The translations under genes were made by a program, and so were the position numbers. This document shows positions 1 through 64,000 of a stretch of 64,000 nucleotides of DNA, piece after piece. The DNA lies in contig NZ_LT907844.1 of the NCBI RefSeq assembly GCF_900215505.1, forward strand, positions 4,697,078 to 4,761,077. Reading direction: 5' to 3'. The notes under the pieces are model-generated. The model saw nothing but the letters and a program-made list of their open reading frames with translations. It had not been told where the DNA came from and did no database searches. Positions within the stretch are counted from its first letter, which is position 1; each line of letters opens with the position of its first letter. This stretch comes from Cohaesibacter sp. ES.047 (GTDB taxonomy: Bacteria; Pseudomonadota; Alphaproteobacteria; Rhizobiales; Cohaesibacteraceae).

Positions 1-754
1 GGGCTTCGCCATCAAAGGCAACACGCCAGGCACCATCCGCGCGTTCATAGGTGACTTTGTTATAGTAAGTTTCCAGAATTTCTTCTGTATCCATACCCAA
101 AGCGAACAGCAGACTGGAAACCGGAATCTTGCGACGACGGTCGATACGGGCAAAGACGATATCCTTGGCATCGAATTCAATATCGAGCCATGAGCCACGA
201 TAAGGAATGATGCGCGCGGCAAACAGAAGTTTACCTGAAGAATGGCTCTTGCCCTTGTCATGATCGAAGAACACGCCCGGAGAGCGGTGCATCTGGGAAA
301 CTATCACACGCTCGGTGCCGTTGACAATGAATGTCCCCTTGTCGGTCATGAGCGGCATGTCGCCCATATAGACATCCTGCTCCTTGATGTCCTTGACGGA
401 CCGCGCACCTGTATCCTCATCCACCTCGAAAACGATGAGGCGAAGGGTCAGCTTCAGCGGTGCCGAGTAGGTCATCCCGCGAAGGCGGCATTCCTCGGTG
501 TCATACTTGGGTGCCTCAAATTCGAAACGCACGAATTCGAGCTGCGCCGATCCCGAAAAATCCGAGATTGGAAATACAGATGAAAACACCGCCTGAAGAC
601 CTTCATCAAGGCGTCCAGAGGCGGGTTCATCCACTTGCAAAAACTGGTCATAGGAAGCTTTTTGAACCTCAATGAGGTTTGGCATGTCTGCCACTTCAAT
701 AATATGACCGAAGTATTTTCTTAGCTTGTTACGACCAGAAAACGTCTGAGCCAT
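1..754 (-). CDS. rpoB: RNA polymerase subunit beta, 5' part only
   Basis: Encodes the first ~251 residues of the beta subunit of DNA-dependent RNA polymerase; the rest lies beyond the left edge. The translation starts [16 protein letters not shown] and contains typical N-terminal RpoB stretches such as [20 protein letters not shown] and the [15 protein letters not shown] segment. The ATG at 754 is preceded by GAGGAGCGA, a good ribosome binding site. It is the last visible gene of the rplKAJL-rpoB block and is separated from rplL by a long hairpin. Confidence 0.97.
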
Positions 755-858
755 CGTCGCTCCTCGTCTCGCTATATGGGCGGTTGGCCAAAAAGCCCGT
801 CACAGGATTGTGCAGGCTCTTGAGAAAAACGCCCGTTAAGGCTGCGGATTTTCAAAGA

Positions 859-888
859 GTATTTCGGGGGATTGCTCCCCCGAAATAC
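859..888 (-). terminator. rplL-rpoB intercistronic hairpin (attenuator candidate)
   Basis: A perfect 12-bp stem (GTATTTCGGGGG pairing with CCCCCGAAATAC) with a 6-nt loop lies between the rplL stop and rpoB. No strong T-run follows on the minus strand, so partial attenuation or an RNA-processing site is likelier than full termination. In enterobacteria this same position holds an attenuator and an RNase III site; equivalence here is inferred. Confidence 0.6.
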
Positions 889-906
889 ATGGACAAGACC
901 GAAGTC

Positions 907-1278
907 TTATTTGAGTTCGACAGAAGCGCCTGCTTCTTCGAGTTTTTTCTTCAGCTCTTCAGCTTCTGCTTTGTCGCAAGCTTCTTTAACCGGCTTCGGT
1001 GCGCCTTCGACCAGTTCTTTGGCTTCTTTCAGGCCAAGACCGGTGATGGCACGGACTTCTTTGATGACGTTGATTTTCTTGTCGCCAGCGGCGGTCAGAA
1101 CAACGTCAAATTCGGTTTTTTCTTCAGCAGCTTCGGCAGCAGGGCCAGCAGCAGCAGCCATCGCGACAGGAGCAGCAGCAGAAACGCCCCATTTGTCTTC
1201 GAGCATGGTGGACAGCTCAGCTGCTTCCATAACGGTCAGGGTAGAAAGTTCTTCTACGAGCTTTTCAAGATCAGCCAT
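907..1278 (-). CDS. rplL: 50S ribosomal protein L7/L12
   Basis: Ribosomal stalk protein that recruits translation factors to the 50S subunit. The 123-residue product has the expected N-terminal dimerisation helix region ([20 protein letters not shown]), an Ala/Pro-rich hinge at about residues 34-52, and a C-terminal factor-binding domain containing [20 protein letters not shown]. Length is normal for the family. It follows rplJ in the same operon, sharing the L10 leader control inferred upstream of rplJ. Confidence 0.97.
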
Positions 1279-1335
1279 CGTATTGTTTCCTATTGGTACG
1301 AACCTAATAATCTGTTTGTTTGATCGAGAACGGCC

Positions 1336-1854
1336 TTATGCCGCTTCGTCCTTCTTGGCATATGCCCCGAATACGCGTGCGAGCTGTCCGCCCGGTGCCT
1401 GCAGGACCTGAGCGATCTTGGTCGCGGGTGCCTGAAGCACACCAACGATCTTGCCACGCAGTTCATCAAGCGACGGCATGGTTGCGAGTGCATTCACGCC
1501 TGCGGTATCGAGTACGGTGGTGCCCATAACGCCGCCCAGGATGACAAGCTTGTCATTTTTCTTGGCGAATTCAGCGGCCACCTTCGGTGCAGAAACCGGA
1601 TCGCCAGACGTGGCGATCAGTGTCTGGCCTGCGAACAGGTCAGAAATTGGTTCAGCATCCGTGCCTTGAAGAGCGAGCTTGACAAGACGGTTCTTGGCAA
1701 CCTGCACCGATGCACCGGCATCACGCATTTTACTGCGAAGGTCGGTCATATCTGCAACGGTGAGGCCAGCATAGTGAGCTACAACCACAACTTCCGCGCT
1801 TTTCAGCGTTTCATGAAGGGCCGAAACAGCTTCTTGCTTTTCCGCTCTATCCAA
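1336..1854 (-). CDS. rplJ: 50S ribosomal protein L10 (TTG start)
   Basis: Stalk base protein that binds 23S rRNA and L7/L12 dimers. I place the start at a TTG (1854) giving 172 residues beginning (M)DRAEKQEAV, the family's usual length and N-terminus; GGAGAG sits six bases upstream. The in-frame ATG at 1887 would add eleven atypical residues. It contains [19 protein letters not shown] and an Ala-rich C-terminal tail typical of alphaproteobacterial L10. It is co-transcribed with rplL. Confidence 0.93.
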
Positions 1855-2284
1855 TGCCTTCTCTCCAGTTACCGGCCCCTGCCCCAAACAGGCAAAAACC
1901 GGAGGTTACACTTGACCAGTTCACCCTAACGAAATCGACAAGGAGTCCTGGCACGAAGGGACCTGTCCTCCTTGCCGCCCCGATGGATCAGGAACACGGC
2001 AAGCATAGGTTCGACCAACAGACAAAATCCTTTGTCTCATTAGTCCACCCCATCTGTGCTGGATATTTAAGTCTCTCACTTTTCAGCAAAGCGATTGACA
2101 CCCGCAGTCTTGGACAGGCAGTCTGACTGTGTGTTTGGAGACATCCCGAAAGACGTCGCCGCGCACATGATCTTGCGATCTTGCAAATCACAGGAGGTAA
2201 GTCGAATAACTTTTCCGCGATAAACAATAGTCAGACATCCCCCCGACAAGAATCGGGAGGAATCAGTATTGACTTCTAATCGGT
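1855..2284 (-). promoter_or_regulatory. Long rplA-rplJ intergenic region, probable L10 leader
   Basis: This 430-bp gap between rplA and rplJ holds no convincing gene. In many bacteria the mRNA upstream of rplJ folds into the L10 leader, where the L10-L12 complex binds to repress its own translation, and a promoter for rplJL often lies here too. The assignment rests on position and length; I did not model the fold. The part nearest rplJ is rich in GG/CC runs that could form stems. Confidence 0.4.
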
Positions 2285-2977
2285 TTATTCGACAGAAGCA
2301 AGATCTACACGTACACCTGGCCCCATGGTGGAGGACAGGGACATTTTCTGCATGTAGGTGCCCTTGGCGCCGGTCGGCTTAGCCTTGGAAACCGCAGAAA
2401 CAAACGCTTTTACGTTGTCAACGAGCGCGGATTCTTCAAAGCTGACCTTGCCAACACCGCCATGAACGATACCGGCTTTTTCAACACGAAATTCGACAGA
2501 GCCGCCTTTCGAGTCCTTGACAGCCTGCGCAACGTCAGGGGTTACGGTGCCAACTTTCGGGTTCGGCATCATGCCGCGCGGGCCGAGAACCTTGCCGAGT
2601 CGACCTACCAGAGGCATCATGTCAGGGGATGCAATGCAACGATCGAAATCGATTTTGCCACCCTGAACGATTTCCACCAGATCTTCTGCACCAACGATGT
2701 CTGCACCAGCAGCCTTGGCTTCCTCTGCTTTATCGCCACGAGCGAAAACAGCGACACGAACGGTTTTACCGGTGCCGGCAGGAAGCTGACAAACGCCACG
2801 GACCATCTGGTCGGCATGACGCGGATCAACACCAAGGTTGAGAGCAATCTCGACGGTTTCGTCGAATTTGGCGAGTGCGCCGGATTTGACGAGCTTGACT
2901 GCTTCCTCGAGGGAATATGTTGCAGTAGCGTCGACTTTTTCGCGAGCAGCGCGAACGCGTTTACCTTCTTTAGCCAT
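2285..2977 (-). CDS. rplA: 50S ribosomal protein L1
   Basis: Binds 23S rRNA at the L1 stalk and, in many bacteria, represses translation of the rplKA mRNA. The 230-residue product is full length and shows the L1 signatures [38 protein letters not shown] and the C-terminal [21 protein letters not shown]. It lies six bases downstream of rplK, an arrangement consistent with translational coupling. Confidence 0.97.
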
Positions 2978-2983
2978 GTGACG

Positions 2984-3412
2984 TTACCCCACCACCTCGA
3001 AACCCATCGCGCGGGCGGAACCTTCAATCTGCAACATCGCAGCTTCGATGTCGTTGGCGTTCAGGTCTTTCATTTTCGCTTCCGCGATTTCCTTGACCTG
3101 TGCTTTGGTAACCTTGCCACCAACATCACGACCAGGAGCAGAAGACCCTTTCTGCACGTTTGCAGCCTTTTTCAGGAAGTAAGACGCAGGCGGTGTCTTC
3201 ATCTCGAAAGTGAAAGACTTGTCCTGGTAAATGGTAATAATCACCGGAATCGGCTGATTCTTTTCCATTTCCTGTGTCTTGGCGTTAAACGCCTTACAGA
3301 ATTCCATGATATTCAGGCCGCGCTGACCGAGAGCGGGACCAATCGGCGGAGACGGGTTAGCCGCCCCTGCCGGTACCTGAAGTTTCAGGTACCCTTGAAT
3401 CTTCTTTGCCAT
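2984..3412 (-). CDS. rplK: 50S ribosomal protein L11
   Basis: Binds the GTPase-associated centre of 23S rRNA and is needed for the RelA stringent response. The 142-residue protein is full length, with the Pro-rich N-terminus ([19 protein letters not shown]) and the RNA-binding C-terminal domain ending [13 protein letters not shown]. It is the first gene of the rplKA pair, 148 bp downstream of nusG; a promoter may lie in that gap. Confidence 0.97.
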
Positions 3413-3559
3413 GTTCTTTCCCTAACGCTCCCGATTTGGAGCAGTAGTTTAAAACGAGAAAGTCGCGCGGTCGGACAGCCCATTTGGCAAATGAACCAAT
3501 CTCCCGCACGAAACGAAGGACGCCGGCTCAAAAAGAACACGGCACCCGGTTAGTCACAA

Positions 3560-4096
3560 TCAGAGCTTGTCGACCTGATTATATTCGAGCTCGACTGGCG
3601 TCGCGCGACCAAAGATCGACACAGTCACCTTCAGACGTGCACGTTCTTCGTCCACCTCTTCCACGAGCCCGTTAAAGGAAGCAAACGGGCCATCGGAAAC
3701 CCGAACCTGTTCACCCACTTCAAAGGTAATGGTCGGCATCGGCTTGTCGACACCGTCCTCAACTTGCGACAACAGGCGCTCGGCTTCCGCATTCGAGATG
3801 GGAATGGGCTTGTTATCGGACCCCAGAAAGCCAGTAACTTTCGGGGTATTCTTGATCAGATGATAGGCATCGTCCGTCATGGCCATCTTCACCAGCACGT
3901 AGCCGGGGAAGAATTTGCGCTCGGATTCCACCTTACGTCCGCGCCGAACCTCGACAAACTTCTCGGTTGGCACAAGAACCTCATCAAAAAGCTCACCAAG
4001 TCCATTCCGCTCAGCCTGCTGGCGAATGTCTTCAGCAACCTTCTTTTCAAAATTCGAATATGCGTGAACGATGTACCATCGCTTTGGTTTTGTCAT
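3560..4096 (-). CDS. nusG: Transcription termination/antitermination factor NusG
   Basis: Elongation factor bridging RNA polymerase and ribosome or Rho. The 178-residue protein starts KRWYIVHAYSNFEKKVAEDI, characteristic of the NGN domain, and ends with a KOW domain containing VSDGPFASFNGLVEEVDEER. Length and domain order are normal. secE lies six bases upstream, the conserved secE-nusG pair. Confidence 0.97.
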   Translation of the reverse strand: MTKPKRWYIVHAYSNFEKKVAEDIRQQAERNGLGELFDEVLVPTEKFVEVRRGRKVESERKFFPGYVLVKMAMTDDAYHLIKNTPKVTGFLGSDNKPIPISNAEAERLLSQVEDGVDKPMPTITFEVGEQVRVSDGPFASFNGLVEEVDEERARLKVTVSIFGRATPVELEYNQVDKL

Positions 4097-4102
4097 GATG
4101 CC

Positions 4103-4300
4103 TTACCCTCCCAATCCGAGAATAAAGCTGACGCCGAAGCTCAACACCTGATCAGCCAGCAGAAAGAAGACAGAGGCAAGTGCCACCATCACAAACACCA
4201 TCACTGTGGTGATCGCCGTTTCCTTCTGCGTCGGCCAAGTAACCTTGGACGCTTCGGAACGCACTTGCTGCAAGAATGTAAAAGGGTTGGTTTTAGCCAT
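4103..4300 (-). CDS. secE: Preprotein translocase subunit SecE
   Basis: Small inner-membrane component of the SecYEG channel. The 65-residue protein is the short single-span form usual in alphaproteobacteria: the amphipathic segment NPFTFLQQVRSEASKVTWPT (with the conserved KVTWPT) is followed by one membrane helix at about residues 29-60. It lies between tRNA-Trp and nusG, the classic order. Confidence 0.96.
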   Translation of the reverse strand: MAKTNPFTFLQQVRSEASKVTWPTQKETAITTVMVFVMVALASVFFLLADQVLSFGVSFILGLGG

Positions 4301-4401
4301 TTAGTTAGCCGCTCACATATAATAACGCGCGAAACAAGTTTCGCGCGTTCATAGGATTGACACCATATATAATACCTTGACCCGTAAGATCAAGCACGAA
4401 A

Positions 4402-4477
4402 TGGCAGGGGCGGAGGGACTCGAACCCCCGACCCTCGGTTTTGGAGACCGATGCTCTACCAGCTGAGCTACACCCCT
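4402..4477 (-). tRNA. trnW: tRNA-Trp (CCA)
   Basis: A full cloverleaf is readable on the minus strand: acceptor AGGGGTG pairs with the 3' arm, the D-arm is GCTCAGCTGGTAGAGC, the anticodon loop holds CCA, and the T-arm is GGGGGTTCGAGTCCC. The CCA end is encoded. Its position just upstream of secE is the normal bacterial arrangement. Confidence 0.97.
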
Positions 4478-4879
4478 ATCTCGTGACAGTCAGTGACAAT
4501 CAGGATGGTGACTACCTATTGGCTTTCGATCTCAACCGCAAGGGAAAAGACAGCAATATGACAAAAAATCAACAGGTGGAAAAGAATAAGCCTGTTTCCT
4601 CATGTCATAGCATCAGGTCATCCATCTGCCACGCAAAGAGAAGGGCCCGGTTTGCAGACCAATCAACAATCGGTGGAATCATCTGACTGCGATAATGTCT
4701 GTTCCGATATTTGCAGCATCCGTTGAAAAGCAGGAAATTCACCTGACCGGAAACATCAATTGTTCAACAGGGCGGATTGCTGACGTTCGCAGGAAGTTCA
4801 CGAACGGCAGCATGTGCTGCATGTATAGAGAGGGATCATGGCTTTCAATTTGAAATCCCATAAAGACAAACCAATACCC
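4478..4879. other. Intergenic, no gene seen
   Basis: About 400 bp between tRNA-Trp and the 3' end of the chemotaxis gene. It holds a small palindrome (GGCAGCATGTGCTGC near 4807) but no convincing gene, T-run terminator or RNA. It probably carries the promoter for the tRNA-Trp-secE-nusG unit. Confidence 0.5.
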
Positions 4880-6844
4880 CTAGATCCGCTCAAGTCCGAT
4901 CTTTTGGTCTCTGGCCCAAATCTTCCTGTAGTTGGCCCAGCCCAAGTCTGGCATATCCAGTTGGATGGGATCGGAAACCGCGCGCCCGATATCCGACATG
5001 CAGGCACCCTTGCTGGAGATGTTGGACAGTTTGGTCACAAACTCACCCATTTCATCGCGGCCCTTCACCTGCACATCAGTGTCGATTCTGGCTTCCGAGC
5101 GTTGCTCGGTTGCGTCAAGCGAAGCTTGAATAATGGCAGGGATCTCTTCACGCAAGCTCCGCGCCGTCATGGACATGCTGTTTGTCTTCTCGCTCATTGC
5201 ACCAGAGAAAGCCAGAGTCCTTTGGGCAATCTGGGCCACCTCTGACATGCCCGTTGACATCATCCCGACCGAGCGGCCGGATTCACTGACAATACGGCCG
5301 AAATTTTCGGTGGTCGCGCGTTGCTCTTCCGTAGCCGAGGCAACGGTGGCGGCCATCTCGCTCAGTCCGCGCGTACTCTGGATCAGTTGATCCATGGAGG
5401 AGACGGCAGCATTCGTCTTCTGCTGAATGGTTACGACCTGTTCAGAAATCTGCTTGGTCGAATTGTTGGTTTGCTCGGCCAGATCCTTGACTTCCGCAGC
5501 AACAACGGCAAAGCCGCGCCCCGCCTCCCCGGCTCTTGCCGCCTCGATCGTCGCATTCAGTGCCAGAAGGTTGGTTTTTTCTGCGATGTCGCTGATGACA
5601 GATACAAACTGACCAATGCTGTCGGCGGCCGTTGCCAGCTCGGCAATCGTGCCTTGCGAGGAGGAAGACAAGGAAACGGCCTCCACGGTCAGCTTGTTGG
5701 ACATATCCGTTTTCTCGGCCACCTCACTGATCGCGGTGAGCAGTTCCTCCGAAAGTTCGACGGCTTCCTGAGACTGCGCATGGGTTTCCTGAGCTTGAGC
5801 CAATATTTGCGAAACACTTTTATTGGCCTGCTCCAGAGAATCGCGCATCTCCATCGACTGGCTCCTCACTTCGCCCGCGCTTTCGGCAATCACATCAATG
5901 CCTTCCTCGGTCTTGTCTTTAACCTCACTCGCCATGATCGAAAGTATTTTCCGCCGCTCAGAAATACTCTTGCGATCGGCTTCTTCTCGCTCCTCTTCCA
6001 GCTGGCGCATATGAATAAGCTTCTTCTTGAAGCGATCAAATGCCCGCGCCAGATCTGCGATCTCGTCATTGCCCTTGACCGAAACGCTGGCGGATAGATC
6101 ATTCTCCGACAGCTTTTCCAGCCCGGCGACAACTTGGCGCAAGGGTAACGTGACGGTCTTTCGCGTGAGAAAACTAGAGACAGCAACACCGAGTAGCGTC
6201 GAAACAATGGCGATAATGATGAGAACATACTCCGTTGTCTTCTCATGCTCTTCTGCCGTGCGTGTTGCCTTGAGGGTGAACCCCTCAATCTGTCGCAGAA
6301 GCTCTACCAGTTCCCGATTGAGCTTCTTTTCCTCTTGCTCAATTGTCTGAAGCATTGCGAGGGCTTTGTCGGTGTCGTTGGCATCCGAATAGGCAATGAT
6401 CTGCGCTGCATGTTTATCGTAGGTACGATGCTCGGCTTCAATCTGCTTGAGTGCCGTTACGACATGCTGAATTTGAGAGCGCGTTTTTTCATCAAAAGTA
6501 TGCTCGAGCGCTTTTTCGGCAATACGCTCCCCTTGCTGGATTTCCTGCTCGACGAGAGCTGCGTAGTCAGTGAATCTGGTTTCGGCAGCCGACTTCTGGG
6601 CCGGAATATCCCCTTCAACCAATCCGTTGAGACGCAGGATCCGCTCAAACATCACGGATTGTTCCAGCTGATGCGTCGTAATCCGACTCAAGACCTCGGT
6701 CAACGGAATGTCAGATTCGGCAATTGTCTCGATTTCCTGACCGATCTTGCCCAGCTGCATTACGCTGAACACGGACTGAGCGACGATCACGAGACTCAAG
6801 ACCATAACGATCGTGATGACCTTTGCGGATACTGAATAGCGCAT
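4880..6844 (-). CDS. Methyl-accepting chemotaxis protein with probable C-terminal PilZ domain
   Basis: Transmembrane chemoreceptor of 654 residues. The start is ATG 6844, preceded by GAGGAA. There is one membrane helix near residues 5-28, a helical periplasmic sensor, a second helix at about 206-226, a HAMP domain to about 280, and a long cytoplasmic coiled coil with the conserved tip [19 protein letters not shown]. The last ~73 residues carry RxxxR (RSEAR) and NISSKG, matching the PilZ c-di-GMP-binding signature RxxxR...(D/N)xSxxG, though the domain is short. It sits between tuf and tRNA-Trp, a block usually uninterrupted, and probably has its own promoter. Confidence 0.9.
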
Positions 6845-7122
6845 CTTTTCCTCACGCAATGTTATACTTAGTAAAAAGTAATCGAACTATTGCATGGGAT
6901 TGTTAATAAACTTCTACTACTTATGCGGGTGTTTTTACTCAACACTACACAATTCCACCCCACTTTACTCGCCCCGAAGAACCGAGAAGCTCAAGCAACG
7001 CTTTGTCAATTCAAGCCGATCCTAGCTTTGCTATGGGTTAGAAAGGCAGATCCTCTGAACAGAGTTCCCCTCGCTAGACGAGAATGAGAAAGCTGCTTTG
7101 CAACAGCACAACATCCCCACAA

Positions 7123-7155
7123 CAAAAAGCCCCGGCCAGAGGTCTGACCGGGGCT
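7123..7155 (-). terminator. tuf terminator
   Basis: Read on the minus strand, AGCCCCGGTCAG pairs with CTGGCCGGGGCT around a 3-nt loop and is followed by TTTTTGTTG. It lies about 27 bp past the tuf stop codon: a textbook Rho-independent terminator. Confidence 0.93.
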
Positions 7156-7181
7156 TCGCAATATTCTTTTGATCGAGTGGA

Positions 7182-8372
7182 TTACTCGACGATAGCGCCA
7201 ACGATACCGGCGCCGACGGTACGGCCACCTTCGCGAATAGCGAAGCGCAGCTTTTCTTCCATGGCGATCGGTACGATCAGCTCGACATTCATGTTCACGT
7301 TATCGCCAGGCATAACCATTTCCACGCCCTCATCAAGGGTCACAACACCGGTCACGTCGGTGGTGCGGAAATAGAACTGCGGACGATAGTTGGTGAAGAA
7401 CGGGGTATGACGACCACCTTCTTCTTTCGTCAGGATGTAGGCTTCTGCCTTGAACTTGGTATGCGGGTTAACTGAACCCGGCTTACAAAGAACCTGACCG
7501 CGCTCAACGTCCTCACGCTTGGTACCACGCAGAAGAACACCGACGTTGTCGCCTGCTTCACCGCTGTCCAGCAGCTTGCGGAACATTTCAACACCGGTAC
7601 AGGTGGTTTTCTGAGTGTCTTTGATGCCGACGATTTCAATCTCGTCACCAACATGCACCTTGCCGCGTTCAACACGACCGGTAACAACCGTACCACGACC
7701 AGAGATCGAGAAAACGTCTTCGATCGGCAGCAGGAACGGAAGGTCGACAGGACGTTCCGGGGTCGGGATGTAGTCATCAACCGCAGCCATCAGCTCAGTG
7801 ATGGAGTTACGGCCGATTTCCGGATCACGGTTTTCAACGGCAGCAAGAGCAGAGCCTTTAACGATGGGGATATCATCGCCAGGGAATTCGTAGCTGTCCA
7901 GAAGTTCGCGAACTTCCATTTCAACAAGCTCGAGAAGCTCTTCATCGTCAACCTGGTCAACTTTGTTCAGGTAAACAACAAGCGCAGGAACGCCAACCTG
8001 ACGGGCAAGCAGGATGTGCTCACGGGTCTGGGGCATCGGGCCATCAGCTGCAGAGCAGACCAGGATAGCGCCGTCCATCTGAGCCGCACCAGTGATCATG
8101 TTTTTCACATAGTCAGCGTGGCCCGGGCAGTCGACGTGAGCGTAGTGACGGTTTTCCGTCTCATACTCAACGTGAGCCGTAGAGATCGTGATGCCGCGTG
8201 CTTTTTCTTCAGGCGCACCATCAATCTCGTCATAGGCTTTCGCCGTCGCGCCACCAGTTTCCGCAAGGGTCATGGTGATCGCTGCTGTCAGGGTAGTTTT
8301 ACCATGGTCAACGTGACCAATCGTGCCGATGTTCACATGCGGCTTGTTACGTTCAAACTTTTCCTTAGCCAT
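7182..8372 (-). CDS. tuf: Elongation factor Tu
   Basis: GTPase that delivers aminoacyl-tRNA to the ribosome. The 396-residue product starts [19 protein letters not shown] and carries all G motifs: GHVDHGKT (P loop), DCPGHADY and NKVD (in YLNKVDQV). An in-frame start 39 bases further upstream is rejected because EF-Tu universally begins at the chosen ATG. It sits downstream of tRNA-Tyr and tRNA-Gly and has its own terminator. Confidence 0.98.
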
Positions 8373-8534
8373 GGAAACAGCTCTCGTCGTCGGGCCAAAC
8401 GTCGTTGGCATACTTCTGCGCTAAAAGGCCGCACCTCTTGTGAAAGAAGCCGCAAACCCGGTTCTATACAAAAAGACCGACACGAAAGGACTTTCGGACC
8501 AACGAATACGACAAAGGTGTAACAGAAACAATGA

Positions 8535-8608
8535 TGGAGCGGGTGAAGGGAATCGAACCCTCGTCATCAGCTTGGAAGGCTGTTGCTCTACCATTGAGCT
8601 ACACCCGC
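8535..8608 (-). tRNA. trnG: tRNA-Gly (TCC)
   Basis: Minus-strand cloverleaf with acceptor GCGGGTG, D-arm AGCTCAATGGTAGAGC, anticodon TCC, T-arm GAGGGTTCGATTCCCT and an encoded CCA. It forms a small cluster with tRNA-Tyr directly upstream of tuf. Confidence 0.97.
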
Positions 8609-8626
8609 GCGAGACGTAAGCGAAGA

Positions 8627-8711
8627 TGGTGGAGGAGGCTGGATTCGAACCAGCGTACGCATAGCGAACGGATTTACAGTCCGTCTCCTTTAACCACTCG
8701 GACACTCCTCC
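8627..8711 (-). tRNA. trnY: tRNA-Tyr (GTA)
   Basis: Minus-strand 85-nt tRNA with the long variable arm of a bacterial tRNA-Tyr. Acceptor GGAGGAG, anticodon GTA in ACTGTAAAT, T-arm GCTGGTTCGAATCCAGC and encoded CCA are all visible. It is the first gene of the tRNA-Tyr/tRNA-Gly/tuf unit. Confidence 0.97.
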
Positions 8712-8910
8712 AAGCTTCGCGTCCTGTCCCTGCGAACAGGATGGTCTCGAAAAGCCCGCCAAGTCGCGGTCAGTTCGTGAGCGGCTTTATGCAAAACCGC
8801 ATGGGTGAAGTCAACAGGGATTTTGCAAATTTGTGAGTATCGCAAAATTCCCGTATTGGTCTGGGGATATTTGCAGTCAAATAGGAGCGTTATCAATCGC
8901 TAAGCCTGTG

Positions 8911-9549
8911 ATGCCCATGTCATCTGCCGACTCGTTCTACCATAACACCAATATGCGCAGCGCGAACGGCCATCCGCTGATCTTCCTGCATGGCTCTGGA
9001 CGCTCGGAAACCGATGGCGCTGATTTCCTTGCGCGCCTGTCTCTGCGCGTTGCGGGGATCTTCATTCGAGGCCATCACAGCCAGAGACGAGGCTACTCCT
9101 TTATCAGACGAAATGAGGATTTCTCGCTCGATTATGACGAAATCGCCCGTGATGCGGGTGACCTGGCGGATTTCATCAGGGATCTGAAACACCGGAACCC
9201 CGACTGGGCAAAGCCCCCTGTACTGATTGGCTATTCGAGCGGCGCGATCATGGCGGCAGCGATTCTCTGGCAGCGACCGTCCCTCATTGCCGGAGCAGCC
9301 TTGCTCAGACCCCAATCCCCAAGCATGGTGCGTCCGGAGCCGCTCAACGGCTTGCCTGTGCTTATCCTATCCGGTCTCTGGGATGAAAGACGCGACGCCG
9401 ATGCCTCCGCCCATCTGGAAGTGCAACTCGAACAGGCGCGCGCAAAGGTCACACACATCACCTTGCGCACTGGCCATGGCGAGGCTGAAGACGGATCGGA
9501 CTACACCGCAACGAAAAACTGGCTGAAAGAGACATTTTCAATCAGTTGA
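8911..9549 (+). CDS. Alpha/beta hydrolase (phospholipase/carboxylesterase type)
   Basis: Predicted cytoplasmic serine hydrolase of about 212 residues. It shows the oxyanion segment PLIFLHGSGRSE, nucleophile elbow GYSSGA, a likely acid in LSGLWDERRD, and a catalytic His in TGHGEAEDG, the order of the YpfH-like carboxylesterase/phospholipase family. The start is uncertain: ATG 8911 fits the family N-terminus, while a GTG at 8833 would add 26 unusual residues. It is divergent from the tRNA-Tyr cluster; the substrate cannot be inferred. Confidence 0.85.
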   Translation: MPMSSADSFYHNTNMRSANGHPLIFLHGSGRSETDGADFLARLSLRVAGIFIRGHHSQRRGYSFIRRNEDFSLDYDEIARDAGDLADFIRDLKHRNPDWAKPPVLIGYSSGAIMAAAILWQRPSLIAGAALLRPQSPSMVRPEPLNGLPVLILSGLWDERRDADASAHLEVQLEQARAKVTHITLRTGHGEAEDGSDYTATKNWLKETFSIS

Positions 9550-9672
9550 GCGTCAGGGCCACCCACTCCCGCCCAACGACAAGACAGACCTCATCTGGCT
9601 AATCAGACTCGATATGCGCCTTTTCGTCTCCTTTTACTTGCTCTCATCCCCTTTTTGACGGTAAATCCCCTC

Positions 9673-10509
9673 ATGACAAAAAACCGTTCCCAAAAACAGA
9701 AGAAGGCCCGGCAGGCCAACGCCGCGGAGACCTCCAACCGCCCAAGCCGCAAAAGCAGCGACGAGACCGTCCGCATTTTCGGCATTCATGCGGTCGCCAG
9801 TGCCGTGGCCAACCCGCGCCGCGAGCTGATCCGCCTGCATGCCACGACCAATGCGCAGGCGCGGCTGGTGGACGAGATCCGCAAGCTCAAGGGGGATCCG
9901 GCACGCCTTGATGGCCTCGTCGAGCCCGCCTCCCCCAAGGATATCGACAATCTGGCGCGTGATGTGGTGCATCAGGGCGCCCTTCTCGTTGCCCGCAACC
10001 TTCCGCCGCTGGATATTTCGGATATCTATGACAGCAAGCTGGTTGTGATTCTCGACCAGATCACTGATCCGCACAACGTCGGCGCAATCATCCGCTCGGC
10101 GGTTGCCTTGGGTGCCAAGGCCATCATCATGACCGGCAGGCACAGCCCCGAAGAATCCGGCATTCTGGCCAAGACAGCATCGGGCGGCCTTGACATGATG
10201 TCGATGGTTACCGTGCCAAACCTCGCGCGCGCGCTCGATGATCTGGCTGACAATGGCTTTGATGTGATCGGATTTGATTCCGAGGAGAGCGAGCCGTTCG
10301 AAACCATCCTCGCAGCGCAAGACATGGATCGCCATCTCGCCCTCGTTTTCGGCTCGGAAGGCAAGGGCCTAAGACGCTTGACCCGCGAGAAATGCACGTC
10401 CCTCGCCCGTCTCGACATGCCCGGCCCGATCAAGAGCCTCAACGTCTCCAACTCCGTTGCCATGACGCTTTATGCATATCAGCTCAAACGCAGCGGTGTG
10501 ATTGGCTAG
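9673..10509 (+). CDS. rlmB: 23S rRNA (guanosine-2'-O)-methyltransferase RlmB (TrmH family)
   Basis: SPOUT methyltransferase that 2'-O-methylates the P-loop guanosine of 23S rRNA (G2251 in E. coli). The 278-residue protein has a substrate-binding N-terminal domain (FGIHAVASAVANPRRE) and the knotted SpoU domain with LDQITDPHNVGAIIRSAVAL, VFGSEGKGLRRL and the C-terminal IKSLNVSNSVAMTLYAYQ. ATG 9673 is preferred over a TTG 18 bases upstream. The N-terminus is basic and Lys/Gln-rich, as is common in these proteins. Confidence 0.94.
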   Translation: MTKNRSQKQKKARQANAAETSNRPSRKSSDETVRIFGIHAVASAVANPRRELIRLHATTNAQARLVDEIRKLKGDPARLDGLVEPASPKDIDNLARDVVHQGALLVARNLPPLDISDIYDSKLVVILDQITDPHNVGAIIRSAVALGAKAIIMTGRHSPEESGILAKTASGGLDMMSMVTVPNLARALDDLADNGFDVIGFDSEESEPFETILAAQDMDRHLALVFGSEGKGLRRLTREKCTSLARLDMPGPIKSLNVSNSVAMTLYAYQLKRSGVIG

Positions 10510-10532
10510 AATTTCATCGGCCCGAAATAGAA

Positions 10533-10555
10533 AGAGCCCCTCAAAAAGGGGCTCT
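10533..10555. terminator. Bidirectional terminator hairpin
   Basis: AGAGCCCC and GGGGCTCT pair perfectly around a 7-nt loop between the convergent rlmB and the small secreted-protein gene. T-rich sequence follows on the minus strand (TTCTATTTC) and more weakly on the plus strand. Confidence 0.75.
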
Positions 10556-10589
10556 AGCGATCATTTCTTCATTCCATAAGAAGCACCCG

Positions 10590-10922
10590 TCACCGGGCAT
10601 CAACCGGAACAACAGGCGTCATGCCATTGAAATGGATCCGCTTGGCACGATAGGTGACCGGCGGGCCGTAGGGATCAACGGTCACGCTGATCCGCTCAGG
10701 ATAGACATAGGCTCCCAGATGCGGATCATAGGTGGCTTCTAGATAGACTTTGCCGCGTGCATCCGGCACTGCATCAACAACATAGACGTCGCTCTCATAT
10801 ACCGGATCCGGGTCCGCATAATATGTGTCATGCATGGGATGAGCGACCGCCAGCGGCGTGGCCATCATGAGCGCAGCGCCCGCAATAAGGCACCGGCCTG
10901 ACAGTTGTTTTGGCATTCTCAT
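10590..10922 (-). CDS. Small exported protein of unknown function
   Basis: A 110-residue product from ATG 10922, chosen for the AAGGGGAG site seven bases upstream. It opens with a signal peptide (MRMPKQ, hydrophobic stretch GAALMMATPLAVA, cleavage likely after VAHP). The mature part is rich in Asp/Tyr/Val with no Cys and resembles no family I recognise with certainty; probably periplasmic. It is convergent with rlmB. Confidence 0.75.
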   Translation of the reverse strand: MRMPKQLSGRCLIAGAALMMATPLAVAHPMHDTYYADPDPVYESDVYVVDAVPDARGKVYLEATYDPHLGAYVYPERISVTVDPYGPPVTYRAKRIHFNGMTPVVPVDAR

Positions 10923-11185
10923 ACTGAACTCCCCTTCGTGATCCAAACTCTCTTTGGCAGCACCCTAGCATTTCCTTAACAATTTGTAAAAACACTCAGG
11001 CTCGTATCGTTAAGGCGTTTCAAGCCGCGGCAGCACCAAGCCCCTTTGCCATCAGAAAGCCTTCCTCACTCCATAGACCATTTGACTACGCAGCCTGCCG
11101 CAGCGACATCTTGACGCAAACGGAAAGTTCGGGTCACAGTCATTAAACAAACACTCGTTCTTTTAAATCAGGGAGGAAACATCGA

Positions 11186-11569
11186 ATGAAAAGAGTATGG
11201 CTGATGGCAGCAGCCGCCACCTTGCTCATGGCCAGCCCCACGCTCGCAAACCCGATTTATGGCAACTGGAAAAGCGCTCCCGGGGATGGCGGTGCCTATA
11301 TCCATGTCAAGATCAGCCCTTGCGGCCCGAAAATTTGCGGCACGATCACCAAAGTTGTCGGCAAGAAGAATTCAAAGATCATCGGCCGGAGCATCATCAA
11401 GAACATGAACGACGATGGCGGCGGCAGCTACTCAGGCGGCACGATCTGGGCTCCGGACAAGAAAAAGACCTATGCGTCCAAGATGAAGCTGCGTGGCAAC
11501 AAGCTCTCGGTCAGTGGCTGCATCGCCGGTGGACTGATCTGCCGCAGCCAGACATGGACGCGCCTGTGA
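11186..11569 (+). CDS. DUF2147-family periplasmic protein
   Basis: A 127-residue exported protein with an N-terminal signal peptide (MKRVWLMAAAATLLMASPTLA) and a DUF2147-like body: GNWKSAPGDGGAYIHVKISPC, then CGTITKV and the C-terminal SGCIAGGLICRSQTWTR. Four Cys could form two disulphides. GGAGGAAAC lies just upstream of the ATG. The family is found in periplasmic proteins of alphaproteobacteria; its role is not established. Confidence 0.88.
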   Translation: MKRVWLMAAAATLLMASPTLANPIYGNWKSAPGDGGAYIHVKISPCGPKICGTITKVVGKKNSKIIGRSIIKNMNDDGGGSYSGGTIWAPDKKKTYASKMKLRGNKLSVSGCIAGGLICRSQTWTRL

Positions 11570-11698
11570 GACGCCTGTGACGCGCCTCTGATGTGCATGT
11601 AAGCCGGATATCTCGTACTCAGGATATCCCGACAAGATCGGCGATCGGCTGCGACTGCAGCCGGTGCTCTGCCTGAGCTCTGCCGGTGGTCTGAATGC

Positions 11699-11866
11699 CT
11701 ATCCGGCACCAATCAGGCTTTTGAGAATCGGCAGGAAATTCGAAGCAGCAATGCCAACGACGGCCCCGACCCCGATCCGTATCCAGACAGAAGGCAAACT
11801 CGACGAGGCAAACCCCAGCACGGCGCAGACAATGGCATAATAAGCGGTTGCGATAATATCCATCCC
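11699..11866 (-). CDS. Small hydrophobic protein, two predicted membrane helices
   Basis: A 55-residue peptide starting MDIIATAYYAIVCAVLGF with two hydrophobic helices (about residues 4-20 and 28-48) and a glycine end. A longer reading from 12190 would overlap the acetyltransferase start and is rejected. The ribosome binding site is weak (GCCGGG), so this is a plausible but unproven small membrane protein. Confidence 0.4.
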   Translation of the reverse strand, partial: GMDIIATAYYAIVCAVLGFASSSLPSVWIRIGVGAVVGIAASNFLPILKSLIGAG

Positions 11867-11953
11867 GGCATCATAGCACCGCTGGCGCATAAAATCACAG
11901 GCCAAAGGCCCTGGAGCCAGACCTAAGGCCAAATGATATGGTAAAGTGATACC

Positions 11954-12442
11954 ATGATCGAGCCCCACCCCTACGCGTTCCGCGATGTTACCCTGAATGA
12001 CCTCGCCCTGCTGAAAGCATGGCAGGAAAGGCCGCATGTCCAAAAATGGTGGGATGCAAATGAACCCTACAGCGAAGCGCAATTGGCCGATCCTCAGGTC
12101 GCTCGCTGGATCGTCTCGATCAACAATCGACCATTTGCCTTCATGCAGGATTACACCGTGCATGGATGGGAGAACCATCACTTCGCCCATCTCCCCAAAG
12201 GATCACGCGGCATCGATCAATACATCGGAGATCCTAAAATGGTCGGCATTGGCCATGGAACGGCGTTTATTGGAACGAGACTGCAGGCGCTCTTCGACGC
12301 GGGCGCCCCGGTGATTGCAACCGATCCACACCCGGAAAACGAACGCGCGATAGCCGTCTACCAAAAGCTGGGTTTCGAGATATCAGGACCGCCACAGGAA
12401 ACCCAATGGGGGATGATCCTACCAATGCTCGCTAGCCGATAA
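11954..12442 (+). CDS. GNAT acetyltransferase, AAC(6')-like
   Basis: Predicted acetyl-CoA-dependent N-acetyltransferase of 162 residues. It shows the order typical of aminoglycoside 6'-N-acetyltransferase relatives: LKAWQERPHVQKWWD, GIDQYIGDPKMVGIGHGTAF (acetyl-CoA binding strand and loop) and DPHPENERAIAVYQKLGFE. These motifs also occur in chromosomal GNAT proteins with unknown substrates, so drug resistance should not be assumed. It is the last host gene before the prophage. Confidence 0.88.
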   Translation: MIEPHPYAFRDVTLNDLALLKAWQERPHVQKWWDANEPYSEAQLADPQVARWIVSINNRPFAFMQDYTVHGWENHHFAHLPKGSRGIDQYIGDPKMVGIGHGTAFIGTRLQALFDAGAPVIATDPHPENERAIAVYQKLGFEISGPPQETQWGMILPMLASR

Positions 12443-12666
12443 ACCGAACGCGACTACGGGCTGTGTTTTCCGCATGGCAGTCGCCGCATGCGCCGATTGG
12501 GAAAGTTCGTGTGGAAAGAGTATTTTTTCCTTTACACGAGCCAGTCTTCCATTTTACTTCTCGCGCCACGGAAATTAAATTTTGAGTGCTCTCACCTAAA
12601 CATTGAGCCCTATAAGACAGTTTCTGACAGGTGCCAAACCCTAGCTTAAGCATCTGAAAACAAAGA
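12443..12666. other. Intergenic, upstream of original tRNA-Thr
   Basis: About 220 bp of host DNA that would hold the native promoter of the tRNA-Thr gene. No gene is seen. Confidence 0.5.
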
Positions 12667-12709
<43 letters not shown>

Positions 12710-12741
12710 TGATATTATCCCATATATTTCAACATCTTATA

Positions 12742-12802
12742 TGTAAACCCTACTATTAGTGAGCTTATAAACATCAATTACTTACAATCTAATTTGTAAA
12801 CC
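12742..12802 (+). promoter_or_regulatory. Candidate integrase arm-type sites, left side
   Basis: TGTAAACC occurs at 12742-12749 and 12795-12802, in the AT-rich first 100 bp of the prophage, in the same orientation. The same octamer occurs twice near the other end (63259, 63270). Tyrosine integrases of the lambda type bind such arm repeats flanking the core; function here is inferred from position and repetition. Confidence 0.45.
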
Positions 12803-13022
12803 AATAATTAAATTTGCTAACTCCAAAATTCACCGCAATTACTCCCATTTTGGCTGCAAAAAACACGCGAGTAGGTCGCACACCAACAAGACCACTGAGA
12901 TTTGCATGTCATGGCACATGCACTCGCAATGGTGATAATGCAATCACTTCCAACCATCAATACATAGACAAAAATGACAAGTAAGGTGAGGCTATAGGTC
13001 TGTTTGTGTTTGATGGACCCAT

Positions 13023-13193
13023 ATGAAAAACGAAGACTCACAAGATCCCGCCGACCATTGCGAAAAACTGCTGCTCGAGATCAAAGCCAATCTTGAATTT
13101 CGCTGTGAGCCAAATGGTGATCTGATCGTTTACGGTATCATCCCGCTAAAATTGCGCAAGCGCATAAGCACTATCATAGGAATTGCAATTTAG
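13023..13193 (+). CDS. Possible small phage protein
   Basis: A 56-residue open frame (MKNEDSQDPADHCEKLLLEI...) following the attL region, ending LRKRISTIIGIAI. It has an acidic N-terminus and a hydrophobic C-terminus. No clear ribosome binding site is seen (GATGGA only), so support is modest. The upstream 12710-13022 interval is AT-rich and otherwise empty. Confidence 0.35.
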   Translation: MKNEDSQDPADHCEKLLLEIKANLEFRCEPNGDLIVYGIIPLKLRKRISTIIGIAI

Positions 13194-13264
13194 ACATTTT
13201 TAGTTGCAATTGTCATTAATCACTCTCAATATAACAAACGAATAAGTTGTGTTGAGTAACGACG

Positions 13265-13537
13265 ATGGACTATAAGTGCGCATATGAGCAAGCCCGAGCG
13301 GTCCTAGACATGATCGCCGCATCAAGCCAATCCCACCTCGACATCTGTGGAAACACAATATGTTTTATCGAGCTGGCACCCGATCAGGCAGACGTACTTT
13401 TTCAGGAGATTTCCTTCTGCGAATGTGACGAGCCGGAGGTGCAGGAATCTACTTGGCAACCAGCAGATACAGCCTCTGAACAAATACAAGTGAATATCCA
13501 CACAAAAAGCCCGCCAGATCACTCCAGCGGGCCATAG
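13265..13537 (+). CDS. Hypothetical small phage protein
   Basis: A 90-residue acidic protein (MDYKCAYEQARAVLDMIAAS...) with four Cys and several Asp/Glu. It is transcribed toward the late operon, and its last codons run through the hairpin that terminates that operon. No strong ribosome binding site is visible. The family is unknown; it may be an end-of-prophage accessory gene. Confidence 0.45.
   Translation: MDYKCAYEQARAVLDMIAASSQSHLDICGNTICFIELAPDQADVLFQEISFCECDEPEVQESTWQPADTASEQIQVNIHTKSPPDHSSGP
13504..13532 (-). terminator. Late-operon terminator
   Basis: On the minus strand GCCCGC and GCGGGC pair around a 12-nt loop and are followed by TTTTTGTG. It lies 12 bp past the last minus-strand late gene, so it probably ends the whole lysis/tail transcript. 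Confidence 0.8.
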
Positions 13538-13543
13538 TCAACA

Positions 13544-13927
13544 TCATCTTTTCCCAAGCGGTAACCGCGGATTCTCGCTCCAAGCTTTGGCCATTTTAAG
13601 CGCGCCTTCAAGCAGGGCAATGCCTGCAAAGCCGGTTATAAATGCGGCGGATGTGCGAGGATGCTCGATCGCGATGCCTATCGTCCCGAGCAGCTTGACC
13701 ATCACCGGCTCGGTGATATCGGTCAGATAGGCGGCTGTCATCAGCCCGACAGCCAGAGCACCGATAAAATAGCAGGCCGCCCGAAAGACAACCAGACACC
13801 CTTCGCCCTTCAATATCATCCGCCAGCTGACCACGATGGCCCGAGCGAGGGCACCAAAAAAGCCCGGTACAAGATCCGGGCGTGAGCTTTGAGTGAGACC
13901 CATAAGCTCCAAAAGCTTATCGGGCAT
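13544..13927 (-). CDS. Membrane protein at end of lysis cassette
   Basis: A 127-residue protein with at least two membrane helices (about 46-68, and a weaker one around 90-108), short charged ends and no recognised domain. It is the last gene before the late terminator and follows the nuclease gene by one base. Position among lysis genes makes an accessory holin or exclusion function possible, but nothing in the sequence proves it. Confidence 0.7.
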   Translation of the reverse strand: MPDKLLELMGLTQSSRPDLVPGFFGALARAIVVSWRMILKGEGCLVVFRAACYFIGALAVGLMTAAYLTDITEPVMVKLLGTIGIAIEHPRTSAAFITGFAGIALLEGALKMAKAWSENPRLPLGKR

Positions 13928-14623
13928 TCAGTCGCGCTCCTCTTCTGGTGGCTTGGACGTTTTGCCGTCACACCACCAGGCGCCCTTGGTCAGGGCGTTT
14001 CTGTCCTCGATCAGGCCGCCATTCTTCAGTCGCGCCCCATAGATCACGGCCATGCCCTCTTTATAGAGCTTCATGGCGAGGGATTGCCAGACTACCGGAT
14101 TCTTTGTGCCCTCGATCGGATAGAGCAGATCGCCAACCACCCGGCCAAAATACTTGCCGCCATGGATTTCGGTTAGAATGACGGGAGCACCCGGATGCAA
14201 CAGGCCCGCTTGTCGCGGCTCGCCTTGCAGCAGGGCTTTGCACTTCTTGCTCTTGACGGCATCAGTTCCCGCTACAAAAGCGGTCGCGCGACAGCCGAGC
14301 AGATTCTCATGTGCCTTGACATCATCAGGCACTTTTCCGTCGTGCCAAAGTGGGTGCATGGTGCAGCCGGTGCCGGACTTCTCGGGCGTGTCAATGCCGG
14401 CAATGCGCACGTCGACATCTTCGACCTTGATATCAAGCCAGGGGCGCACATCGACCTCGACCGTGTCCGCATCGATCACACGGCGCACAATGGCCGGTGT
14501 TCGCTTGCCTTCCCGAAACAGGGTTTCTCGATCCTGTTTCCAACCAGCCACCGCTCCGGAAATATGCCAGAACACCAAAAGCGTCAAACCGGACGCAACA
14601 AGACGGACAAGGTGTCGCATCAT
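13928..14623 (-). CDS. Thermonuclease-like (SNase) secreted protein
   Basis: A 231-residue protein with an N-terminal membrane/signal helix (about 5-22) and a staphylococcal-nuclease-like region: VIDADTVEVDV, VDVRIAGIDTPEKSG and later GRVVGDLLY with MAVIYG. The catalytic set in SNase is Asp, Arg, Glu, Arg; DTPE and GRV are visible. Its start overlaps the Rz1 stop (ATGATG). A secreted nuclease in a lysis cassette might degrade host or competitor DNA; that role is inferred. Confidence 0.78.
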   Translation of the reverse strand: MMRHLVRLVASGLTLLVFWHISGAVAGWKQDRETLFREGKRTPAIVRRVIDADTVEVDVRPWLDIKVEDVDVRIAGIDTPEKSGTGCTMHPLWHDGKVPDDVKAHENLLGCRATAFVAGTDAVKSKKCKALLQGEPRQAGLLHPGAPVILTEIHGGKYFGRVVGDLLYPIEGTKNPVVWQSLAMKLYKEGMAVIYGARLKNGGLIEDRNALTKGAWWCDGKTSKPPEEERD

Positions 14624-14916
14624 TTCGATTGCCTCATGAGTTGACAGGCGGGCTGCTGGCCATTGATAGCACAGATTTGCCGCCTGAGTGTGTATAGATC
14701 CGCCGCACAGACGCGTGACGCACTGTCGATCGGCATGGCTTCAAGCTCGTCGGCCAGCCGGTCGACAAACGCCTTTTCATAGGTTTTGAGCCGTGGCACA
14801 GGCAGCGCCGCTGGTTCCGAAGATCCAGGGCGCGGGCCGTCAGAGGCGACCCTCCCGGCGCAGGCGGTCAACAATGCCATCTGGGCCATCAAGACCAGGA
14901 TTATCCAGCGCTGCAT
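14620..14916 (-). CDS. Rz1-like spanin lipoprotein
   Basis: A 98-residue protein starting MQRWIILVLMAQMALLTACAG, with a signal peptide and lipobox LTAC for lipid attachment to the outer membrane, then a Pro-rich segment (PRPGSSEPAALPVPR). GGGAGG precedes the ATG at 14916. The start lies inside the preceding Rz-like gene in another frame, the classic nested Rz/Rz1 layout. It would join the inner-membrane spanin to fuse membranes in the last step of lysis. Confidence 0.82.
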   Translation of the reverse strand: MQRWIILVLMAQMALLTACAGRVASDGPRPGSSEPAALPVPRLKTYEKAFVDRLADELEAMPIDSASRVCAADLYTLRRQICAINGQQPACQLMRQSK

Positions 14917-15073
14917 CTGCCGCCCTCCCTTCTGCCTCGCGGGCGCGCTGCTCTGCATCCGCACGGTGTTTTAGATCGTCGGCCCTATCGGCCTTGCGGC
15001 GCAGGATCCATTGGTCCAGACCGGCCATAAGGAGGCGCAGGGCGAAGGTTAAAACCAGTTTCAGTGTTGACAT
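14840..15073 (-). CDS. Rz-like inner-membrane spanin
   Basis: A 77-residue protein with an N-terminal membrane helix (MSTLKLVLTFALRLLMAGL) followed by a charged, Ala/Arg/Asp-rich coiled coil (RADAEQRAREAEGRAADAAL), as expected of an i-spanin. GGAG lies upstream of ATG 15073. It overlaps the holin-like gene at its start and the Rz1-like gene at its end, each in another frame. Confidence 0.72.
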   Translation of the reverse strand: MSTLKLVLTFALRLLMAGLDQWILRRKADRADDLKHRADAEQRAREAEGRAADAALDNPGLDGPDGIVDRLRREGRL

Positions 15074-15785
15074 CAGACCGAGACTCCAAGTTCATCAATT
15101 CCCGCCTGAAATTGCCCGCGATATAGGCCTCAAGCGCCTTTGGCGTCAGCCCGAAATGTTTGACCGCCTGTGGCCCCCGCTCGACGATATAGTCGGCAAC
15201 AGTTTGCAAAATCTGATGACGGGTATAATAGGTTGGTGCGTGGGCGCTGACTTGCTCAAAAGCAATCTGATTGAGTTTGCTGGCGGCAATCTGCGCCAGA
15301 CTTTCCCGGTGCTTTTCATCCAGCTCAACGCCGACATATTTTTTAAGCAGCTTTGCAACGATGCCCAGCAACGCCGTGAAGGCCGCAAGGATGACCGGTT
15401 CAAAAAACGGCATGATGAGATCAATCATCGGCTTGGTATCGATCGCATATGTCTCAGCCGCAAAAGCCGGACGCCCGATGGCGAGGCCGCCCGCCAGCGC
15501 CGCGCCGAACAGCAGCAAGATGCGGACTTTGCGCGGCACTTCGAGCAGCCACAAGAGAATGACTGCTGGAAATACAATCACCAGCGGCAGCAAGACCTCT
15601 GCTCGCTTGGACATCGCGAACAAGGCACAACCCAAGACCAGACCAGCACAGACCGAAGCCAACGCCGAATAGACGCCGCCAGAGGGATAGCCCGCCAACA
15701 GAGGCGAAAAATGGACGTTGGAAAAGACAATGGCCAGCCCGACCAAAAGGCCGAGCGGAACCGTCGCGAAAGATGAAATTCGCAT
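14985..15785 (-). CDS. Holin-like protein (LLH/superfamily 6-like)
   Basis: A 266-residue protein with several N-terminal membrane helices (about 7-30, 40-62, 68-82, 88-107) and another at about 128-150. It is followed by a charged helical domain (LLKKYVGVELDEKHRESLAQIAASKLNQIAFEQV...) that resembles the LLH holin family. AGGAGTT precedes the ATG. The C-terminal ~30 codons overlap the Rz-like gene. Assignment as holin rests on topology and its place beside endolysin and spanins. Confidence 0.65.
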   Translation of the reverse strand: MRISSFATVPLGLLVGLAIVFSNVHFSPLLAGYPSGGVYSALASVCAGLVLGCALFAMSKRAEVLLPLVIVFPAVILLWLLEVPRKVRILLLFGAALAGGLAIGRPAFAAETYAIDTKPMIDLIMPFFEPVILAAFTALLGIVAKLLKKYVGVELDEKHRESLAQIAASKLNQIAFEQVSAHAPTYYTRHQILQTVADYIVERGPQAVKHFGLTPKALEAYIAGNFRRELMNLESRSDVNTETGFNLRPAPPYGRSGPMDPAPQGR

Positions 15786-15800
15786 GGGTAACTCCTATAA

Positions 15801-15921
15801 GACAAGGCGCGAATGCGCCGACGTCGCGAGCGCGCGCCAGTCGATTTTCGCAAGGCGAAAACGATGAGAGCGCAGACAAGAAACTCAGCGCCAGCTCATT
15901 GCAACGCAATGAGCGAGAGCG
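15801..15921 (+). repeat. Dispersed palindromic element, two tandem copies (A1, A2)
   Basis: A1 (15801-15872) opens GACAAGGCGCGAATGCGCC, has a GCCAG then a near-perfect hairpin TCGATTTTCGC/GCGAAAACGA, and closes GAGAGCG. A2 (15875-15921) opens GACAAG, has GCCAG, the hairpin CTCATTGC/GCAATGAG and closes CGAGAGCG. Both lie between the endolysin stop and the holin-like start, opposite to gene direction. They belong to a family with other copies at 24286, 44842, 49619, 51619, 52697, 54526 and 55856. Confidence 0.8.
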
Positions 15922-15961
15922 TTAGGGTGATGTGATTTTGAGGTTTACGGAGTCGAGGCGC

Positions 15962-16402
15962 TTAGCCGTGCCAGTCGGCGTTTTCGCCGCGCGTGTCGAT
16001 ATGAACGAATGTGTCATAAAGCCCTAGCCCACCGCTGAAGGCCCCGCCATCCCGCCGCCACATCAGGCGGTCATAGCAATACTGCGGGTGACGAGTGGCC
16101 GCGACAAAATCGAGTGCGGTGAAATTCATGTGTTGGCTGGCCGTTGCTTTGCTAATCACCGCGTTGTAGGCCGGTGACCGATATGCACTAATGATCCGGA
16201 TCGGCTCGGCAATGTCGCGCCGCAGCCATTCCAGCTGTTTGGCGGTCTTGATAATGCTCCACCAAAGCTCGGGCGGAGGGTCGGTATTGAGGCCATAGCC
16301 GGGATGCTGCGGATTGAAATGAGCATCGCCCTTGAAAAGCATCTCGGCCGCACTGAAAAACTCAAAACCAAACCCCGCAAAGAATTGCTTAAAGCTCATC
16401 AT
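15962..16402 (-). CDS. Phage endolysin, peptidase M15 type
   Basis: Predicted zinc D-Ala-D-Ala carboxypeptidase that cuts peptidoglycan crosslinks during lysis. In 146 residues it shows RIISAYRSPAYN, the metal motif SQHMNFTALDF (usually SxHxxGxAxD) and TFVHIDTRG with the second His-x-Asp site. AAAGGAA precedes tandem ATGs at 16402/16399, and the start overlaps the stop of the upstream small gene. No signal peptide is seen, so export would depend on the holin. Confidence 0.87.
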   Translation of the reverse strand: MMSFKQFFAGFGFEFFSAAEMLFKGDAHFNPQHPGYGLNTDPPPELWWSIIKTAKQLEWLRRDIAEPIRIISAYRSPAYNAVISKATASQHMNFTALDFVAATRHPQYCYDRLMWRRDGGAFSGGLGLYDTFVHIDTRGENADWHG

Positions 16403-16598
16403 GGCTTATTCCTTTCGGCTTTGCTTTTACTCTTGGGATTGTAGAAATAGCGGCCCCAAAGTGGGCGATCATTCGCGCTCTGGCGAAGGACTCACGTGAC
16501 GGGGCGGGTGGCGGAATGCAACTAGAGCCACGCGAAAGCAATCGGGTGAGAACAGCACGCAGCCACCCTCGCCCGCGATAAAACGCCAGCGTGATCAT
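16389..16598 (-). CDS. Small unknown protein upstream of endolysin
   Basis: A 69-residue basic protein (MITLAFYRGRGWLRAVLTRLL...). The start at 16598 has a good GGAG site and the stop overlaps the endolysin start, suggesting coupling. The first ~12 residues resemble the start of phage NlpC/P60-like proteins, but the catalytic part is missing, so this could be a truncated remnant. Confidence 0.45.
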   Translation of the reverse strand: MITLAFYRGRGWLRAVLTRLLSRGSSCIPPPAPSRESFARARMIAHFGAAISTIPRVKAKPKGISHDEL

Positions 16599-16694
16599 GG
16601 ATTATCTCCAACAATGTAAGGAAAACGCCGCCATTGCCAATCAGCAGCAATTGCGGTAGCAAAGTCTACGGGTAAAACCAAAAGGGGTATTCGA

Positions 16695-16901
16695 ATGACC
16701 GATCAGCCGAGCAATCCAGAGGATCCATGGTTCAAGGTCATTACCCTGATCAACCGCGCACTTCTTCTCACCGAAGGCAACACAAATGCCGCCGTCATCA
16801 ACTATCTACTGGCAATGGTAAAACAAGAGGCAGAGACCCAGCAGGAAGCCGGATCAGCTATGTTGCCGCGCCCGGAAGATAACCCGACACTGCTCAACTG
16901 A
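16695..16901 (+). CDS. Small acidic protein, plus-strand singleton
   Basis: A 68-residue protein (MTDQPSNPEDPWFKVITLIN...) with AAAAGGGG upstream of its ATG. It is the only plus-strand gene among the leftward late genes at this point and lies next to the RelE-like gene in convergent orientation, which suggests a separately expressed cargo gene. The family is unknown. Confidence 0.5.
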   Translation: MTDQPSNPEDPWFKVITLINRALLLTEGNTNAAVINYLLAMVKQEAETQQEAGSAMLPRPEDNPTLLN

Positions 16902-16918
16902 TTGCGTTCGCAAAAAGA

Positions 16919-17197
16919 CTAACTTCGATTTAGTCGTCGGTATACCGCATCATGCGGGCCAACATCGAGCAGTCTAAATCTTGTTTGATGAATTTGGAGA
17001 ATGACCAATCTGTCGCTTCGGCCTGAACGAATGGTCCAACAATCGCGCAGGCCTTTGAACTTGTGCCTACGCAAACCGGGATGGTCGGGATCGGTACTTA
17101 GCTTTTTGACCGTCTCTGTCAGTCGCTTTTGCTGCTGTTGCGAAAGCTTTTTAAATGCACTGACAAACTGTTCGGTATACTCGATCTCGCAAGTCAC
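16919..17197 (-). CDS. RelE/ParE-family toxin-like protein
   Basis: A 92-residue basic protein (MTCEIEYTEQFVSAFKKLSQQQQKRL...) with features of the RelE superfamily: an N-terminal FxxAFKKL helix, HKFKGLRDCWTIRSGRSDRLVI, and a C-terminal LLDVGPHDAVYRR. RelE toxins cleave mRNA on the ribosome. The start is GTG, overlapping the stop of the upstream gene by one base (TAGTG). No standard small antitoxin is seen. Confidence 0.72.
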   Translation of the reverse strand: MTCEIEYTEQFVSAFKKLSQQQQKRLTETVKKLSTDPDHPGLRRHKFKGLRDCWTIRSGRSDRLVILQIHQTRFRLLDVGPHDAVYRRLNRS

Positions 17198-17757
17198 TAA
17201 TCCATCAACGCCTCTAGAAAAGAGACCGTATCCTGAGGTGAATTCGTTTTCGCGATGACCTTGTTGGTTGGATCATGTTTACCACGTAAAAACCTGACAC
17301 CATCAGCATAAATCAGGATCACATCAATCTCGCGCTTGTAAAGACCCAAAACAACATCAAAATCCGCCTTTAAGTCCGACGCATGCGCAGGAGAAAGTCT
17401 TCTACATTCCTTCACAAGAGTGCTGACTTCCTTTTGGGATTTTCGATACAAAGCTACATATTTATCAGCACGATCTTCAATAATCTCAACGAGTCGATTA
17501 AGCGAGGAGATATGCTGACCAGACAACTCGTGTTCTGAGAAAGCGGTATCCAGGCTATGTAGTATCATTTGCCCGTCTCGTTCATATTTATCGAGAGACG
17601 CCCGTAAACTCGCAATCTGTTTCTGATTGGATTCCTTCATTGCAGCAAATCCAGCGTCGGCATCAAAAAACGGGCGTGTGATTGCTGGTGGATCGCCTAT
17701 GCGCTGAAGCGCAGCAGCCTCCAAAAGAGCGTGATCAATGCTTACATCCATATCCAT
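17197..17757 (-). CDS. Helical protein coupled to RelE-like toxin; function unknown
   Basis: About 186 residues from ATG 17757 (a GTG at 17832 would overlap the preceding gene). It is mostly charged helix, with likely coiled coil at about 45-110 (SNQKQIASLRASLDKYERDG...), and a C-terminal segment (VLGLYKREIDVILIYADGVRFLRGKHD) of mixed character. No DNA-binding motif is evident. Translational coupling to the RelE-like gene suggests antitoxin or partner function, but that is inference. Confidence 0.6.
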   Translation of the reverse strand: MDMDVSIDHALLEAAALQRIGDPPAITRPFFDADAGFAAMKESNQKQIASLRASLDKYERDGQMILHSLDTAFSEHELSGQHISSLNRLVEIIEDRADKYVALYRKSQKEVSTLVKECRRLSPAHASDLKADFDVVLGLYKREIDVILIYADGVRFLRGKHDPTNKVIAKTNSPQDTVSFLEALMD

Positions 17758-17804
17758 ACCCGCTTTTCTAGCACATTGTTGCTTATCTGACCACTTACAA
17801 GATC

Positions 17805-18056
17805 TCAACTGATCAGCTTCACAGCGCTCCACATGATTTCTTTGTTGTCACCACAGGCGCGACAGCGGAACTTGTATTCAATTTCCTTCAACCGCATATA
17901 CGGCGGATGATGCGCATGCATCCGCTCGGTGCTGACCACAGCCTCATGCCCGCACGGGCACTTGAGCCGCAACCATATGCCGGGCAAAAAGTCCCGCACC
18001 CGGACCTGCCATCGCGGCCCGAGGATCACAGTTTCCCATTTTTCAGATTTTTCCAT
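17805..18056 (-). CDS. Small zinc-ribbon-like protein
   Basis: An 83-residue protein with two Cys pairs (LKCPCGHEAVV and KFRCRACGDNKEI) plus a His cluster (MHAHHPP), suggesting a zinc ribbon. The N-terminus (EKWETVILGPRWQVRVRDFLPG) is strand-rich. The ribosome binding site is weak. It precedes the RelE-associated pair in the same direction and follows gene D by 86 bp. Confidence 0.55.
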   Translation of the reverse strand: MEKSEKWETVILGPRWQVRVRDFLPGIWLRLKCPCGHEAVVSTERMHAHHPPYMRLKEIEYKFRCRACGDNKEIMWSAVKLIS

Positions 18057-18142
18057 TGGCCATCAGACCCGCTTGAGCAACCGGATCCGAATGTACGCCC
18101 GTTCTGTCAATCAGCACAAGAACAAAATAAGAACATAAAGGT

Positions 18143-19147
18143 TCACCGGCCGTCTTTGCCTGCCTTACCGTCTGGCTGTTCCAGCTGCAGAGATGTTGTT
18201 GCGCCACTCGATCGGCTGGCTTTGTGAGTGACGGAAGTCATTTTATATTGACCGTCGATACCTGCACGCGCGCCAGACAAGACAAACAACCCTTCGGCCT
18301 GTGCCTGAGGAGTGATGTCTAGCGTCGCGCTGCCGCTGCCGCCCTTCCGCTCCGCCTGCGCCTTGCGACCTTTCGCGACTTGCTGCGCATGATCTTTGTT
18401 TACGGCAAGAGCACGACCGGTCTCGATTGCTTCGGCTTTGCTCGGGCCCTGATCATACTCTGTCTCAAGGCTTTCTATCTTGCCAGTTTTCCGATCGAGA
18501 TAATCAATCGCGCCGCCAGAAAAACGCGCCCGTCCGAGGTCTGGAGCGATGTCCCAAGAAATAACATTCCTGCCAACGACGCCCTGGATGGTCGGCAAAC
18601 CGAGATCAAAACCCAGAGGCACCAAGACAGCATTCTTGCCGCGCGCCTTGAATGTGCCGCCCAGCTCCTTGGCCATATGCTCACCAAGCTGCAAAAAGCT
18701 TTGGCGATCATTGGCCCAATAGTCACGCTTCACGCTGGCTATATCAGGATGCACATCGATGTCGAAGCCAGCAAGCTTGGCCGCTTTCTTCAGGAAGTCC
18801 CCGGCTGTGGCGTCATCCATGTGGTATTTCTGAGGCTGCTTTGCCTTGCCGCGCAGATCAACGCCTTTGGCGGTCATAGTCAGGATGTGGCCAGAGCCCC
18901 GACCACCCGATGACCGCACGCCAGAAATCACGCCATCAAAGACCTGTGTACCCTCAAGCAGCACACGCACGGTCTCGTCATTGCGTGAGAGCCTGACCTG
19001 TCCGGCTTCGTCGTCAAATTTGAGCGAACAGGAATCGGACGTTAACCCAGCCTTGTCCGTCGTGCTGATATCCATCAAGAAGGACTTCATATCGCCGCTG
19101 CGATCAAACCCGTTGATATAGACCTTCCAGTCAACCGTCCACCCCAT
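18143..19147 (-). CDS. Baseplate hub / late control protein D
   Basis: P2 gpD-like hub protein at the centre of a contractile-tail baseplate, 334-335 residues. Visible features are the N-terminal DWKVYINGFDRSGDM, GVISGVRSSGGRGSGHILTMTAKGVDL, DFLKKAAKLAGFDIDVHPDI and the C-terminal VLSGARAGIDGQYKMTSVTHK. It follows X with overlapping stop/start, in the P2-like order U-X-D. Confidence 0.9.
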   Translation of the reverse strand: MGWTVDWKVYINGFDRSGDMKSFLMDISTTDKAGLTSDSCSLKFDDEAGQVRLSRNDETVRVLLEGTQVFDGVISGVRSSGGRGSGHILTMTAKGVDLRGKAKQPQKYHMDDATAGDFLKKAAKLAGFDIDVHPDIASVKRDYWANDRQSFLQLGEHMAKELGGTFKARGKNAVLVPLGFDLGLPTIQGVVGRNVISWDIAPDLGRARFSGGAIDYLDRKTGKIESLETEYDQGPSKAEAIETGRALAVNKDHAQQVAKGRKAQAERKGGSGSATLDITPQAQAEGLFVLSGARAGIDGQYKMTSVTHKASRSSGATTSLQLEQPDGKAGKDGR

Positions 19148-19374
19148 CACACCTCTCCGAACAAGGTGACCACCTTGGCCTGCCTGTCTGGCACAACCGG
19201 CGCATCAGGAAAGGTGACCTTGGTGCCGAGTGGCAGAACTGGCCCCAACGCGGACAGACCGGGATTGAGTGCGAGAGTCTTGCTCACCGCCCCTTGTCCG
19301 GCAAAGCCGAAGCGCCGCACCAATAATAGATCAAGCGTGATATTGTCGCCCTCGATCGTGATCGTCTCAGCCAT
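19147..19374 (-). CDS. Tail protein X
   Basis: A 75-residue LysM-like protein of the P2 gpX family, thought to connect baseplate hub and tail. Residues show ETITIEGDNITLDLLLVRRFG... LNPGLSALGPVLPLGTKVTFPD, the LysM-like fold pattern. ATG 19374 has GAGGTG upstream; an ATG 12 bases earlier is rejected. It overlaps both neighbours. Confidence 0.85.
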   Translation of the reverse strand: MAETITIEGDNITLDLLLVRRFGFAGQGAVSKTLALNPGLSALGPVLPLGTKVTFPDAPVVPDRQAKVVTLFGEV

Positions 19375-19382
19375 GATGCACC

Positions 19383-19820
19383 TCAAACAAGTCCTTCGAA
19401 CAATGACAACAGGCCATCCACGGTCTGTTGCTGGCCCGCACCTGTCTCAGGCATTTTTTTGAGCGACAGGCTGTAGCCGATCACAAAACCGACCCCTTCA
19501 CGCTGCAGGTGATCATGCTTCTCGCTGATGTCGGTTAGCGCGTAAGTGCCAAGCCGCACCCCATCCCCTCGCATCACCGGCACAACTTCGCCCTTTTTGA
19601 GATAGCTCCGCAGTGTGTCGAGTTCTGAGAGCCCACCCAACTTGTAGGGCAAGAGCTTGCCCGACAGGCTCAGGCTCTCGGGCCCCTCGCCCATAAATTC
19701 TGAAGGCGGCAGCGTTCCCATCACCGCCTTCTCCGCCCATGTCGCCGTTGATGACCGCGAGAAACTGTCCGCGGGAAAGGGCTTGGTATCAACGCTAACC
19801 GCACCAATCATGAAAAGCAT
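19383..19820 (-). CDS. Tail protein U
   Basis: A 145-residue protein of the P2 gpU family needed for tail assembly or termination. It starts MLFMIGAVSVDTKPFPADSFSR and ends KKMPETGAGQQQTVDGLLSLFE. AAGG precedes the ATG. It lies directly between tape measure and X. Confidence 0.8.
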   Translation of the reverse strand: MLFMIGAVSVDTKPFPADSFSRSSTATWAEKAVMGTLPPSEFMGEGPESLSLSGKLLPYKLGGLSELDTLRSYLKKGEVVPVMRGDGVRLGTYALTDISEKHDHLQREGVGFVIGYSLSLKKMPETGAGQQQTVDGLLSLFEGLV

Positions 19821-19825
19821 AATCC

Positions 19826-21925
19826 TTACCCCGCATATCCCAAATCGCTATGCAATCCGGCTAGCTTCTCGCGAATGCGCGCTTCGATCTGGTCAGCGAT
19901 CTCATCGGCATTGGAAACACCCTGAATGACAATGTCGCCAAAGCTGACACTCGTGCCACCCTGCCCGCCCATCATGTCTTGGGTTTTACCTGCTGTGTGA
20001 ACGTAACCGGAGCGATTTGGCGTGACCAGTTCAGGCCCGTACTCGCCCACCAGATAGGTCTTGCCTCCAGCGATTGGACCACCAGCGGCCTTCATGCCGT
20101 CGACAACGCTGCGCCGAGCGCGGCTTTTGTGTCCGCCATTCTTTGTTTCGATTGTGGCGCTTTCGACAATGGCGTTGCCAGCCGACCTAAACGGGTTCGC
20201 AATCGCGTTCGCAATGCCTTTCGCCCAGTCGACCAGACCATCAGTGATGGACTTCATGCCGTCCCATAAGTTCTGCATGGCTTCGGCCCCAATCTCCGAC
20301 CACGAAACAGCCCCCCAAATCTCGGCCCAATTGATTTCTGGTATCCAGCCTTCCCAGGTAAACGCCCCGAGAATTCTGTCCCAATCGATAGAGGGCAGAT
20401 ATTTATCCCACCCCAGCGGCTTGATCAGCAGGTTCCAGAGAAGCTCGCCAGCAAGTGCAGCCCAACCAATAACCGGGATGAACCGCAAGCCCCAGCGCAA
20501 CACGGGAATCAACAGGCGCCACGATAGCTTCGGCACCCAGCTCGCCCACTTCAAAGCAGTCACAAACCCGCTCCATGCCAGCTTCGGCACCCAGCTCGCC
20601 CACTTTAGCACCGGCATGAACCCGCTCCACGCCAGTTTCGGAACCGAGCCGACCCGGGTCACCGCGCCGAGAAGCGACAGCAGGCCGCCCTTCCCGAACA
20701 GGAAAGCGAAGCGAAGCCCGGTAGCCGCCACATTCAGCCCGATCAGCGCAGCCGCCAGCCCCACGACCCAGCCCGTCACTTCGGGGTTTGCCGCGGCGAA
20801 TTGCCCAACAGCTTCGAGAAACGGAGTTATCGCCTGTCCAACCGCAATGAGCGCAGGCAGCAAGGCATCGCCAAGGGCAATAGAAACGGTATTCATCTGA
20901 TTTTGCAATTGCTGTAGTTGCTTGGCTGGCTCGGACGCCTGCTTGCCAAACGCCTCGTTGACAGCATTAGTCCCAGTGCGCATGTCATCTAGTGTTTCGG
21001 TGAATTTCTTGTTCTGTGCACCTGTCAATCCAATAACAGCGTTCACGGCCTCGGCTGAGCCAAACAGCGCTTGCATAGCTGCATCGTCGCCATGCAAGAC
21101 CTCTCGAATGCGCTTGAATGCACCGACCATACCGCCGCTCTTGGAAACGAGCTCTTTGAAGTTTTTGACGCCCAGTTCTTTAAAGATGGCTGAGGTTTGC
21201 TTCGTGTCGCGGGTCAAGCCCACGACAGCCGCCCGAATCTGAGTATAGGCCTGAGCTGCTGGCATGCCCGTCGTTGTCAGCGCGGCGACAGACGCGAGAA
21301 ACTCGTCATTTTGCACGCCGGCGTTTGACATGGTCCCGGCAACAGCACCAAAGCCTTGAGACAATTGGCTAATTGTTGTTTTTCCGTTTTTGACGGCCTT
21401 GAAGATCACATCAAAAAGCCGGACCTGTTCCTCTCCTTCGAGATTGAAGGCATTTATTGCAGACGTCGCCAAATCCAACGCCTGACTTGTGGAGCCAAGA
21501 CCAGCAACACCAAGCTGTGCGGCCCGGTCAAGAATATCCATTTGCCGGCTCGCGGGAATACCGGCAGAGCGGATGTCGTACAAGCCTGCCGTTAGCTCGG
21601 CATAGGCTACAGGCACGCGCTTCCCAAGCTCAAGCACCTCCTTTTTCATCTTGCCCATCGACTCAGTGGACGTATCCACTAGGGTCGATACATTGGCCAT
21701 GGCCTCGTTGAATTCCATCGCCGACCGAATGGGGGAGCCTATGGCATGCGCCAGCGCATAGCCCATGCCGGCAGCTCCAATCATACGCCCACGCATCTCT
21801 GAGAGCTTGCGATTGTTCGCGGCCTGCGCGAGCTGCAACTGATCCATAGTCGCGGCCACTTTGCGAGCAGGGCCACTAACCCGATCGACAAGCGAAAGGA
21901 TCAGCTGGGACGTTAAAACACCCAT
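19826..21925 (-). CDS. Tail tape measure protein
   Basis: A 699-residue tape measure of the TP901/P2 gpT type that sets tail length. The N-terminal ~340 residues form the conserved region (NEAMANVSTLVDTSTESMGK, DIRSAGIPASRQMDILDRAA, GAVAGTMSNAGVQNDEF, GVKNFKELVSKSGGMVGAF). A hydrophobic stretch follows at about 395-430, then an unusual Trp-rich repeat (about 430-490) and a basic C-terminus. It is short, consistent with a fairly short contractile tail. Confidence 0.92.
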   Translation of the reverse strand: MGVLTSQLILSLVDRVSGPARKVAATMDQLQLAQAANNRKLSEMRGRMIGAAGMGYALAHAIGSPIRSAMEFNEAMANVSTLVDTSTESMGKMKKEVLELGKRVPVAYAELTAGLYDIRSAGIPASRQMDILDRAAQLGVAGLGSTSQALDLATSAINAFNLEGEEQVRLFDVIFKAVKNGKTTISQLSQGFGAVAGTMSNAGVQNDEFLASVAALTTTGMPAAQAYTQIRAAVVGLTRDTKQTSAIFKELGVKNFKELVSKSGGMVGAFKRIREVLHGDDAAMQALFGSAEAVNAVIGLTGAQNKKFTETLDDMRTGTNAVNEAFGKQASEPAKQLQQLQNQMNTVSIALGDALLPALIAVGQAITPFLEAVGQFAAANPEVTGWVVGLAAALIGLNVAATGLRFAFLFGKGGLLSLLGAVTRVGSVPKLAWSGFMPVLKWASWVPKLAWSGFVTALKWASWVPKLSWRLLIPVLRWGLRFIPVIGWAALAGELLWNLLIKPLGWDKYLPSIDWDRILGAFTWEGWIPEINWAEIWGAVSWSEIGAEAMQNLWDGMKSITDGLVDWAKGIANAIANPFRSAGNAIVESATIETKNGGHKSRARRSVVDGMKAAGGPIAGGKTYLVGEYGPELVTPNRSGYVHTAGKTQDMMGGQGGTSVSFGDIVIQGVSNADEIADQIEARIREKLAGLHSDLGYAG
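20526..20657 (-). repeat. 54-bp repeats in tape measure gene (Trp-rich)
   Basis: Units beginning at 20526, 20580 and 20634 repeat with a 54-bp period and decreasing identity; the core is AGCTTCGGCACCCAGCTCGC on the plus strand. They encode an 18-residue unit of the form WASWVPKLAWSGFxxxLK. Tandem duplication inside a length-determining protein is the likely origin. Confidence 0.8.
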
Positions 21926-21957
21926 GACAGCACCTATTAAGAGAGTTTAGGGAAAGG

Positions 21958-22403
21958 TCATTTCCGCTGCTCGGCAGCAAGGACGCGACCAAGCGCGCGG
22001 GTATCGGCGAGAAACTCGTCGATATCCATGTCCTTCACTTCGTTAAGAGGCGTTCCCGATTGACGAGCAAACCCCACAAGGGCATCACGCCAGGAAACAG
22101 CCGCTATTCCGCGCTGTTCTGGAGCGCTTCCATCGCCGCCGCGCCAATCTTTCCCATCAGGGGCTCTGCTGCCTTTGCGAGCTTCTGGAAGTCTTCAAGA
22201 TCCAGCTCCTCAATTACGGCGACATCAACATCTGCGAGAGCGGCAAAAAGAGCGATGCCGGCGCGCGCCTGACTTTCGGTATCTTCCGCAACGAGGCTAT
22301 CCTTGGCTTTCATGCGGCGAAAAGTAAGACTGGAGATAGTCTTGCCTTCATGCTCGATCGGGTAATCAAGTTCAACGGTTACGGTTTTCGGGCCCTTGCT
22401 CAT
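21958..22403 (-). CDS. E+E' fusion by -1 frameshift
   Basis: The heptamer GGGAAAG (minus strand, 22155-22149) lies in the X-XXY-YYZ register of E. After a -1 slip the frame stays open to TGA at 21958, adding about 63 residues (...VSWRDALVGFARQSGTPLNE... DIDEFLADTRALGRVLAAEQ) for a total near 148. This matches the P2 E/E' arrangement in place and approximate length. Slippage itself is inferred. Confidence 0.8.
22104..22403 (-). CDS. Tail assembly chaperone E
   Basis: A 99-residue P2 gpE-like tail chaperone (MSKGPKTVTVELDYPIEHEG... SLTFRRMKAKDSL). It precedes the tape measure, as tail assembly chaperones do. A slippery heptamer near its end allows synthesis of the longer E+E' product. Confidence 0.85.
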   Translation of the reverse strand: MSKGPKTVTVELDYPIEHEGKTISSLTFRRMKAKDSLVAEDTESQARAGIALFAALADVDVAVIEELDLEDFQKLAKAAEPLMGKIGAAAMEALQNSAE

Positions 22404-22427
22404 GGCGCAGTCCTTTCAAATAAAGAA

Positions 22428-22455
22428 CCCCGCTCAGATCAGTAATCTGGCGGGG
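22428..22455 (-). terminator. Terminator after tail tube gene
   Basis: CCCCGCCAGAT pairs with ATCTGAGCGGGG (one bulge) on the minus strand, followed by TTCTTTATTTG. It would reduce transcription from sheath and tube into E and the tape measure, giving high structural-protein output. Confidence 0.7.
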
Positions 22456-22490
22456 TCAAGTTTCGGGAAGAGGATTTTTATGCGGCTCGG

Positions 22491-23006
22491 TCAGATACCC
22501 AGCGCGCGGTTGACGCTGGCCATGATCGACTTGCCGTTAAACCGGATTTCGCGCTCTTCGACGTCCATATAGAAAAGCTCGTTCCCATCGAACACGAATT
22601 CGTAATGGGTGACCTCCTGGAACACATGGCTGAATTTGAGCATTTCGCCCGATGCCATTTCATCCGGTTCCCATTCGGAGACGATGCCCTCGATAATTGC
22701 TCGCGCCGGCACGAACACGCCATTGCGCTTTTTGAAAGCGCCCGCGAACGTCCAGACATCGCTCTCGCCCATGCCCGCGAATACATCCGTGTCAGGGCCA
22801 TTGGTGCCGAATTTTGGCTCGGGAGCCTCGGCTTGGGGCATGACCCAGTTGACATCGGCAACGCCGCCGCCTGCACTGGCGGTTGCGTTCTTGAGCTTGA
22901 GAGGCGGGATGGCGACCGATGCTGTAATATTGGCACGGGATAGATTGGGCTTGGACGCCCGACGCACATCATCGGCCACATAAGTATATTGGTTCTGTTG
23001 CTGCAT
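22491..23006 (-). CDS. Tail tube protein (FII family)
   Basis: A 171-residue major tail tube protein of the P2 FII family. Signatures include ANITASVAIPPLKLKNATAS, GGGVADVNWVMPQAEAPEPKFG and the C-terminal YMDVEEREIRFNGKSIMASV. It lies 12 bp downstream of the sheath gene. Confidence 0.9.
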   Translation of the reverse strand: MQQQNQYTYVADDVRRASKPNLSRANITASVAIPPLKLKNATASAGGGVADVNWVMPQAEAPEPKFGTNGPDTDVFAGMGESDVWTFAGAFKKRNGVFVPARAIIEGIVSEWEPDEMASGEMLKFSHVFQEVTHYEFVFDGNELFYMDVEEREIRFNGKSIMASVNRALGI

Positions 23007-23018
23007 GACGCGCTCCTG

Positions 23019-24269
23019 TTATGCGGTCTGGTTAAGGCGGGCAAGAATGTCTTCAACGAGCCCCTCAACGGCCGGGCGATAACGCCGGATGTCGTGATTG
23101 GCCAGCTTGAAGACTGGGCAAGGTTCAATGCCGATATCGACCTTGAGCGTGCCAAGGCGGATTTGTTCAGCGCTGTTCTGGCTTGCCTTGAACATGCTGG
23201 CCGCTGGCGTGTAACCAAGAATGTCGTCCGCAGCCTTGTGATCGCGCAGCATGAAAGCGACCGAGTTAATCCAGTTCTCGACCAGAGAAGCCGTGATCTT
23301 CTTGCCCAGAAACTCGGTCGTGATTTTAATCATCTTGACCGTAAGATAGTCCGTACCCCGAACTTGATGGATTTGCTCCCACAGCTCGCCGGTCTGGGCA
23401 TTATCCGTGCCTATAAAGACATAGCCACCATCGGCCACCGCACCATCAACTCCGGTTTCTCCCTCGACCACAATCGAGACATTGGCCGCCAGCATCTGTT
23501 GGCCCTCGGTTGAGCCATCCAGCAAGGAGAAAGGAATTTTCCGGCTCGTGCCAATGATTCCGAAGATCGGGCGATTGGCGAACGGGTCGAAGGGCTTGCC
23601 TTCATTTTCGTTGTCAACGCGCACCATCAGACCAGCCACATAAGGCGACAATGGCCGTTCGACCACCTCACCGTCCTTGTAGACCTTGGCCGCAATGCCA
23701 ATAGGCAGGATCCGCTCCGATGTCATTTTCTCACGCGCAGAGATAGAGCTCGCCGCATCGGTGTCATCCACATCAACAGGAGCCACCGCCAGGGTCTTGC
23801 CAAGATTCGCCTCAAGCGCTGCCACAACAGGACTAGCCAACAAGGTGCCAGGGTTTTCTGGATCCTCCGGCTGCCATGCAGTTCGTCCGGCAAGGACGAT
23901 ACGAGGCGTTGAATTGACCTTGGCAGGGATCGAGGTGATATCATTGATGACCGCCACAATATCGGTTACCGTCGCAGCCGTATCAGCCCCTTCGGCCACA
24001 CGCACCACCGTGACATCAGCCGCCGCATTTAGGCTATTAAGCTGGGCATTTATGCCAGCCACATAGTCAGCCAGCAATCCGGTGCCAAGTTTGGATGTGT
24101 AAGTGGTATCACCGGTCGAGAACCGCACCTCGCTTCCGACCGGGAATGTCACCGCATCTGCATCTTCTGATGTCTCGATGATCAGAATTTTGGAAAAGTC
24201 AGCACCGATCACCGGGACCGGATCATCAGCGGGTCGCGAGAATTGCATCCCGAATACTGGCGCCGTCAT
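23019..24269 (-). CDS. Contractile tail sheath protein (FI family)
   Basis: A 416-residue P2 FI-like sheath. ATG 24269 is chosen for its AGGAG site; an upstream start at 24290 would run into a repeat. It contains ILAGRTAWQPEDPENPGTLL, PLSPYVAGLMVRVDNENEGKPFDPFANRPI, and the C-terminal EPCPVFKLANHDIRRYRPAVEGLV. Its presence shows the virion has a contractile tail. Confidence 0.93.
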   Translation of the reverse strand: MTAPVFGMQFSRPADDPVPVIGADFSKILIIETSEDADAVTFPVGSEVRFSTGDTTYTSKLGTGLLADYVAGINAQLNSLNAAADVTVVRVAEGADTAATVTDIVAVINDITSIPAKVNSTPRIVLAGRTAWQPEDPENPGTLLASPVVAALEANLGKTLAVAPVDVDDTDAASSISAREKMTSERILPIGIAAKVYKDGEVVERPLSPYVAGLMVRVDNENEGKPFDPFANRPIFGIIGTSRKIPFSLLDGSTEGQQMLAANVSIVVEGETGVDGAVADGGYVFIGTDNAQTGELWEQIHQVRGTDYLTVKMIKITTEFLGKKITASLVENWINSVAFMLRDHKAADDILGYTPAASMFKASQNSAEQIRLGTLKVDIGIEPCPVFKLANHDIRRYRPAVEGLVEDILARLNQTA

Positions 24270-24285
24270 GGCATATCTCCTAGTA

Positions 24286-24352
24286 GGCAAGGCGCGAAAG
24301 CGCCGAAGTCGATAGCCAGCGCCAGCTCATTGCACCGCAATGAGCGAGAGCG
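24286..24352 (+). repeat. Dispersed palindromic element, copy B
   Basis: GGCAAGGCGCGAAAGCGCC, then GCCAG, hairpin CTCATTGC/GCAATGAG with loop ACC, then CGAGAGCG. It lies just upstream of the sheath ribosome binding site, opposite to gene direction. The second hairpin matches copy A2 except for the loop. Confidence 0.8.
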
Positions 24353-24361
24353 ACCATCATT

Positions 24362-24404
24362 AAAAATCCCGCTCACGGCAGCCGTGGCGGGTGGTTCGGT
24401 TTTG
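24362..24404 (-). terminator. 43-bp terminator repeat, copy 1
   Basis: On the minus strand CCCGCCACGGC and GCCGTGAGCGGG form a strong hairpin followed by ATTTTT. All 43 bp are identical to 25265-25307. It ends the unknown gene at 24429. Confidence 0.88.
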
Positions 24405-24428
24405 ATTGTGGGATTGACTATCCGGCGT

Positions 24429-25247
24429 TTACTCGGTCTTCTCAGCCTCATGAAAACGGCCAAGGTTATTGACAACAAAGTAGAGCTTTGCCTCATCGGC
24501 ATGCCACTGCCGATAAAAGTCAACAGCAGCTTTGACCGTTGTATCTTTCAACAAGTCTGGTCCAAGTGCTTCTGCAATTGTGTCAGGCTCGCGCGGGGCA
24601 TCCTTGCCAAGCAAATGCAACACCAGTTGATTAAATTGTTCTTTTTCGAGCCTCTCAGTTTTTTCGACAGCCTTCAAAACCATCGACTGGATGATCCTGC
24701 CAGCGATATTTGGATCATCAAATTTGGCAAAATCAGATGCCTCTTTTTTGTCAAAGCCGAGTTCTTTGAGACGCTCAGCCAACATTTTTCTGACCCGGTC
24801 ATTCTGAGAGAGCAAACCTCCACCAAGCACGCCGCGCGACCTATTTCCGATATCGATAGCAATCTCTGCCAAGAGCTGAGCCAAAGCCTTGGCCTGCGCA
24901 GCATCCTTGGCAACAGCTTCCAGTTTAAATTGAAGATCAAGTCCCAAACCAGATAGCTTCATTTGCGAAAACTTTGTTCGAAATGTCAACACAGCTCCTA
25001 CCGTTGCCCCAGCTAGAAAGCCTAAGCCGATGGTGACTGAGCTTGGCAAAAGATACTTCATTAAAACTGCGCCACCAGCTGCGCCGCCGAACATAAGCAC
25101 AGCGCCCCTTAGATCATCCAACAAGTTTGCGTATGCTTTTTTCATATCCGACCAGAACCAATCCGATGGCAAATGAAGGATTGCTATCAGCTCCATCTTG
25201 GTTGGAAAGTCGTGTAGAGTCGATAGGTCTACTTCTGGTTTAGACAT
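24429..25247 (-). CDS. Unknown membrane protein, candidate moron
   Basis: A 272-residue protein from ATG 25247 (AAGGA upstream). Two adjacent membrane helices lie near residues 46-63 and 68-86. They are followed by a cytoplasmic Ala/Lys-rich domain with coiled-coil character (FKLEAVAKDAAQAKALAQLL) and the motif GNRSRGVLGGGL. No family is recognised. It is flanked by identical 43-bp terminators between tail-fibre and sheath genes, the typical sign of an added cargo gene. Superinfection exclusion or defence is possible but unproven. Confidence 0.75.
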   Translation of the reverse strand: MSKPEVDLSTLHDFPTKMELIAILHLPSDWFWSDMKKAYANLLDDLRGAVLMFGGAAGGAVLMKYLLPSSVTIGLGFLAGATVGAVLTFRTKFSQMKLSGLGLDLQFKLEAVAKDAAQAKALAQLLAEIAIDIGNRSRGVLGGGLLSQNDRVRKMLAERLKELGFDKKEASDFAKFDDPNIAGRIIQSMVLKAVEKTERLEKEQFNQLVLHLLGKDAPREPDTIAEALGPDLLKDTTVKAAVDFYRQWHADEAKLYFVVNNLGRFHEAEKTE

Positions 25248-25264
25248 AAGAAGCATTCCTTACA

Positions 25265-25307
25265 AAAAATCCCGCTCACGGCAGCCGTGGCGGGTGGTTC
25301 GGTTTTG
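25265..25307 (-). terminator. 43-bp terminator repeat, copy 2
   Basis: Identical to 24362-24404. It ends the fibre-accessory gene at 25327 and leaves only about 17 bp before the start codon of the unknown membrane protein, so that gene must use read-through or a promoter lying in or before the hairpin. Confidence 0.88.
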
Positions 25308-25326
25308 GATTTGGGTTTGGTTTTAC

Positions 25327-25842
25327 CTACGGCACCGGCCAATAGGCGTCGTCGGTGTAGTCGGACGGGATCGGCGTTGCGGCCTTGAGATCCCAAGACG
25401 CCTGCATCACGGCAGAGATGAAAGTCGCCCCACCCTGCCAAAGCTCAAGGACTTGAGATGGTGTCAAATCATGATCGACGTTGTCGGCATCCCGAAATGT
25501 AATAGTCGTGGTGTCCCCAGAAGCGATATGGAGCTGAGCGCCTGTCACCAAACCCAAAAGATTGGTCTGATCTTGCGGACGCCCCTGCAAAGGGATTGGA
25601 TCAACAACGCCAGTAACAGAAACACTGCACCCGGACTCGATCCGCCGCGACCTCTCGGCATTGACGTCATTACCGGTGGTTGCTTGGGCGGTATTAGGAG
25701 CAATAATACCGCCATCAGCCTCCCATTCAGAAAGAATTTGGCGGTGCCTATTGGTTGGATGATCAGGCACGGTCAAAACTCGCCCGTCAATGACCGCATT
25801 GATCGAACCATCTTGAAGATATTTTGCACTTTCGACCGGCAT
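25327..25842 (-). CDS. Tail fibre-associated protein, DUF4376-like
   Basis: A 171-residue protein. The N-terminal part (MPVESAKYLQDGSINAVIDG... HPTNRHRQILSEWEADGG) looks like a fibre attachment region, and the rest (NDVNAERSRRIESGCSVSVTG ... TPSQVLELWQGGATFISAVMQASW) matches the DUF4376 pattern seen beside tail fibre genes. It probably assists fibre assembly or caps the fibre tip. Confidence 0.7.
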   Translation of the reverse strand: MPVESAKYLQDGSINAVIDGRVLTVPDHPTNRHRQILSEWEADGGIIAPNTAQATTGNDVNAERSRRIESGCSVSVTGVVDPIPLQGRPQDQTNLLGLVTGAQLHIASGDTTTITFRDADNVDHDLTPSQVLELWQGGATFISAVMQASWDLKAATPIPSDYTDDAYWPVP

Positions 25843-25845
25843 TTT

Positions 25846-27000
25846 TTAAATCTCCGCATCCAGTTCTACTATTGCTGAGTAGTAACTATCTCCATCAGAA
25901 GGTACATTTGTATACACCCTAAGACTTGCATCTGTGATCGGACCAAAGTTTATTGCGCCGATGTTTTGGCTCTCTAGCACCGACATTACACTGACTGCTG
26001 GTATAACTCTTTTCTTCGTTGGGTATGTTACATGGCTTCCTACAAACCCATTCGAAACAACGTTCCCTATGAAAAAAACCGTCAGTTTTTCATAGTATCT
26101 TCGGCAAAGCTCAACTTCAGCTTGATAAGATCTACAATCATAATCATAAGTCATCGCCCGGCAGTCGCCCTTGCAGACAGAAACCCGTGCCGCATCGGAC
26201 GGAACAACGACAGACGTCTGGCCACCAGAAAGCCCGGTGACGTAGATCGGACTTGCCGCCGTCACGCCGCCAATTGTTCCCGTGCCACCACCGGTCCATG
26301 TCAGTGTGTAGTCACCGGCTGGCAGGCTTTCGATCATCTGCTCCAAGCCGTCGGCATGGCCTTTCCATCGGTCATAGCCATAAACGCCTATCCCCGGATT
26401 GCGAGTGCCGCCGCGCCGGTTGACCGTGAAGTCACCGTTGATAATCCAGTTCCAGCCTCCGCCTAGCCCGATGTTCGCCTGTGCCTGCCCCTTCTGGGCC
26501 TCGGTCAGCGCTTGGGCGTTGGCAAAGTCCAGATATTGATCCGCCGCAGCCTCTTGACTTAGAAAGAGGTTATCAGCCGCTTCCTTTGTGTAGCGATCAG
26601 CAATAGCCGCCGCTGCTGCACCGAGCGCCTGAGACAGTTCCAATATGGCCGCATCGAGTGTCTCCGCCTCGACACCGGATCCGTCCGGAATGCCCACATT
26701 CGTCGCCGAGATCCCGCCCTGCTGGATCGTGAGCAATTGATCCTTGGCGAGATTGATATCGGCAACCAGCTCTGTCAGTTTGGCTTGTTCGTTGGCCAGC
26801 TGTGGCGCGATCGTGTCCGTGATGTTCTGCAGGGCCGCCGACACGCCAGACGCCTCCAGCGCCTCAAAATCAGCCACCTTGTCAAGACAGGTCTGAAGCG
26901 ACGAAAACACCGGACCAAAGATGTCCTGATAGAGTTGCCCCGTAAGGTGGGTGTCGCCGTCAATCCCATTGACCGTGTTGATTGCATCCTGCAGAGTCAT
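25846..27000 (-). CDS. Tail fibre / receptor-binding protein
   Basis: A 384-residue fibre protein. The first ~170 residues form helical coil regions ending ALTEAQKGQAQANIGLGG. The C-terminal region begins NWIINGDFTVNRRGG, a motif common at phage fibre heads, and contains AMTYDYDCRSYQAEVELCRRYYEKL. The C-terminus is likely the variable receptor-binding part. It lies four bases upstream of the DUF4376-like gene. Confidence 0.8.
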   Translation of the reverse strand: MTLQDAINTVNGIDGDTHLTGQLYQDIFGPVFSSLQTCLDKVADFEALEASGVSAALQNITDTIAPQLANEQAKLTELVADINLAKDQLLTIQQGGISATNVGIPDGSGVEAETLDAAILELSQALGAAAAAIADRYTKEAADNLFLSQEAAADQYLDFANAQALTEAQKGQAQANIGLGGGWNWIINGDFTVNRRGGTRNPGIGVYGYDRWKGHADGLEQMIESLPAGDYTLTWTGGGTGTIGGVTAASPIYVTGLSGGQTSVVVPSDAARVSVCKGDCRAMTYDYDCRSYQAEVELCRRYYEKLTVFFIGNVVSNGFVGSHVTYPTKKRVIPAVSVMSVLESQNIGAINFGPITDASLRVYTNVPSDGDSYYSAIVELDAEI

Positions 27001-27011
27001 GATGGATCCCC

Positions 27012-27212
27012 TTAGTCTTTGGTGCTCTTGGCTTCAATCAATTCAGCACTTTTGATCTTGTCGCCGTCCCCCTGAGCGATGATCGCGTTAAGCGTCGAGC
27101 CTTTCATGTCCAGCTTGGTCTGGCGAGGGCGATAGACAAAAACCCCCGCCTCGACTTTCTTGCTGAAGCGCACCAGATAGCGCGCCTCGTCGATGTAGCT
27201 TGTTTCAGCCAT
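27012..27212 (-). CDS. Small tail-region protein
   Basis: A 66-residue protein (MAETSYIDEARYLVRFSKKVEAGVFVYRPRQTKLDMKG...) between two fibre genes, eleven bases from each. It is predicted to be strand-rich and ends with a charged tail. The family is unknown; probably a fibre or baseplate accessory. Confidence 0.65.
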   Translation of the reverse strand: MAETSYIDEARYLVRFSKKVEAGVFVYRPRQTKLDMKGSTLNAIIAQGDGDKIKSAELIEAKSTKD

Positions 27213-27223
27213 GACGATACTTC

Positions 27224-29485
27224 CTAAAATGCGTTGATCTGGATGCTTTCGCCGAACGGCAACAGGATGTCGCTATCAGACGTTGCGTCGATCCGCCCGG
27301 CGAGCGTAGTAACGGCAGCGCCAAGTGTGAAGTTTGCCGTCACCTTGACGCGGGTGTCGCTTTCGCGATCAGGCTTGTAATCGATCGCGTCCGCATCGAT
27401 AACTGAACCACCCACAATCAGCTTGGGCGCGACTGTGTGGTGGACCTCGTCAAACTCATCCATGTAGACAACAAGACTGACACTGTCAGTGGTCTCCGCG
27501 AATGTGTAATCCTCGGTGATGGCGACCATGTCGGTGCCCATCCGACCGCAGATGATCCGCGCGTCGGCATCAAGAATGATGAAAGGCGCATTGTCTGGCG
27601 TGCCAACAAGGACCGCCTGATAGGCACAAAGCACCGGTTTGGTGGCGAGCGGATTGTCTTCCCGCCCGTCCATGTCGATCCACTCATCAGTGCCAACGGG
27701 TTTGACCTGCCACGAGAGAGAAGCCGACCCGGTCTGCACCGCAGCGTAGGCCATCTGGATCTCGGTCATCCCGTTCTCCAGGCTGACCGGCTCCATCGGC
27801 ACAACAGTCCGATTGTTCTTGAACTCGGCCATGATCAGGCGATGAGAAAGATCGTTCTCGTTCGAGCCCTGTGCCCACACACCATCCGTAGAGGCAAAAC
27901 TCGTCCCCTCAGGAAAAGCGTTTCCGGTTGTCATCGAAATCGAGTGGTTGCCGGTTGTGACCGTAAACCATCCGTATCGATTGCCCGGCTCTTGCGCGAC
28001 AGCCCCCAGATCAAACTCAACCCAACCCTCCCTGAGATCCACATGAGCCACCGTCGCGGTCTTCAACACGCTTTCAAAGTCCGGCGTGCCATCCACCCGA
28101 ACCTCACACAGGCAGAGCGTCACATCGCCTGTCGATCCCACATGCGTGAAATACAACTGGACGCCCAGAAGGATCCCGTATTGAGAGCAAGGGAAGGTCT
28201 GCGCATAGATCGCCCCGGTCAGGCCAACCTCGGTTGTGATGTAGTCGGTGTAAGTCTTGGTCTCAGTGTAACGGATGATGCGCTTCAGGTTGTAGCCATA
28301 ATAGCCGGAATGGGGCTTTTCCTTTTTCGTGATCGTATATTCCTGCCCGTTGATATAGACCAACTCGCCGACGTTCCGACCCCGCAGTGCACGCCATTGC
28401 GCTTGGTTGGAGCAGACCGAAATGGTCTCCCCATAGCGCATGGACTCGTAACTGACCGTCTTCTCGATCGCCGTCAGGACAGAGTAGGTCGTATTCGAAA
28501 GGTTCTGTTCACTGCCGCCCTTGGGCAGTTCGAACCGCACCACGCGAGCATGCGCAGGCATGACAATCTTATTGTCATAGATGACGATGTCATCGCTTGC
28601 TGCATCCAACAGCTCGATGCGATCATTCGACATATTCACATAAGGAAAGCGGATCCCCTCCATAATGCGAAAATTCGCATTAGGATGATCGAGATCCCAA
28701 AAATCCTTTACCAATCCGTAGTCCGACTTGTAGTTGAAGGCCTCGTCTGGCATGTCCAACTCTTCGCGGATCTCCGCCTGCCCTCGCACCAGTTGATACG
28801 TCAGCCAGGGCGGCGGACCATCTTCGATCTGCTGGGCGATGCCAGCAACATCGGTCTTTATGGTGGTCACACTGTTGTTGATATTGGCGATATTTGCCTC
28901 TGCAGCTTGCAGGCGGATCTCGATCTCATAGACAGATTTGACCCGTGCATCCTCGCTGGCGACGATATCCTCGACGCCGGTCGACTTGAGCAAGACAAAG
29001 GCTATGCAGCAATCATCTTCGTCGATGGTTGGCTTAACCGCCGTTGGGCTGATCTCGCCGAGCTGCACGGTGATGCTGGCCGTTCGGGTGATGACCTTGG
29101 GAACGGACTGCGTCACTGGCTCGGAGCTATTGAGCGGCTCATCGCTCGTCTCCAGACGACGGTTTTTGTTGATCGTATCCTCATTGGCCCGTGCCAGCAG
29201 GGCGACCCATCGCCCGTCGCTTGCCACCAGAGGCTTGTAGACCTCAAGGTTTAGATCCTCAGCCTCAACATGATTATAAGTCGCGGAGCCATTGTAATAG
29301 CGCCCGATGCCGATGGTCACAGAGTCCGCATCAGCCGCCTGACTAACCGTGAAGCTGCTATAATGCGCAGGCCAGCCTAGGGCCTTGGCGGCATTCTCGT
29401 CGAAATCATCGCGCGCATTCTCGCTGATCGCGGTGAAGTCTTCAGGCTCGACGATCTCGGCCTCATTGAATTTAATGATGTCCAT
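27224..29485 (-). CDS. Large tail fibre/baseplate protein (DUF4815-like)
   Basis: A 753-residue protein starting MDIIKFNEAEIVEPEDFTAI. The N-terminal ~300 residues resemble DUF4815 phage tail proteins (VTIGIGRYYNGSATYNH, VYEIEIRLQAAEANIANINNSVT). The rest is rich in beta strands and Thr/Val. It lies between gpI and the fibre gene, so it probably links baseplate and fibres or is a side fibre. Confidence 0.72.
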   Translation of the reverse strand: MDIIKFNEAEIVEPEDFTAISENARDDFDENAAKALGWPAHYSSFTVSQAADADSVTIGIGRYYNGSATYNHVEAEDLNLEVYKPLVASDGRWVALLARANEDTINKNRRLETSDEPLNSSEPVTQSVPKVITRTASITVQLGEISPTAVKPTIDEDDCCIAFVLLKSTGVEDIVASEDARVKSVYEIEIRLQAAEANIANINNSVTTIKTDVAGIAQQIEDGPPPWLTYQLVRGQAEIREELDMPDEAFNYKSDYGLVKDFWDLDHPNANFRIMEGIRFPYVNMSNDRIELLDAASDDIVIYDNKIVMPAHARVVRFELPKGGSEQNLSNTTYSVLTAIEKTVSYESMRYGETISVCSNQAQWRALRGRNVGELVYINGQEYTITKKEKPHSGYYGYNLKRIIRYTETKTYTDYITTEVGLTGAIYAQTFPCSQYGILLGVQLYFTHVGSTGDVTLCLCEVRVDGTPDFESVLKTATVAHVDLREGWVEFDLGAVAQEPGNRYGWFTVTTGNHSISMTTGNAFPEGTSFASTDGVWAQGSNENDLSHRLIMAEFKNNRTVVPMEPVSLENGMTEIQMAYAAVQTGSASLSWQVKPVGTDEWIDMDGREDNPLATKPVLCAYQAVLVGTPDNAPFIILDADARIICGRMGTDMVAITEDYTFAETTDSVSLVVYMDEFDEVHHTVAPKLIVGGSVIDADAIDYKPDRESDTRVKVTANFTLGAAVTTLAGRIDATSDSDILLPFGESIQINAF

Positions 29486-29493
29486 GGGTGAAC

Positions 29494-30150
29494 CTACAAA
29501 TGTTCGCGATCAAGGAAAGGACTGATCGTGTAAGAGCCATCAAGCGGCAAGGCATCCCCAAAGGTTGCGCGGCGCTTGTATGAAAAATTGACGAGATATT
29601 CGACATGTTCGGCCTTGGCAATGCGTGCCGCTTTCTTGGCTCGCTGCAGGGGTGTCAAATCGACCGGACGTGCCGCCGCCAGCCCCAATGCACTACGGCC
29701 CAGCACAAAGCTGTTCGGCTTGCGTTCCAGCAGCACCCTGATCAGGTAGTGCGCCTTAAAGGCCGGGAATTGCAGAGGCGTAAAGGACGGGCTTGACCGC
29801 CCAAGAACGAACCGGCAGGGATAGGCGACCCGATCAATGACTTCCGCATCCACAAACCATAAGTAGCGCTTGAGACCTTCGAAGGTGCCCTTGAATTCTG
29901 CCAGATGCTCACCCGGATGGATGATAGACAGCCCAGCGCATTGCGCGATCATCTCGCGCTTGCGTGCCTCCGGCCAATCATCAAACCAGAGATCGACCGA
30001 GTATTGCGCCGCGAGAAACGGTAGAAAGCTCGCCGGTGCAGTATAGGGCATAAGCAGAGCCGCATACTCGACCGGCAGATTGTCATTCATCGCGGCCGCG
30101 AGTACTTGCTCAAAAATGCCAGATCCGGGCGGCAGTGGAACCTCGGTCAT
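29494..30150 (-). CDS. Baseplate protein I
   Basis: A 218-residue P2 gpI-like wedge protein. Typical segments are LPPGSGIFEQVLAAAMNDNL, LPFLAAQYSVDLWFDDWPEARKREMI and GLKRYLWFVDAEVIDRVAYP. Its start overlaps the end of J by four bases (ATGA). Confidence 0.9.
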   Translation of the reverse strand: MTEVPLPPGSGIFEQVLAAAMNDNLPVEYAALLMPYTAPASFLPFLAAQYSVDLWFDDWPEARKREMIAQCAGLSIIHPGEHLAEFKGTFEGLKRYLWFVDAEVIDRVAYPCRFVLGRSSPSFTPLQFPAFKAHYLIRVLLERKPNSFVLGRSALGLAAARPVDLTPLQRAKKAARIAKAEHVEYLVNFSYKRRATFGDALPLDGSYTISPFLDREHL

Positions 30151-31073
30151 GCTGCCACCTCAGTGCTGATCGACACCGTCCCTAGCACAGGCACACGATA
30201 CGGATCAGCGGCTATCACGACCGGTGATCTGTCAACCACCTCGATGATGTTCTCACCATAGCCAGCCCCAGCCAAAAGCCCTGCCGGGATCTGCCCTCCA
30301 ATGAGCGAGCGGAGATGACCGGCATTGGTCACGCGTTCAACAGCTTCGGCCTGCAGCACTTCGGGAGCCGGACCGACACTCGGCACCTTGATCAGCAGAT
30401 CAACATCATAGACCGCCTGTGTGGCCCTCAGGATCGCGACAGAGCATGCCTCCGGCATGCGGTTGACGTGCCGCACAGAAGCGCTCACAGCCTCAAGCTC
30501 TGCATCCAGCGCCAAGGCACCATCCTCTCCGCAAATGACGACATCAGCGTCACCTCTGCGACCATGGATCAAATGCCCATTGACGCGTGCATGCCCCATG
30601 TCCGGCCACGCTGTGTAAGCGTCAAACAAATAGCGGCCAGCCGACCCACTCGCAGGCGCATCAAAGCTCAACAGATAGCGCCGCAACAGCTGCGCATCCG
30701 TCTCCATCAGCGCAGGCGCATCCGCCGTCGCTGGACGGACAACCAAGCGCATGAGGTTGCGCGAGGCGACCACGTTGTCGAGATCAGCCCCTTGCGCCGT
30801 TGTCGCGAGCAAGGACTTGATCGCGTCATTCACACGACCGCGATCGAGGAGGCGAATATAAGACCATGCGCGGCCAACAATCATTGCCGGGTCAGTCGCC
30901 TGATCCTCCATCTCGTAAGGAGGGAGAGACGGGTCTTCTGCCCGAGCCTCATCCCAAAACGCCAAAAACCGCGTCTTGTACCCATCAAGCAAAGCATCAA
31001 AATCAAGCGCCTCCAGCACAGCCGGAACCGGCACGCGCGAAAGGTCAATCGCCGTGGGAGCAAAGCTGGCCAT
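30147..31073 (-). CDS. Baseplate assembly protein J
   Basis: A 308-residue P2 gpJ-like wedge protein: IDLSRVPVPAVLEALDFDALLDGY at the N-terminus, ATTAQGADLDNVVASRNLMR in the middle and a C-terminal VEVVDR-like segment (IIEVVDRSPVVIAA). In the conserved order W-J-I. Confidence 0.92.
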   Translation of the reverse strand: MASFAPTAIDLSRVPVPAVLEALDFDALLDGYKTRFLAFWDEARAEDPSLPPYEMEDQATDPAMIVGRAWSYIRLLDRGRVNDAIKSLLATTAQGADLDNVVASRNLMRLVVRPATADAPALMETDAQLLRRYLLSFDAPASGSAGRYLFDAYTAWPDMGHARVNGHLIHGRRGDADVVICGEDGALALDAELEAVSASVRHVNRMPEACSVAILRATQAVYDVDLLIKVPSVGPAPEVLQAEAVERVTNAGHLRSLIGGQIPAGLLAGAGYGENIIEVVDRSPVVIAADPYRVPVLGTVSISTEVAA

Positions 31074-31084
31074 GAAAATCCCCG

Positions 31085-31477
31085 TTATGTGATGATGAGC
31101 TGCCGTTGGTTGTAGAACAGTCCGAAACTGACAATCTTCTCAACCGACAAGTCGCCTCGATGTCCGCGCGGCCGCCACTCGGCCTCGACGCGCCACCCGG
31201 CCGTCCCCGCCCGGATTTCTTCGACACTGCCCGAAGGCACCATCCGGACAATGTGAAACCGCGGCTCCCAAAGGTCGATCGCGGTCCCTATCAGCTGCTG
31301 ATAGGCGAGGAAAAGCGAAGGGGTCATCTTGCGCCCCAGCAACTCCACCGCGCCTGAACCGAATTCCCGAAGCATCACCATACTGCGCAGGCGGGTGGCA
31401 AGAGTGACCTCAACCCCTTGCTTGGCAGAGGTTAGATTGTCGATAGGCTTGCCGGTATACCGGCTGATCCCGACCAT
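31085..31477 (-). CDS. Baseplate protein W (GPW/gp25 family)
   Basis: A 130-residue gp25-like baseplate wedge protein. It begins MVGISRYTGKPIDNLTSAKQ and carries the usual LATRLRSMVMLREFGSGAVELLG (consensus RxMRxxYG variant) and LWEPRFHIVRM. It overlaps no neighbour but abuts the next small gene. Confidence 0.92.
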   Translation of the reverse strand: MVGISRYTGKPIDNLTSAKQGVEVTLATRLRSMVMLREFGSGAVELLGRKMTPSLFLAYQQLIGTAIDLWEPRFHIVRMVPSGSVEEIRAGTAGWRVEAEWRPRGHRGDLSVEKIVSFGLFYNQRQLIIT

Positions 31478-31678
31478 CTATAGAGCCCCGACAGGTGGCT
31501 CTTTGGCATTCTGGGCATCTTGCTTCGCATTCTTCGCTGCTGAGGGGGCAACCAATCGACCGATTGCAACATGATATCGCGCCTTCTCGGCTGACATCTC
31601 AACATGACCGCGCACGACCTTGATCCCGCCGACTTCCTTACGGTTGCCAACGACCCTGTACTTTTTCGCTTCAGCCAT
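31478..31678 (-). CDS. Small tail-region protein between V and W
   Basis: A 66-residue basic protein (MAEAKKYRVVGNRKEVGGIKVVRGHVEMSAEKARYHVAIGRL...) that ends one base before W starts. It may be a short phage tail accessory; no domain is recognised. Confidence 0.65.
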   Translation of the reverse strand: MAEAKKYRVVGNRKEVGGIKVVRGHVEMSAEKARYHVAIGRLVAPSAAKNAKQDAQNAKEPPVGAL

Positions 31679-31698
31679 GGGAGGCCTCCAATAGTCTG

Positions 31699-32214
31699 TT
31701 AGTGAGGAGTGGATGTGTCGGCCCCGCCGGGCATCACGCCGCCATGGACGTGAGACGAGCCGATATTTCTGCCATTGTGATCGACCCGTCCACCACTGAT
31801 CGACAGGCCATCACCTGAGAATGAGAGAGTCGTGCCGCCAGCCTCAATCACGAGAGCGCCGTTGGCGATCGAGATCCGCACACCAGCATCCTCAAACACA
31901 TTGGCCGCCATGTCTTCATTCGGGCTCTCATGATCTTTGCTGTATCCGCCCCGAAGCATAAGACCTTGTCGCAAGTCGCCATTGGGAGCAATCACACCGA
32001 CCATGTCCCCCTCTTTGAGAGGGATGGAGCTTTTCATGGTCTCTGGGTGAGGTATCCATGGCGATAGCATCTCGCCACCATCATCATCTTTTCCAAGCGA
32101 AAACCGATATCCCTTTTTGGCATCGATATGCGTCACCGGGCCAGACTTCAGAGAGCGAGAGAAAGCACTTTTCAAGCTCTCAAGGTCAATCCGCATCTCG
32201 ATAATACTGTCCAT
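31699..32214 (-). CDS. Baseplate spike protein V
   Basis: A 171-residue P2 gpV-like central spike. ATG 32214 has TAGGA upstream. It has an OB-like N-terminal domain (PETMKSSIPLKEGDMVGVIAPNGDLRQGLML) and a strand-rich tip with SSHVHGGVMPGG, containing the His-x-His of the metal-binding apex seen in P2-type spikes. It pierces the cell envelope on contraction. Confidence 0.9.
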   Translation of the reverse strand: MDSIIEMRIDLESLKSAFSRSLKSGPVTHIDAKKGYRFSLGKDDDGGEMLSPWIPHPETMKSSIPLKEGDMVGVIAPNGDLRQGLMLRGGYSKDHESPNEDMAANVFEDAGVRISIANGALVIEAGGTTLSFSGDGLSISGGRVDHNGRNIGSSHVHGGVMPGGADTSTPH

Positions 32215-32218
32215 GATC

Positions 32219-33058
32219 CTAGCCCGGTTCAATTTCGTGGATTGGAGCGTCCGCCCCCGTGACGACCTGTTCTGGATTATCGAAATCGATCGGATTGAGA
32301 CCCAAAGCCATCATTTGATCTCGAGTGAATCCCATCGACTTGGCAATTGCCTGCCATTCAAGAACGTCACCACTCAGCATCGCAGCAATCTCGTCCGCCA
32401 TCGCGCAATCAGAGGCGTCTTCACTGGTTTTCAACCCCCACAAGAAACTGGCGAACGGCGTCACGCCATCGGGCAAACTGGCGGCTTCGTCACCCAGATC
32501 AACCCACTGATGGTAAGCATCGATCTCTTCAGCTAAAGGCTCATCAAGCACATTAACTTTGATTTTCATCTGTCGGGCTGCGAGGCGCTGACCGTCTTCA
32601 CTGCTCACCACCCCTGCCCGATCAACAACGGTAACAACGGCAAACTGACGAAATCTCTCAGCCCAGAATGTGTCAGCCAGCAAAACATCAACAATTTGCC
32701 GATGCATCAGATTGAGCGTTCGATCCATGTTCGTTGAGCTCGGGGCGAGATCGATAAAGTCGAACTTCCGGTGACCATCATCATCAGCAACGCTCGTCAT
32801 TGTCGCTGTTACCCCGGTCAGCAGCTCTATTTCAACATCGCCATTTGCCAGCAGTGCCGGTTGCTGCCCCAAACCGGACGCCTTGCTCGTATGGGCAAAA
32901 ATGGAAATAAATGGGCCGGTCTGATCGGTTTTAAACCGCCCGTCCTCGGTAAAGCGCAGCGCTGTCGGGTCGCTTTCCAACACACGTTCGCCTGCGAGGG
33001 TGTGGCCCTTGAGCGCCTTGACAAGGCAAGTGCTCACGGCCAATAGCATTAAACTCAT
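32219..33058 (-). CDS. Unknown neck/tail-completion region protein
   Basis: A 279-residue protein (MSLMLLAVSTCLVKALKGHTLAG...), apparently soluble with mixed helix and strand. The motif TLNLMHRQIVDVLLADTFWAERF is the most distinctive. It sits between the head-tail joining candidate and spike V, overlapping both neighbours by a few bases. In comparable phages this slot holds head-tail connector or tail terminator genes. No family is recognised. Confidence 0.6.
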   Translation of the reverse strand: MSLMLLAVSTCLVKALKGHTLAGERVLESDPTALRFTEDGRFKTDQTGPFISIFAHTSKASGLGQQPALLANGDVEIELLTGVTATMTSVADDDGHRKFDFIDLAPSSTNMDRTLNLMHRQIVDVLLADTFWAERFRQFAVVTVVDRAGVVSSEDGQRLAARQMKIKVNVLDEPLAEEIDAYHQWVDLGDEAASLPDGVTPFASFLWGLKTSEDASDCAMADEIAAMLSGDVLEWQAIAKSMGFTRDQMMALGLNPIDFDNPEQVVTGADAPIHEIEPG

Positions 33059-33426
33059 CGCGCCGCTCCAAGCTCACAAATGATCCGCGTTAGATTTCGG
33101 TCATCAATGGTCATGATTTCCCAAACCGGCTCACCTATGCGGGATTTAGCCCTCACCAGATCACCTTCCTTTAAAGCCGGGCCCAAATAGGAAGAGCGGG
33201 CAATGACAAGCCGCGCCTTTCCTGACTGGATCCTTCCCGACCAACTCCGCCCGTTCCCGATCGCTTCATCCCCAACCTCACCGACCCTGAGACAGGCCAT
33301 CAGGTCAAAGGCCAAGCGATCCGTATCAGCCATGGCATTTTTCTGCGGCATAATCCGCAAAAGCTCCGAGAATTCGCCATCGGCCACTTCGGCCACCTCG
33401 TCAAAAGGGTCGAGCACTTCGATCAT
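33055..33426 (-). CDS. Putative head-tail joining protein
   Basis: A 123-residue protein (MIEVLDPFDEVAEVADGEFSELL...; LGPALKEGDLVRAKSRIGEPVWEIMTIDDRN). The C-terminal beta-rich part resembles head-tail adaptors such as lambda gpFII, and the position after the FI-like gene agrees. Sequence similarity is too weak to be certain. Confidence 0.6.
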   Translation of the reverse strand: MIEVLDPFDEVAEVADGEFSELLRIMPQKNAMADTDRLAFDLMACLRVGEVGDEAIGNGRSWSGRIQSGKARLVIARSSYLGPALKEGDLVRAKSRIGEPVWEIMTIDDRNLTRIICELGAAR

Positions 33427-33455
33427 CGGAAAATCCTCGGAGAATTGTCTAGCTG

Positions 33456-33866
33456 CTATTTGTTCTTCAAGAGGTCGGACTGAGCAGCTTTTTTGGCCTT
33501 GGCTTCAGTCTCTTCCTTGGCTTTGGCCTCAGCCTCTTCCTTGGCCTTGGCCTCAGCCTCTCCCTTGGCTTTGGCCTCAGCCTCTTCCTTGGCTTTGGCC
33601 TCAGCCTCTTCCTTGGCCTTGGCCTCAGCCTCTTCCTTGGCTTTGGCTTCAGCCTCTTCCTTGATTGCGGACGGTCTCATAGCCTGTTTTCCAGTCGGTT
33701 TTTTACTGAAAACAACACCAACCGACTTGAAATGAGCCAGTTGGCCATCATCGAGTGGCTTGATGATCGCATCATCAACCGTGACAACCCGGTCCGCCGG
33801 CACGGTTACAGAGCCACCATAGGTCTTGACGGCCTGGTCACGGAACCCGCTATTTTTGATTTTCAT
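33456..33866 (-). CDS. FI-like head protein with Ala/Glu/Lys repeat tail
   Basis: A 136-residue protein from ATG 33866 (GAGGG upstream). The N-terminal ~70 residues (MKIKNSGFRDQAVKTYGGSVTVPAD...) form the globular part. The C-terminal half is seven copies of an octapeptide of the form KEEAEAKA, predicted as a charged helix or coiled coil. It sits after capsid E, the lambda FI position; gpFI aids DNA packaging and capsid docking. Function by position only. Confidence 0.65.
   Translation of the reverse strand: MKIKNSGFRDQAVKTYGGSVTVPADRVVTVDDAIIKPLDDGQLAHFKSVGVVFSKKPTGKQAMRPSAIKEEAEAKAKEEAEAKAKEEAEAKAKEEAEAKAKGEAEAKAKEEAEAKAKEETEAKAKKAAQSDLLKNK
33489..33664 (-). repeat. 24-bp tandem repeat (seven units)
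   Basis: About seven imperfect 24-bp units (TCTTCCTTGGCTTTGGCCTC + AGCC on the plus strand) encode the KEEAEAKA octapeptides. Differences are mostly silent T/C changes, so unit gain and loss by slippage is expected. Confidence 0.9.
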
Positions 33867-33919
33867 GATACCCTCGCAATCGTCAGAACGGCAAACACCG
33901 TTCTGACGCTGGTTCCGGA

Positions 33920-34936
33920 TTAGCTGGCAAGAACACCAGAGCGGAGACAATATGGTTTCGCGCAAAGAAACAGAGGATAGCTGTACACCTCGCCCTTCAC
34001 CCAAGCCTGCCGATCACGATCTTCAACCATAAGACCATAACGGTCTTCGCCATAGGTGTTGACCCAAGGACCAAACTCGGCAGGTGAAGTGACCTTCTTG
34101 AACACGCCATTCGCACCGACAGGAAAGACCTTGACCTCATCCGAGGCAATAGCAACCGACGAGTTGTCGTCAGTACCGCGATAGTTGTGGAAGAAGATGC
34201 CGCCGTAATAGAAGGTTTCAAAGGCCATATTTTCGCGCAGCTGTTCACCCTGCCGCGCTTTGTAGGTCTCCGAAACGCTCGCATGGTTGACCAGCGTATC
34301 GAAAAACTCATCACCCGCCAGCGAGTGGATTTGCGTACCAGAGGTGATTGCACCTTTCGAGCCACGGGTCATCTGACGTTTGATATCGGTGCAGACCTGA
34401 CGAACATTTGTGGTCTCATCATTGAGGCCGAAGTCGACAGCAGCAGGCTCAGCAACGCCGAGTTCCGAGAAATAGTCATAAATGACCGTTGTTCCATCCG
34501 CATCGAGAAGCTTACCCTGCAAGGCTCCGAGGCGATGGAACTCTTTGGTCAGGTCCATATTGTCGAGAATGACCCGGTTGCGCTTGTCAAACTCGGTCAG
34601 CGTATTCAACAGACCACCATCAGGACCGTCATCACGGATGCCTTCGATTTCAAAAGCAAAAAGAGTAAACGCATCGGCCAGACGGGTGGTCTTGAATGTC
34701 GTAATTTTACGCGGATCACGTTCTGTCTGGCGTGGAGGTGCACCAAGCGCTGAGGTTGGAATGAGGTTGAGGGACTGACCAACGCGCTCAACACCAAAAT
34801 CGCGCCCCGTGATGGATTCTTCTTCGAAGATCCCGAGCGAATCCAGAAACTGGGGAACATACTCGGTTTCATTGAGGGCTTCGGTGAGCTCCATAGTGCG
34901 GAAAGCGTCATCCGAAAAAATCGTCATGGCTACCAT
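33920..34936 (-). CDS. Major capsid protein E
   Basis: A 338-residue capsid protein of the lambda gpE family. Hallmarks include TIFSDDAFRTMELTEALNE, the PTSALGAPPRQTERDPRKITTFK loop, HSLAGDEFFDTLVNH and the C-terminal LVEDRDRQAWVKGEVYSYPL with LFLCAKPYCLRSGVL. AAAGGAC precedes the start. Confidence 0.94.
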   Translation of the reverse strand: MVAMTIFSDDAFRTMELTEALNETEYVPQFLDSLGIFEEESITGRDFGVERVGQSLNLIPTSALGAPPRQTERDPRKITTFKTTRLADAFTLFAFEIEGIRDDGPDGGLLNTLTEFDKRNRVILDNMDLTKEFHRLGALQGKLLDADGTTVIYDYFSELGVAEPAAVDFGLNDETTNVRQVCTDIKRQMTRGSKGAITSGTQIHSLAGDEFFDTLVNHASVSETYKARQGEQLRENMAFETFYYGGIFFHNYRGTDDNSSVAIASDEVKVFPVGANGVFKKVTSPAEFGPWVNTYGEDRYGLMVEDRDRQAWVKGEVYSYPLFLCAKPYCLRSGVLAS

Positions 34937-34954
34937 GATCTATTGTCCTTTCGC

Positions 34955-35317
34955 TTAGCGCACAATGACACCGAGCGCTTCGAGCTCGGCTGTGCCAGTG
35001 GTAATTTGAGCAGGAGAAAGCCCAGTTTTCCAGACGAGCAATCCGGCTTTCACCTGCGCTGCACGGCGGATATAGGTTCGAACACCTGTGCCAGTCAGGC
35101 GTTCAAAGAGAATGCCATGAACACTCTCAGTGCCATCATTTGCAGCAGGGTCATATTGAGCAAGAACGTTTGTTGCGGTGATCTTGCCAAGGATAGCACC
35201 GGCTTCGAGGGTGGTATCGGCGCCTGCATTCACGTCACCCGCTTCGCGAGAACGATAATGCTCAGCTTCTGAAATCAGGAACTCGGCATTGCGAGCCCCT
35301 TCGACATAAGTGGTCAT
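34955..35317 (-). CDS. Capsid decoration protein D
   Basis: A 120-residue lambda gpD-like decoration protein that stabilises the expanded head (MTTYVEGARNAEFLISEAEHYRSREAG ... LEAGAILGKITATN ... GTAELEALGVIVR). It lies between the protease/scaffold gene and the capsid gene, as in lambda. Confidence 0.92.
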   Translation of the reverse strand: MTTYVEGARNAEFLISEAEHYRSREAGDVNAGADTTLEAGAILGKITATNVLAQYDPAANDGTESVHGILFERLTGTGVRTYIRRAAQVKAGLLVWKTGLSPAQITTGTAELEALGVIVR

Positions 35318-35329
35318 GGTGAGGCTCTC

Positions 35330-35710
35330 CTATTTGACCTTTTTCATGCGGCGGTTGCCTTTGGTGACAACCTCCGTCCATGGGTTTTGCTTTTTGCCTT
35401 GCCCTCCAGATGGCTGGGCAAGATCAGTCGCCAACGTGCGACCCTTGTCATAGCCTTCTGGATCTGTTTCCTGCTCCTGTTCGGGTGCGGCAATCTTCGG
35501 CGCTTTTTCGAGCGCGGCGATGATGTCTGCAGCAGCGAGATCGGTATTGTCGATCATGTGCTCAGCCAGCGCTTCGTTACCCTTATAGGGTTCGGAGGCT
35601 TTCACCTCTTTGCAGCGGGTCTTGAAGGCAGCGATGGCATCAGCTGTGGCCTGTGCAATGGCTGCGGTGTCGACGGCCTGATCATCCGCCGCCTGTGGTT
35701 TGCCGGACAT
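35330..35710 (-). CDS. Nested scaffold protein (Nu3-like internal start)
   Basis: An in-frame ATG at 35710 (Met226 of the protease) is preceded by AAGGAG with six-base spacing, as good as any in the operon. It would make a 126-residue protein (MSGKPQAADDQAVDTAAIAQ...) rich in Ala, Asp and Gln. Lambda makes its scaffold Nu3 in the same way from gene C. Confidence 0.75.
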   Translation of the reverse strand: MSGKPQAADDQAVDTAAIAQATADAIAAFKTRCKEVKASEPYKGNEALAEHMIDNTDLAAADIIAALEKAPKIAAPEQEQETDPEGYDKGRTLATDLAQPSGGQGKKQNPWTEVVTKGNRRMKKVK

Positions 35711-36385
35711 GGGTTTCTCCTTATCCTGACGGGTGGGTGCGGCGGAGGCCGCGGATTGAGGGAGACTTGGGCGCCGGAACGTCCAGTCATTATGCTTCGC
35801 GACAAGCTTCAAATGCTCTGGTGCTTTGGCATAGATGCGATAGTCGAAGGCGACAGGGTCAACTGCCGGTTCATTGTCGTTGGCCGTCGCGAAGCCTTCC
35901 GCAACAGCCTCTTCGCCGGTGAGCCATGTCTCTTCCTTCATGATCGTGCGAGCGTCATCTTTGCTCTTGCTGCTCACACGGGCATAGATACCGGCCATCT
36001 GCTCTCCGAGCTTGTCGAGCGACTGGATTGCTTTGGTCAAATCCCCGGAATTACCCCAAGCGATCGTCGCAGGGTCATGGATCATCATGGTCGAGCCTTC
36101 CCGCATGACGATCTCATCACCAGCCATGGCGATGATAGAAGCAGCAGATGCGGCCAAGCCATCAACATAGATTGTCACCTTGCCCTGATGGGACTTAAGC
36201 GCGTTGAAGATCGAAACGCCTTCATAGGCCAGACCACCCGGAGAATTGAGCCGGACTGCAAGATCGTTGTCAGATCCATGCTCGGCCAAAGCCTCAACCA
36301 CTTGGCTTGCGGCGAACCAGTCACCCCACCAGCCTTCGCCGACCTCGCCGTAAAGGACGAGCTCGCCATTGATCAAAAGTGTCAT
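35330..36385 (-). CDS. Capsid maturation protease (ClpP/S49-like)
   Basis: A 351-residue protein from ATG 36385, chosen for GAGGAA; an ORF start 93 bases earlier lacks this. Residues 48-51 SPGG, VDGLAASAAS with the likely catalytic Ser80, and MIHDP with His103 match ClpP-fold phage proteases. The C-terminal third is Ala/Gln/Lys-rich scaffold-like sequence with its own internal start. It cleaves the scaffold during head maturation by analogy with lambda gpC. Confidence 0.9.
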   Translation of the reverse strand: MTLLINGELVLYGEVGEGWWGDWFAASQVVEALAEHGSDNDLAVRLNSPGGLAYEGVSIFNALKSHQGKVTIYVDGLAASAASIIAMAGDEIVMREGSTMMIHDPATIAWGNSGDLTKAIQSLDKLGEQMAGIYARVSSKSKDDARTIMKEETWLTGEEAVAEGFATANDNEPAVDPVAFDYRIYAKAPEHLKLVAKHNDWTFRRPSLPQSAASAAPTRQDKEKPMSGKPQAADDQAVDTAAIAQATADAIAAFKTRCKEVKASEPYKGNEALAEHMIDNTDLAAADIIAALEKAPKIAAPEQEQETDPEGYDKGRTLATDLAQPSGGQGKKQNPWTEVVTKGNRRMKKVK

Positions 36386-36395
36386 GATGATTTCC

Positions 36396-36653
36396 TCAGT
36401 AGCAGAATCGGGTAGCAAAGCGACGGCGGCGTTTCGGTTGACCGTTCGCCGCATCACAAAGCCCCTGATAATGCGCAACCCGCTCTTTCAGCAGGTTTGG
36501 ATTTGCCTTGGTATAGGTGACCTTGTCGTCACCGAACCAGACCACCTCGCGCAAACTTCCGGTTGCCAGTTTGTCCAGCACTAGATTGAGCGCTTCAACC
36601 ACATCACATGGCACTGCGCTATCGACCTGAAGGCCGCCAATTTTGATGATCAT
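36396..36653 (-). CDS. Head-tail joining protein W
   Basis: An 85-residue gpW-like connector (LNLVLDKLATGSLREVVWFGDDKVTYTKANPNLLKERV...QPKRRRRFA) that fits the gpW pattern of a helix, a strand hairpin, a second helix and a basic tail. It binds below the portal. Unlike lambda (A-W-B) it lies after the portal gene. Confidence 0.82.
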   Translation of the reverse strand: MIIKIGGLQVDSAVPCDVVEALNLVLDKLATGSLREVVWFGDDKVTYTKANPNLLKERVAHYQGLCDAANGQPKRRRRFATRFCY

Positions 36654-38314
36654 GCATCGACCTCCTTGTCTGGAGTGTCAGGGCTAGCCGATGAGCCTTC
36701 ACCACCAGCGGGTTGGCTGGCACGTGGCGCATAAGGCGACGGCATTGGGTCGTCGGAATATGCCTTATGCTCGGCGATACGCATCGCACGCACCTCATCA
36801 CCATCAAGCCCTACAGCAGAGCATTCGATTTCAAGGCTGGATGTTCCACCCTGCACGCGTTCATTGGCAGCGCGCGCAGCTTTGAAATCATCGGCAGTTG
36901 GAGGGGCCGGCCCTTTCCACTGCGCCCAGACGGCAGCACCGCGATAGGCTCGAAAGGCAGCATAACCGCCCTTGAACCAGATCCGGCCCATGCCGATTTG
37001 CTCATCGAGCCAAGCCTCATAGATCGCCTGGCAAAGAGGAGCGGCGATGCGCTCGCGACGACGGATCACCCTTGGCCAGATCGAAGCCACTTCCATCCGC
37101 ACCGAACTGTAAGTCGCATTCGAGTAGTCGTTTGAATAGCTCGAGTAGGTCACCCCGATGGCTGCGGCGACCTCCCGTCTTAAGTCTGCTGAGAATGGGA
37201 TATAGTTGTTGCCGGGCACGCTTGCCGTCTTGAAATCGAAGCTTTCGCCCGGAGCTAGGTGCGGTAGCATCGGTCCTTGCCCGAACCGAATCCCGCCAGC
37301 GTCTTTCACCGCGGCATAGGCATCGGCCAAGTAGCCCATGATCTCATTGCCCAGGCTTGCGTAGCCGTTGGGGGCAGGCTTCCCATCCGGGCCAACTTCA
37401 TTGCCACCCAACTCCTGAAACGCCTCAAAGGCTTCCGGGCTGGGAAGATTGCTCGTCAGAACCATGGCCACAGCAGCTTGCGCGATCGCCTGGTCAAGCG
37501 TCACATCGCTCAAAGTATCCTGACGAACCAAAGTCTTGAAGCAGGAGGCAAGCTTGGAGATACCGCGAACATCATCGGCCCCCTCCGGGTCGAAGATGTG
37601 CAACACAGAGCGCCGGCCATTCACATAGGCCGGATAGTCTCGCGTCCTAGTACGATCGCTATCCTTGATGCGGTAATGCGTGGCCCGACCATTTTCATCA
37701 TGCAAAACACCCTGAAAAAGCCCAGTCGCTTCACGAGTTTCCTGCACAAGTCTTGTTGGCGGTAAAAGCAAAACCTTGGTGCCCGTCTGGGTGCCGTAGC
37801 GCTTTCGAAGGCTTGGGCTAAAATAGTCGAGGATCGAGAGATTTTCGCCAAAAGAGAAGTTATAGCGAAGCGCAACATCGACCATTTGAGGCACGGTCAG
37901 CTTACCGCGATAGTCGCACTCTGTCGGCTCCCATGACCATTCTTGCCACTTCTCCTTGACCAGCTTTTTCCAATCGGAAATTTCGTCCGGCGTCCAGCCA
38001 AGGGATTCAAGACGAGGTGCGGGAGAGAGCTTTAGCTCATCCCCGACCGTGTCCCCGAGCGTCTGCTCAACCGCCCCTTTGAGGCGGCCGTTATTCTGTG
38101 TCAGATCCTGCGCCAGAGCGGCAGACCGCATCCACACCCGGCGGATATCGTCCTTGGTTTCGACCAGAGACACCCGCCTTCCGGCAAGCGCACCTGTGGT
38201 AGTGTCACGCATCATCTGGGCGACCGGCCGCGGCGTCTTGGTTCCAAGCCCTCGCATGCCATTAAACAAGCTGCCGCCGCCGCTGGTAGCTGCTTTGACG
38301 TTCGTCTGTGCCAT
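36650..38314 (-). CDS. Portal protein (lambda gpB family)
   Basis: A 554-residue portal forming the DNA entry ring. Typical segments: ALAQDLTQNNGRLKGAVEQTLGDTVG, IRRVWMRSAALA, KYDF-equivalent YSSYSNDYSNATYSSVRME, LPHLAPGESFDFKT and the acidic C-terminus. It overlaps gpW by four bases and the large terminase by about 50 bases. Confidence 0.94.
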   Translation of the reverse strand: MAQTNVKAATSGGGSLFNGMRGLGTKTPRPVAQMMRDTTTGALAGRRVSLVETKDDIRRVWMRSAALAQDLTQNNGRLKGAVEQTLGDTVGDELKLSPAPRLESLGWTPDEISDWKKLVKEKWQEWSWEPTECDYRGKLTVPQMVDVALRYNFSFGENLSILDYFSPSLRKRYGTQTGTKVLLLPPTRLVQETREATGLFQGVLHDENGRATHYRIKDSDRTRTRDYPAYVNGRRSVLHIFDPEGADDVRGISKLASCFKTLVRQDTLSDVTLDQAIAQAAVAMVLTSNLPSPEAFEAFQELGGNEVGPDGKPAPNGYASLGNEIMGYLADAYAAVKDAGGIRFGQGPMLPHLAPGESFDFKTASVPGNNYIPFSADLRREVAAAIGVTYSSYSNDYSNATYSSVRMEVASIWPRVIRRRERIAAPLCQAIYEAWLDEQIGMGRIWFKGGYAAFRAYRGAAVWAQWKGPAPPTADDFKAARAANERVQGGTSSLEIECSAVGLDGDEVRAMRIAEHKAYSDDPMPSPYAPRASQPAGGEGSSASPDTPDKEVDA

Positions 38315-40307
38315 GTCGGGTTGGTCCTTCAGCCGCGGCCGGTTTGGCCTCGCTCACCGTCTCGGGTTCTGTTTGTGTCGGGGTCAACCCCGCCGCTAGT
38401 TTAGCGCTATCGCTGGAAAGCAAGTCTGCCTGCGCAGGCAGAAGCGTATGTCTGAGAGCGGCCCATTGGGCCGGCGTCATACTGGAGAGGCCTTCTTTCT
38501 CGGCCATCGCCATTGCGTACACGCGGCAATCGAGGAAGTGGTTGTCCTTGCGCAGACGGTCCCAGCCTTCGACCAGCTTGTGGTTTTTAACTTCGCGGTT
38601 GAAGGATTCTGCAGTGATCTGCTTGAAATACTCTTCACCCTGCCAGAGACCGAAATGGCAATAGCCACCCGGATCCATGACCTCGCCCGCGGCAACTCCT
38701 TGTCGGTGCAAGTTGCCGTAAAACTCGTGCTTAAGATCCCATGTCCCGACGGGCCACAGCATCGTTGATCCGAATTTCTTCTTCTTCCCGCTCTTGCGAA
38801 TGGACTGTTTTGCAGGCACCGAAATGGCCGGAACATGATGTCCGTCCTTGCCTTTGATGGCGAAGGTGTTATAGCGGCGCTTGGTCCATTCCAGCACCTG
38901 GTTCATTCGGCCACCGTCGCCACCGTCAACGGCCAGAGCCATCAGGCGACGAGGTGTTCCCCGCGCATCCTCAAAGGTCTTGCGGTAAAACTCATCAAGC
39001 AGAACAAAGGCACCCGCATTGTGGTTGTCGGTTGGCCCTTCCAGAAACTCGTTCCAGATTGACCAGCTCTGCCGATCCTCGGCAAAGGCGACCGCCTCAA
39101 CATAGATCCCGTTATGCTGCACGTCGGCACCACCAACGAAGATCAAACCGGCTTCTGGAATGAAGCCCTGCGGATAGTCTTCGCGGCGCTCCATCAGACG
39201 CTGATAGTCCGGCGCATTGCCTTTGAAGGCGTAGGGTCGGGCAAGATAGAGGTTGAAGAAGTTCTTGAGCGCCGCTTCGCCCTTCTTCTCAGCGTTGATC
39301 AGCGCCTCGGCAATGTCCTTAAGGCCGAGCTGCAAGCTGATGAAGGCCGGAATACTCCAGCCGGGATACTTGCCGTCCGGGTTGGAAGCAATCCAGCGAC
39401 CTTTGCGCACCAACTCGATGCGATCGCTTTCATAAACCTTGGCGCCGCAATCAGGGCAGAAGCAGTAGCTCAGCTCCGGATTCTTGCGATCGACGTCGAA
39501 ATTCTCATAGTCGAGAACGAATTCACCATCACCACTGCAGTCCTCATTAGGGCACTGGATGTGCCAGTGGCGCTGATCAGACTTAAGAAAGCTGCGATGC
39601 GTCCGGCAGTGTGTCGGGTCATCTCCTGTCTCGTCGCCACTGTCGATTTCAGGCGTTGAGAACTCGAAAATCTTCTGCAGTCCCCAACGCAAAAACGCTG
39701 TGAAGCGTCCCTCGAACAACTCGTCCGGGTCATCTCCCTTGGGCGAATTCTTCCACTTCGAGAACTCATCCTTGATACCAAAGCGGGCGGTAAACGAGGA
39801 AAGCTCGCCCGGCGTATTGGCATTGACCAGCGTCAGAAAGCTGTCAGCGAATTTTTTGACATAGGTCGTCGAGCCCTTGCCGCTGCGGCTGATGTCATCC
39901 TTGATGATCCGCTTGCCGGTATGCTCCTGCCACTTGTCGATCAGTGGCTGGAGCTTCTGGCCGTTCATGCGGCTAAGGATATCCTTGCCGGGAATGCCAT
40001 AAAGGATGCTATCCAGACCAAGCTCGGCAAGATAGAGGCTCCAGGACATCGCCAGAATAGACACGCCAGACTGTTGGCACTTGAGCACCACGCCACGAGT
40101 GGCCGGGTTCTCAATGCTCAGGAACTCCGCAATCTCCAGCAGATAGGGAGCTTCTTCAGCCGACCATTTTTCACCGCGTAGCTTGCCGTCAACAAGAACG
40201 ATGTTTTTCTGAAGCCATTCGTGGAATGGCATCGGTTTGATAGGGCGAATGCCGCGTGCCAGTGTCTTGGCAACAAAGCGCATTGCTCCGACAAGCTGGG
40301 CCATCAC
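38262..40307 (-). CDS. Terminase large subunit (GpA family)
   Basis: A 681-residue packaging motor and nuclease of the lambda gpA family. Visible are PMPFHEWLQKNIVLVDGKLRG, GVVLKCQQSGVSILAMSWSL (ATPase region), DEFSKWKNSPKGDDPDEL, a zinc-like CPNEDC...CFCPDCG and VGGADVQHNGIYVEAVAF (nuclease region). GpA-type terminases act on cos sites. Confidence 0.94.
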   Translation of the reverse strand: MMAQLVGAMRFVAKTLARGIRPIKPMPFHEWLQKNIVLVDGKLRGEKWSAEEAPYLLEIAEFLSIENPATRGVVLKCQQSGVSILAMSWSLYLAELGLDSILYGIPGKDILSRMNGQKLQPLIDKWQEHTGKRIIKDDISRSGKGSTTYVKKFADSFLTLVNANTPGELSSFTARFGIKDEFSKWKNSPKGDDPDELFEGRFTAFLRWGLQKIFEFSTPEIDSGDETGDDPTHCRTHRSFLKSDQRHWHIQCPNEDCSGDGEFVLDYENFDVDRKNPELSYCFCPDCGAKVYESDRIELVRKGRWIASNPDGKYPGWSIPAFISLQLGLKDIAEALINAEKKGEAALKNFFNLYLARPYAFKGNAPDYQRLMERREDYPQGFIPEAGLIFVGGADVQHNGIYVEAVAFAEDRQSWSIWNEFLEGPTDNHNAGAFVLLDEFYRKTFEDARGTPRRLMALAVDGGDGGRMNQVLEWTKRRYNTFAIKGKDGHHVPAISVPAKQSIRKSGKKKKFGSTMLWPVGTWDLKHEFYGNLHRQGVAAGEVMDPGGYCHFGLWQGEEYFKQITAESFNREVKNHKLVEGWDRLRKDNHFLDCRVYAMAMAEKEGLSSMTPAQWAALRHTLLPAQADLLSSDSAKLAAGLTPTQTEPETVSEAKPAAAEGPTRHGTDERQSSYQRRRQLV

Positions 40308-40313
40308 TCAACC

Positions 40314-40910
40314 TCAATCAAAATCTAGCGGGTCGCCCTCCTCCGCATCCTTGGCGATCGCCATCAGCGATCTGGAAATCTGTTCGTTGGTTTCGAATGC
40401 AATTTCCCGCAGGGCATTACGGACCCCGTGATCGCCATCACGCTTGAAGGCGGTCACAAGCTTCTCGGTTTTGTTCTCGAGACGATTGATCTTGGCGCTG
40501 ATATCGCGGGCGCAACCAAGCAGCCCTTCCATCAACTTCTCGGCATCCAGCAACTTGCCAGCTTCCTTAGCGAGCCGCAGCTCCTTGATCTCGATGTTGA
40601 CCTCAGCTTCCCGCAGTTTGAGTTGGGCTACACGGCTTTTATCCTCGGAGTTGAGGCCGCTCTCAATACTGGGATCGATCGAAGATTCGCCGTTCTCATC
40701 TTCCCCACGTTTCATATTGAGATTGATGACCTGGTCATACAGCAGGCGATATTTGGCCTCCGAGACTGAGACCACCTTCCGGCCCGAGAACCGAAGTTCG
40801 CCGTCATTGAAAGCCCCTTGGTCTCGCCAACGACGGATGTTCTTAGTTACGGCCTGCGATGTAACACCGAGTTTTTCAGCCAGTTCCTTGGGAGAGATCA
40901 GCACAGTCAT
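40314..40910 (-). CDS. Terminase small subunit (Nu1-like)
   Basis: A 198-residue DNA-recognition subunit. ATG 40910 is preferred over a TTG 21 bases upstream. The N-terminus has a winged helix-turn-helix (PKELAEKLGVTSQAVTKNIRRWRDQGAF) and the middle is a long coiled coil (KLREAEVNIEIKELRLAKEAGKLL). It lies directly upstream of the large subunit. Confidence 0.87.
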   Translation of the reverse strand: MTVLISPKELAEKLGVTSQAVTKNIRRWRDQGAFNDGELRFSGRKVVSVSEAKYRLLYDQVINLNMKRGEDENGESSIDPSIESGLNSEDKSRVAQLKLREAEVNIEIKELRLAKEAGKLLDAEKLMEGLLGCARDISAKINRLENKTEKLVTAFKRDGDHGVRNALREIAFETNEQISRSLMAIAKDAEEGDPLDFD

Positions 40911-40931
40911 GGTAACAACCGCCCCTTCCAA

Positions 40932-41063
40932 ACAACCAAAGATGACAACTCTAACAACCCAAACAACCCAATAAAAACCCCTAAGAAACTAGCGAAATTC
41001 CGGGCGGGTTTCCCCCCGTGTCGAGGTCGGGCCGGAGTACGGTCCCTAAGGTAGGGGGTGGGG
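40932..41063. other. Candidate cos region
   Basis: 132 bp without a gene just upstream of the small terminase, the usual place for cos. It contains a C-run followed by GGTCGGGCCGGAGTACGGTC, an imperfect dyad (GGGCCG and CGGTCCC). This is position-based; the actual nicking sites are not identified. Confidence 0.35.
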
Positions 41064-41648
41064 TCAGAGAAGGACGCGGCGGAGCTCGTGCTCGAGGCGT
41101 TTCTCAACGGCAGGCGCCGCATGATCGCGGAAAGCCTGAGCGGCAGCACCGTCAATCATCGCGGCAGGTACGACCACCCCGGATTTGCCTTTCCGAATAG
41201 AGCGCCCCCAACGTCGAGTAGACGTATCGAACGCTTCAAAGACATGTCCACGAAACGCAATCATTGAGAACCGATGGCCGACGCGCCCCGAGGTGATGAA
41301 GTGGTTTGGAAAGAATTTCTTCTTGCCCCACGGCTTGGCGGTGACACCACCTTTCCGTTCCTTCGCCTTGAAGTACTTAATCGGAACGTCACCGCCGCGA
41401 GCCCGGATACGATAAGCCATATCACTGAAGTTGGCCTTGCGTGGTTTGGCAACGTAACGCGCGACGTGCTTTTGCGCCAAGCCAGTCTCTTTGGCCAAGG
41501 CCTTCTTCACTTGAGTGAATGCTTTGGCACCTGAATGGTTGATTGCGCGGACATAAACGAGCTTTTGATCTTTCTCACCCAGCGCCTTGATCATGTTGTC
41601 AAAGCGACGAACATTTGGCGCATTCTTCAGGGAAACATAGACCTGCAT
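41064..41648 (-). CDS. Minor tail protein Z-like
   Basis: A 194-residue basic protein (MQVYVSLKNAPNVRRFDNMIKALGEK... VRAINHSGAKAFTQVKKALAKETGL... GVTAKPWGKKKFFPNHFITSGR) of the lambda gpZ/prophage tail Z family, a tail-completion protein. Its place ahead of the terminases is unusual for a tail gene. Confidence 0.82.
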   Translation of the reverse strand: MQVYVSLKNAPNVRRFDNMIKALGEKDQKLVYVRAINHSGAKAFTQVKKALAKETGLAQKHVARYVAKPRKANFSDMAYRIRARGGDVPIKYFKAKERKGGVTAKPWGKKKFFPNHFITSGRVGHRFSMIAFRGHVFEAFDTSTRRWGRSIRKGKSGVVVPAAMIDGAAAQAFRDHAAPAVEKRLEHELRRVLL

Positions 41649-41724
41649 GGGAATGCTCCAATAAGGAAATCTGCCACCTCACCGCTGATTGTTTGGCTAC
41701 AGCGCCGGACACGCCATAAAGAGG

Positions 41725-41754
41725 CGCCCGCACCGGGAGGCGTGAGTGCGGGCG
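41725..41754 (-). terminator. Hairpin upstream of gpZ gene
   Basis: A perfect 9-bp stem, CGCCCGCAC with GTGCGGGCG, and a 12-nt loop. CCTCTTTATGG follows on the minus strand, a weak T-run. The 41649-41953 interval holds this, the terminator at 41861 and no gene; a late promoter is likely here. Confidence 0.5.
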
Positions 41755-41860
41755 TCAAGGTGGGGAGTGGCACCATTACAGCGCCGTGATCATGGCAAAA
41801 CCTCCAGCTTGAGAAACATCAGCCCGCGCCCTGCCTTCGCAGCCGGGCATTACCCCAAAC

Positions 41861-41896
41861 AAAAACCCGCGATCTGCGGTTTGCAAATCACGGGTT
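41861..41896 (-). terminator. Terminator of the 41954 gene
   Basis: AACCCGTGAT and ATCGCGGGTT pair on the minus strand, followed by TTTTTGTTTGG. It separates the replication/unknown-gene transcript from the packaging and structural operon. Confidence 0.85.
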
Positions 41897-41953
41897 ACTT
41901 TTCGACTATTAAACGGTATGTCAAACCCGATGTGGACACAAGCGGGATTTGCT

Positions 41954-42679
41954 TCAAATCTGAGCCCTGCCCTCACTGCGCACGAAGGCGGGCAGGCTGA
42001 AGGGCCGCAGACGCCACCCATTGAGAGGGGGCATGCGGCCATGCAACTCCTCAAGACCCGCCGCCCAATCCTGCCATAATATCAAACGGTTCTCGTGGGT
42101 TTGATAGTCCCGCACAAACATCACATCACAGGCCTGACCCTTGCGTACGAATGGCCCGTCATAGCCAGCAGGTCGCCGCATCTTGGAGTTGGGGATAAAG
42201 TCCAATTCGACATCACCAGCCCAATAGCTGTAGCTGGCGCGATCATAGCACCGCATCGGCGGCTCATCGGTCAGCACATCGGGCCGCACCCCGGCGCGCG
42301 CATAGAGCACGACCAGCCCTGCCCGCATCGCCTCGACCTTGCCCAGCGCAGCATAGGCACACACCGCCTCATGGATGGCCAGCGCATCGGGATCCACATC
42401 CTGCCCCGCTGGGCCGCCACCATCGATCATGCAGCCAAGCTCACCAATTCGATCAAACACCCAGCCGCCGCCCGCAAGTGCAACCACATCCTCGACCATC
42501 AGGCCGGAGACCTTGTCGGCCTTCTGTGCTGAGTAAACCCATTCAAGCAATTGCTCGATCGACACACGCGCCGGAAGCCCCCGCGCCGCATCCCGATCCC
42601 GCCGCTCTTGCTGAACGGACAGCACCCCACAATTGTCGGATGCCCCTTGCTTCATTCCGGACTTATAGACGATGACCAT
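41954..42679 (-). CDS. Hypothetical phage protein
   Basis: A 241-residue protein (MVIVYKSGMKQGASDNCGVLSVQQERRDRD...) with a helical N-terminal half containing a Gly-rich VVALAGGGWVFDRIG and a C-terminal part rich in Trp, Tyr and Arg. No family is recognised. It lies downstream of the iteron region, so it may be controlled by whatever binds there. Confidence 0.7.
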   Translation of the reverse strand: MVIVYKSGMKQGASDNCGVLSVQQERRDRDAARGLPARVSIEQLLEWVYSAQKADKVSGLMVEDVVALAGGGWVFDRIGELGCMIDGGGPAGQDVDPDALAIHEAVCAYAALGKVEAMRAGLVVLYARAGVRPDVLTDEPPMRCYDRASYSYWAGDVELDFIPNSKMRRPAGYDGPFVRKGQACDVMFVRDYQTHENRLILWQDWAAGLEELHGRMPPLNGWRLRPFSLPAFVRSEGRAQI

Positions 42680-42711
42680 GGCTTTCGCTCCCTTTGGCGT
42701 TCTTCGGCGGA

Positions 42712-43010
42712 TAAACCCTCTTGCGAGTGTTGCGATAGTTCAGCGAGGGTTTTAAGCAAACCCTCGCGGGCCTTTTGTTATTTTAAGTCAGTGAGTTATT
42801 TACCCCTTGCGAGGGTTGCGATAGTTTTAGGGTCTATAACGCACATGAGAACACTTTCTTTAATCTTCCCCGCACCCCTCATGTGTGAGTGCGCGCGTAA
42901 ACTATCGCAACCCTCGCACCTTCCCCGCAAGTCTTTGAAATCGCGACGAAAACAACCCGCGATAGTTTGCTTAAAACCCTCGCTAAACCCTCGCTAAACC
43001 CTCGCAAAAA
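42712..43010. repeat. Iteron-rich region, candidate replication origin
   Basis: A 413-bp gap downstream of the helicase gene is filled with variants of GCGAGGGTT and TAAACCCTCGC. Two perfect 18-bp inverted copies (GCGAGGGTTGCGATAGTT at 42809-42826; its complement at 42900-42917) flank a smaller inverted pair CACATGAG/CTCATGTG (42842, 42879). Another palindrome, GCGAGGGTTT/AAACCCTCGC, lies at 42743-42767. Three tandem copies ending ACCCTCGC occupy 42972-43005, two of them identical 11-mers. The layout suits an initiator- or repressor-binding site. Confidence 0.65.
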
Positions 43011-43092
43011 CCGGCAAGGTGAACGCAAAATTGCGCGCGAGTGTTCACATTTGGTGCGCACTATCCCCAATCGGGTGGGTGTGGGCGGGTGA

Positions 43093-44805
43093 TCAATCCT
43101 TGGGCCGATCGGGTGGAAACTCGTGTTCATGGTGGATTTCCTCCGGCAATTCGATTTTGACGTTGATATATTCGCGGATGCGCCCGTTGACCTTTTCAAT
43201 GCCTTTCTTGGGCAACTCGCGTCCAAAGAGCGTCGATGAGAAGATCTTGACACCAGAGGCCCGGCACCACATCTCATAGCTCTTGTACATATCGGCGCCC
43301 GTCACACGGCACACAGGGTTTCCTTCCTCATCGGGAGGAACGCGCACAACACAGGCATCGATAAAGTTCTGGATCGGGTCCATCTCTGACTTGTAGTTTT
43401 CCGTCAGAGCCGTGACGCTTTGAGGCACCCGCAGCCCCTCATTGACATAGATGGCCAGACCCTCCAGCAACCAGTTGAGAATGCCTGATCGCTCGGCATC
43501 GAACTCGGCGAGCACCTCAGCCATGGGCCGCTTTTCCTCGTCTGAAATGGTCACCTCCCACGGCACAATCAGCAGTCTGCGCCAAATGCCCCAGTCGGTC
43601 CCGGTTATGTAGGGCATGTCATTGCCAGACATCACGGCCTTGAAAATGGGAGTCATGTCAAAGAAGCCCTTGTTCAGGTGGCGCACCATGATCGGCTCGC
43701 CCCCCGTCAGACCCTTGATCAGATCCTCCTTCACCGCCTGCCCCTTTGGCAGCTCGGACATGCGGACCAGGCGCCTGCCATTGAGCGTGACAAGGTCAGG
43801 CGTGGCTTGATCACCCCTACGCTGGCCCGTGCCTGCAACGGATTCCGGGTTGAGCTGGCCCGCATAGACGCCCATCAGGCGACACAGCGCCTCGATCATG
43901 GTCGATTTGCCATTCGCGCCCTTCCCGTACATGTAAATCAGCTTTTGCTCATCAGTCAGGCCCGTGAGGCTATAGCCAAAATAGACCTGTAGAAAGGTTC
44001 GCCGATCCTCATCTGGCTGAAATTTTTCAAGGAATGATAACCATTTGGGGCATTTGGCAGTCGGGTCATATTTGACCGGCGCGCACTTTCCGATAAGCAT
44101 GGTTCGATCATGTGGCACCAGGTCCGTTTCCAGAAATCTACCCTCGGTTTCATCCCTGACACGCCGAAAGATCAAAGTGCCATTCTGCACATTGAACACC
44201 ATCGGATCCGCATCCATCTCTTCCGGACCGATGGTTATGTGGGGCGAGGCCTGCTTGATCATGCCCATCAGTTTGCCATTGTTGCCGCTCGACAGCGCAA
44301 AGCTGCGCCTCTTTCCCTTGCGCCTTCCGAGCGCCGCCTGTGCGTTCTTTGCCTTGTCCAGCAGCGTCTTTTCGGCCTCGGTGTTTTCATCCGAGACTTC
44401 GATGCTCTTGGCGTCGTTGACGGCGGTCTCTTCTGTTGGCGTCATCTTGATGAATGCCGCCTCTTCTTCGATCAACTTGGCTGTCTTTTGGGCAAAAATG
44501 GCAATGCGCTCCTCGCCTCCGGTCATCTCCCAATGGGTTTCGGACCATTGATAAAAGCCCTGCTCACGGACCATGAGAATGCCGTTGCCAAAATGGCAGA
44601 TCAGCCGTTGAGCATTGCCCACGTCATTCTGATCCAGCGTGGCACACCATTTGATTTTTTCGTCATGGGAGGCCATAGGCGGCAGGGCCTCACGCTCGGC
44701 AGCGTCCAAACCATCAATCAGCGCATCATCCGCTGGATGGCCTTCTGCGCAATCCTCAGCGCCGCTTTCCTCCATCTCATGATCGTGCGTATCGTGATCA
44801 GACAT
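43093..44805 (-). CDS. D5-type superfamily 3 helicase (phage/plasmid primase family)
   Basis: A 570-residue replication helicase. The N-terminal D5_N-like region (about 200-285) includes FNVQNGTLIFRR and FLQVYFGYSLTGL. Walker A is YGKGANGKST (about 293-302), and sensor-like segments ATPDLVTLNGRRLVRMSELPKG and FKAVMSGNDMPYITGTDWGIWRRL follow. It acts with the adjacent primase and borders the iteron region. Its start overlaps the primase stop. Confidence 0.93.
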   Translation of the reverse strand: MSDHDTHDHEMEESGAEDCAEGHPADDALIDGLDAAEREALPPMASHDEKIKWCATLDQNDVGNAQRLICHFGNGILMVREQGFYQWSETHWEMTGGEERIAIFAQKTAKLIEEEAAFIKMTPTEETAVNDAKSIEVSDENTEAEKTLLDKAKNAQAALGRRKGKRRSFALSSGNNGKLMGMIKQASPHITIGPEEMDADPMVFNVQNGTLIFRRVRDETEGRFLETDLVPHDRTMLIGKCAPVKYDPTAKCPKWLSFLEKFQPDEDRRTFLQVYFGYSLTGLTDEQKLIYMYGKGANGKSTMIEALCRLMGVYAGQLNPESVAGTGQRRGDQATPDLVTLNGRRLVRMSELPKGQAVKEDLIKGLTGGEPIMVRHLNKGFFDMTPIFKAVMSGNDMPYITGTDWGIWRRLLIVPWEVTISDEEKRPMAEVLAEFDAERSGILNWLLEGLAIYVNEGLRVPQSVTALTENYKSEMDPIQNFIDACVVRVPPDEEGNPVCRVTGADMYKSYEMWCRASGVKIFSSTLFGRELPKKGIEKVNGRIREYINVKIELPEEIHHEHEFPPDRPKD

Positions 44806-46075
44806 GGCGCGCCTCCTCTTCGGTGCTTGCTTTAACTTGGTCGCTCTCGTTCATTGCCTTGCAATGAACTGGCGCGAGTTGGGCGCAATCCGCTTTGCGG
44901 AGTTGGCGCCCCCAATCATTCAAATCCTGTCGGCCGGGTGGCCAGAGTTGGCCCGCGGCGCGCCCCTCCTGCCGAATGCGGCGTTCGGCCATATCCAGCA
45001 GCGCATGCAGGGCATGCAGATCCTTGGTGTCGCCATCGGCGATGAGAATCTCGGTTTTGCAGATATCAGGCACGGCCATGCGCAGGCTCGTCATGTCCGG
45101 CACGATTGCTGGCAAACGGCGCTTTGGGTCGGTCGGGTGCGGCGCGCGGGGCGCATCTGGATGGAACCGCCCCGTCAGATTGCCCATCGTGCCGGCGACC
45201 CATGCGCCCGTTCCGGGTCGGTGAAGCCGTGCAATTTCGCCCGTCGTCTCGATGCCCTCACCGCAAAGCATGAGCTTTGCTGGTGGTGTCAGGCGAATGG
45301 CCGAGCCCATGAAGGGCCCGCGAATCTTCTTGGCCGGGAGGCGCTCAAGCCCCTCCTCGCCCTCAAATTCGATCACCGCCTTGCCCGAGCCATCAGGCAA
45401 AAGCCAGGTCTGATGCACGGCGGAAAAATTGCCCCACCGGTCCTGAAAGGCCGCCAGCATGGCCGGTCCGGAATGAATGACGCGAAAAACGTTCTTCTTC
45501 ACCTCGTGCCAATAGGGCAGATCAGCGTGGAAGCGCAGCGCCGGGGCGGTGACATCAAGGCCAGCAAGCCCTCTGCCCTCGATCAGATAGGTCTCGCCCA
45601 GCGTGCCCTTCATCGGGCCACCGGCCGCGAATATCTTGCGCCCCTTTAGGCGTCCGTCTTCGGCCTGTTTCTTTGCATCGTCTTCGGCTTGCTTGGCCTT
45701 GGCTTCCTGCTCGGCCGCCATCTTGCGGCGCACCGGCGCGGGTAGCGGATCACGCACCCCGCCGAGCATCTCCATCGCCTCATTGAAATCAGCCGCCCCG
45801 CGAAAATCGATCATCCAGTCGATCGGCGAGAACCATTTTTCATTCAGGCGACAGCTGGGCGCGTAGCAGTGATAAAGATTGCGCGACGGGTTGACGACAA
45901 AGCTGGCGTCCCTGTCCCGATGGGCCGGATCCGGACAGCGACCTGACATCAGCCGTCCAGCGCTTTTGAGCTTCGTCAGTTGGCCAATGGCACCCACGAG
46001 GTCAAACCCGGCCTTGGCGCGCACCACCACCTCATCGGGATAGCGCATGCGGGGCTGGTGCATGGTCTTTGTCAC
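44798..46075 (-). CDS. DNA primase, zinc finger and toprim domains
   Basis: A 425-residue primase. A zinc finger lies at about residues 47-75 (Cys47, His52, Cys70, Cys75), followed by a linker of charged helix (about 125-150) and a toprim-like domain with KLMLCGEGIETTGEIARL. It would prime phage replication. Its C-terminal ~30 residues are encoded by a copy of the dispersed palindromic element. It is coupled to the upstream antirepressor gene (ATGA). Confidence 0.9.
   Translation of the reverse strand: MTKTMHQPRMRYPDEVVVRAKAGFDLVGAIGQLTKLKSAGRLMSGRCPDPAHRDRDASFVVNPSRNLYHCYAPSCRLNEKWFSPIDWMIDFRGAADFNEAMEMLGGVRDPLPAPVRRKMAAEQEAKAKQAEDDAKKQAEDGRLKGRKIFAAGGPMKGTLGETYLIEGRGLAGLDVTAPALRFHADLPYWHEVKKNVFRVIHSGPAMLAAFQDRWGNFSAVHQTWLLPDGSGKAVIEFEGEEGLERLPAKKIRGPFMGSAIRLTPPAKLMLCGEGIETTGEIARLHRPGTGAWVAGTMGNLTGRFHPDAPRAPHPTDPKRRLPAIVPDMTSLRMAVPDICKTEILIADGDTKDLHALHALLDMAERRIRQEGRAAGQLWPPGRQDLNDWGRQLRKADCAQLAPVHCKAMNESDQVKASTEEEARHV
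44842..44931 (-). repeat. Dispersed palindromic element, copy D (translated)
   Basis: On the minus strand it opens GACAGG, has a hairpin with CCGCAAAGCGG inside GGGCGC.../...GCGCCC, then GCCAG, hairpin TTCATTGC/GCAATGAA and CGAGAGCG. It encodes the primase C-terminus, the end reading MNESD. Confidence 0.75.
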
Positions 46076-46833
46076 TGCTCACCCCCAACCACCAATGCAA
46101 TATCGGCATAGTAATAATGGCGGCTGTCACCACCCGGTCTGGTCTTGCGGATGCCCGCCTCGCGCACACGCCGCCCGATAACGGTCATGTTGAGGTGTGG
46201 CCTATCGTGTCCTTTGGCCCACTCAGCGTAGGCGGCGCGAAAGTCAGCGGCTGAGAGCAGATTGCCCCGTGCGGGCATGACGCAAGCGGCGATGAATTCA
46301 TCAACCGGATGCAGATCCGGGCCATCCGGAGCCCTGTCGGGACCACCTTCTGATAGTTCCGGCAAGCCGAGTTGTTCCCACAGGACATAGGCCGCCTCGC
46401 GGCCCTTGAGCTTCAGGGCCAAATCGACAAGGCGAGCCTTGTTGGACAGCTCCTGCAGGGAGCCAAGATCTATGCCGCCTTCACGCCCCGGCATCTCATA
46501 GCGCCCCGTCTGGCGGATTGTGGGTAAAAGCTCGGATGTTACCCATTTGCGGAACCGATGCTGCACCGTCCCCGGTGTGACCGCCTTGCGCGACCGCAGG
46601 ATCAGGGTGTAGAGCCCGCCTTCGGTGACGTAACTCATCTCCTGATTGCCACCAAGGGTGCTCATTAAACGAGTACCCTTTTCATCTTCATCCAAACCTC
46701 TTAGCGCACTATCGGTCTTCTTTGTCTCCAAACAGGCGCAAACGTCTTTGGCAATGAAGCAGGGCTCACCATCTTCACGCAGAAACGACCGGATGAGACT
46801 GTCTTCAAAGGCATGGGGGATCATCTCGCTCAT
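46072..46833 (-). CDS. Antirepressor-like protein (Bro-N domain)
   Basis: A 253-residue protein with an N-terminal Bro-N domain (RSFLREDGEPCFIAKDVCACLETKK... VTEGGLYTLILRSRKAVTPGTVQHRFRKWVTSELLPTIRQTG). The C-terminal part has a basic, possibly DNA-binding stretch (NMTVIGRRVREAGIRKTRPGGDSRHYYYADIAL). Bro-N proteins in phages often act as antirepressors. It heads the primase-helicase transcript after one small gene. Confidence 0.85.
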   Translation of the reverse strand: MSEMIPHAFEDSLIRSFLREDGEPCFIAKDVCACLETKKTDSALRGLDEDEKGTRLMSTLGGNQEMSYVTEGGLYTLILRSRKAVTPGTVQHRFRKWVTSELLPTIRQTGRYEMPGREGGIDLGSLQELSNKARLVDLALKLKGREAAYVLWEQLGLPELSEGGPDRAPDGPDLHPVDEFIAACVMPARGNLLSAADFRAAYAEWAKGHDRPHLNMTVIGRRVREAGIRKTRPGGDSRHYYYADIALVVGGEQ

Positions 46834-47075
46834 GCGGCCCTCCCCTGTTTGATCTGCTTTTCGAGCAGGTCAAGCTCGCGTTCGGCCAGCGACAGGCGGT
46901 TGAGCATGGCATCGCGCAGCGCGGACATCACCCGCGCCTCGTGATCGACGAGCGCAATGTCACCGGCGACAAAAGACATGGCGAACAGACATTCGCGCAA
47001 ATCCGCGAAGGTGCATTCAACCTCTAAGAGATATCGGGATTGGGCGCACTGCGCCCCTGATGGGGATTGGGTCAT
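46830..47075 (-). CDS. Small helical protein ahead of antirepressor
   Basis: An 81-residue protein from ATG 47075 (MTQSPSGAQCAQSRYLLEVE...). The C-terminal half is helix (VMSALRDAMLNRLSLAERELDLLEKQIKQGRA). It overlaps the antirepressor start (ATGA). A much longer frame to 48500 would run antisense through two plus-strand genes and is rejected. Confidence 0.65.
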   Translation of the reverse strand: MTQSPSGAQCAQSRYLLEVECTFADLRECLFAMSFVAGDIALVDHEARVMSALRDAMLNRLSLAERELDLLEKQIKQGRAA

Positions 47076-47140
47076 GACAAAAGCCTCTGTGTACGGCGTT
47101 TCACACACCGCTCCCAGAGAGCTTTTGAGACCCACTGGTA

Positions 47141-47306
47141 GCGGGGGCTCAAAACCTGTACACAGCCAGGCGGGATTATTTCCGGCGAACCGGTCTTGTA
47201 TTCTCCGCACCCCCGCCATAGGGGATTGCACCCGGATTCTAGGCGCAAAAATACCGCAAGCTATCGGGCGCGGCATCCGCTGTGAAGAGTTTTGAGCTCC
47301 GCCCGC
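47141..47306 (-). ncRNA. Structured leader/antisense RNA candidate
   Basis: Within a 530-bp gap before the antirepressor operon, GCTCAAAAC (47147-47155) and GTTTTGAGC (47289-47297) form a long-range stem that extends with flanking GCGGGG/CCGCCCGC. Inside are GGCGGG/CCCGCC pairing and a CCGG-4nt-CCGG hairpin. In P1-like and P22-like phages a C4 antisense RNA precedes the antirepressor gene. I infer a comparable element; the strand and homology are uncertain. Confidence 0.4.
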
Positions 47307-47631
47307 AACCATGCTCTGATTTGCAAAAATTGTCAAACAGCAGGAGATTCGCCACAATTCAGCACTATGTGTAACAGGAGAGCTGACGCGCGAAATTCCC
47401 CTTGTTCTCGCTTTGCAACCGCGTGATATGCTCGTTGCCTGTGTGAAACTGTTAAGGAGAACTCGTAAAAACGGCGTATATCGCTCGAAAGTGATCGCCG
47501 CTGCATGAATTTTACCGGCTGTCAATCTATGAAGTGAGACAATTGCGCCATATATTGTATTGCGGGTACCCGTTTTGGTTGATATGACCAAATGAACTAT
47601 TTGGAAATTGCCAAAGACGGATAGCGCAACA

Positions 47632-47901
47632 ATGCCCCAAGCGGATGCCACCAGCGCGTTGGAACTCTCCAGCGATCTGACTGAACTGATTAAGGTGGCA
47701 GGCTTTGCAGGCGTGTGTATTCTCGTTTTACTATGGAGACTTCCTAACATCATCAAAGAGGTTTTTGCAGGCTTAAATCGAAAACGCGAAATCTCAAATG
47801 CAAATGACCTGAATAACAAACGCCTCGATGCCGCGATTGCGAACAGACGAAACGAGGACTTGTTCAAACCCGAAACCGACGAAGTAGAAGGAGGCAGCTG
47901 A
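47632..47901 (+). CDS. Small membrane protein, first gene of plus-strand pair
   Basis: An 89-residue protein from ATG 47632 (a TTG at 47608 would add eight). It has one membrane helix (about 20-40: KVAGFAGVCILVLLWRLPNI) and a charged cytoplasmic tail (NRKREISNANDLNNKRLDA). The stop overlaps the start of the next gene (TGATG). It runs against the surrounding minus-strand operons and has its own terminator, suggesting independent expression in the lysogen. Confidence 0.6.
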   Translation: MPQADATSALELSSDLTELIKVAGFAGVCILVLLWRLPNIIKEVFAGLNRKREISNANDLNNKRLDAAIANRRNEDLFKPETDEVEGGS

Positions 47902-48431
47902 TGACAATACTGAATATCATTTTGAGCATTCTCGTTGCCGTTTCTTTTGCCATTTCTTGGTTTGTCACGACCAAAAGAAGGCATTACGAGGAATTCGCTC
48001 GCGCATCTGAAAAATTCTTTAAAAGTGCAACTTTGTTGGTAGAAGATCCTGATACGCCGGACTTTATTGTCGATCTGATCCTGAACATACGGAAATATGT
48101 CAACAGACAGGATGCTGCAAAGTTGTTCTACGAGGCACTCCAAATGATCGAGAACGACAAGACAAATGAAGATCCATCTATGCCAGAATTCACTGCGGCA
48201 CTTCTTCGTCTTAAACAAAACCCCGAGTTGGCTGAAGCTTTTGTCGATGCCTCGTCCTCTGGACTGATGGCTATTTCTTATCGAAACATGTATTACGGAT
48301 GGCGCCTGCGTAAAAACGTTTTCCGCTTCATGAGAGCACGAAAAGAAATTGCACCAACTGTCGCGGCTTCCATCCGCTCCAAGTTGCCCAGGAATCACAC
48401 GCCCTTGCCGGACGGTCCTTGCCCCGTCTAG
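47901..48431 (+). CDS. Membrane-anchored protein, second gene of plus-strand pair
   Basis: A 176-residue protein with an N-terminal membrane helix (MTILNIILSILVAVSFAISWFV) and a mainly helical cytoplasmic domain (EEFARASEKFFKSATLLVED... QMIENDKTNEDPSMPEF). A perfect AGGAGG lies five bases before the ATG. The family is unknown; a two-protein membrane system suggests superinfection exclusion or defence, by inference only. Confidence 0.7.
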   Translation: MTILNIILSILVAVSFAISWFVTTKRRHYEEFARASEKFFKSATLLVEDPDTPDFIVDLILNIRKYVNRQDAAKLFYEALQMIENDKTNEDPSMPEFTAALLRLKQNPELAEAFVDASSSGLMAISYRNMYYGWRLRKNVFRFMRARKEIAPTVAASIRSKLPRNHTPLPDGPCPV

Positions 48432-48455
48432 AACGCGGCTGAAAAAGCAAACATG

Positions 48456-48483
48456 AAAGCTCCGATTTATCGGGGCTTTTTTT
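48456..48483 (+). terminator. Terminator of plus-strand membrane pair
   Basis: AAAGCTCCGAT pairs with ATCGGGGCTTT (one G-T pair) around a short loop and runs into TTTTTTT. It lies 25 bp after the stop of the second gene. Confidence 0.93.
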
Positions 48484-48499
48484 GCGATCGTGCAGGCCA

Positions 48500-48727
48500 T
48501 CAGATCAACCTCCCTTGCGCTTGCTTTTCGTCTTGTTTTTGCGGTACCGGAACCCGCTCAAGGATCATCCGACCCGCCGCGAGATGGTCAGCGCAAAACC
48601 ACAGACCCCGGCCAATGCCGAACGATCCCCACCTGTCGCAGCCCTTGGCCCGGCACCAGTGATCAACAAACGGCACCCCAGCCTTGCGCCGCGGCTGTTT
48701 GGCTGGATCGAGGGTGAGATCAGTCAT
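48500..48727 (-). CDS. Small Cys-rich protein
   Basis: A 75-residue basic protein from ATG 48727, overlapping the previous stop (ATGACTGA). It has CRAKGC...WFCADHL, a possible zinc site, and a Gln/Lys-rich tail. Family unknown; last gene of the minus-strand modification cluster. Confidence 0.6.
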   Translation of the reverse strand: MTDLTLDPAKQPRRKAGVPFVDHWCRAKGCDRWGSFGIGRGLWFCADHLAAGRMILERVPVPQKQDEKQAQGRLI

Positions 48728-48977
48728 AATCAATCCAATCATCGTAAGGGTCGACGTTTGGCGGGTCGGCGTAGATGGCCGCCTCAATCGCCTCACATTC
48801 GGCGGTGGTCAGGGTCACCCCCCCGTCATTACCAAAGGCCGCGATAATCTCCACTTCGGCGTCATCGCCGGGCATCCAGCACCCGCCCGCGAAATAGTCG
48901 CCGGAGCCTTCCTTGTAGTCATACTCGACCGTGATCTCGGCCCCTTCCGGACGCTTGTGTTCATGAAAATAGGTCAT
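48720..48977 (-). CDS. Small acidic protein
   Basis: An 85-residue protein (MTYFHEHKRPEGAEITVEYDYKEG...) with a strongly acidic C-terminus (VDPYDDWIDYD). It overlaps both neighbours by a few bases, as is usual for this operon. Family unknown. Confidence 0.65.
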   Translation of the reverse strand: MTYFHEHKRPEGAEITVEYDYKEGSGDYFAGGCWMPGDDAEVEIIAAFGNDGGVTLTTAECEAIEAAIYADPPNVDPYDDWIDYD

Positions 48978-49309
48978 GGCGCGGAACTTCCCTCACCACG
49001 AAAGACCTCTTTCAGCTTCGCATTTTCGATGTCGTAATAAGGCACGGCAGCGTGTGAAGGATTGGGCGCAGCAAGCGGGCCAATGTAGATCATTCCAATC
49101 TCGAACCGCCAAAGGCTCTGACCACCGCACACACCGCAGGTCAGAACGTCCAGAAACGGATCGCGTCCCCATTGATTAAAACTCCATCCGCTTTGTGATT
49201 GTGCGCACTGGCGGCACCAAGGGCACGATTGGATCCCGCCGTATCTTTTTCTAAGGTTGTCAAGGATCTTCCTGCCTGACCATTCGTTCAGCATCTCAAT
49301 GAGAGTCAT
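48974..49309 (-). CDS. Small zinc-finger-like protein
   Basis: A 111-residue protein with SCPWCRQCAQS and LTCGVCGGQ, two CxxC-type pairs consistent with one zinc site. The start overlaps the preceding gene (ATGA). Probable nucleic-acid-binding accessory; family unknown. Confidence 0.65.
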   Translation of the reverse strand: MTLIEMLNEWSGRKILDNLRKRYGGIQSCPWCRQCAQSQSGWSFNQWGRDPFLDVLTCGVCGGQSLWRFEIGMIYIGPLAAPNPSHAAVPYYDIENAKLKEVFRGEGSSAP

Positions 49310-49608
49310 GCGTCACGCCCTCCCAGAGTTGCCATTTCGCTGTACTGCCAATCAGGCTTCGAAATAAGCTTGTTGATTTCCTGATCTCTCAACTGATCAA
49401 GATCACGCTTCATCTGTTTCCTAATCCGACCATCAGGAACGGCAGCGAGTCTTTCAGCCATCAGAGCAACGAGCGCGGTCATCGCAGCGTTTGAAATTGG
49501 AGTTTCGAACGTATCCGTGGCGGCATAGAGAGCGTCACGCATGGCCGTGAAATAGGCTTGCGCCTGTGCTTCGTATTCTTTTTTCACTTCAGGAGAGATC
49601 GGCTTCAT
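49306..49608 (-). CDS. Small phage protein of unknown function
   Basis: A 100-residue protein, mainly helical (MKPISPEVKKEYEAQAQAYFTAMRDALYAA... RIRKQMKRDLDQLRDQEINK). It overlaps both neighbours by four bases and starts immediately after dispersed element E. Confidence 0.65.
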   Translation of the reverse strand: MKPISPEVKKEYEAQAQAYFTAMRDALYAATDTFETPISNAAMTALVALMAERLAAVPDGRIRKQMKRDLDQLRDQEINKLISKPDWQYSEMATLGGRDA

Positions 49609-50123
49609 GACTGCACCTCGCTCTCGTTGCCCGCTGTGCCCGCTTTCGCCATTTGCTGCCCAATTGGCTTTCGCTCATTGAGCGGCGGGGCTTCGCCCCT
49701 TGCTTGTACTTGCGCTGGCGGCGGCCGCGTTGCGGACTTGTCTGGCTTTTGCCGCCATTCCTGCCCATCGAGCAGGTGACCGGCGCGTTTTTTGCCGACG
49801 ACCCGGCCCGTTTTAGGACAGCGACCTTTTTCAATATTGTGTATCCGGTTGTGCTCGGCGCGGGTCATCAGTTGAAGGTTCTCCAGCCGATTGTCAGTTT
49901 TGTCTTCGTTGATGTGGTGCAGAACCTCACCCTTGGCTGGTCGTTCATTCCCAGCGGATACCCATACAACTATATGCTCGTAAGCCCATCCGTTCGGATC
50001 CGCCAAAGGGTGACATTTTCCAACACGCACCTTTACATGACCTGTTGAACCGACACGGCTTCCCGGTTTCCAGCGATGCTGTTTCGACGCCTTTGTATGG
50101 TTTTTGTGCTTACCGCGGGGCAT
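49605..50123 (-). CDS. HNH endonuclease-like protein
   Basis: A 172-residue protein with HNH motif GEVLHHINEDKTDNRLENLQLMTRAEHNRIH (about 85-115; written over two parts of the motif: HH...N...H). The N-terminus is very basic. The last ~45 residues (DKSATRPPPAQVQARGEAPP...) come from a copy of the dispersed palindromic element and are unlikely to be part of the nuclease fold. It could be a free-standing homing or packaging-related nuclease. Confidence 0.82.
   Translation of the reverse strand: MPRGKHKNHTKASKQHRWKPGSRVGSTGHVKVRVGKCHPLADPNGWAYEHIVVWVSAGNERPAKGEVLHHINEDKTDNRLENLQLMTRAEHNRIHNIEKGRCPKTGRVVGKKRAGHLLDGQEWRQKPDKSATRPPPAQVQARGEAPPLNERKPIGQQMAKAGTAGNESEVQS
49619..49742 (-). repeat. Dispersed palindromic element, copy E (translated)
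   Basis: Minus strand: GACAAG, CCGCAACGCGG, then GGGGCGAAGCCCC, CGCTCAATGAGCG, GCCAATTGGGCAGCAAATGG and CGAAAGCG, ending CGAGAGCG. About 85 bp of it closely match copy C. It encodes the HNH protein's C-terminus (ARGEAPPL..RKPI.QQMAKA, then NESE). Confidence 0.85.
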
Positions 50124-51039
50124 TAGGAAACTCCCTAATCATTAGATCATCAGGTATTGGTTCAAAGGGTTTTCGCTTTCCACCCATTTGCTTCATGAAA
50201 AATGGGACGTCAGCCGCAACGCACTGATCCCGAATGGACCGCGCCCAATCGGGATGCATCGGGCGGGCGCCTGCGCCGCTCTCACCGCCGCAGATGACCC
50301 AATCGACGGTTGCGCCGTTCCATTCGTCATCTTGTTGATTGACGTCCACAGGAGGTAAACAGCTATAGACATGAGTGCCATCAAGGCGCGTCAATTCGCT
50401 GAGATCCACCGGCCCCAGCAGAGGCTCACACGAAACAAACCGCTTGGCAGCTGGTGTTCCGAGCAAATGAGGTATTCTTTCGTCTGCCCTCGGCTGATCC
50501 TCGATCGACACCCCAAGCCAGACGTTGGGAAGAGGCCAGCAGAAAAGATCAACGGCGGGTGTATTCCAGCTCCCCGTTGCAGCCATCAGAGCCGCATAAT
50601 CCATCGCTGGATGGTGCCCGTTTGGATTTTTCCGAAGGCTATAATCCCGCATCCGTTCCGGGTGTTTGGTAAGAACCTGAAACGTATGCTGGGGGCACAG
50701 GGCCATCACAGCGAAAATCCGATCAATCACATTCTCGGGCACGTTGGGATGGAACAGATCCGATGTGGAGTTGACGAAGATCATGCGCGGCTTTTTCCAG
50801 CGCAGGGGCTGCATGAGCTTGTCTTCGCCAGCCACCCCGATCTTGCCCGTCCAGACATATTTGCCCTTGGCGGTCTTCTCGACCGTGCCGTGATAATGTG
50901 GCGTTTTCGGATTGGCCGCCAGGCGCGGCGCGACCGATGTCATCGCATAACAATTCTTGCAGCCCGGTGATGCAACCGAACAACCCGCAATCGGATTCCA
51001 CGTCGCCTCGGTCCATTCGATTTTGGAATTCTCAGCCAT
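50110..51039 (-). CDS. DUF5131 (phage Gp37/Gp68-like) protein
   Basis: A 309-residue protein starting MAENSKIEWTEATWNPIAGC. The Cys cluster CSVASPGCKNCYA resembles a radical-SAM-type Cys motif, and later segments (MIFVNSTSDLFHPNVPENVIDRIFAVM, FQVLTKHPERMRDY, VWLGVSIEDQPRADERI, WVICGGESGAGARPM) are diagnostic of DUF5131. Its function is not established; its place among methyltransferases suggests nucleic-acid modification. Start overlaps the HD gene (TGATG). Confidence 0.9.
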   Translation of the reverse strand: MAENSKIEWTEATWNPIAGCSVASPGCKNCYAMTSVAPRLAANPKTPHYHGTVEKTAKGKYVWTGKIGVAGEDKLMQPLRWKKPRMIFVNSTSDLFHPNVPENVIDRIFAVMALCPQHTFQVLTKHPERMRDYSLRKNPNGHHPAMDYAALMAATGSWNTPAVDLFCWPLPNVWLGVSIEDQPRADERIPHLLGTPAAKRFVSCEPLLGPVDLSELTRLDGTHVYSCLPPVDVNQQDDEWNGATVDWVICGGESGAGARPMHPDWARSIRDQCVAADVPFFMKQMGGKRKPFEPIPDDLMIREFPNAPR

Positions 51040-51599
51040 CACGCACCGCCCCAATAGCTCTGAAACGCTTTCATAAATTCAAGACCCGCGCGCGCTGGTG
51101 GCCATGGTTCAATCATGATTCCAAGCGGTGGTTCTGGCAGTGTCCATGGCATCGGGGGAGAAGCCATAAGTTGCGCCATCTCGTCAGCAAGAATAGCGTT
51201 GTCAACGCGCTTCACTTCTGCCGGCATCTCTTCCGTATCGAGGCCGAACGCCTGAGTGATGCTCGTCATCACTTGGTTCTCGGCCGCCTTGTAACCTCCA
51301 AGGAACGGCTTCAGCGGGCGCGGGACGTCGACCACATAAGCCTCTGAGGCGTCATGCAAGAGACCCCAGAGCTTGAGGTGATCGGGTAGCTGCCGCGAAA
51401 CCAAGACGCTGTGCTGGGCGACGGAATAGAATGTTAGGCAGTGCCCGCAGAAACGGCACATGTTCGAAAGCGCGTGGGCGATATCCTCGATGCAGACATC
51501 TTCCGGCCTTGGATCGATCGGCCAAAACACGCGCCCGGATGCGGTCTGCATCCAATCGCCTTTTCTTGTATTTTTAGATTTCTCAAGTTGATCAGTCAT
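51039..51599 (-). CDS. HD-domain phosphohydrolase (YfbR-like)
   Basis: A 186-residue protein with the pattern of 5'-deoxynucleotidases: DIAHALSNMCRFCGHCLTFYSVAQHS, LLHDASEAYVVDVPRPLK (HD pair) and VKRVDNAILADEMAQL. These enzymes remove phosphate from dNMPs and phage copies tune nucleotide pools. It begins just after dispersed element J. Confidence 0.87.
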   Translation of the reverse strand: MTDQLEKSKNTRKGDWMQTASGRVFWPIDPRPEDVCIEDIAHALSNMCRFCGHCLTFYSVAQHSVLVSRQLPDHLKLWGLLHDASEAYVVDVPRPLKPFLGGYKAAENQVMTSITQAFGLDTEEMPAEVKRVDNAILADEMAQLMASPPMPWTLPEPPLGIMIEPWPPARAGLEFMKAFQSYWGGA

Positions 51600-51618
51600 G
51601 CGTCTTGCTCCCTTTTGT

Positions 51619-51681
51619 CGCTCTCACTGGTCGTCATGACGACCAGTTGGCACTGTCGATAGGCGTCGGGCCCTAGCTGTC
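51619..51681 (-). repeat. Dispersed palindromic element, copy J
   Basis: Minus strand: GACAGC, then GCCA, a perfect 10-bp stem ACTGGTCGTC/GACGACCAGT with a 2-nt loop, then GAGAGCG. The stem sequence is unrelated to that of the other copies while the flanks are conserved. It lies between the methyltransferase and the HD gene. Confidence 0.75.
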
Positions 51682-52425
51682 TTGCAGACCTTCCAGATAA
51701 AGTTGCTCATCGGCGGCCTTGCTGGCACCGATGAAGGACGCCTGCCCCCCCAATGTCTGAAATTCTCTTTGAGCTTTGGCGATGCGCGCTTCCGCCACGT
51801 CGAACCACTTTTGCTCGATCTCGATGCCGATGAACTGGCGGCCGAGCTTGGCGGCGGCGACACCTGTGCTGCCCGATCCCATGAACGGATCGAACACCAC
51901 CGCGCCCTCTTCGCAGGAGTTGCGGATATAGCGCTGCAGCAGCGGCCAAGGCTTTTCGGTTGGATGGTTCGTCTCGTCTGGCCACGGCATTTCAACCAGC
52001 GCCATAGAGCCGGGCTGGTTGATGGTGAAAGCCTTCCCCTTGCCGAGAAACAGAACGAACTCAGCCGGTTTCATGTACCAACGGTTCGGCATTGCCGAAC
52101 GCTTGTTCCAGATCAGTAGATTGTGGAACCGGAAGCCCGCGCGGCTGGCCGCGTTCAGCGCATCGCATAGGTTCTTATCGTTGCAAAACACATAGGCATG
52201 AGCGCGCGGAGCGAGGGACTGGAAACAGAGATCCATAATCTCATCCCAGCTGATATCGCAGACAACCGGCTGACCCTTGTTGTCATACTCCTTGAGCCAT
52301 CCGCCACGCGGCGCATCTGGATGCGGCGAGCGCCCGCCCTGCGTCAGCTTGTAGGGCACGTCCGAGACAATCAAATCAGCATCGCGGACGGTGATGTCGC
52401 GCGCATCGGCGAGGTGGAGGGTCAT
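51673..52425 (-). CDS. DNA amino-methyltransferase (N4/N6, beta-type order)
   Basis: A 250-residue methyltransferase. The catalytic motif IV is SDVPY (residues 21-25) near the N-terminus and the AdoMet-binding motif DPFMGSGST (179-187) near the C-terminus, the beta-class order. NHPTEKPWPLLQRYI is the expected segment before motif I. The usual PP in motif IV is VP here, so activity or base preference may differ. It has no restriction partner nearby. Confidence 0.88.
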   Translation of the reverse strand: MTLHLADARDITVRDADLIVSDVPYKLTQGGRSPHPDAPRGGWLKEYDNKGQPVVCDISWDEIMDLCFQSLAPRAHAYVFCNDKNLCDALNAASRAGFRFHNLLIWNKRSAMPNRWYMKPAEFVLFLGKGKAFTINQPGSMALVEMPWPDETNHPTEKPWPLLQRYIRNSCEEGAVVFDPFMGSGSTGVAAAKLGRQFIGIEIEQKWFDVAEARIAKAQREFQTLGGQASFIGASKAADEQLYLEGLQDS

Positions 52426-52769
52426 GCTGCACCGCCAAGCTCTGGTAGAGCGCCAGTCTCTGCAAAGTGCTGCAGATGAGGCAACAGCGCTTTGACCTGA
52501 TCTTGTGTCAGATGCATGCGACTGAGGATGACGACTTGACCATCAGGAGCCGCAACCTGCGCCGGGTTATCAACGCCAAACCACACGCACGGCTCTTCAG
52601 CGCACGAGCTCTCCTGCAGGCTGCAACTTTGGCCATATTTGTCTACGAAGCCAGAGAGCACGAATCCGCGCGCCGTGTTTTTCGTGGAAAGGACATCGCT
52701 CTCGTCATTTGCTGCACAATTGATTGGCGCTTGCTTCGACGGCGCCCGCTTCGCGGTCTTGTCTGTCAT
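52422..52769 (-). CDS. Hypothetical protein with element-derived N-terminus
   Basis: A 115-residue protein from ATG 52769 (GGGGAG upstream). The first ~22 residues (DKTAKRAPSKQAPINCAAND) are encoded by dispersed element F. The rest has a Cys-rich stretch (SLQESSCAEEPCVWFGV) and a helical C-terminus. Family unknown. It overlaps both methyltransferase genes. Confidence 0.65.
   Translation of the reverse strand: MTDKTAKRAPSKQAPINCAANDESDVLSTKNTARGFVLSGFVDKYGQSCSLQESSCAEEPCVWFGVDNPAQVAAPDGQVVILSRMHLTQDQVKALLPHLQHFAETGALPELGGAA
52697..52763 (-). repeat. Dispersed palindromic element, copy F (translated)
   Basis: Minus strand: GACAAG, CCGCGAAGCGG, then GCCAATCAATTGTGCAGCAA and CGAGAGCG. It encodes the N-terminus of the 52769 gene, in the same frame at its start (DK) as copies C and E. 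Confidence 0.75.
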
Positions 52770-54277
52770 GCCGCACACTCCCCTTGTACCGGGATCTCGC
52801 CCCGGTTGGCCCGCACCAGCGCCTCGGCCACTGGCGGGCAGACGCTGTTACCGCATTTCTCGATCTGGGTTGTTTTGCTCAAGCGCTTGCCGTTGTGATC
52901 GACATCGATCTTGTAATCATCAGGGAAGCCTTGCGCGCGATAGAGCTCGCGCGGGGTAAGCATCCGCATGCCGATATCGGCGATCACATAGGGCTCGCCG
53001 CCGATCTCGACGGTGACGAGGCCAAAGCGATCATTAGTGGTGATGGTGTGCAGTGGCTCGTTGGCCGATTGACCGACACCAGCTCCGTAATATTTGATCA
53101 GGAAGGCCCGCACCTCGGCAGCGTGGCCGCCGCCTGCCGTGATGGTCGAAACAGGCCGGTAAAGGCTACTCATGCGGCGAGTTGAGCCATGCATGGACAT
53201 GAGGTGCGAGCAGACCAATTGTGTCTGCGTGCCGCGCGTGGTGATCGTCGCGACAGGCTGATCGGCAGGCCGACCGATGACGCCGAGATTATGCTGCGCG
53301 CCATCGGCCACCACCGTATGCATCGGCTCATAGGCCGCGGTGTGAGGCTTGCCTGAGTTTCGCATGGTCATCAGATGTGGAACGACGAGCGCCTTCTCGC
53401 CACGGTGCGCTCCGGTCACTGTGCTGATGGGCCGGTTGATCGGTTCGTGCCTGCCGCCATGGGTCAGTGTCAGAATGAACGGCGCTTTTGCATCGATCAC
53501 ATAGCGCTGGATGCCGGCAGCAATCCGCTTCAGCGTGTTCTCGGCCAGCGGACGCTTGATGCCGAGCTTTCGGCCCTCTTCCTTGCTGAGAAAAATCGAA
53601 TGGCAGGGCTGCGACCAGTCGATCACATCATTGCCCGCAGTGCGCCATGGCTTCAGTTTACCGGCGATCACATCAGCGCTATCAGGCGCGCCGTGGCTGG
53701 GCGCAGGCCAGCGGATCTTTTTGCCATCGCGGCGCATGACGATAAACAGCCGCTTACGGATGGTCGGTGTGCCATAGTCGCAGGCGCGCAGAACCTTCCA
53801 TTCCAGCTTATAGCCCAGCTTCTCAAGCGCGGACTTCCAGAAGTCGAAATCTTCCCACGTGAGGAATTCCTCAACATTTTCCATGAAGATGCGTTTGGGG
53901 CGGCTGCGCCCGAGCTTCTGGCAAAATTCCACGATCACCCATGCCAGACCGCGCACGCGCTTGCTGGTCGGTTTGCCGCCGCGCGCACGGCTGAAATGGG
54001 TGCAATCCGGGCTGGCCCAGAGGTCATTCACCGGGCGGCCTTGCGTGTAGGATCGAATATCCAGCGCCCACACGTCAGAGGGCAAATGCAGCGTGTCCGG
54101 GTGATTGGCCGCATGCATGGCCAGCGCCAGCGGGCAATGGTTGATGGCTATCTCAGGCGACTTGCCTGTTGCCAGCTCAATGCCTGTTGACGCCCCGCCA
54201 CCACCGGCAAAGGAATCGATGAAGCCAATTGGTGGAAGGCCGGGGCCGGACTCGGTCTGGAATAGATCAAGCATCAC
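52766..54277 (-). CDS. DNA cytosine-5 methyltransferase
   Basis: A 503-residue C5 methyltransferase. Motif I is FIDSFAGGGGASTGIE (about 19-34). The catalytic Cys is Cys92 in SPDCTHFS, where most enzymes have PC. Motif VI is MENVEEF (Glu133-Asn134-Val135). A large target-recognition region follows, with repeats of the form VPHLMTMRNS...VCSHLMSMHGS. C-terminal motifs IX-X are TPRELYRAQGFPDDY and EKCGNSVCPPVAEALV. It probably protects phage DNA from host restriction. Confidence 0.93.
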   Translation of the reverse strand: MMLDLFQTESGPGLPPIGFIDSFAGGGGASTGIELATGKSPEIAINHCPLALAMHAANHPDTLHLPSDVWALDIRSYTQGRPVNDLWASPDCTHFSRARGGKPTSKRVRGLAWVIVEFCQKLGRSRPKRIFMENVEEFLTWEDFDFWKSALEKLGYKLEWKVLRACDYGTPTIRKRLFIVMRRDGKKIRWPAPSHGAPDSADVIAGKLKPWRTAGNDVIDWSQPCHSIFLSKEEGRKLGIKRPLAENTLKRIAAGIQRYVIDAKAPFILTLTHGGRHEPINRPISTVTGAHRGEKALVVPHLMTMRNSGKPHTAAYEPMHTVVADGAQHNLGVIGRPADQPVATITTRGTQTQLVCSHLMSMHGSTRRMSSLYRPVSTITAGGGHAAEVRAFLIKYYGAGVGQSANEPLHTITTNDRFGLVTVEIGGEPYVIADIGMRMLTPRELYRAQGFPDDYKIDVDHNGKRLSKTTQIEKCGNSVCPPVAEALVRANRGEIPVQGECAA

Positions 54278-54492
54278 TCTGCCCCCTCGCCGCGCTGCAG
54301 AGCCTCAACAGCGGCTCCGATTTTTTCATGCAGCTCGATCAGCTCGCTCGGCGAGACCGTGCTAAAGCGCGGATCGGGGATTTGGAACGGACCGCACACG
54401 CGAAAATGGACTTGCCCGGAGGCAGGATCGCGCAGCGGCGAGACCGAAATGGGTGGCTTGAATGACGTGGAAAAATTGTGGTGACGCTTCAT
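54274..54492 (-). CDS. Small hypothetical protein
   Basis: A 72-residue protein from ATG 54492 (GGAGG upstream), MKRHHNFSTSFKPPISVSPL... FSTVSPSELIELHEKIGAAVEALQRG. It overlaps the cytosine methyltransferase start. The upstream frame extension runs into dispersed element G and is rejected. Family unknown. Confidence 0.65.
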   Translation of the reverse strand: MKRHHNFSTSFKPPISVSPLRDPASGQVHFRVCGPFQIPDPRFSTVSPSELIELHEKIGAAVEALQRGEGAE

Positions 54493-54525
54493 TGAACGGC
54501 CTCCATCACAAGCAAAATTCGTTGA

Positions 54526-54592
54526 CGCTCTCGCCATTTGCTCCGCAATTGGCTTGCGCTAGCGACGACTTCGGCCGCCATGCAGCCTTGTC
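54526..54592 (-). repeat. Dispersed palindromic element, copy G
   Basis: Minus strand: GACAAGGCTGCATGGCGGCC, then GCCAATTGCGGAGCAAATGG and CGAGAGCG. It fills the gap between the stop of the 54595 gene and the ribosome binding site of the next. Confidence 0.75.
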
Positions 54593-54594
54593 TG

Positions 54595-55272
54595 TTACGC
54601 CGCATGGTGTGCCTCCTGAACGATGTGCCGGCCTGACACGCGCTTCTGTCGCTGGAGATGCGCCTGCGCCGCGCGGCGGACGGTCTTTTTGTCGACGCCC
54701 AGGGCCTCGACCACATCAGCCTGCGAAAAACCTTCCTCGTGCACCAACCGCCCGAGGAACAACCGAAACAGATGCTTGTGGTGCGACCGCTCACCATGAT
54801 AGATCGCCAGCGGTGTTTCCTCCTCGTCATGCGCCAGCGCGCAGAGACAGGTGAGATAGGCAGAGGGAAGCTCCGGCAAGGGCGGATCAATGGGACAGTC
54901 CCGCGCGCCGCCATAGCTGCTGATCATGACCAGAGCATTCGGCGCGGTCGCCTGAATGATCGCGGCGATTGCGCCGCCCGTCATGCCCCAGCGGTTGGCC
55001 AGGTGCCATGCCACTGCACCGCGCGCCGGTCGCGCCTCTTTCGATCTGTGAAAGCCATTGACATCGACGCCTTCCGCATCGCAAGCCCACGTGATCAAGG
55101 CCTGAATGTTTTCCTCCAAACAAACAAACCAATCCGGCAGCATCGGACGAGGCTTGGGGCCATAGCCGCAGATTGCCGCTATATCAGCAGCCGCAAGGTG
55201 ATAATCCGCCGCAATGCGCTTGAGGCTGTTGCCGTGCCGGAAATGCCGCTGCCTGATTCGTTCCTTGTCCAT
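54595..55272 (-). CDS. Hypothetical protein with helix-turn-helix C-terminus
   Basis: A 225-residue protein from ATG 55272 (GAGGAGG upstream). It has an N-terminal HTH-like stretch (NSLKRIAADYHLAAADIAAI) and a clear C-terminal one (FSQADVVEALGVDKKTVRRAAQAHL). Between them lies CLCALAHDEEETPLAIYHGERSHH. It may be a phage regulator. The start overlaps the previous stop (TGATG). Confidence 0.68.
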   Translation of the reverse strand: MDKERIRQRHFRHGNSLKRIAADYHLAAADIAAICGYGPKPRPMLPDWFVCLEENIQALITWACDAEGVDVNGFHRSKEARPARGAVAWHLANRWGMTGGAIAAIIQATAPNALVMISSYGGARDCPIDPPLPELPSAYLTCLCALAHDEEETPLAIYHGERSHHKHLFRLFLGRLVHEEGFSQADVVEALGVDKKTVRRAAQAHLQRQKRVSGRHIVQEAHHAA

Positions 55273-55751
55273 CACGCGCCCTCCTCGATTTGTTTGACCC
55301 GCTGTTTCATGCCAACCAGCACCTGCAGCGCGTCGTCGATCTCCTTGCGCAGGCGGTGCGCGCGGCATTCGTCTGGCGTAATCTCACCGTCATCGGCCAG
55401 ACATTCGCCAATGTGGTGCGTGACTTCGCCCACTTCCTTGAACATCGCAGCCAGCTGCTGGTTGATGTCGCCGTCCCAGCGCCCGTCGGGCAGCTTGACC
55501 ACCTCGAAGCCCAGCGCCTGCACCAGCGCCCGGCTGACCACCGGCTCGCCGATGTCCTTTTCCAGATCGGCGATCACATCAGCGGGCATCCAGTCGCGCC
55601 CGTCCGGCGCGCCATAGCGCCCGATGTGGGCTTGGCTGACCCGCGAAAGGTCGGCGGCGCATTCGATGCCGCCGCATGTCTTGATCAAGGCGCGGCACCG
55701 ATGCCGCAGGCGCAGGTAAAAGTCGGCGGCATATTGGCGGGCCTCGGTCAT
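55272..55751 (-). CDS. Phage regulatory protein, CII-like
   Basis: A 159-residue protein from ATG 55751 (GGGAG upstream). It has a helix-turn-helix region (HRCRALIKTCGGIECAADLSRVSQAHIGRY) and a helical C-terminus (RLRKEIDDALQVLVGMKQRV) reminiscent of phage CII-type regulators. It is first in the leftward cluster next to the immunity region, a fitting place for an early activator. Confidence 0.62.
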   Translation of the reverse strand: MTEARQYAADFYLRLRHRCRALIKTCGGIECAADLSRVSQAHIGRYGAPDGRDWMPADVIADLEKDIGEPVVSRALVQALGFEVVKLPDGRWDGDINQQLAAMFKEVGEVTHHIGECLADDGEITPDECRAHRLRKEIDDALQVLVGMKQRVKQIEEGA

Positions 55752-55846
55752 GAGAAATTTCTCCCGTCTTTCTCGGTGACAGGCAGTGGGCAGTCTTGAG
55801 AGACTGCCCGGCAGGAAAGCAATCCAGAAATCAGGAGGCGAGAAAG

Positions 55847-56155
55847 ATGACAAAAGACAAGGCGCGAAAGCGCCGACGTCGACGGCCAGTACGAGCAAGG
55901 GGCGAAGCCCCGCCGCTCATTGTGCGAAAGCCAATTGCGCAGCAAATGGCGAAAGCGCCCACAGCGGGCAACAAGAGCGTCCATGCGCAGCAAATGACGA
56001 AAGCGGGCAAGACTGCCCTCCCCGAGAATCCGACTGAGGTCAGAGCGAAGGCGCGCGAAATCGGTGAGATGCTCGCACGGGAGCATGAGGCGCGGGTCAG
56101 GCAGCATCACCGGCCTCCTGATTGCGGAAATATGCCTGAAACGACTGGAACGTGA
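55847..56155 (+). CDS. Small basic protein built largely from a dispersed element
   Basis: A 102-residue frame from ATG 55847 with AGGAGG eight bases upstream. The N-terminal ~50 residues (DKARKRRRRRPVRARGEAPP...) are encoded by element C and share ARGEAPPL..RKPI.QQMAKA with the HNH protein tail. The C-terminal ~20 codons overlap the Cro-like gene antisense. The ribosome binding site argues it is expressed; it may also be an accident of the element. Confidence 0.45.
   Translation: MTKDKARKRRRRRPVRARGEAPPLIVRKPIAQQMAKAPTAGNKSVHAQQMTKAGKTALPENPTEVRAKAREIGEMLAREHEARVRQHHRPPDCGNMPETTGT
55856..55979 (+). repeat. Dispersed palindromic element, copy C (translated)
   Basis: GACAAGGCGCGAAAGCGCC, GTCGAC, then GGGGCGAAGCCCC, a CGCTCA...GCG hairpin, GCCAATTGCGCAGCAAATGG, CGAAAGCG. 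A partial second copy of the last module follows at 55985-56007. The central ~85 bp closely match copy E. Confidence 0.85.
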
Positions 56156-56330
56156 TTGCCCCGCAGCTCAAATGTTCAACAGCGTTAATCATCTCCGCTG
56201 GAGGCCATCTGTCGTCTTTGAGTATCCGCGAGATTGTTGAGGCGGCGCAACCGAGTGCATCTGCAGCTTCGATCTGCTTCCACTTTTTCAAGTCCATAAA
56301 GACCTGTAGAGGGTGCCCACTGTCGCACAT
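56097..56330 (-). CDS. Cro-like repressor
   Basis: A 77-residue DNA-binding protein from ATG 56330, chosen because GGAG sits seven bases upstream; starts further out lack one. The HTH is WKQIEAADALGCAASTISRILKDDRWP. It diverges from the S24 repressor across an operator region, the classic cI/cro switch layout, and probably favours the lytic programme. Confidence 0.8.
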   Translation of the reverse strand: MCDSGHPLQVFMDLKKWKQIEAADALGCAASTISRILKDDRWPPAEMINAVEHLSCGAITFQSFQAYFRNQEAGDAA

Positions 56331-56385
56331 TTTGCTCTCCGAAATTTGCATTGCAATTTCCATAAAGAGCATTTGCGCACATTAA

Positions 56386-56407
56386 TTGCAATATTGCAAG
56401 AATGCAA
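56386..56407. promoter_or_regulatory. Operators between cro-like and repressor genes
   Basis: Two overlapping sites of the form TTGCA-N4-TGCAA: TTGCAATATTGCAA (56386-56399) and TTGCAAGAATGCAA (56394-56407). Further half sites occur at 56345-56356 (TTGCATTGCAA). The same motif recurs before the early operon at 58143 and 58190. They are the likely binding sites of the S24 repressor and Cro-like protein. Confidence 0.7.
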
Positions 56408-56471
56408 AAAGGCTTTTTTGTGCATAATCGCAATCGACAGCAATAAAGTAAGGTCACAAAGGCAAGACGCC

Positions 56472-57251
56472 ATGAGCAACCTGACTAGAAGAAAACTCGA
56501 ATTGGCGATGAGAATAACCGGCTTGAAGGCGTCCCCTCTCGGACCCTTTGCCGGAGTTGCGGCAAGCACCTTTTCCCGCTACCTGGCCGGGTCGGCCGAT
56601 TCCGAAATCAAGCAGAGCACAATGGAGAAGCTTGAGGAGGCCATGCGCACTCATATCCAGTCCGGCAAAGCCTCACCTGAGCAGATTACCCTTTATCAGG
56701 AGGAGTATTTGCCCTTGGTGCCGGGCAGCAAGATGCCGGATATCGCAGGCCCAGAGCAAGAAGTCGCCTATGCGGCCAGCATTCCGCCCCGCCCACTTGA
56801 GAGCTTTCATTCAGGGCCCATGGATATCGAGGTGCGCGGCACGGCCATGGGTGGCCTGATCGGTGCGATGCAAATCACCTCGGAAACAGTTGAGTTCGTG
56901 CGCCGCCCGCCCAGCTTGATGACCGCAAAGAATGCCTTTGCCATCTATGTGCGAGGCGACTCTATGGTGCCCCAGCACAACCCCGGCGAATTGCGCTTTG
57001 TTCATCCTGACCGGCCCGCAGCACCAGGAGACAGCGTGATCATCGAGACCTACAATCCGGCCACGAAAGAAAAAGAAGCCTTTATCAAGATATTTCAGCG
57101 CCGGGACGGCAATCGGATCATCTGCAAACAACACAACCCGGAGGCCACCATCGAATATATTATCCCCGATGGCCCCGCTCCTGAGAAAACCGACAAATAT
57201 GCCGTCAACGTCTGGAAAGTGCTAACAATGAATGAGCTTCTAGGATATTAG
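56472..57251 (+). CDS. Phage repressor with S24 (LexA-like) peptidase domain
   Basis: A 259-residue CI-type repressor. The N-terminal DNA-binding region is helical (MRITGLKASPLGPFAGVAASTFSRYLAG). The C-terminal S24 domain has Ser164 in RGDSMVPQHNPGELRFV and Lys206 in AFIKIFQRR, the Ser-Lys dyad of self-cleaving repressors. Induction by RecA-triggered cleavage is expected from the family. Operators lie directly upstream. Confidence 0.9.
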   Translation: MSNLTRRKLELAMRITGLKASPLGPFAGVAASTFSRYLAGSADSEIKQSTMEKLEEAMRTHIQSGKASPEQITLYQEEYLPLVPGSKMPDIAGPEQEVAYAASIPPRPLESFHSGPMDIEVRGTAMGGLIGAMQITSETVEFVRRPPSLMTAKNAFAIYVRGDSMVPQHNPGELRFVHPDRPAAPGDSVIIETYNPATKEKEAFIKIFQRRDGNRIICKQHNPEATIEYIIPDGPAPEKTDKYAVNVWKVLTMNELLGY

Positions 57252-57287
57252 ACACGAAGAGCACATCCACTAGAGATAACAACCATA

Positions 57288-57309
57288 AAAGCCCGCTCAC
57301 GCGGGCTTT
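57288..57309 (+). terminator. Repressor terminator
   Basis: AAAGCCCGC and GCGGGCTTT pair perfectly around TCAC, 36 bp after the repressor stop, with a T-rich tail (GTCGTTTC). Confidence 0.85.
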
Positions 57310-57335
57310 GTCGTTTCATCTTTGAACAAAAATGA

Positions 57336-57626
57336 TTATTGCACCGTCTCTTCAACAATCGTTTTTCTTCCCCGAGACACCAGCGCCAGGACTCCCGTTA
57401 TCACTGATCCAATGGCCCATAGAATCAGCACCATGCCGATCCCTACCGCTGAACCGATAGCATGGCCTGCCTCCTCTGCCGCCCCTACCGGTTTCAACTC
57501 GCTCAAAGCATCCGCCCCTGCGACAAGCCACAGCAGCATGATCAAATTAAACACAATGAAAAGGGTCAAAAATACCCAACCGAAAAAACCCCTCTTTCTC
57601 ACTTCTTTTCTGATTATTGTCGTCAC
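57336..57626 (-). CDS. Small membrane protein next to repressor
   Basis: A 96-residue protein with two membrane helices (about 16-37 and 58-84), basic N-terminus (MTTIIRKEVRKRGFFGWVF). It is convergent with the repressor, a common place for genes expressed in the lysogen such as superinfection exclusion factors. No family is recognised. Confidence 0.62.
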   Translation of the reverse strand: MTTIIRKEVRKRGFFGWVFLTLFIVFNLIMLLWLVAGADALSELKPVGAAEEAGHAIGSAVGIGMVLILWAIGSVITGVLALVSRGRKTIVEETVQ

Positions 57627-57668
57627 GGCAACCTCCCAAATTATCCGCCATTGCGGCGATTAATAAAC

Positions 57669-58007
57669 CTAAAACTCAAAATCTGGCGTACTTTTTGCCG
57701 CCTCTATTTCCATATCAATGCAAGACTGCAACAACTGATACGACCCCCTACCTCCAAAAGTCGCCACTTGATTGCAATGCCGTTTGGCAGATTGCGGGTA
57801 GTCCTCCCATCCGGCCTTCAAACCATTATAGGCGCTCTGCTCGATCTTCAGGCATGATTTATCCAACATCGCTGAATACTCCCCACCGAACGACGCAACC
57901 TCTTTGCAGTGCCCTTTAGGGTCATAGCGGGGTAATCCTTGCGCAGACGCATTGCCCACGACCGAAAGCACAAGCGCGATAGCCGCAAGGCTAATCAGTT
58001 TTTTCAC
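57669..58007 (-). CDS. Exported protein with two Cys repeats, possible lysogenic conversion gene
   Basis: A 112-residue protein with a GTG start at 58007, supported by GGAGG. A signal peptide (residues 1-22, ending GNASAQG) is followed by two repeats of about 45 residues: GHCKEVASFGGEYSAMLDKSC and RHCNQVATFGGRGSYQLLQSC. Each keeps a Cys pair and VA(S/T)FGG. It is likely periplasmic and disulphide-bonded, function unknown. Its place beside the repressor suggests expression in the lysogen. Confidence 0.75.
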   Translation of the reverse strand: MKKLISLAAIALVLSVVGNASAQGLPRYDPKGHCKEVASFGGEYSAMLDKSCLKIEQSAYNGLKAGWEDYPQSAKRHCNQVATFGGRGSYQLLQSCIDMEIEAAKSTPDFEF

Positions 58008-58142
58008 GTTAATCCTCCACAAGTTCTTGAGCCACCCGCACGCCACAGCTGAGTGCTCATACCAGTCAAGACCACCGTGGGTAGAATTTCAAACAAAAAA
58101 TTGAACGTCAAAACAACAGTTTACAACAAACTTAACCATTGT

Positions 58143-58203
58143 TTGCATTTTTGCACTTTTCAAAATAGCTTTTTTGCGCAATTATGCTATTGCATTTTTG
58201 CAA
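58143..58203 (+). promoter_or_regulatory. Operators of the rightward early operon
   Basis: TTGCATTTTTGCAC (58143-58156) and TTGCATTTTTGCAA (58190-58203) share the TTGCA-N4-TGCAA form with the sites at 56386. They flank an AT-rich promoter-like stretch just upstream of the first plus-strand early gene, so the repressor probably silences this operon too. Confidence 0.68.
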
Positions 58204-58218
58204 TTTGAGGCTTTACCC

Positions 58219-58722
58219 ATGACCACTCTTAACCACCCAGCCATGCCCCGACAAGCAAGAACCATCACCGAACAGACCGGGTGGAAACGCCCACATCCAA
58301 AAGCGCTTTGCCAAGACTTTGATGTCCGCACGCAGATCCATGAGTATGACTTCGATAGTTCGGACATGAACTTTCAGGCCTATTGCCGGTCTCGCGGACT
58401 GGCTTGCCGCTTTGGAAAACTGGGCAGTGAACGGCGCGCCTTTATGGACGACCACGCTGGCACCAAAGACCAGTTTATGCGGCTGGAATGCGTAAATTTC
58501 GCAGAAGAACAACCCGACGGCAGTCGGCACAAATATTCCGACAAGCATAAAGAAACCTTCTGGACCATCCACCTTTCAAACAAAGGTGCGCTGCAAGACG
58601 CTTGGGAACTCTACCAGAGCGAACTTCGCAGCAAAGACAAAGTTATCGTGACGCGCCCCAAATTGGGGCAGCAAGCCTTTGACTTTGCCCCCGCCTCTAG
58701 CCAGCAGTTTTCACTTTTGTAG
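58219..58722 (+). CDS. First early gene, function unknown
   Basis: A 167-residue protein from ATG 58219 (GAGG upstream). Soluble, mixed composition (MTTLNHPAMPRQARTITEQTG... DFDSSDMNFQAYCRSRGLACRFGKLGSERR) with a C-terminal FDFAPASSQQFSLL. No family is recognised. It opens the rightward early operon under operator control. Confidence 0.7.
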   Translation: MTTLNHPAMPRQARTITEQTGWKRPHPKALCQDFDVRTQIHEYDFDSSDMNFQAYCRSRGLACRFGKLGSERRAFMDDHAGTKDQFMRLECVNFAEEQPDGSRHKYSDKHKETFWTIHLSNKGALQDAWELYQSELRSKDKVIVTRPKLGQQAFDFAPASSQQFSLL

Positions 58723-58734
58723 CAGGAGCCACCC

Positions 58735-58920
58735 ATGACCGCACTTTACCTCCCTGCCAGACCGGACTGGCCGCACCGCCAGCGCATCGCGATCGAGCAG
58801 ATGCGCGACAAGGCCTCCCAACCGGTCTCGCAAGTCCTGCGCTACATCGCCGAGACTGTCGCCATCGCCGCCAGCACCGCCGCCATCACCCTTTCCCTAC
58901 TTTTGATTTTTGGATCCTGA
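58735..58920 (+). CDS. Small membrane protein
   Basis: A 61-residue protein with a basic N-terminus and a C-terminal membrane helix (about 40-60: ETVAIAASTAAITLSLLLIF). AGGAG precedes the ATG. Its stop codon lies in the arm of a strong hairpin. Function unknown. Confidence 0.6.
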   Translation: MTALYLPARPDWPHRQRIAIEQMRDKASQPVSQVLRYIAETVAIAASTAAITLSLLLIFGS

Positions 58921-58947
58921 CGTCGGCGGCCATCGCCGCCGACGTCA
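58918..58947 (+). other. Perfect 13-bp hairpin between early genes
   Basis: TGACGTCGGCGGC and GCCGCCGACGTCA pair around CATC, starting at the stop codon of the preceding gene. No T-run follows, so mRNA stabilisation or processing is likelier than termination. A similar smaller hairpin (GGGCGGC/GCCGCCC) lies near 60589 in the same operon. Confidence 0.7.
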
Positions 58948-58978
58948 GCTTACAACCCCAACCCGCGCAGAGGCAGCT

Positions 58979-59197
58979 ATGTGCAATTGCATTGAAACAG
59001 TGAATGAACAACTTGCCGAGAGAAACACAGTTCTCTCACAAGCATTTTTTTTCAGAGAAAACCCAAATCCGGGCCTGATGCTCGAAACCAAACGCATTGA
59101 AATTGTCCGCGGCAAGCCAAAGGCAATTTCAGTGTTTCCGAGCTATTGCCCGTTCTGTGGTGAAAAATATCCAAAGAAAGAGGAGCAGGCATCATGA
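58979..59197 (+). CDS. Small zinc-ribbon-like protein
   Basis: A 72-residue protein starting MCNCIETVNEQLAERN and ending with YCPFCGEKYPKKEEQ, so CNC and CPFC pairs could bind zinc. GAGG lies upstream. It overlaps the next gene (ATGA). This pattern is common in small phage early proteins of unknown role. Confidence 0.68.
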   Translation: MCNCIETVNEQLAERNTVLSQAFFFRENPNPGLMLETKRIEIVRGKPKAISVFPSYCPFCGEKYPKKEEQAS

Positions 59198-59556
59198 CCA
59201 ACGAACCACCGATCCTGCGCCAATTCGGCCAATTCATGCAGAGCCTTGAGGATGGACAATTCCATCAAGACTGCTCGGACACCTTGACCGAAATCCGCGA
59301 AAAACTGACCGACTACATGCTCGATCACGGCGGCGAGCCATCGGCCACGCTGACCATCAAGTTCAAGCTGAAGATGGAAAAGGGCACCCTGTCGGTCCGG
59401 CCATCGCTCGACAAGTCACTGCCCAAGGCCCCGCGTGGCACGTCGATGCTTTATGTCACCGAGAAGGGGCTGACCCCTCTCAATCCCAAACAGATGGACA
59501 TGTTCCGCGGCAAACCAAAAGAGGTGCCCGATTCCAGCGACGTGAAGACCATCTAA
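59194..59556 (+). CDS. Conserved-type phage early protein
   Basis: A 120-residue soluble protein (MTNEPPILRQFGQFMQSLEDGQ... ATLTIKFKLKMEKGTLSVRPSL... GLTPLNPKQMDMF). It precedes the DUF2303 gene, and the two probably work in the same replication or recombination step. No named domain is recognised. Confidence 0.7.
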   Translation: MTNEPPILRQFGQFMQSLEDGQFHQDCSDTLTEIREKLTDYMLDHGGEPSATLTIKFKLKMEKGTLSVRPSLDKSLPKAPRGTSMLYVTEKGLTPLNPKQMDMFRGKPKEVPDSSDVKTI

Positions 59557-59584
59557 TTCAACCCCTTATCGAACAGGCGACATC

Positions 59585-60583
59585 ATGAGCGATCTCACCA
59601 AAGAAGCAATCGACCGCATCTCCGAGCTGGCTGGCCAAAATCACGCCCCGGAAATTTTGCAAATCCCTCACAAAGGAAGCAATGAACAGCTCACTTATTT
59701 GTTCACGCGCAATAAGCAGGGCGGAACAGACTGTGTCCAACTCAACGATGAGCTGGAAAGGTTTGACGAGCACCCCCGAGCGATCAAAACGACCGCCAGC
59801 ATGGACCATCTCGATAGCTTGATCGACTATGTCAACCGCTTCAAGAATGAAGAAAGTGCCCTGTTCGGCGAGCGCACCGACAACAACGAGATTTTGAAAA
59901 TCTCGGCGGTGATCGACTATCACGACCGCGTCAACCTCCTCGATGAGCCAGATGTGGTTCGTGCGGCAGACAGCGTCTATCCGCAACATTGCCAACATCG
60001 TGTCACACACCGCTTCCCTCTGTCTGACGAAATCAAGGCTTGGAGCGTCATCGCGGCAAACCCTCTTGAACTTCTCGAATTTGCCCTGTTCCTCGAAGAC
60101 AACATTCTCGATGTCCTACCCCTCCCCGGCTTCCTGGCCAACAAAGACGAAAAGCCGGAAACAGAGTCCGACAAACGGCTCGCCGAGCTAATGCACAAGC
60201 TCGATGGCAATCCGTGCGGGCCGCAGAAGCTTATGGAACTCAGCAAGGGCCTGCAGATCAACGAGGACACCAAGGCCAAGGTGATCATCGACCGGAACAC
60301 GGGCGAGCAAGCCATCGGTTTTGAAACCGAACACGAGGACGCCGAAGGCAACAAGCTGTCAGTGCCTAATATGTTCCTGATCGCCATCCCGATCTTTGAA
60401 GGGGGCGAGCCCTATCGCATCCCCGTCCGACTCCGCTATCGCAAAAAAGGCGGATCGCTCGCGTGGCTGATCGAGCCATACCAGCTCGACCGCTATGTCA
60501 AGCACGCCTTTGCCGAGGCCTGCGAAGTCGCAGCTCAGCAAACCGCCTTGCCGCTCTTCTTTGGTCGGCCAGAGAGCAAGTGA
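59585..60583 (+). CDS. DUF2303-family phage protein
   Basis: A 332-residue protein with features of DUF2303: TASMDHLDSLIDYVNRFKNEESALF, ISAVIDYHD, HRVTHRFPLSDEIKAWSVIAANPLELLEFALFLEDNI (in part) and IPIFEGGEPYRIPVRLRYRKKGG. DUF2303 genes occur in many proteobacterial phages near SSB and recombination genes; biochemical function is unknown. Confidence 0.85.
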   Translation: MSDLTKEAIDRISELAGQNHAPEILQIPHKGSNEQLTYLFTRNKQGGTDCVQLNDELERFDEHPRAIKTTASMDHLDSLIDYVNRFKNEESALFGERTDNNEILKISAVIDYHDRVNLLDEPDVVRAADSVYPQHCQHRVTHRFPLSDEIKAWSVIAANPLELLEFALFLEDNILDVLPLPGFLANKDEKPETESDKRLAELMHKLDGNPCGPQKLMELSKGLQINEDTKAKVIIDRNTGEQAIGFETEHEDAEGNKLSVPNMFLIAIPIFEGGEPYRIPVRLRYRKKGGSLAWLIEPYQLDRYVKHAFAEACEVAAQQTALPLFFGRPESK

Positions 60584-60630
60584 TCTGTGGGCGGCATTGC
60601 CGCCCCAGCAACCAGCGGGAGGAGCGCATC

Positions 60631-60915
60631 ATGACAACCCAGACAGTCACATTTCCGGTATCACTTGGCGAGCGCGTTTATAGCAATCGCCTCAGAAAGG
60701 CCGGCACGGTGGTCGCCCTGTCGGTCGCTGAAGGCGGCGCACCAAAGGCGCGGATTGAATATCTCAATCGGGATGACGCCCCGCAGCTTGCGTGGATGCT
60801 GTGTAGCACGCTGAGCGAGCCAGGCCGACCGACCGCTCAAAACGCGCCACACGGCCACCCCAACCCGCACTCCGGCCCGCATTCTGGGCCAGTCCAGAAG
60901 GAGCCCGCGCCATGA
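60631..60915 (+). CDS. Small early phage protein
   Basis: A 94-residue protein from ATG 60631 (GGAGGAG upstream), MTTQTVTFPVSLGERVYSNRLRKAGTV... with a His/Pro-rich C-terminal tail (HGHPNPHSGPHSGP). It overlaps the next gene (ATGA). Family unknown. Confidence 0.65.
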   Translation: MTTQTVTFPVSLGERVYSNRLRKAGTVVALSVAEGGAPKARIEYLNRDDAPQLAWMLCSTLSEPGRPTAQNAPHGHPNPHSGPHSGPVQKEPAP

Positions 60916-61487
60916 ACCCGATCATCACGCTCGCCACAGGCGAAAGCTGGCCCCTTGGCTATGACCTGTCCGCGATCGACTTTCGCACGCTCGGCCGCCA
61001 TCTGGCAGCGCGGGCTTGGATGTATGGCATGATGCATCCGGCCTATTCCTACGCCGATCACCTGCTCGACCTCGCCGCAAAGGCCCCCAAGGCGCTGCGG
61101 CTCGAAGCCCTGTTGCTCCATGCGCACATGGCCATAGCCGAAGGCCCGGTCCTGCTGGTCACCAACGATCCGACCACCGATCCCCATGGCGAGGCACAAA
61201 CCAAGGTCTTGCGCGCGCCCTTCCCGCCCGTCGTTCACAATTCCCTCTTGCTTGGCATCCGTCAGGCAGCGGAGCTTGACGCCGTCATGTCCGAAGCGAT
61301 CAAGCAGCACTTATGGGATCTGGAAGACACCTTGATCAAAACCGAGATGCGCGACCTCAAGCACAATCGCGGCATCCCTCGCAAAGGTCAGCTTCACCCT
61401 CGCACGCCCGAAGCCGCCGCCGCCGAATGGGCCGACCAGGTCGAACAAAGAATCCCGCGCATCATGGTTTTGCGCGAAGTCGGATAG
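60912..61487 (+). CDS. Degenerate HD-domain (YfbR-like) protein
   Basis: A 191-residue protein that aligns by eye with the HD phosphohydrolase at 51039: FRTLGRHLAARAWMYGMMHPAYSYADH parallels IAHALSNMCRFCGH...YSVAQH, and ALLLHAHMAIAEG parallels GLLHDASEAYVVD. The HD pair has become HA and an upstream His is missing, so metal binding is probably lost. It could be a regulatory or structural relic; homology is inferred, not computed. Confidence 0.6.
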   Translation: MNPIITLATGESWPLGYDLSAIDFRTLGRHLAARAWMYGMMHPAYSYADHLLDLAAKAPKALRLEALLLHAHMAIAEGPVLLVTNDPTTDPHGEAQTKVLRAPFPPVVHNSLLLGIRQAAELDAVMSEAIKQHLWDLEDTLIKTEMRDLKHNRGIPRKGQLHPRTPEAAAAEWADQVEQRIPRIMVLREVG

Positions 61488-61496
61488 GAGAGAGTT

Positions 61497-61940
61497 ATGG
61501 CAGGATCCGTCAACAAGGTCATTCTCGTGGGCAACTTGGGCGCAAACCCGGACATCCGCACCACCCAAGAGGGCCGCAAGATCGCCAATCTGTCCGTTGC
61601 GACCAGCGAAAGTTGGAAGGACAAGCAGACAGGCGAGAAACGTGAGCGCACCGAATGGCACCGGGTGGTGATCTTCTCCGATGGCATCGCCAGCGTGGTT
61701 GAACGCTTCTGCAAGAAAGGCTCGAAGGTCTATCTCGAGGGGCAACTGATGACCCGAAAGTGGACTGACAACAATGGCATCGATCGCTACATCACCGAGA
61801 TCGTCTTGCAGGGCTTTAGCTGCAAACTGACCTTGCTCGACAAATCCGGCAATGGCGGCCCGCCATCAGCCGAACCCGGCGCCTATGGCGACATGCCGCC
61901 CGGCCCCGATGATTATGATCCGGACTATGCAGGACTGTAG
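61497..61940 (+). CDS. ssb: Single-stranded DNA-binding protein
   Basis: A 147-residue SSB with a typical OB fold ([59 protein letters not shown]). The C-terminus is acidic ([12 protein letters not shown]) but lacks the usual DDDIPF tip that recruits host repair proteins, so partner binding may differ. It coats ssDNA during phage replication or recombination. Confidence 0.95.
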
Positions 61941-61949
61941 GAGGCCATC

Positions 61950-62186
61950 ATGACGCCGCGCCTGCTCACAAAACAAACCGCCGCTGCTTATTGCGGCATC
62001 AGTCCGGTCACCTTTGATGCTTGGATCAGGGATGGACTATTGCCACCGCCGATCACTGGCCACCGCCGCTATGACAGACGCGCAATAGACCTCGCACTTG
62101 ATAAACTGAGCAATCTAGACTCTACTGAAGATCAGTCACAAAGCGCGTATGAGCGCCGCAGGAAACGTAAACATGGTCAAGGCTGA
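61950..62186 (+). CDS. Excisionase/AlpA-like DNA-binding protein
   Basis: A 78-residue protein with a winged HTH (LTKQTAAAYCGISPVTFDAWIRDGLLPPPITGHRRYDRRAIDLAL), as in MerR/AlpA-type excisionases. It lies directly before and overlaps the integrase frame. Likely the directionality factor; a pure HTH regulator is the alternative. Confidence 0.75.
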   Translation: MTPRLLTKQTAAAYCGISPVTFDAWIRDGLLPPPITGHRRYDRRAIDLALDKLSNLDSTEDQSQSAYERRRKRKHGQG

Positions 62187-63306
62187 TCTCACCGGCATCC
62201 ACCGTTACAAGAAAACGCTAAGTGGCGGCTTGGTGCGATACTACTATAAAGTATCACGAGAAAAGGGCGCTCCTGTCTTTTGGACGCGCGACCACGCGCC
62301 AGAGCCAGAGCCAGTATCAAAAGCTTTTATTGCCGCCTACCATGACAAGCGGGCAGACTGGTTTGTCAACCCGATCGCAGAAAGTGATACCATCGCTCAC
62401 TTGATCCGCCGCGTACGCATAACACCAGAATTCCAAAAGCTAGCTAGGGCAACCCGCGCCTATTACGAAGAAGCCTTCCCCCACATTTTGGAGGAATTCG
62501 GAGAGGATGAAATTGCCGCCTTCGAGGATAAGGCGATGCGCAAGGATGTAAAGGACTGGCGTAACAATTGGCGCGCCACGCCCCGACAGGCCGACAAGAT
62601 GCTCGGCTCTTTGATCTACATTCTCAACTTTGCAATAGATGAAGGCGAAATAACCCAGCATGTCATCAGTAAGATCAAGCGCCTGCACAAGTCCGACCGC
62701 TCCTATATTATCTGGGAGAAGGAAGACATCGAGGCATTCAAATCAGACGCGCCGAACCATCTAAAATGGGTCATCGATCTGGCGACCATGACAGGGCTGC
62801 GCCGTGAGGATCTTGTCACGATCCCCGCCAACGCCGATAAAGACAGCCACCTGGAATGGCGCACCCACAAGAGCGGCCGCCGCCTAACCATCATTGTCCC
62901 GATCATCGGCGAGCTGCGCACGCTCCTTAATGACATAGCCGACCACAAGGGCAGGCAGAAGATCAAGAGCACCACCCTGCTCTGCAACAGCCGCGGCAAA
63001 CCATGGACAGGGATGGGGCTATCAGCCAGCTTCCGAAAACAGGCGAGCAAACACGGCATAGAAAAGACCATGCATGACATGCGCGGCACAGCCGTCACGC
63101 ATTTCAAATTGGCCGGCCTGGAAGACGATGAAATTGCCGATATCGTCGGATGGAAAAAAGCGGATGTGGAAAAGATAATTAAGCTTTACATCGACAAAGA
63201 AACTGTCCTAAGAGCTATCATCCATAGGGTCGAAAAAGAACGTCAAACGAACAAAAACTGTAAACCGGCTGTAAACCGGCGCATTAGCATCATAAAAGAT
63301 GAATAG
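62173..63306 (+). CDS. int: Tyrosine recombinase (integrase)
   Basis: A 377-residue phage integrase from ATG 62173 (AGGAAA upstream; ATG 62149 is possible). The catalytic set is visible: Arg210/211 in TGLRRED, Lys233, His301 and Arg304 in HDMRGTAVTH, Trp327 in GW, Tyr339 in KLYIDKE. It catalyses recombination in the tRNA-Thr anticodon loop. Its 3' end contains two TGTAAACC repeats that may be arm-binding sites. Confidence 0.94.
   Translation: MVKADLTGIHRYKKTLSGGLVRYYYKVSREKGAPVFWTRDHAPEPEPVSKAFIAAYHDKRADWFVNPIAESDTIAHLIRRVRITPEFQKLARATRAYYEEAFPHILEEFGEDEIAAFEDKAMRKDVKDWRNNWRATPRQADKMLGSLIYILNFAIDEGEITQHVISKIKRLHKSDRSYIIWEKEDIEAFKSDAPNHLKWVIDLATMTGLRREDLVTIPANADKDSHLEWRTHKSGRRLTIIVPIIGELRTLLNDIADHKGRQKIKSTTLLCNSRGKPWTGMGLSASFRKQASKHGIEKTMHDMRGTAVTHFKLAGLEDDEIADIVGWKKADVEKIIKLYIDKETVLRAIIHRVEKERQTNKNCKPAVNRRISIIKDE
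63259..63277 (+). promoter_or_regulatory. Candidate integrase arm-type sites, right side
   Basis: CTGTAAACCGG is directly repeated (TGTAAACC at 63259-63266 and 63270-63277), within the last codons of the integrase and 73 bp before the core. The octamer matches those at 12742 and 12795, and all four share one orientation. Confidence 0.45.
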
Positions 63307-63349
63307 CGCACCTCAGTCAGCTCTTTGATTTTGTTTCGTTTTTTGACAG

Positions 63350-63428
<79 letters not shown>

Positions 63429-63547
63429 CTCCTCCTTAAAATCTCTCGATTAAGCCGCCCCGCATCACAGCACGGGATTTTCTGGCATTGACGCAGCCAT
63501 GCGGCCATCGTGGACCAATCAAACGGAAAACCGGCGTTCAACTCGCC

Positions 63548-64000
63548 TTACATATCAACCGAGACCTTGCCTCGTGGGTAGGAGCAACAAGCCAGAATAT
63601 AGCCTTCTTCGATTTCGTCCTCAGTGATCCCGCCACTGTGAACCATCTGAACATCACCGGACAGCTTGCGGATCTTGCAGGTACCGCAGACCCCGAACGT
63701 GCATCCGGAGGGAATCGCAACGCCAGCACCGCGTGCGGCGATCAGAACCGTCTCTGTCTCGGCGCAGGTCTGCTTGACGCCAGAGACATCAAACAGGATT
63801 TCAGCCAACTCGTCTTCCTGCGGCAGGCTGTCATCATCAGAGGCATCGTAAGGCGTGCTCTCTCCGATCCCTTCTGGCGGATGGAAGCTTTCTTGATGAT
63901 AATGATCCATGTCGAAGCCCAGCACCGACAGCGCCTCGCGTACGGCCTGCATGAAGGGCTCTGGCCCGCAGCAGAAGACCTCACGCTCCAGATAGTCCGG
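63548..64000 (-). CDS. Ferredoxin-type reductase, C-terminal part (GbcB-like)
   Basis: The last ~150 residues of a flavin/iron-sulphur reductase; the start lies past the right edge. Visible are the end of the NAD/FAD-binding domain (REVFCCGPEPFMQAVREAL) and a plant-type 2Fe-2S ferredoxin domain with CTFGVCGTC and a final ILACCSYPRG. This order matches reductases such as the glycine betaine demethylase subunit GbcB; the exact substrate is not fixed by this part. Confidence 0.88.
   Translation of the reverse strand, partial: PDYLEREVFCCGPEPFMQAVREALSVLGFDMDHYHQESFHPPEGIGESTPYDASDDDSLPQEDELAEILFDVSGVKQTCAETETVLIAARGAGVAIPSGCTFGVCGTCKIRKLSGDVQMVHSGGITEDEIEEGYILACCSYPRGKVSVDM

Follow-up and report, generated by a model that had tools for sequence, protein, structure and literature searches.

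How does one short, foldable sequence come to stand at nine places along the gene boundaries of a single phage, and partly inside its genes? The window analysed here, a stretch of 64,000 nucleotides from Cohaesibacter sp. ES.047, a member of a genus of marine bacteria, holds a prophage of about 50.7 kb with nine related two-hairpin elements (Table 1). The limits of the prophage are given by the 43-bp tRNA-Thr duplication at 12667 and 63350, with the integrase gene (62149–63306) adjoining the attR-side copy. Since greedy ORF calls gave unreliable directions, gene directions were taken from homologous genes.

Table 1. Prophage ends, two-hairpin elements and the genes that carry them, in window coordinates.
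Feature	Position	Strand	Remarks
tRNA-Thr duplication, attL-side copy	12667–12709	+	43 bp, 100% identical direct repeat of 63350–63392
A1	15801–15872	+	antisense to flanking minus-strand genes; just upstream of phrog_17576 gene 14985–15785
A2	15875–15921	+	tandem second copy, hairpin 1 reduced
B	24286–24352	+	antisense to tail-sheath gene
CHC2/DUF7146 primase gene carrying D	44798–46075	-	
D	44842–44911	-	in-frame C-terminal extension of primase; model match 44842–44907
HNH_3 endonuclease gene carrying E	49605–50123	-	
E	49619–49742	-	composite; in-frame C-terminal extension of HNH protein
J	51619–51681	-	supplies TAG stop of methyltransferase gene 51673–52425
phrog_3849 protein gene carrying F	52422–52769	-	domain from residue 31 of 118-aa ORF 52422–52778
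F	52697–52763	-	in-frame N-terminal extension directly after start codon
G	54526–54592	-	two bases behind TAA of ORF 54595–55368
C	55856–55979	+	composite; near start of 102-aa ORF 55847–56155
Partial hairpin-2 copy behind C	55982–56009	+	arms of E and F matched at 91–92%
Empty site	59557–59584	+	homologous gene pair in L069 carries 70-nt element here
tRNA-Thr duplication, attR-side copy	63350–63392	+	overlaps tRNA-Thr(TGT) 63353–63428

Layout and covarying stems of the elements

The elements share one layout: GAC-AA-hairpin 1-NNN-GTC, a linker ending in approximately GCNAGCGCCAG, hairpin 2, and GAGAGCG. They measure about 62–130 nt overall (63–82 nt in 27 of 33 copies), the two hairpins are separate, and the ends GACAAG and GAGAGCG are not complementary, the termini carrying no inverted repeats. 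C and E, each described as a single element in the initial annotation, are present, but as longer composites with further hairpins nested inside hairpin 2; behind C, a partial hairpin-2 copy extends to 56009. Of 33 copies, 28 are flanked by A on the 5' side and 23 have C as the second base on the 3' side, counts that include homologous sites and therefore do not represent 33 independent cases. A hairpin of 8 bp or more is immediately followed by GAGAGCG seven times in the prophage and never in the window flanks, against a mean of 0.5 and a maximum of 3 in 40 shuffles of the prophage (2-base blocks).

A covariance model built from A1, B, F and G (R1) matched all nine elements where the initial annotation had placed them (E ≤ 0.0064); its next-best match (E 0.14) falls in a different part of E, and the one after has an E-value of 0.69. 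R1 pairs hairpin 2 one column out of register, and our conclusions rest on two further models, R2 and R3, the latter run within the genus. R2, trained on F and G plus three copies from outside the window, recovered all seven window copies absent from its training set (E-values: B 2e-11, D 9e-9, A1 2e-8, C 9e-7, and the weaker copies J 3e-5, A2 6e-5 and E 8e-5). Its match at 28921–28990 (17.6 bits, E 0.16; equal score in prophage 2) and the remaining matches of that scan at E > 0.01 were taken as chance, and three own-genome R2 matches (E 0.08–0.57) are absent from the R3 list at E ≤ 0.01. Within the window, the host flanks hold no copy, as had been noted before.

The folding energies of F and J are ordinary, fractions of 0.38 and 0.15 of 300 random prophage segments being as stable. 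As folding energy alone is unconvincing, the case for a family rests on the conserved ends and on covariation. In a MAFFT alignment of five copies, both sides had changed in 10 of 21 pairs and 93.3% of cells were paired, versus 82.7% after shuffling (0 of 500 shuffles as high for either measure); the count of further pair types was not above that of the shuffles (415 of 500 as high). Across 46 copies (45 distinct), both partners had changed in 20 of the 21 pairs, in 170 of 894 cells, and 91.9% of cells were paired, versus 73.3% when shuffled and 25–44% when slid, in an alignment that was fitted to the structure and whose copies are related to each other. Pairing is weakest for the outermost hairpin-2 pair, which is open in 14 of 44 copies, and one position of the hairpin-2 stem is mismatched in 22 of the 44 copies scored. 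R2 and the 46-copy covariation thus confirm what had been described from the sequence, a dispersed family whose ends are conserved and whose stems covary. The joint change of both stem arms had been read as a sign of selection on structure, but such selection cannot be told apart from the copying of structured units combined with gene conversion.

Covarying stems would also be expected if the elements acted in RNA, in processing, stability or translation control between phage genes. Several of them do adjoin a ribosome-binding site, and several phages preserve the sites that lie upstream of the phrog_17576 gene and a tail gene. By inspection, however, copies among the tail and lysis genes are antisense to these and early-region copies sense, yet their unpaired conserved bases are identical and therefore cannot all serve one RNA role. 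With Rfam 15 giving no match above a family cut-off, and none up to E 10 in 52600–56100, we consider a role in RNA quite unlikely. Copies run both with and against transcription, an arrangement that speaks for recognition of DNA, not RNA.

Elements in frame with phage proteins

The initial annotation had C, D, E and F translated as parts of phage proteins. For D, E and F, in-frame insertion is supported by homologues that lack the element. Nine primase homologues without D (L086–L094), several of them near-identical, end 9–10 residues past the DW motif, while the two primases with the element run on for at least 36 residues past it. HNH homologues without E (L136–L138, 69–77% identical) end 1, 8 or 9 residues past the proline that precedes E, and phrog_3849 homologues without F (L132–L134) begin at the domain. 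For C, translation is suggested by an open frame. The same comparisons move one boundary: D is a real element, but the outermost 20 nt of the 44842–44931 first given for it encode the primase motif DLNDW, which has its counterpart in element-free homologues as D-[LM]-[NA]-DW, so that D covers about 44842–44911.

Two further cases come from outside the window. A small protein carries the tail in four of eight homologues (found by the model in L063, L179 and L180, and through translated similarity alone in L176) and lacks it in L173, L175, L177 and L178; and at the start of a phage gene, a full element in L071 has a counterpart in L072 without the hairpin-2 half, the frame being preserved. A shortened version of J occurs at the same site in L076. 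G shows no fusion in the DK frame and overlaps a 141-aa ORF (54489–54914) in another frame.

Among 33 copies with readable ends, a set that does not include D, the length to GAGAGC is a whole number of codons in nine of nine copies scored as coding versus nine of 24 others. The shared DK start frame that had been pointed out is not intrinsic to the element, being open in 9 of 24 noncoding copies, no more than in shuffled sequence. The open frames look selected.

Filled and empty sites, and the spread of the family

At one intergenic site, L069 carries an element where the window, L076, L043 and L046 have none. As L043 and L046 resemble each other over the aligned stretch, the four empty sites stand for three lines at most; a target-site duplication is not readable at this single clean filled/empty site. 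Two sites of one phage hold copies 93% alike, with about 20 flanking bases alike as well, and copies at different sites of two phages reach 92%. That the elements are ordinary phage coding or intergenic sequence inherited by descent, with no dispersal, is hardly credible given such copies at different sites, the same unit in unrelated genes and the element-free homologues, and the filled/empty comparisons already contradict it. Some sites are, as descent would have it, common to related phages, and for this reason movement of the element may have ceased.

Of the 18 genomes of the genus, 13 gave matches, 51 in all, with 48 of these matches beside phage genes and three not. In one further genus of the order, tRNA genes are followed by a shorter relative; it and the three genus matches are outside recognised phage DNA, which we count against our preferred explanation. 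In 385 class-level genomes, no copy was found besides those of the own genome; a match in another family of the order (G024, E 5.4e-4) is unlike the two-hairpin family and was taken as chance. A viral pattern search gave three stretches: L110, the contig of the window's own phage; L109, whose copy scores as that of L071; and L108, rejected as chance by its model score (E 0.11).

We regard it as probable that these are one family of short, non-autonomous two-hairpin DNA elements that spread through temperate Cohaesibacter phages. They sit at gene ends, directly behind or just inside them, where insertion may be either tolerated or aimed, and an insert of whole codons with an open frame would become an N- or C-terminal tail of a phage protein. 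The unit presumably copies itself as DNA, most likely as a folded single strand recognised by a factor supplied in trans or handled by the phage's own replication and annealing enzymes. We infer this mode of movement, as no Y1/RAYT transposase tracks the family: a Y1_Tnp match is present in six of the 11 genus members in which one model scan had shown copies, and missing in five (G001, G006, G007, G013, G016). A more far-reaching version, which we put forward tentatively and with considerable doubt, is that copying uses hairpins exposed as single strands in phage replication, with no transposase of the element's own. The family would then be a virus-borne class of protein-coding palindromic elements, with protein tails and crossover joints as incidental products and phages, not host chromosomes, as the main reservoir.

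It is unlikely, in our judgement, that the elements are in essence recombination joints, palindromic boundary linkers for module exchange that are kept since crossover there spares genes. The homology block between the window and prophage 2 begins at 24274, at B, but the other block ends (18134, 31062) have no element. Identity falls from 97.75% to 86% across A1/A2, and the neighbour that the phrog_17576 gene has across the element is an M15 peptidase in the window and a CHAP enzyme in L106. One-sided homology is commoner in element-phage pairs (65 of 98) than at 230 control gene boundaries (150 of 300; Fisher p 0.005), although the pairs are not independent and the control gene calls are crude. 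The in-frame tails and the clean filled/empty site, however, require insertion of the unit itself.

Nor does the arrangement along the genome make it other than very unlikely that the elements are single-stranded DNA replication signals, for example priming sites, duplicated for function. Plus-strand copies (A1, A2, B, C) and minus-strand copies (D, E, F, G, J) are each grouped in a single run round the circular genome, as expected of a fork-oriented signal, but about 7% of nine-element arrangements have such an order by chance (9 of 126, counted by hand). GC skew shows no clear turning point, iteron-like repeats at 42.7–43.0 kb would put the origin elsewhere, and coding use is left unexplained.

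Comparison with known palindromic and boundary elements

Among known systems, REP/RAYT and IS200/IS605-derived elements may be parallel in working to the two-hairpin elements, sharing short foldable hairpins, conserved feet and a stem mismatch such as that of hairpin 2. Here, however, the Y1 transposase is missing from five of 11 genomes with copies, and the own-genome IS200 was rejected as element source, its ends being unlike those of the elements, a comparison that covers the own genome only. MITE-type repeats (ERIC, CIR, RUP, Correia) are likewise small, dispersed, folded and devoid of an enzyme of their own; in the present family the termini lack inverted repeats, and a target duplication is not readable at the one clean site. 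Lambdoid phages have conserved boundary sequences, repeated short sequences at gene boundaries. The Cohaesibacter elements resemble them in position, but they are folded, covarying and found in frame within genes. In the titles and abstracts of the open-licence literature, we found no account of such elements in Cohaesibacter or its phages.

The initial annotation had compared the family with Rickettsia palindromic elements (RPEs), and the likeness is one of behaviour, not of form. Counterparts of RPEs have reportedly been seen in Wolbachia. In the parts of the literature that we draw on, RPEs are short alphaproteobacterial palindromic repeats, both intergenic and in frame in protein genes, and Rickettsia serves as the leading example of such in-frame fusion (PMC2229807, PMC10969869). 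The same sources describe repeats of 105–146 bp with terminal inverted repeats in Rickettsia genes (PMC2229807), and, as worded there, an open frame encoding a conserved peptide is part of every element (PMC10969869). In-frame insertion in protein genes is shared, judging by the element-free homologues. The Cohaesibacter elements differ in having two hairpins, mostly 63–82 nt and no terminal inverted repeats, in having no intrinsic open frame, and in lying beside phage genes in nearly all genus matches. Element spread would be easier to follow by experiment in a phage family for which both filled and empty homologues exist, and such a system would also let one ask why gene ends are used and whether protein tails are useful. 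On our best reading, which relies on published descriptions of RPEs, the Cohaesibacter family would work like RPEs without fitting their form, and is a different, phage-borne family.

Structure and covariation of the elements

The nine elements described in the initial annotation (A1, A2, B to G and J) are all present in the window prophage. For the covariance model R2, F and G were combined with three copies from other parts of the same genome; searched against 18 sources, it recovers the seven window copies outside this set, with E-values of 2e-11 to 8e-5. Read in its own direction, an element consists of GAC, AA, a first hairpin (6 bp with a 3-nt loop, or 5 bp with a 4-nt loop), three bases, a GTC that pairs back onto the opening GAC, a linker that ends about GCNAGCGCCAG, a second hairpin of about 9 bp and the closing GAGAGCG. 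One position of hairpin 2 is mismatched in 22 of the 44 copies scored; the last three bases of GAGAGCG pair with CGC, the outermost pair being open in 14 of the 44. E, C and two copies in the compared locus L076 are composites with extra hairpins nested in hairpin 2, and tandem copies occur as A1/A2 and at the start of locus L067.

The stems had been claimed to covary, and two-sided pair changes are indeed found in both alignments: in 10 of 21 pairs among five copies aligned with MAFFT (none of 500 shuffles as high) and in 20 of 21 pairs among 46 copies fitted to the model. Further pair types are not raised in the five-copy alignment (415 of 500 shuffles as high). Many random segments of the prophage fold at least as well as F and J, so the family cannot be demonstrated from stability alone.

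Distribution

The genome itself, in which the window spans 4697078-4761077 of contig C1, holds 14 copies at E < 1e-3 (see table); the two outside both the window and the second prophage adjoin genes of prophage type. Across Cohaesibacter, the later model R3 (E up to 0.01) gives 51 matches in 13 of 18 genomes, 48 of them adjoining genes that are common to these phages or match PHROGs. The other three are a copy in an rRNA spacer and two weak matches beside purH, one of which is the sole match in its genome. Under strict filters that can miss weak copies, R2 matched 12 of 397 genomes of the order (E up to 1e-4), nine from Cohaesibacter and three from one genus of another family, and at class level 1 of 385, the genome studied here. 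A pattern search for the hairpin-2 half found 6 of 387 genomes, from the same two genera. Seven loci from the other-family genus were examined, and in five of them the relative follows the end of a tRNA after a gap of two or three bases. A near-identity search with 24 kb of the prophage found no match among GenBank phages.

Elements, relatives and other repeats
Feature	Source	Position	Description
Elements	window		nine copies
Elements	second prophage, same genome	4.03-4.06 Mb	three copies
Element	same genome	4.636 Mb	beside CHAP enzyme and phrog_17576
Element	same genome	2.425 Mb	beside repressor
Weak hairpin-2 relative	L181, Cohaesibacter chromosome	7491-7571	beside purH; GCGACAG foot
Weak hairpin-2 relative	L182, another Cohaesibacter chromosome	7061-7136	beside purH; GCGACAG foot
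Element	L183, genome G015	7185-7250	16S-23S spacer, at most four bases from spacer tRNA match
Relatives	L073, L075, L080, L081, L082, other-family genus		61-63 nt; different first hairpin; two or three bases behind tRNA genes
Direct repeats	window	24362-24416, 25265-25319	55 bp, 93% alike
Gene between direct repeats	window	24429-25256	no Pfam match; absent from corresponding place in contig C27 of genome G016
Tandem repeat	window	33493-33663	24 bp, about 7 copies; prophage late region
Iteron-like cluster	window	42700-43010	CCCTCGC / GCGATAGTTT repeats in direct and inverted orientation, with a phage gene on either side

The iteron-like cluster is possibly a replication origin or control site.

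Filled and empty sites

Between phrog_204 and phrog_210, locus L069 carries a 70-nt element, and the window, L076, L043 and L046 carry none. In-frame insertion into genes had been proposed, and element-free relatives were found for the HNH protein, the phrog_3849 protein and the primase. In the HNH protein, the final 45 residues, 41 of them encoded by E, sit behind a proline, and three homologues (69-77% identical) end at most nine residues past it. In the phrog_3849 protein, F lies between start codon and domain, and three homologues (44-54%) begin at the domain. In the primase, D begins at a DW motif, and nine homologues, several near-identical, end 9-10 residues past it. A small protein of the prophage on contig C3 of G016 has the element tail in four of eight homologues. 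At one gene start, L071 and L072 differ by presence versus absence of the hairpin-2 half with the frame intact, which does not imply a direction of change. L076 has a shortened element at the J site, so elements also decay in place. The claimed translation of C stands as an open frame only, since its protein matches other loci only in the element part.

Nine of 33 copies with readable ends were scored as coding; all are of whole-codon length, having been chosen partly for an open DK frame (the frame giving DK at the element's start). This frame is open in 9 of the other 24, which does not exceed the one half obtained by shuffling. The family is not intrinsically coding, and the fused copies require no more than selection acting after insertion.

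Mobility and comparison with known elements

By inspection, elements lie antisense to genes in the tail and lysis regions and sense in early regions. The conserved bases are identical in both, which speaks for the elements being recognised as DNA. One phage has copies 93% alike at two of its sites, and among 27 chosen copies likeness is slightly higher within phages (0.738, 39 pairs) than between them (0.701, 303 pairs; equalled in 4 of 2000 shuffles of the labels). Both findings favour copying within phages. The family is not tracked by any Y1 transposase in the Cohaesibacter genomes carrying copies. The mover may have been a trans-acting enzyme, now absent, or phage replication or annealing.

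Homology with the second prophage has its edge at B, the identity level shifts at A1/A2, and elements join differing lytic enzymes to one kind of downstream gene, suggesting that they also mark module junctions. A role as joints between phage modules is only suggested: in a rough count with dependent pairs, homology is one-sided in 65 of 98 element-phage pairs and in 150 of 300 at other boundaries, but other homology blocks end without an element.

No Rfam family matches the elements, and they fail the tests made for a resident Y1-driven element. They resemble the Rickettsia elements in behaviour, but are set apart from them by described form, as those have inverted ends, a length of 105-146 bp and a frame per copy, a form that the Cohaesibacter family does not have.
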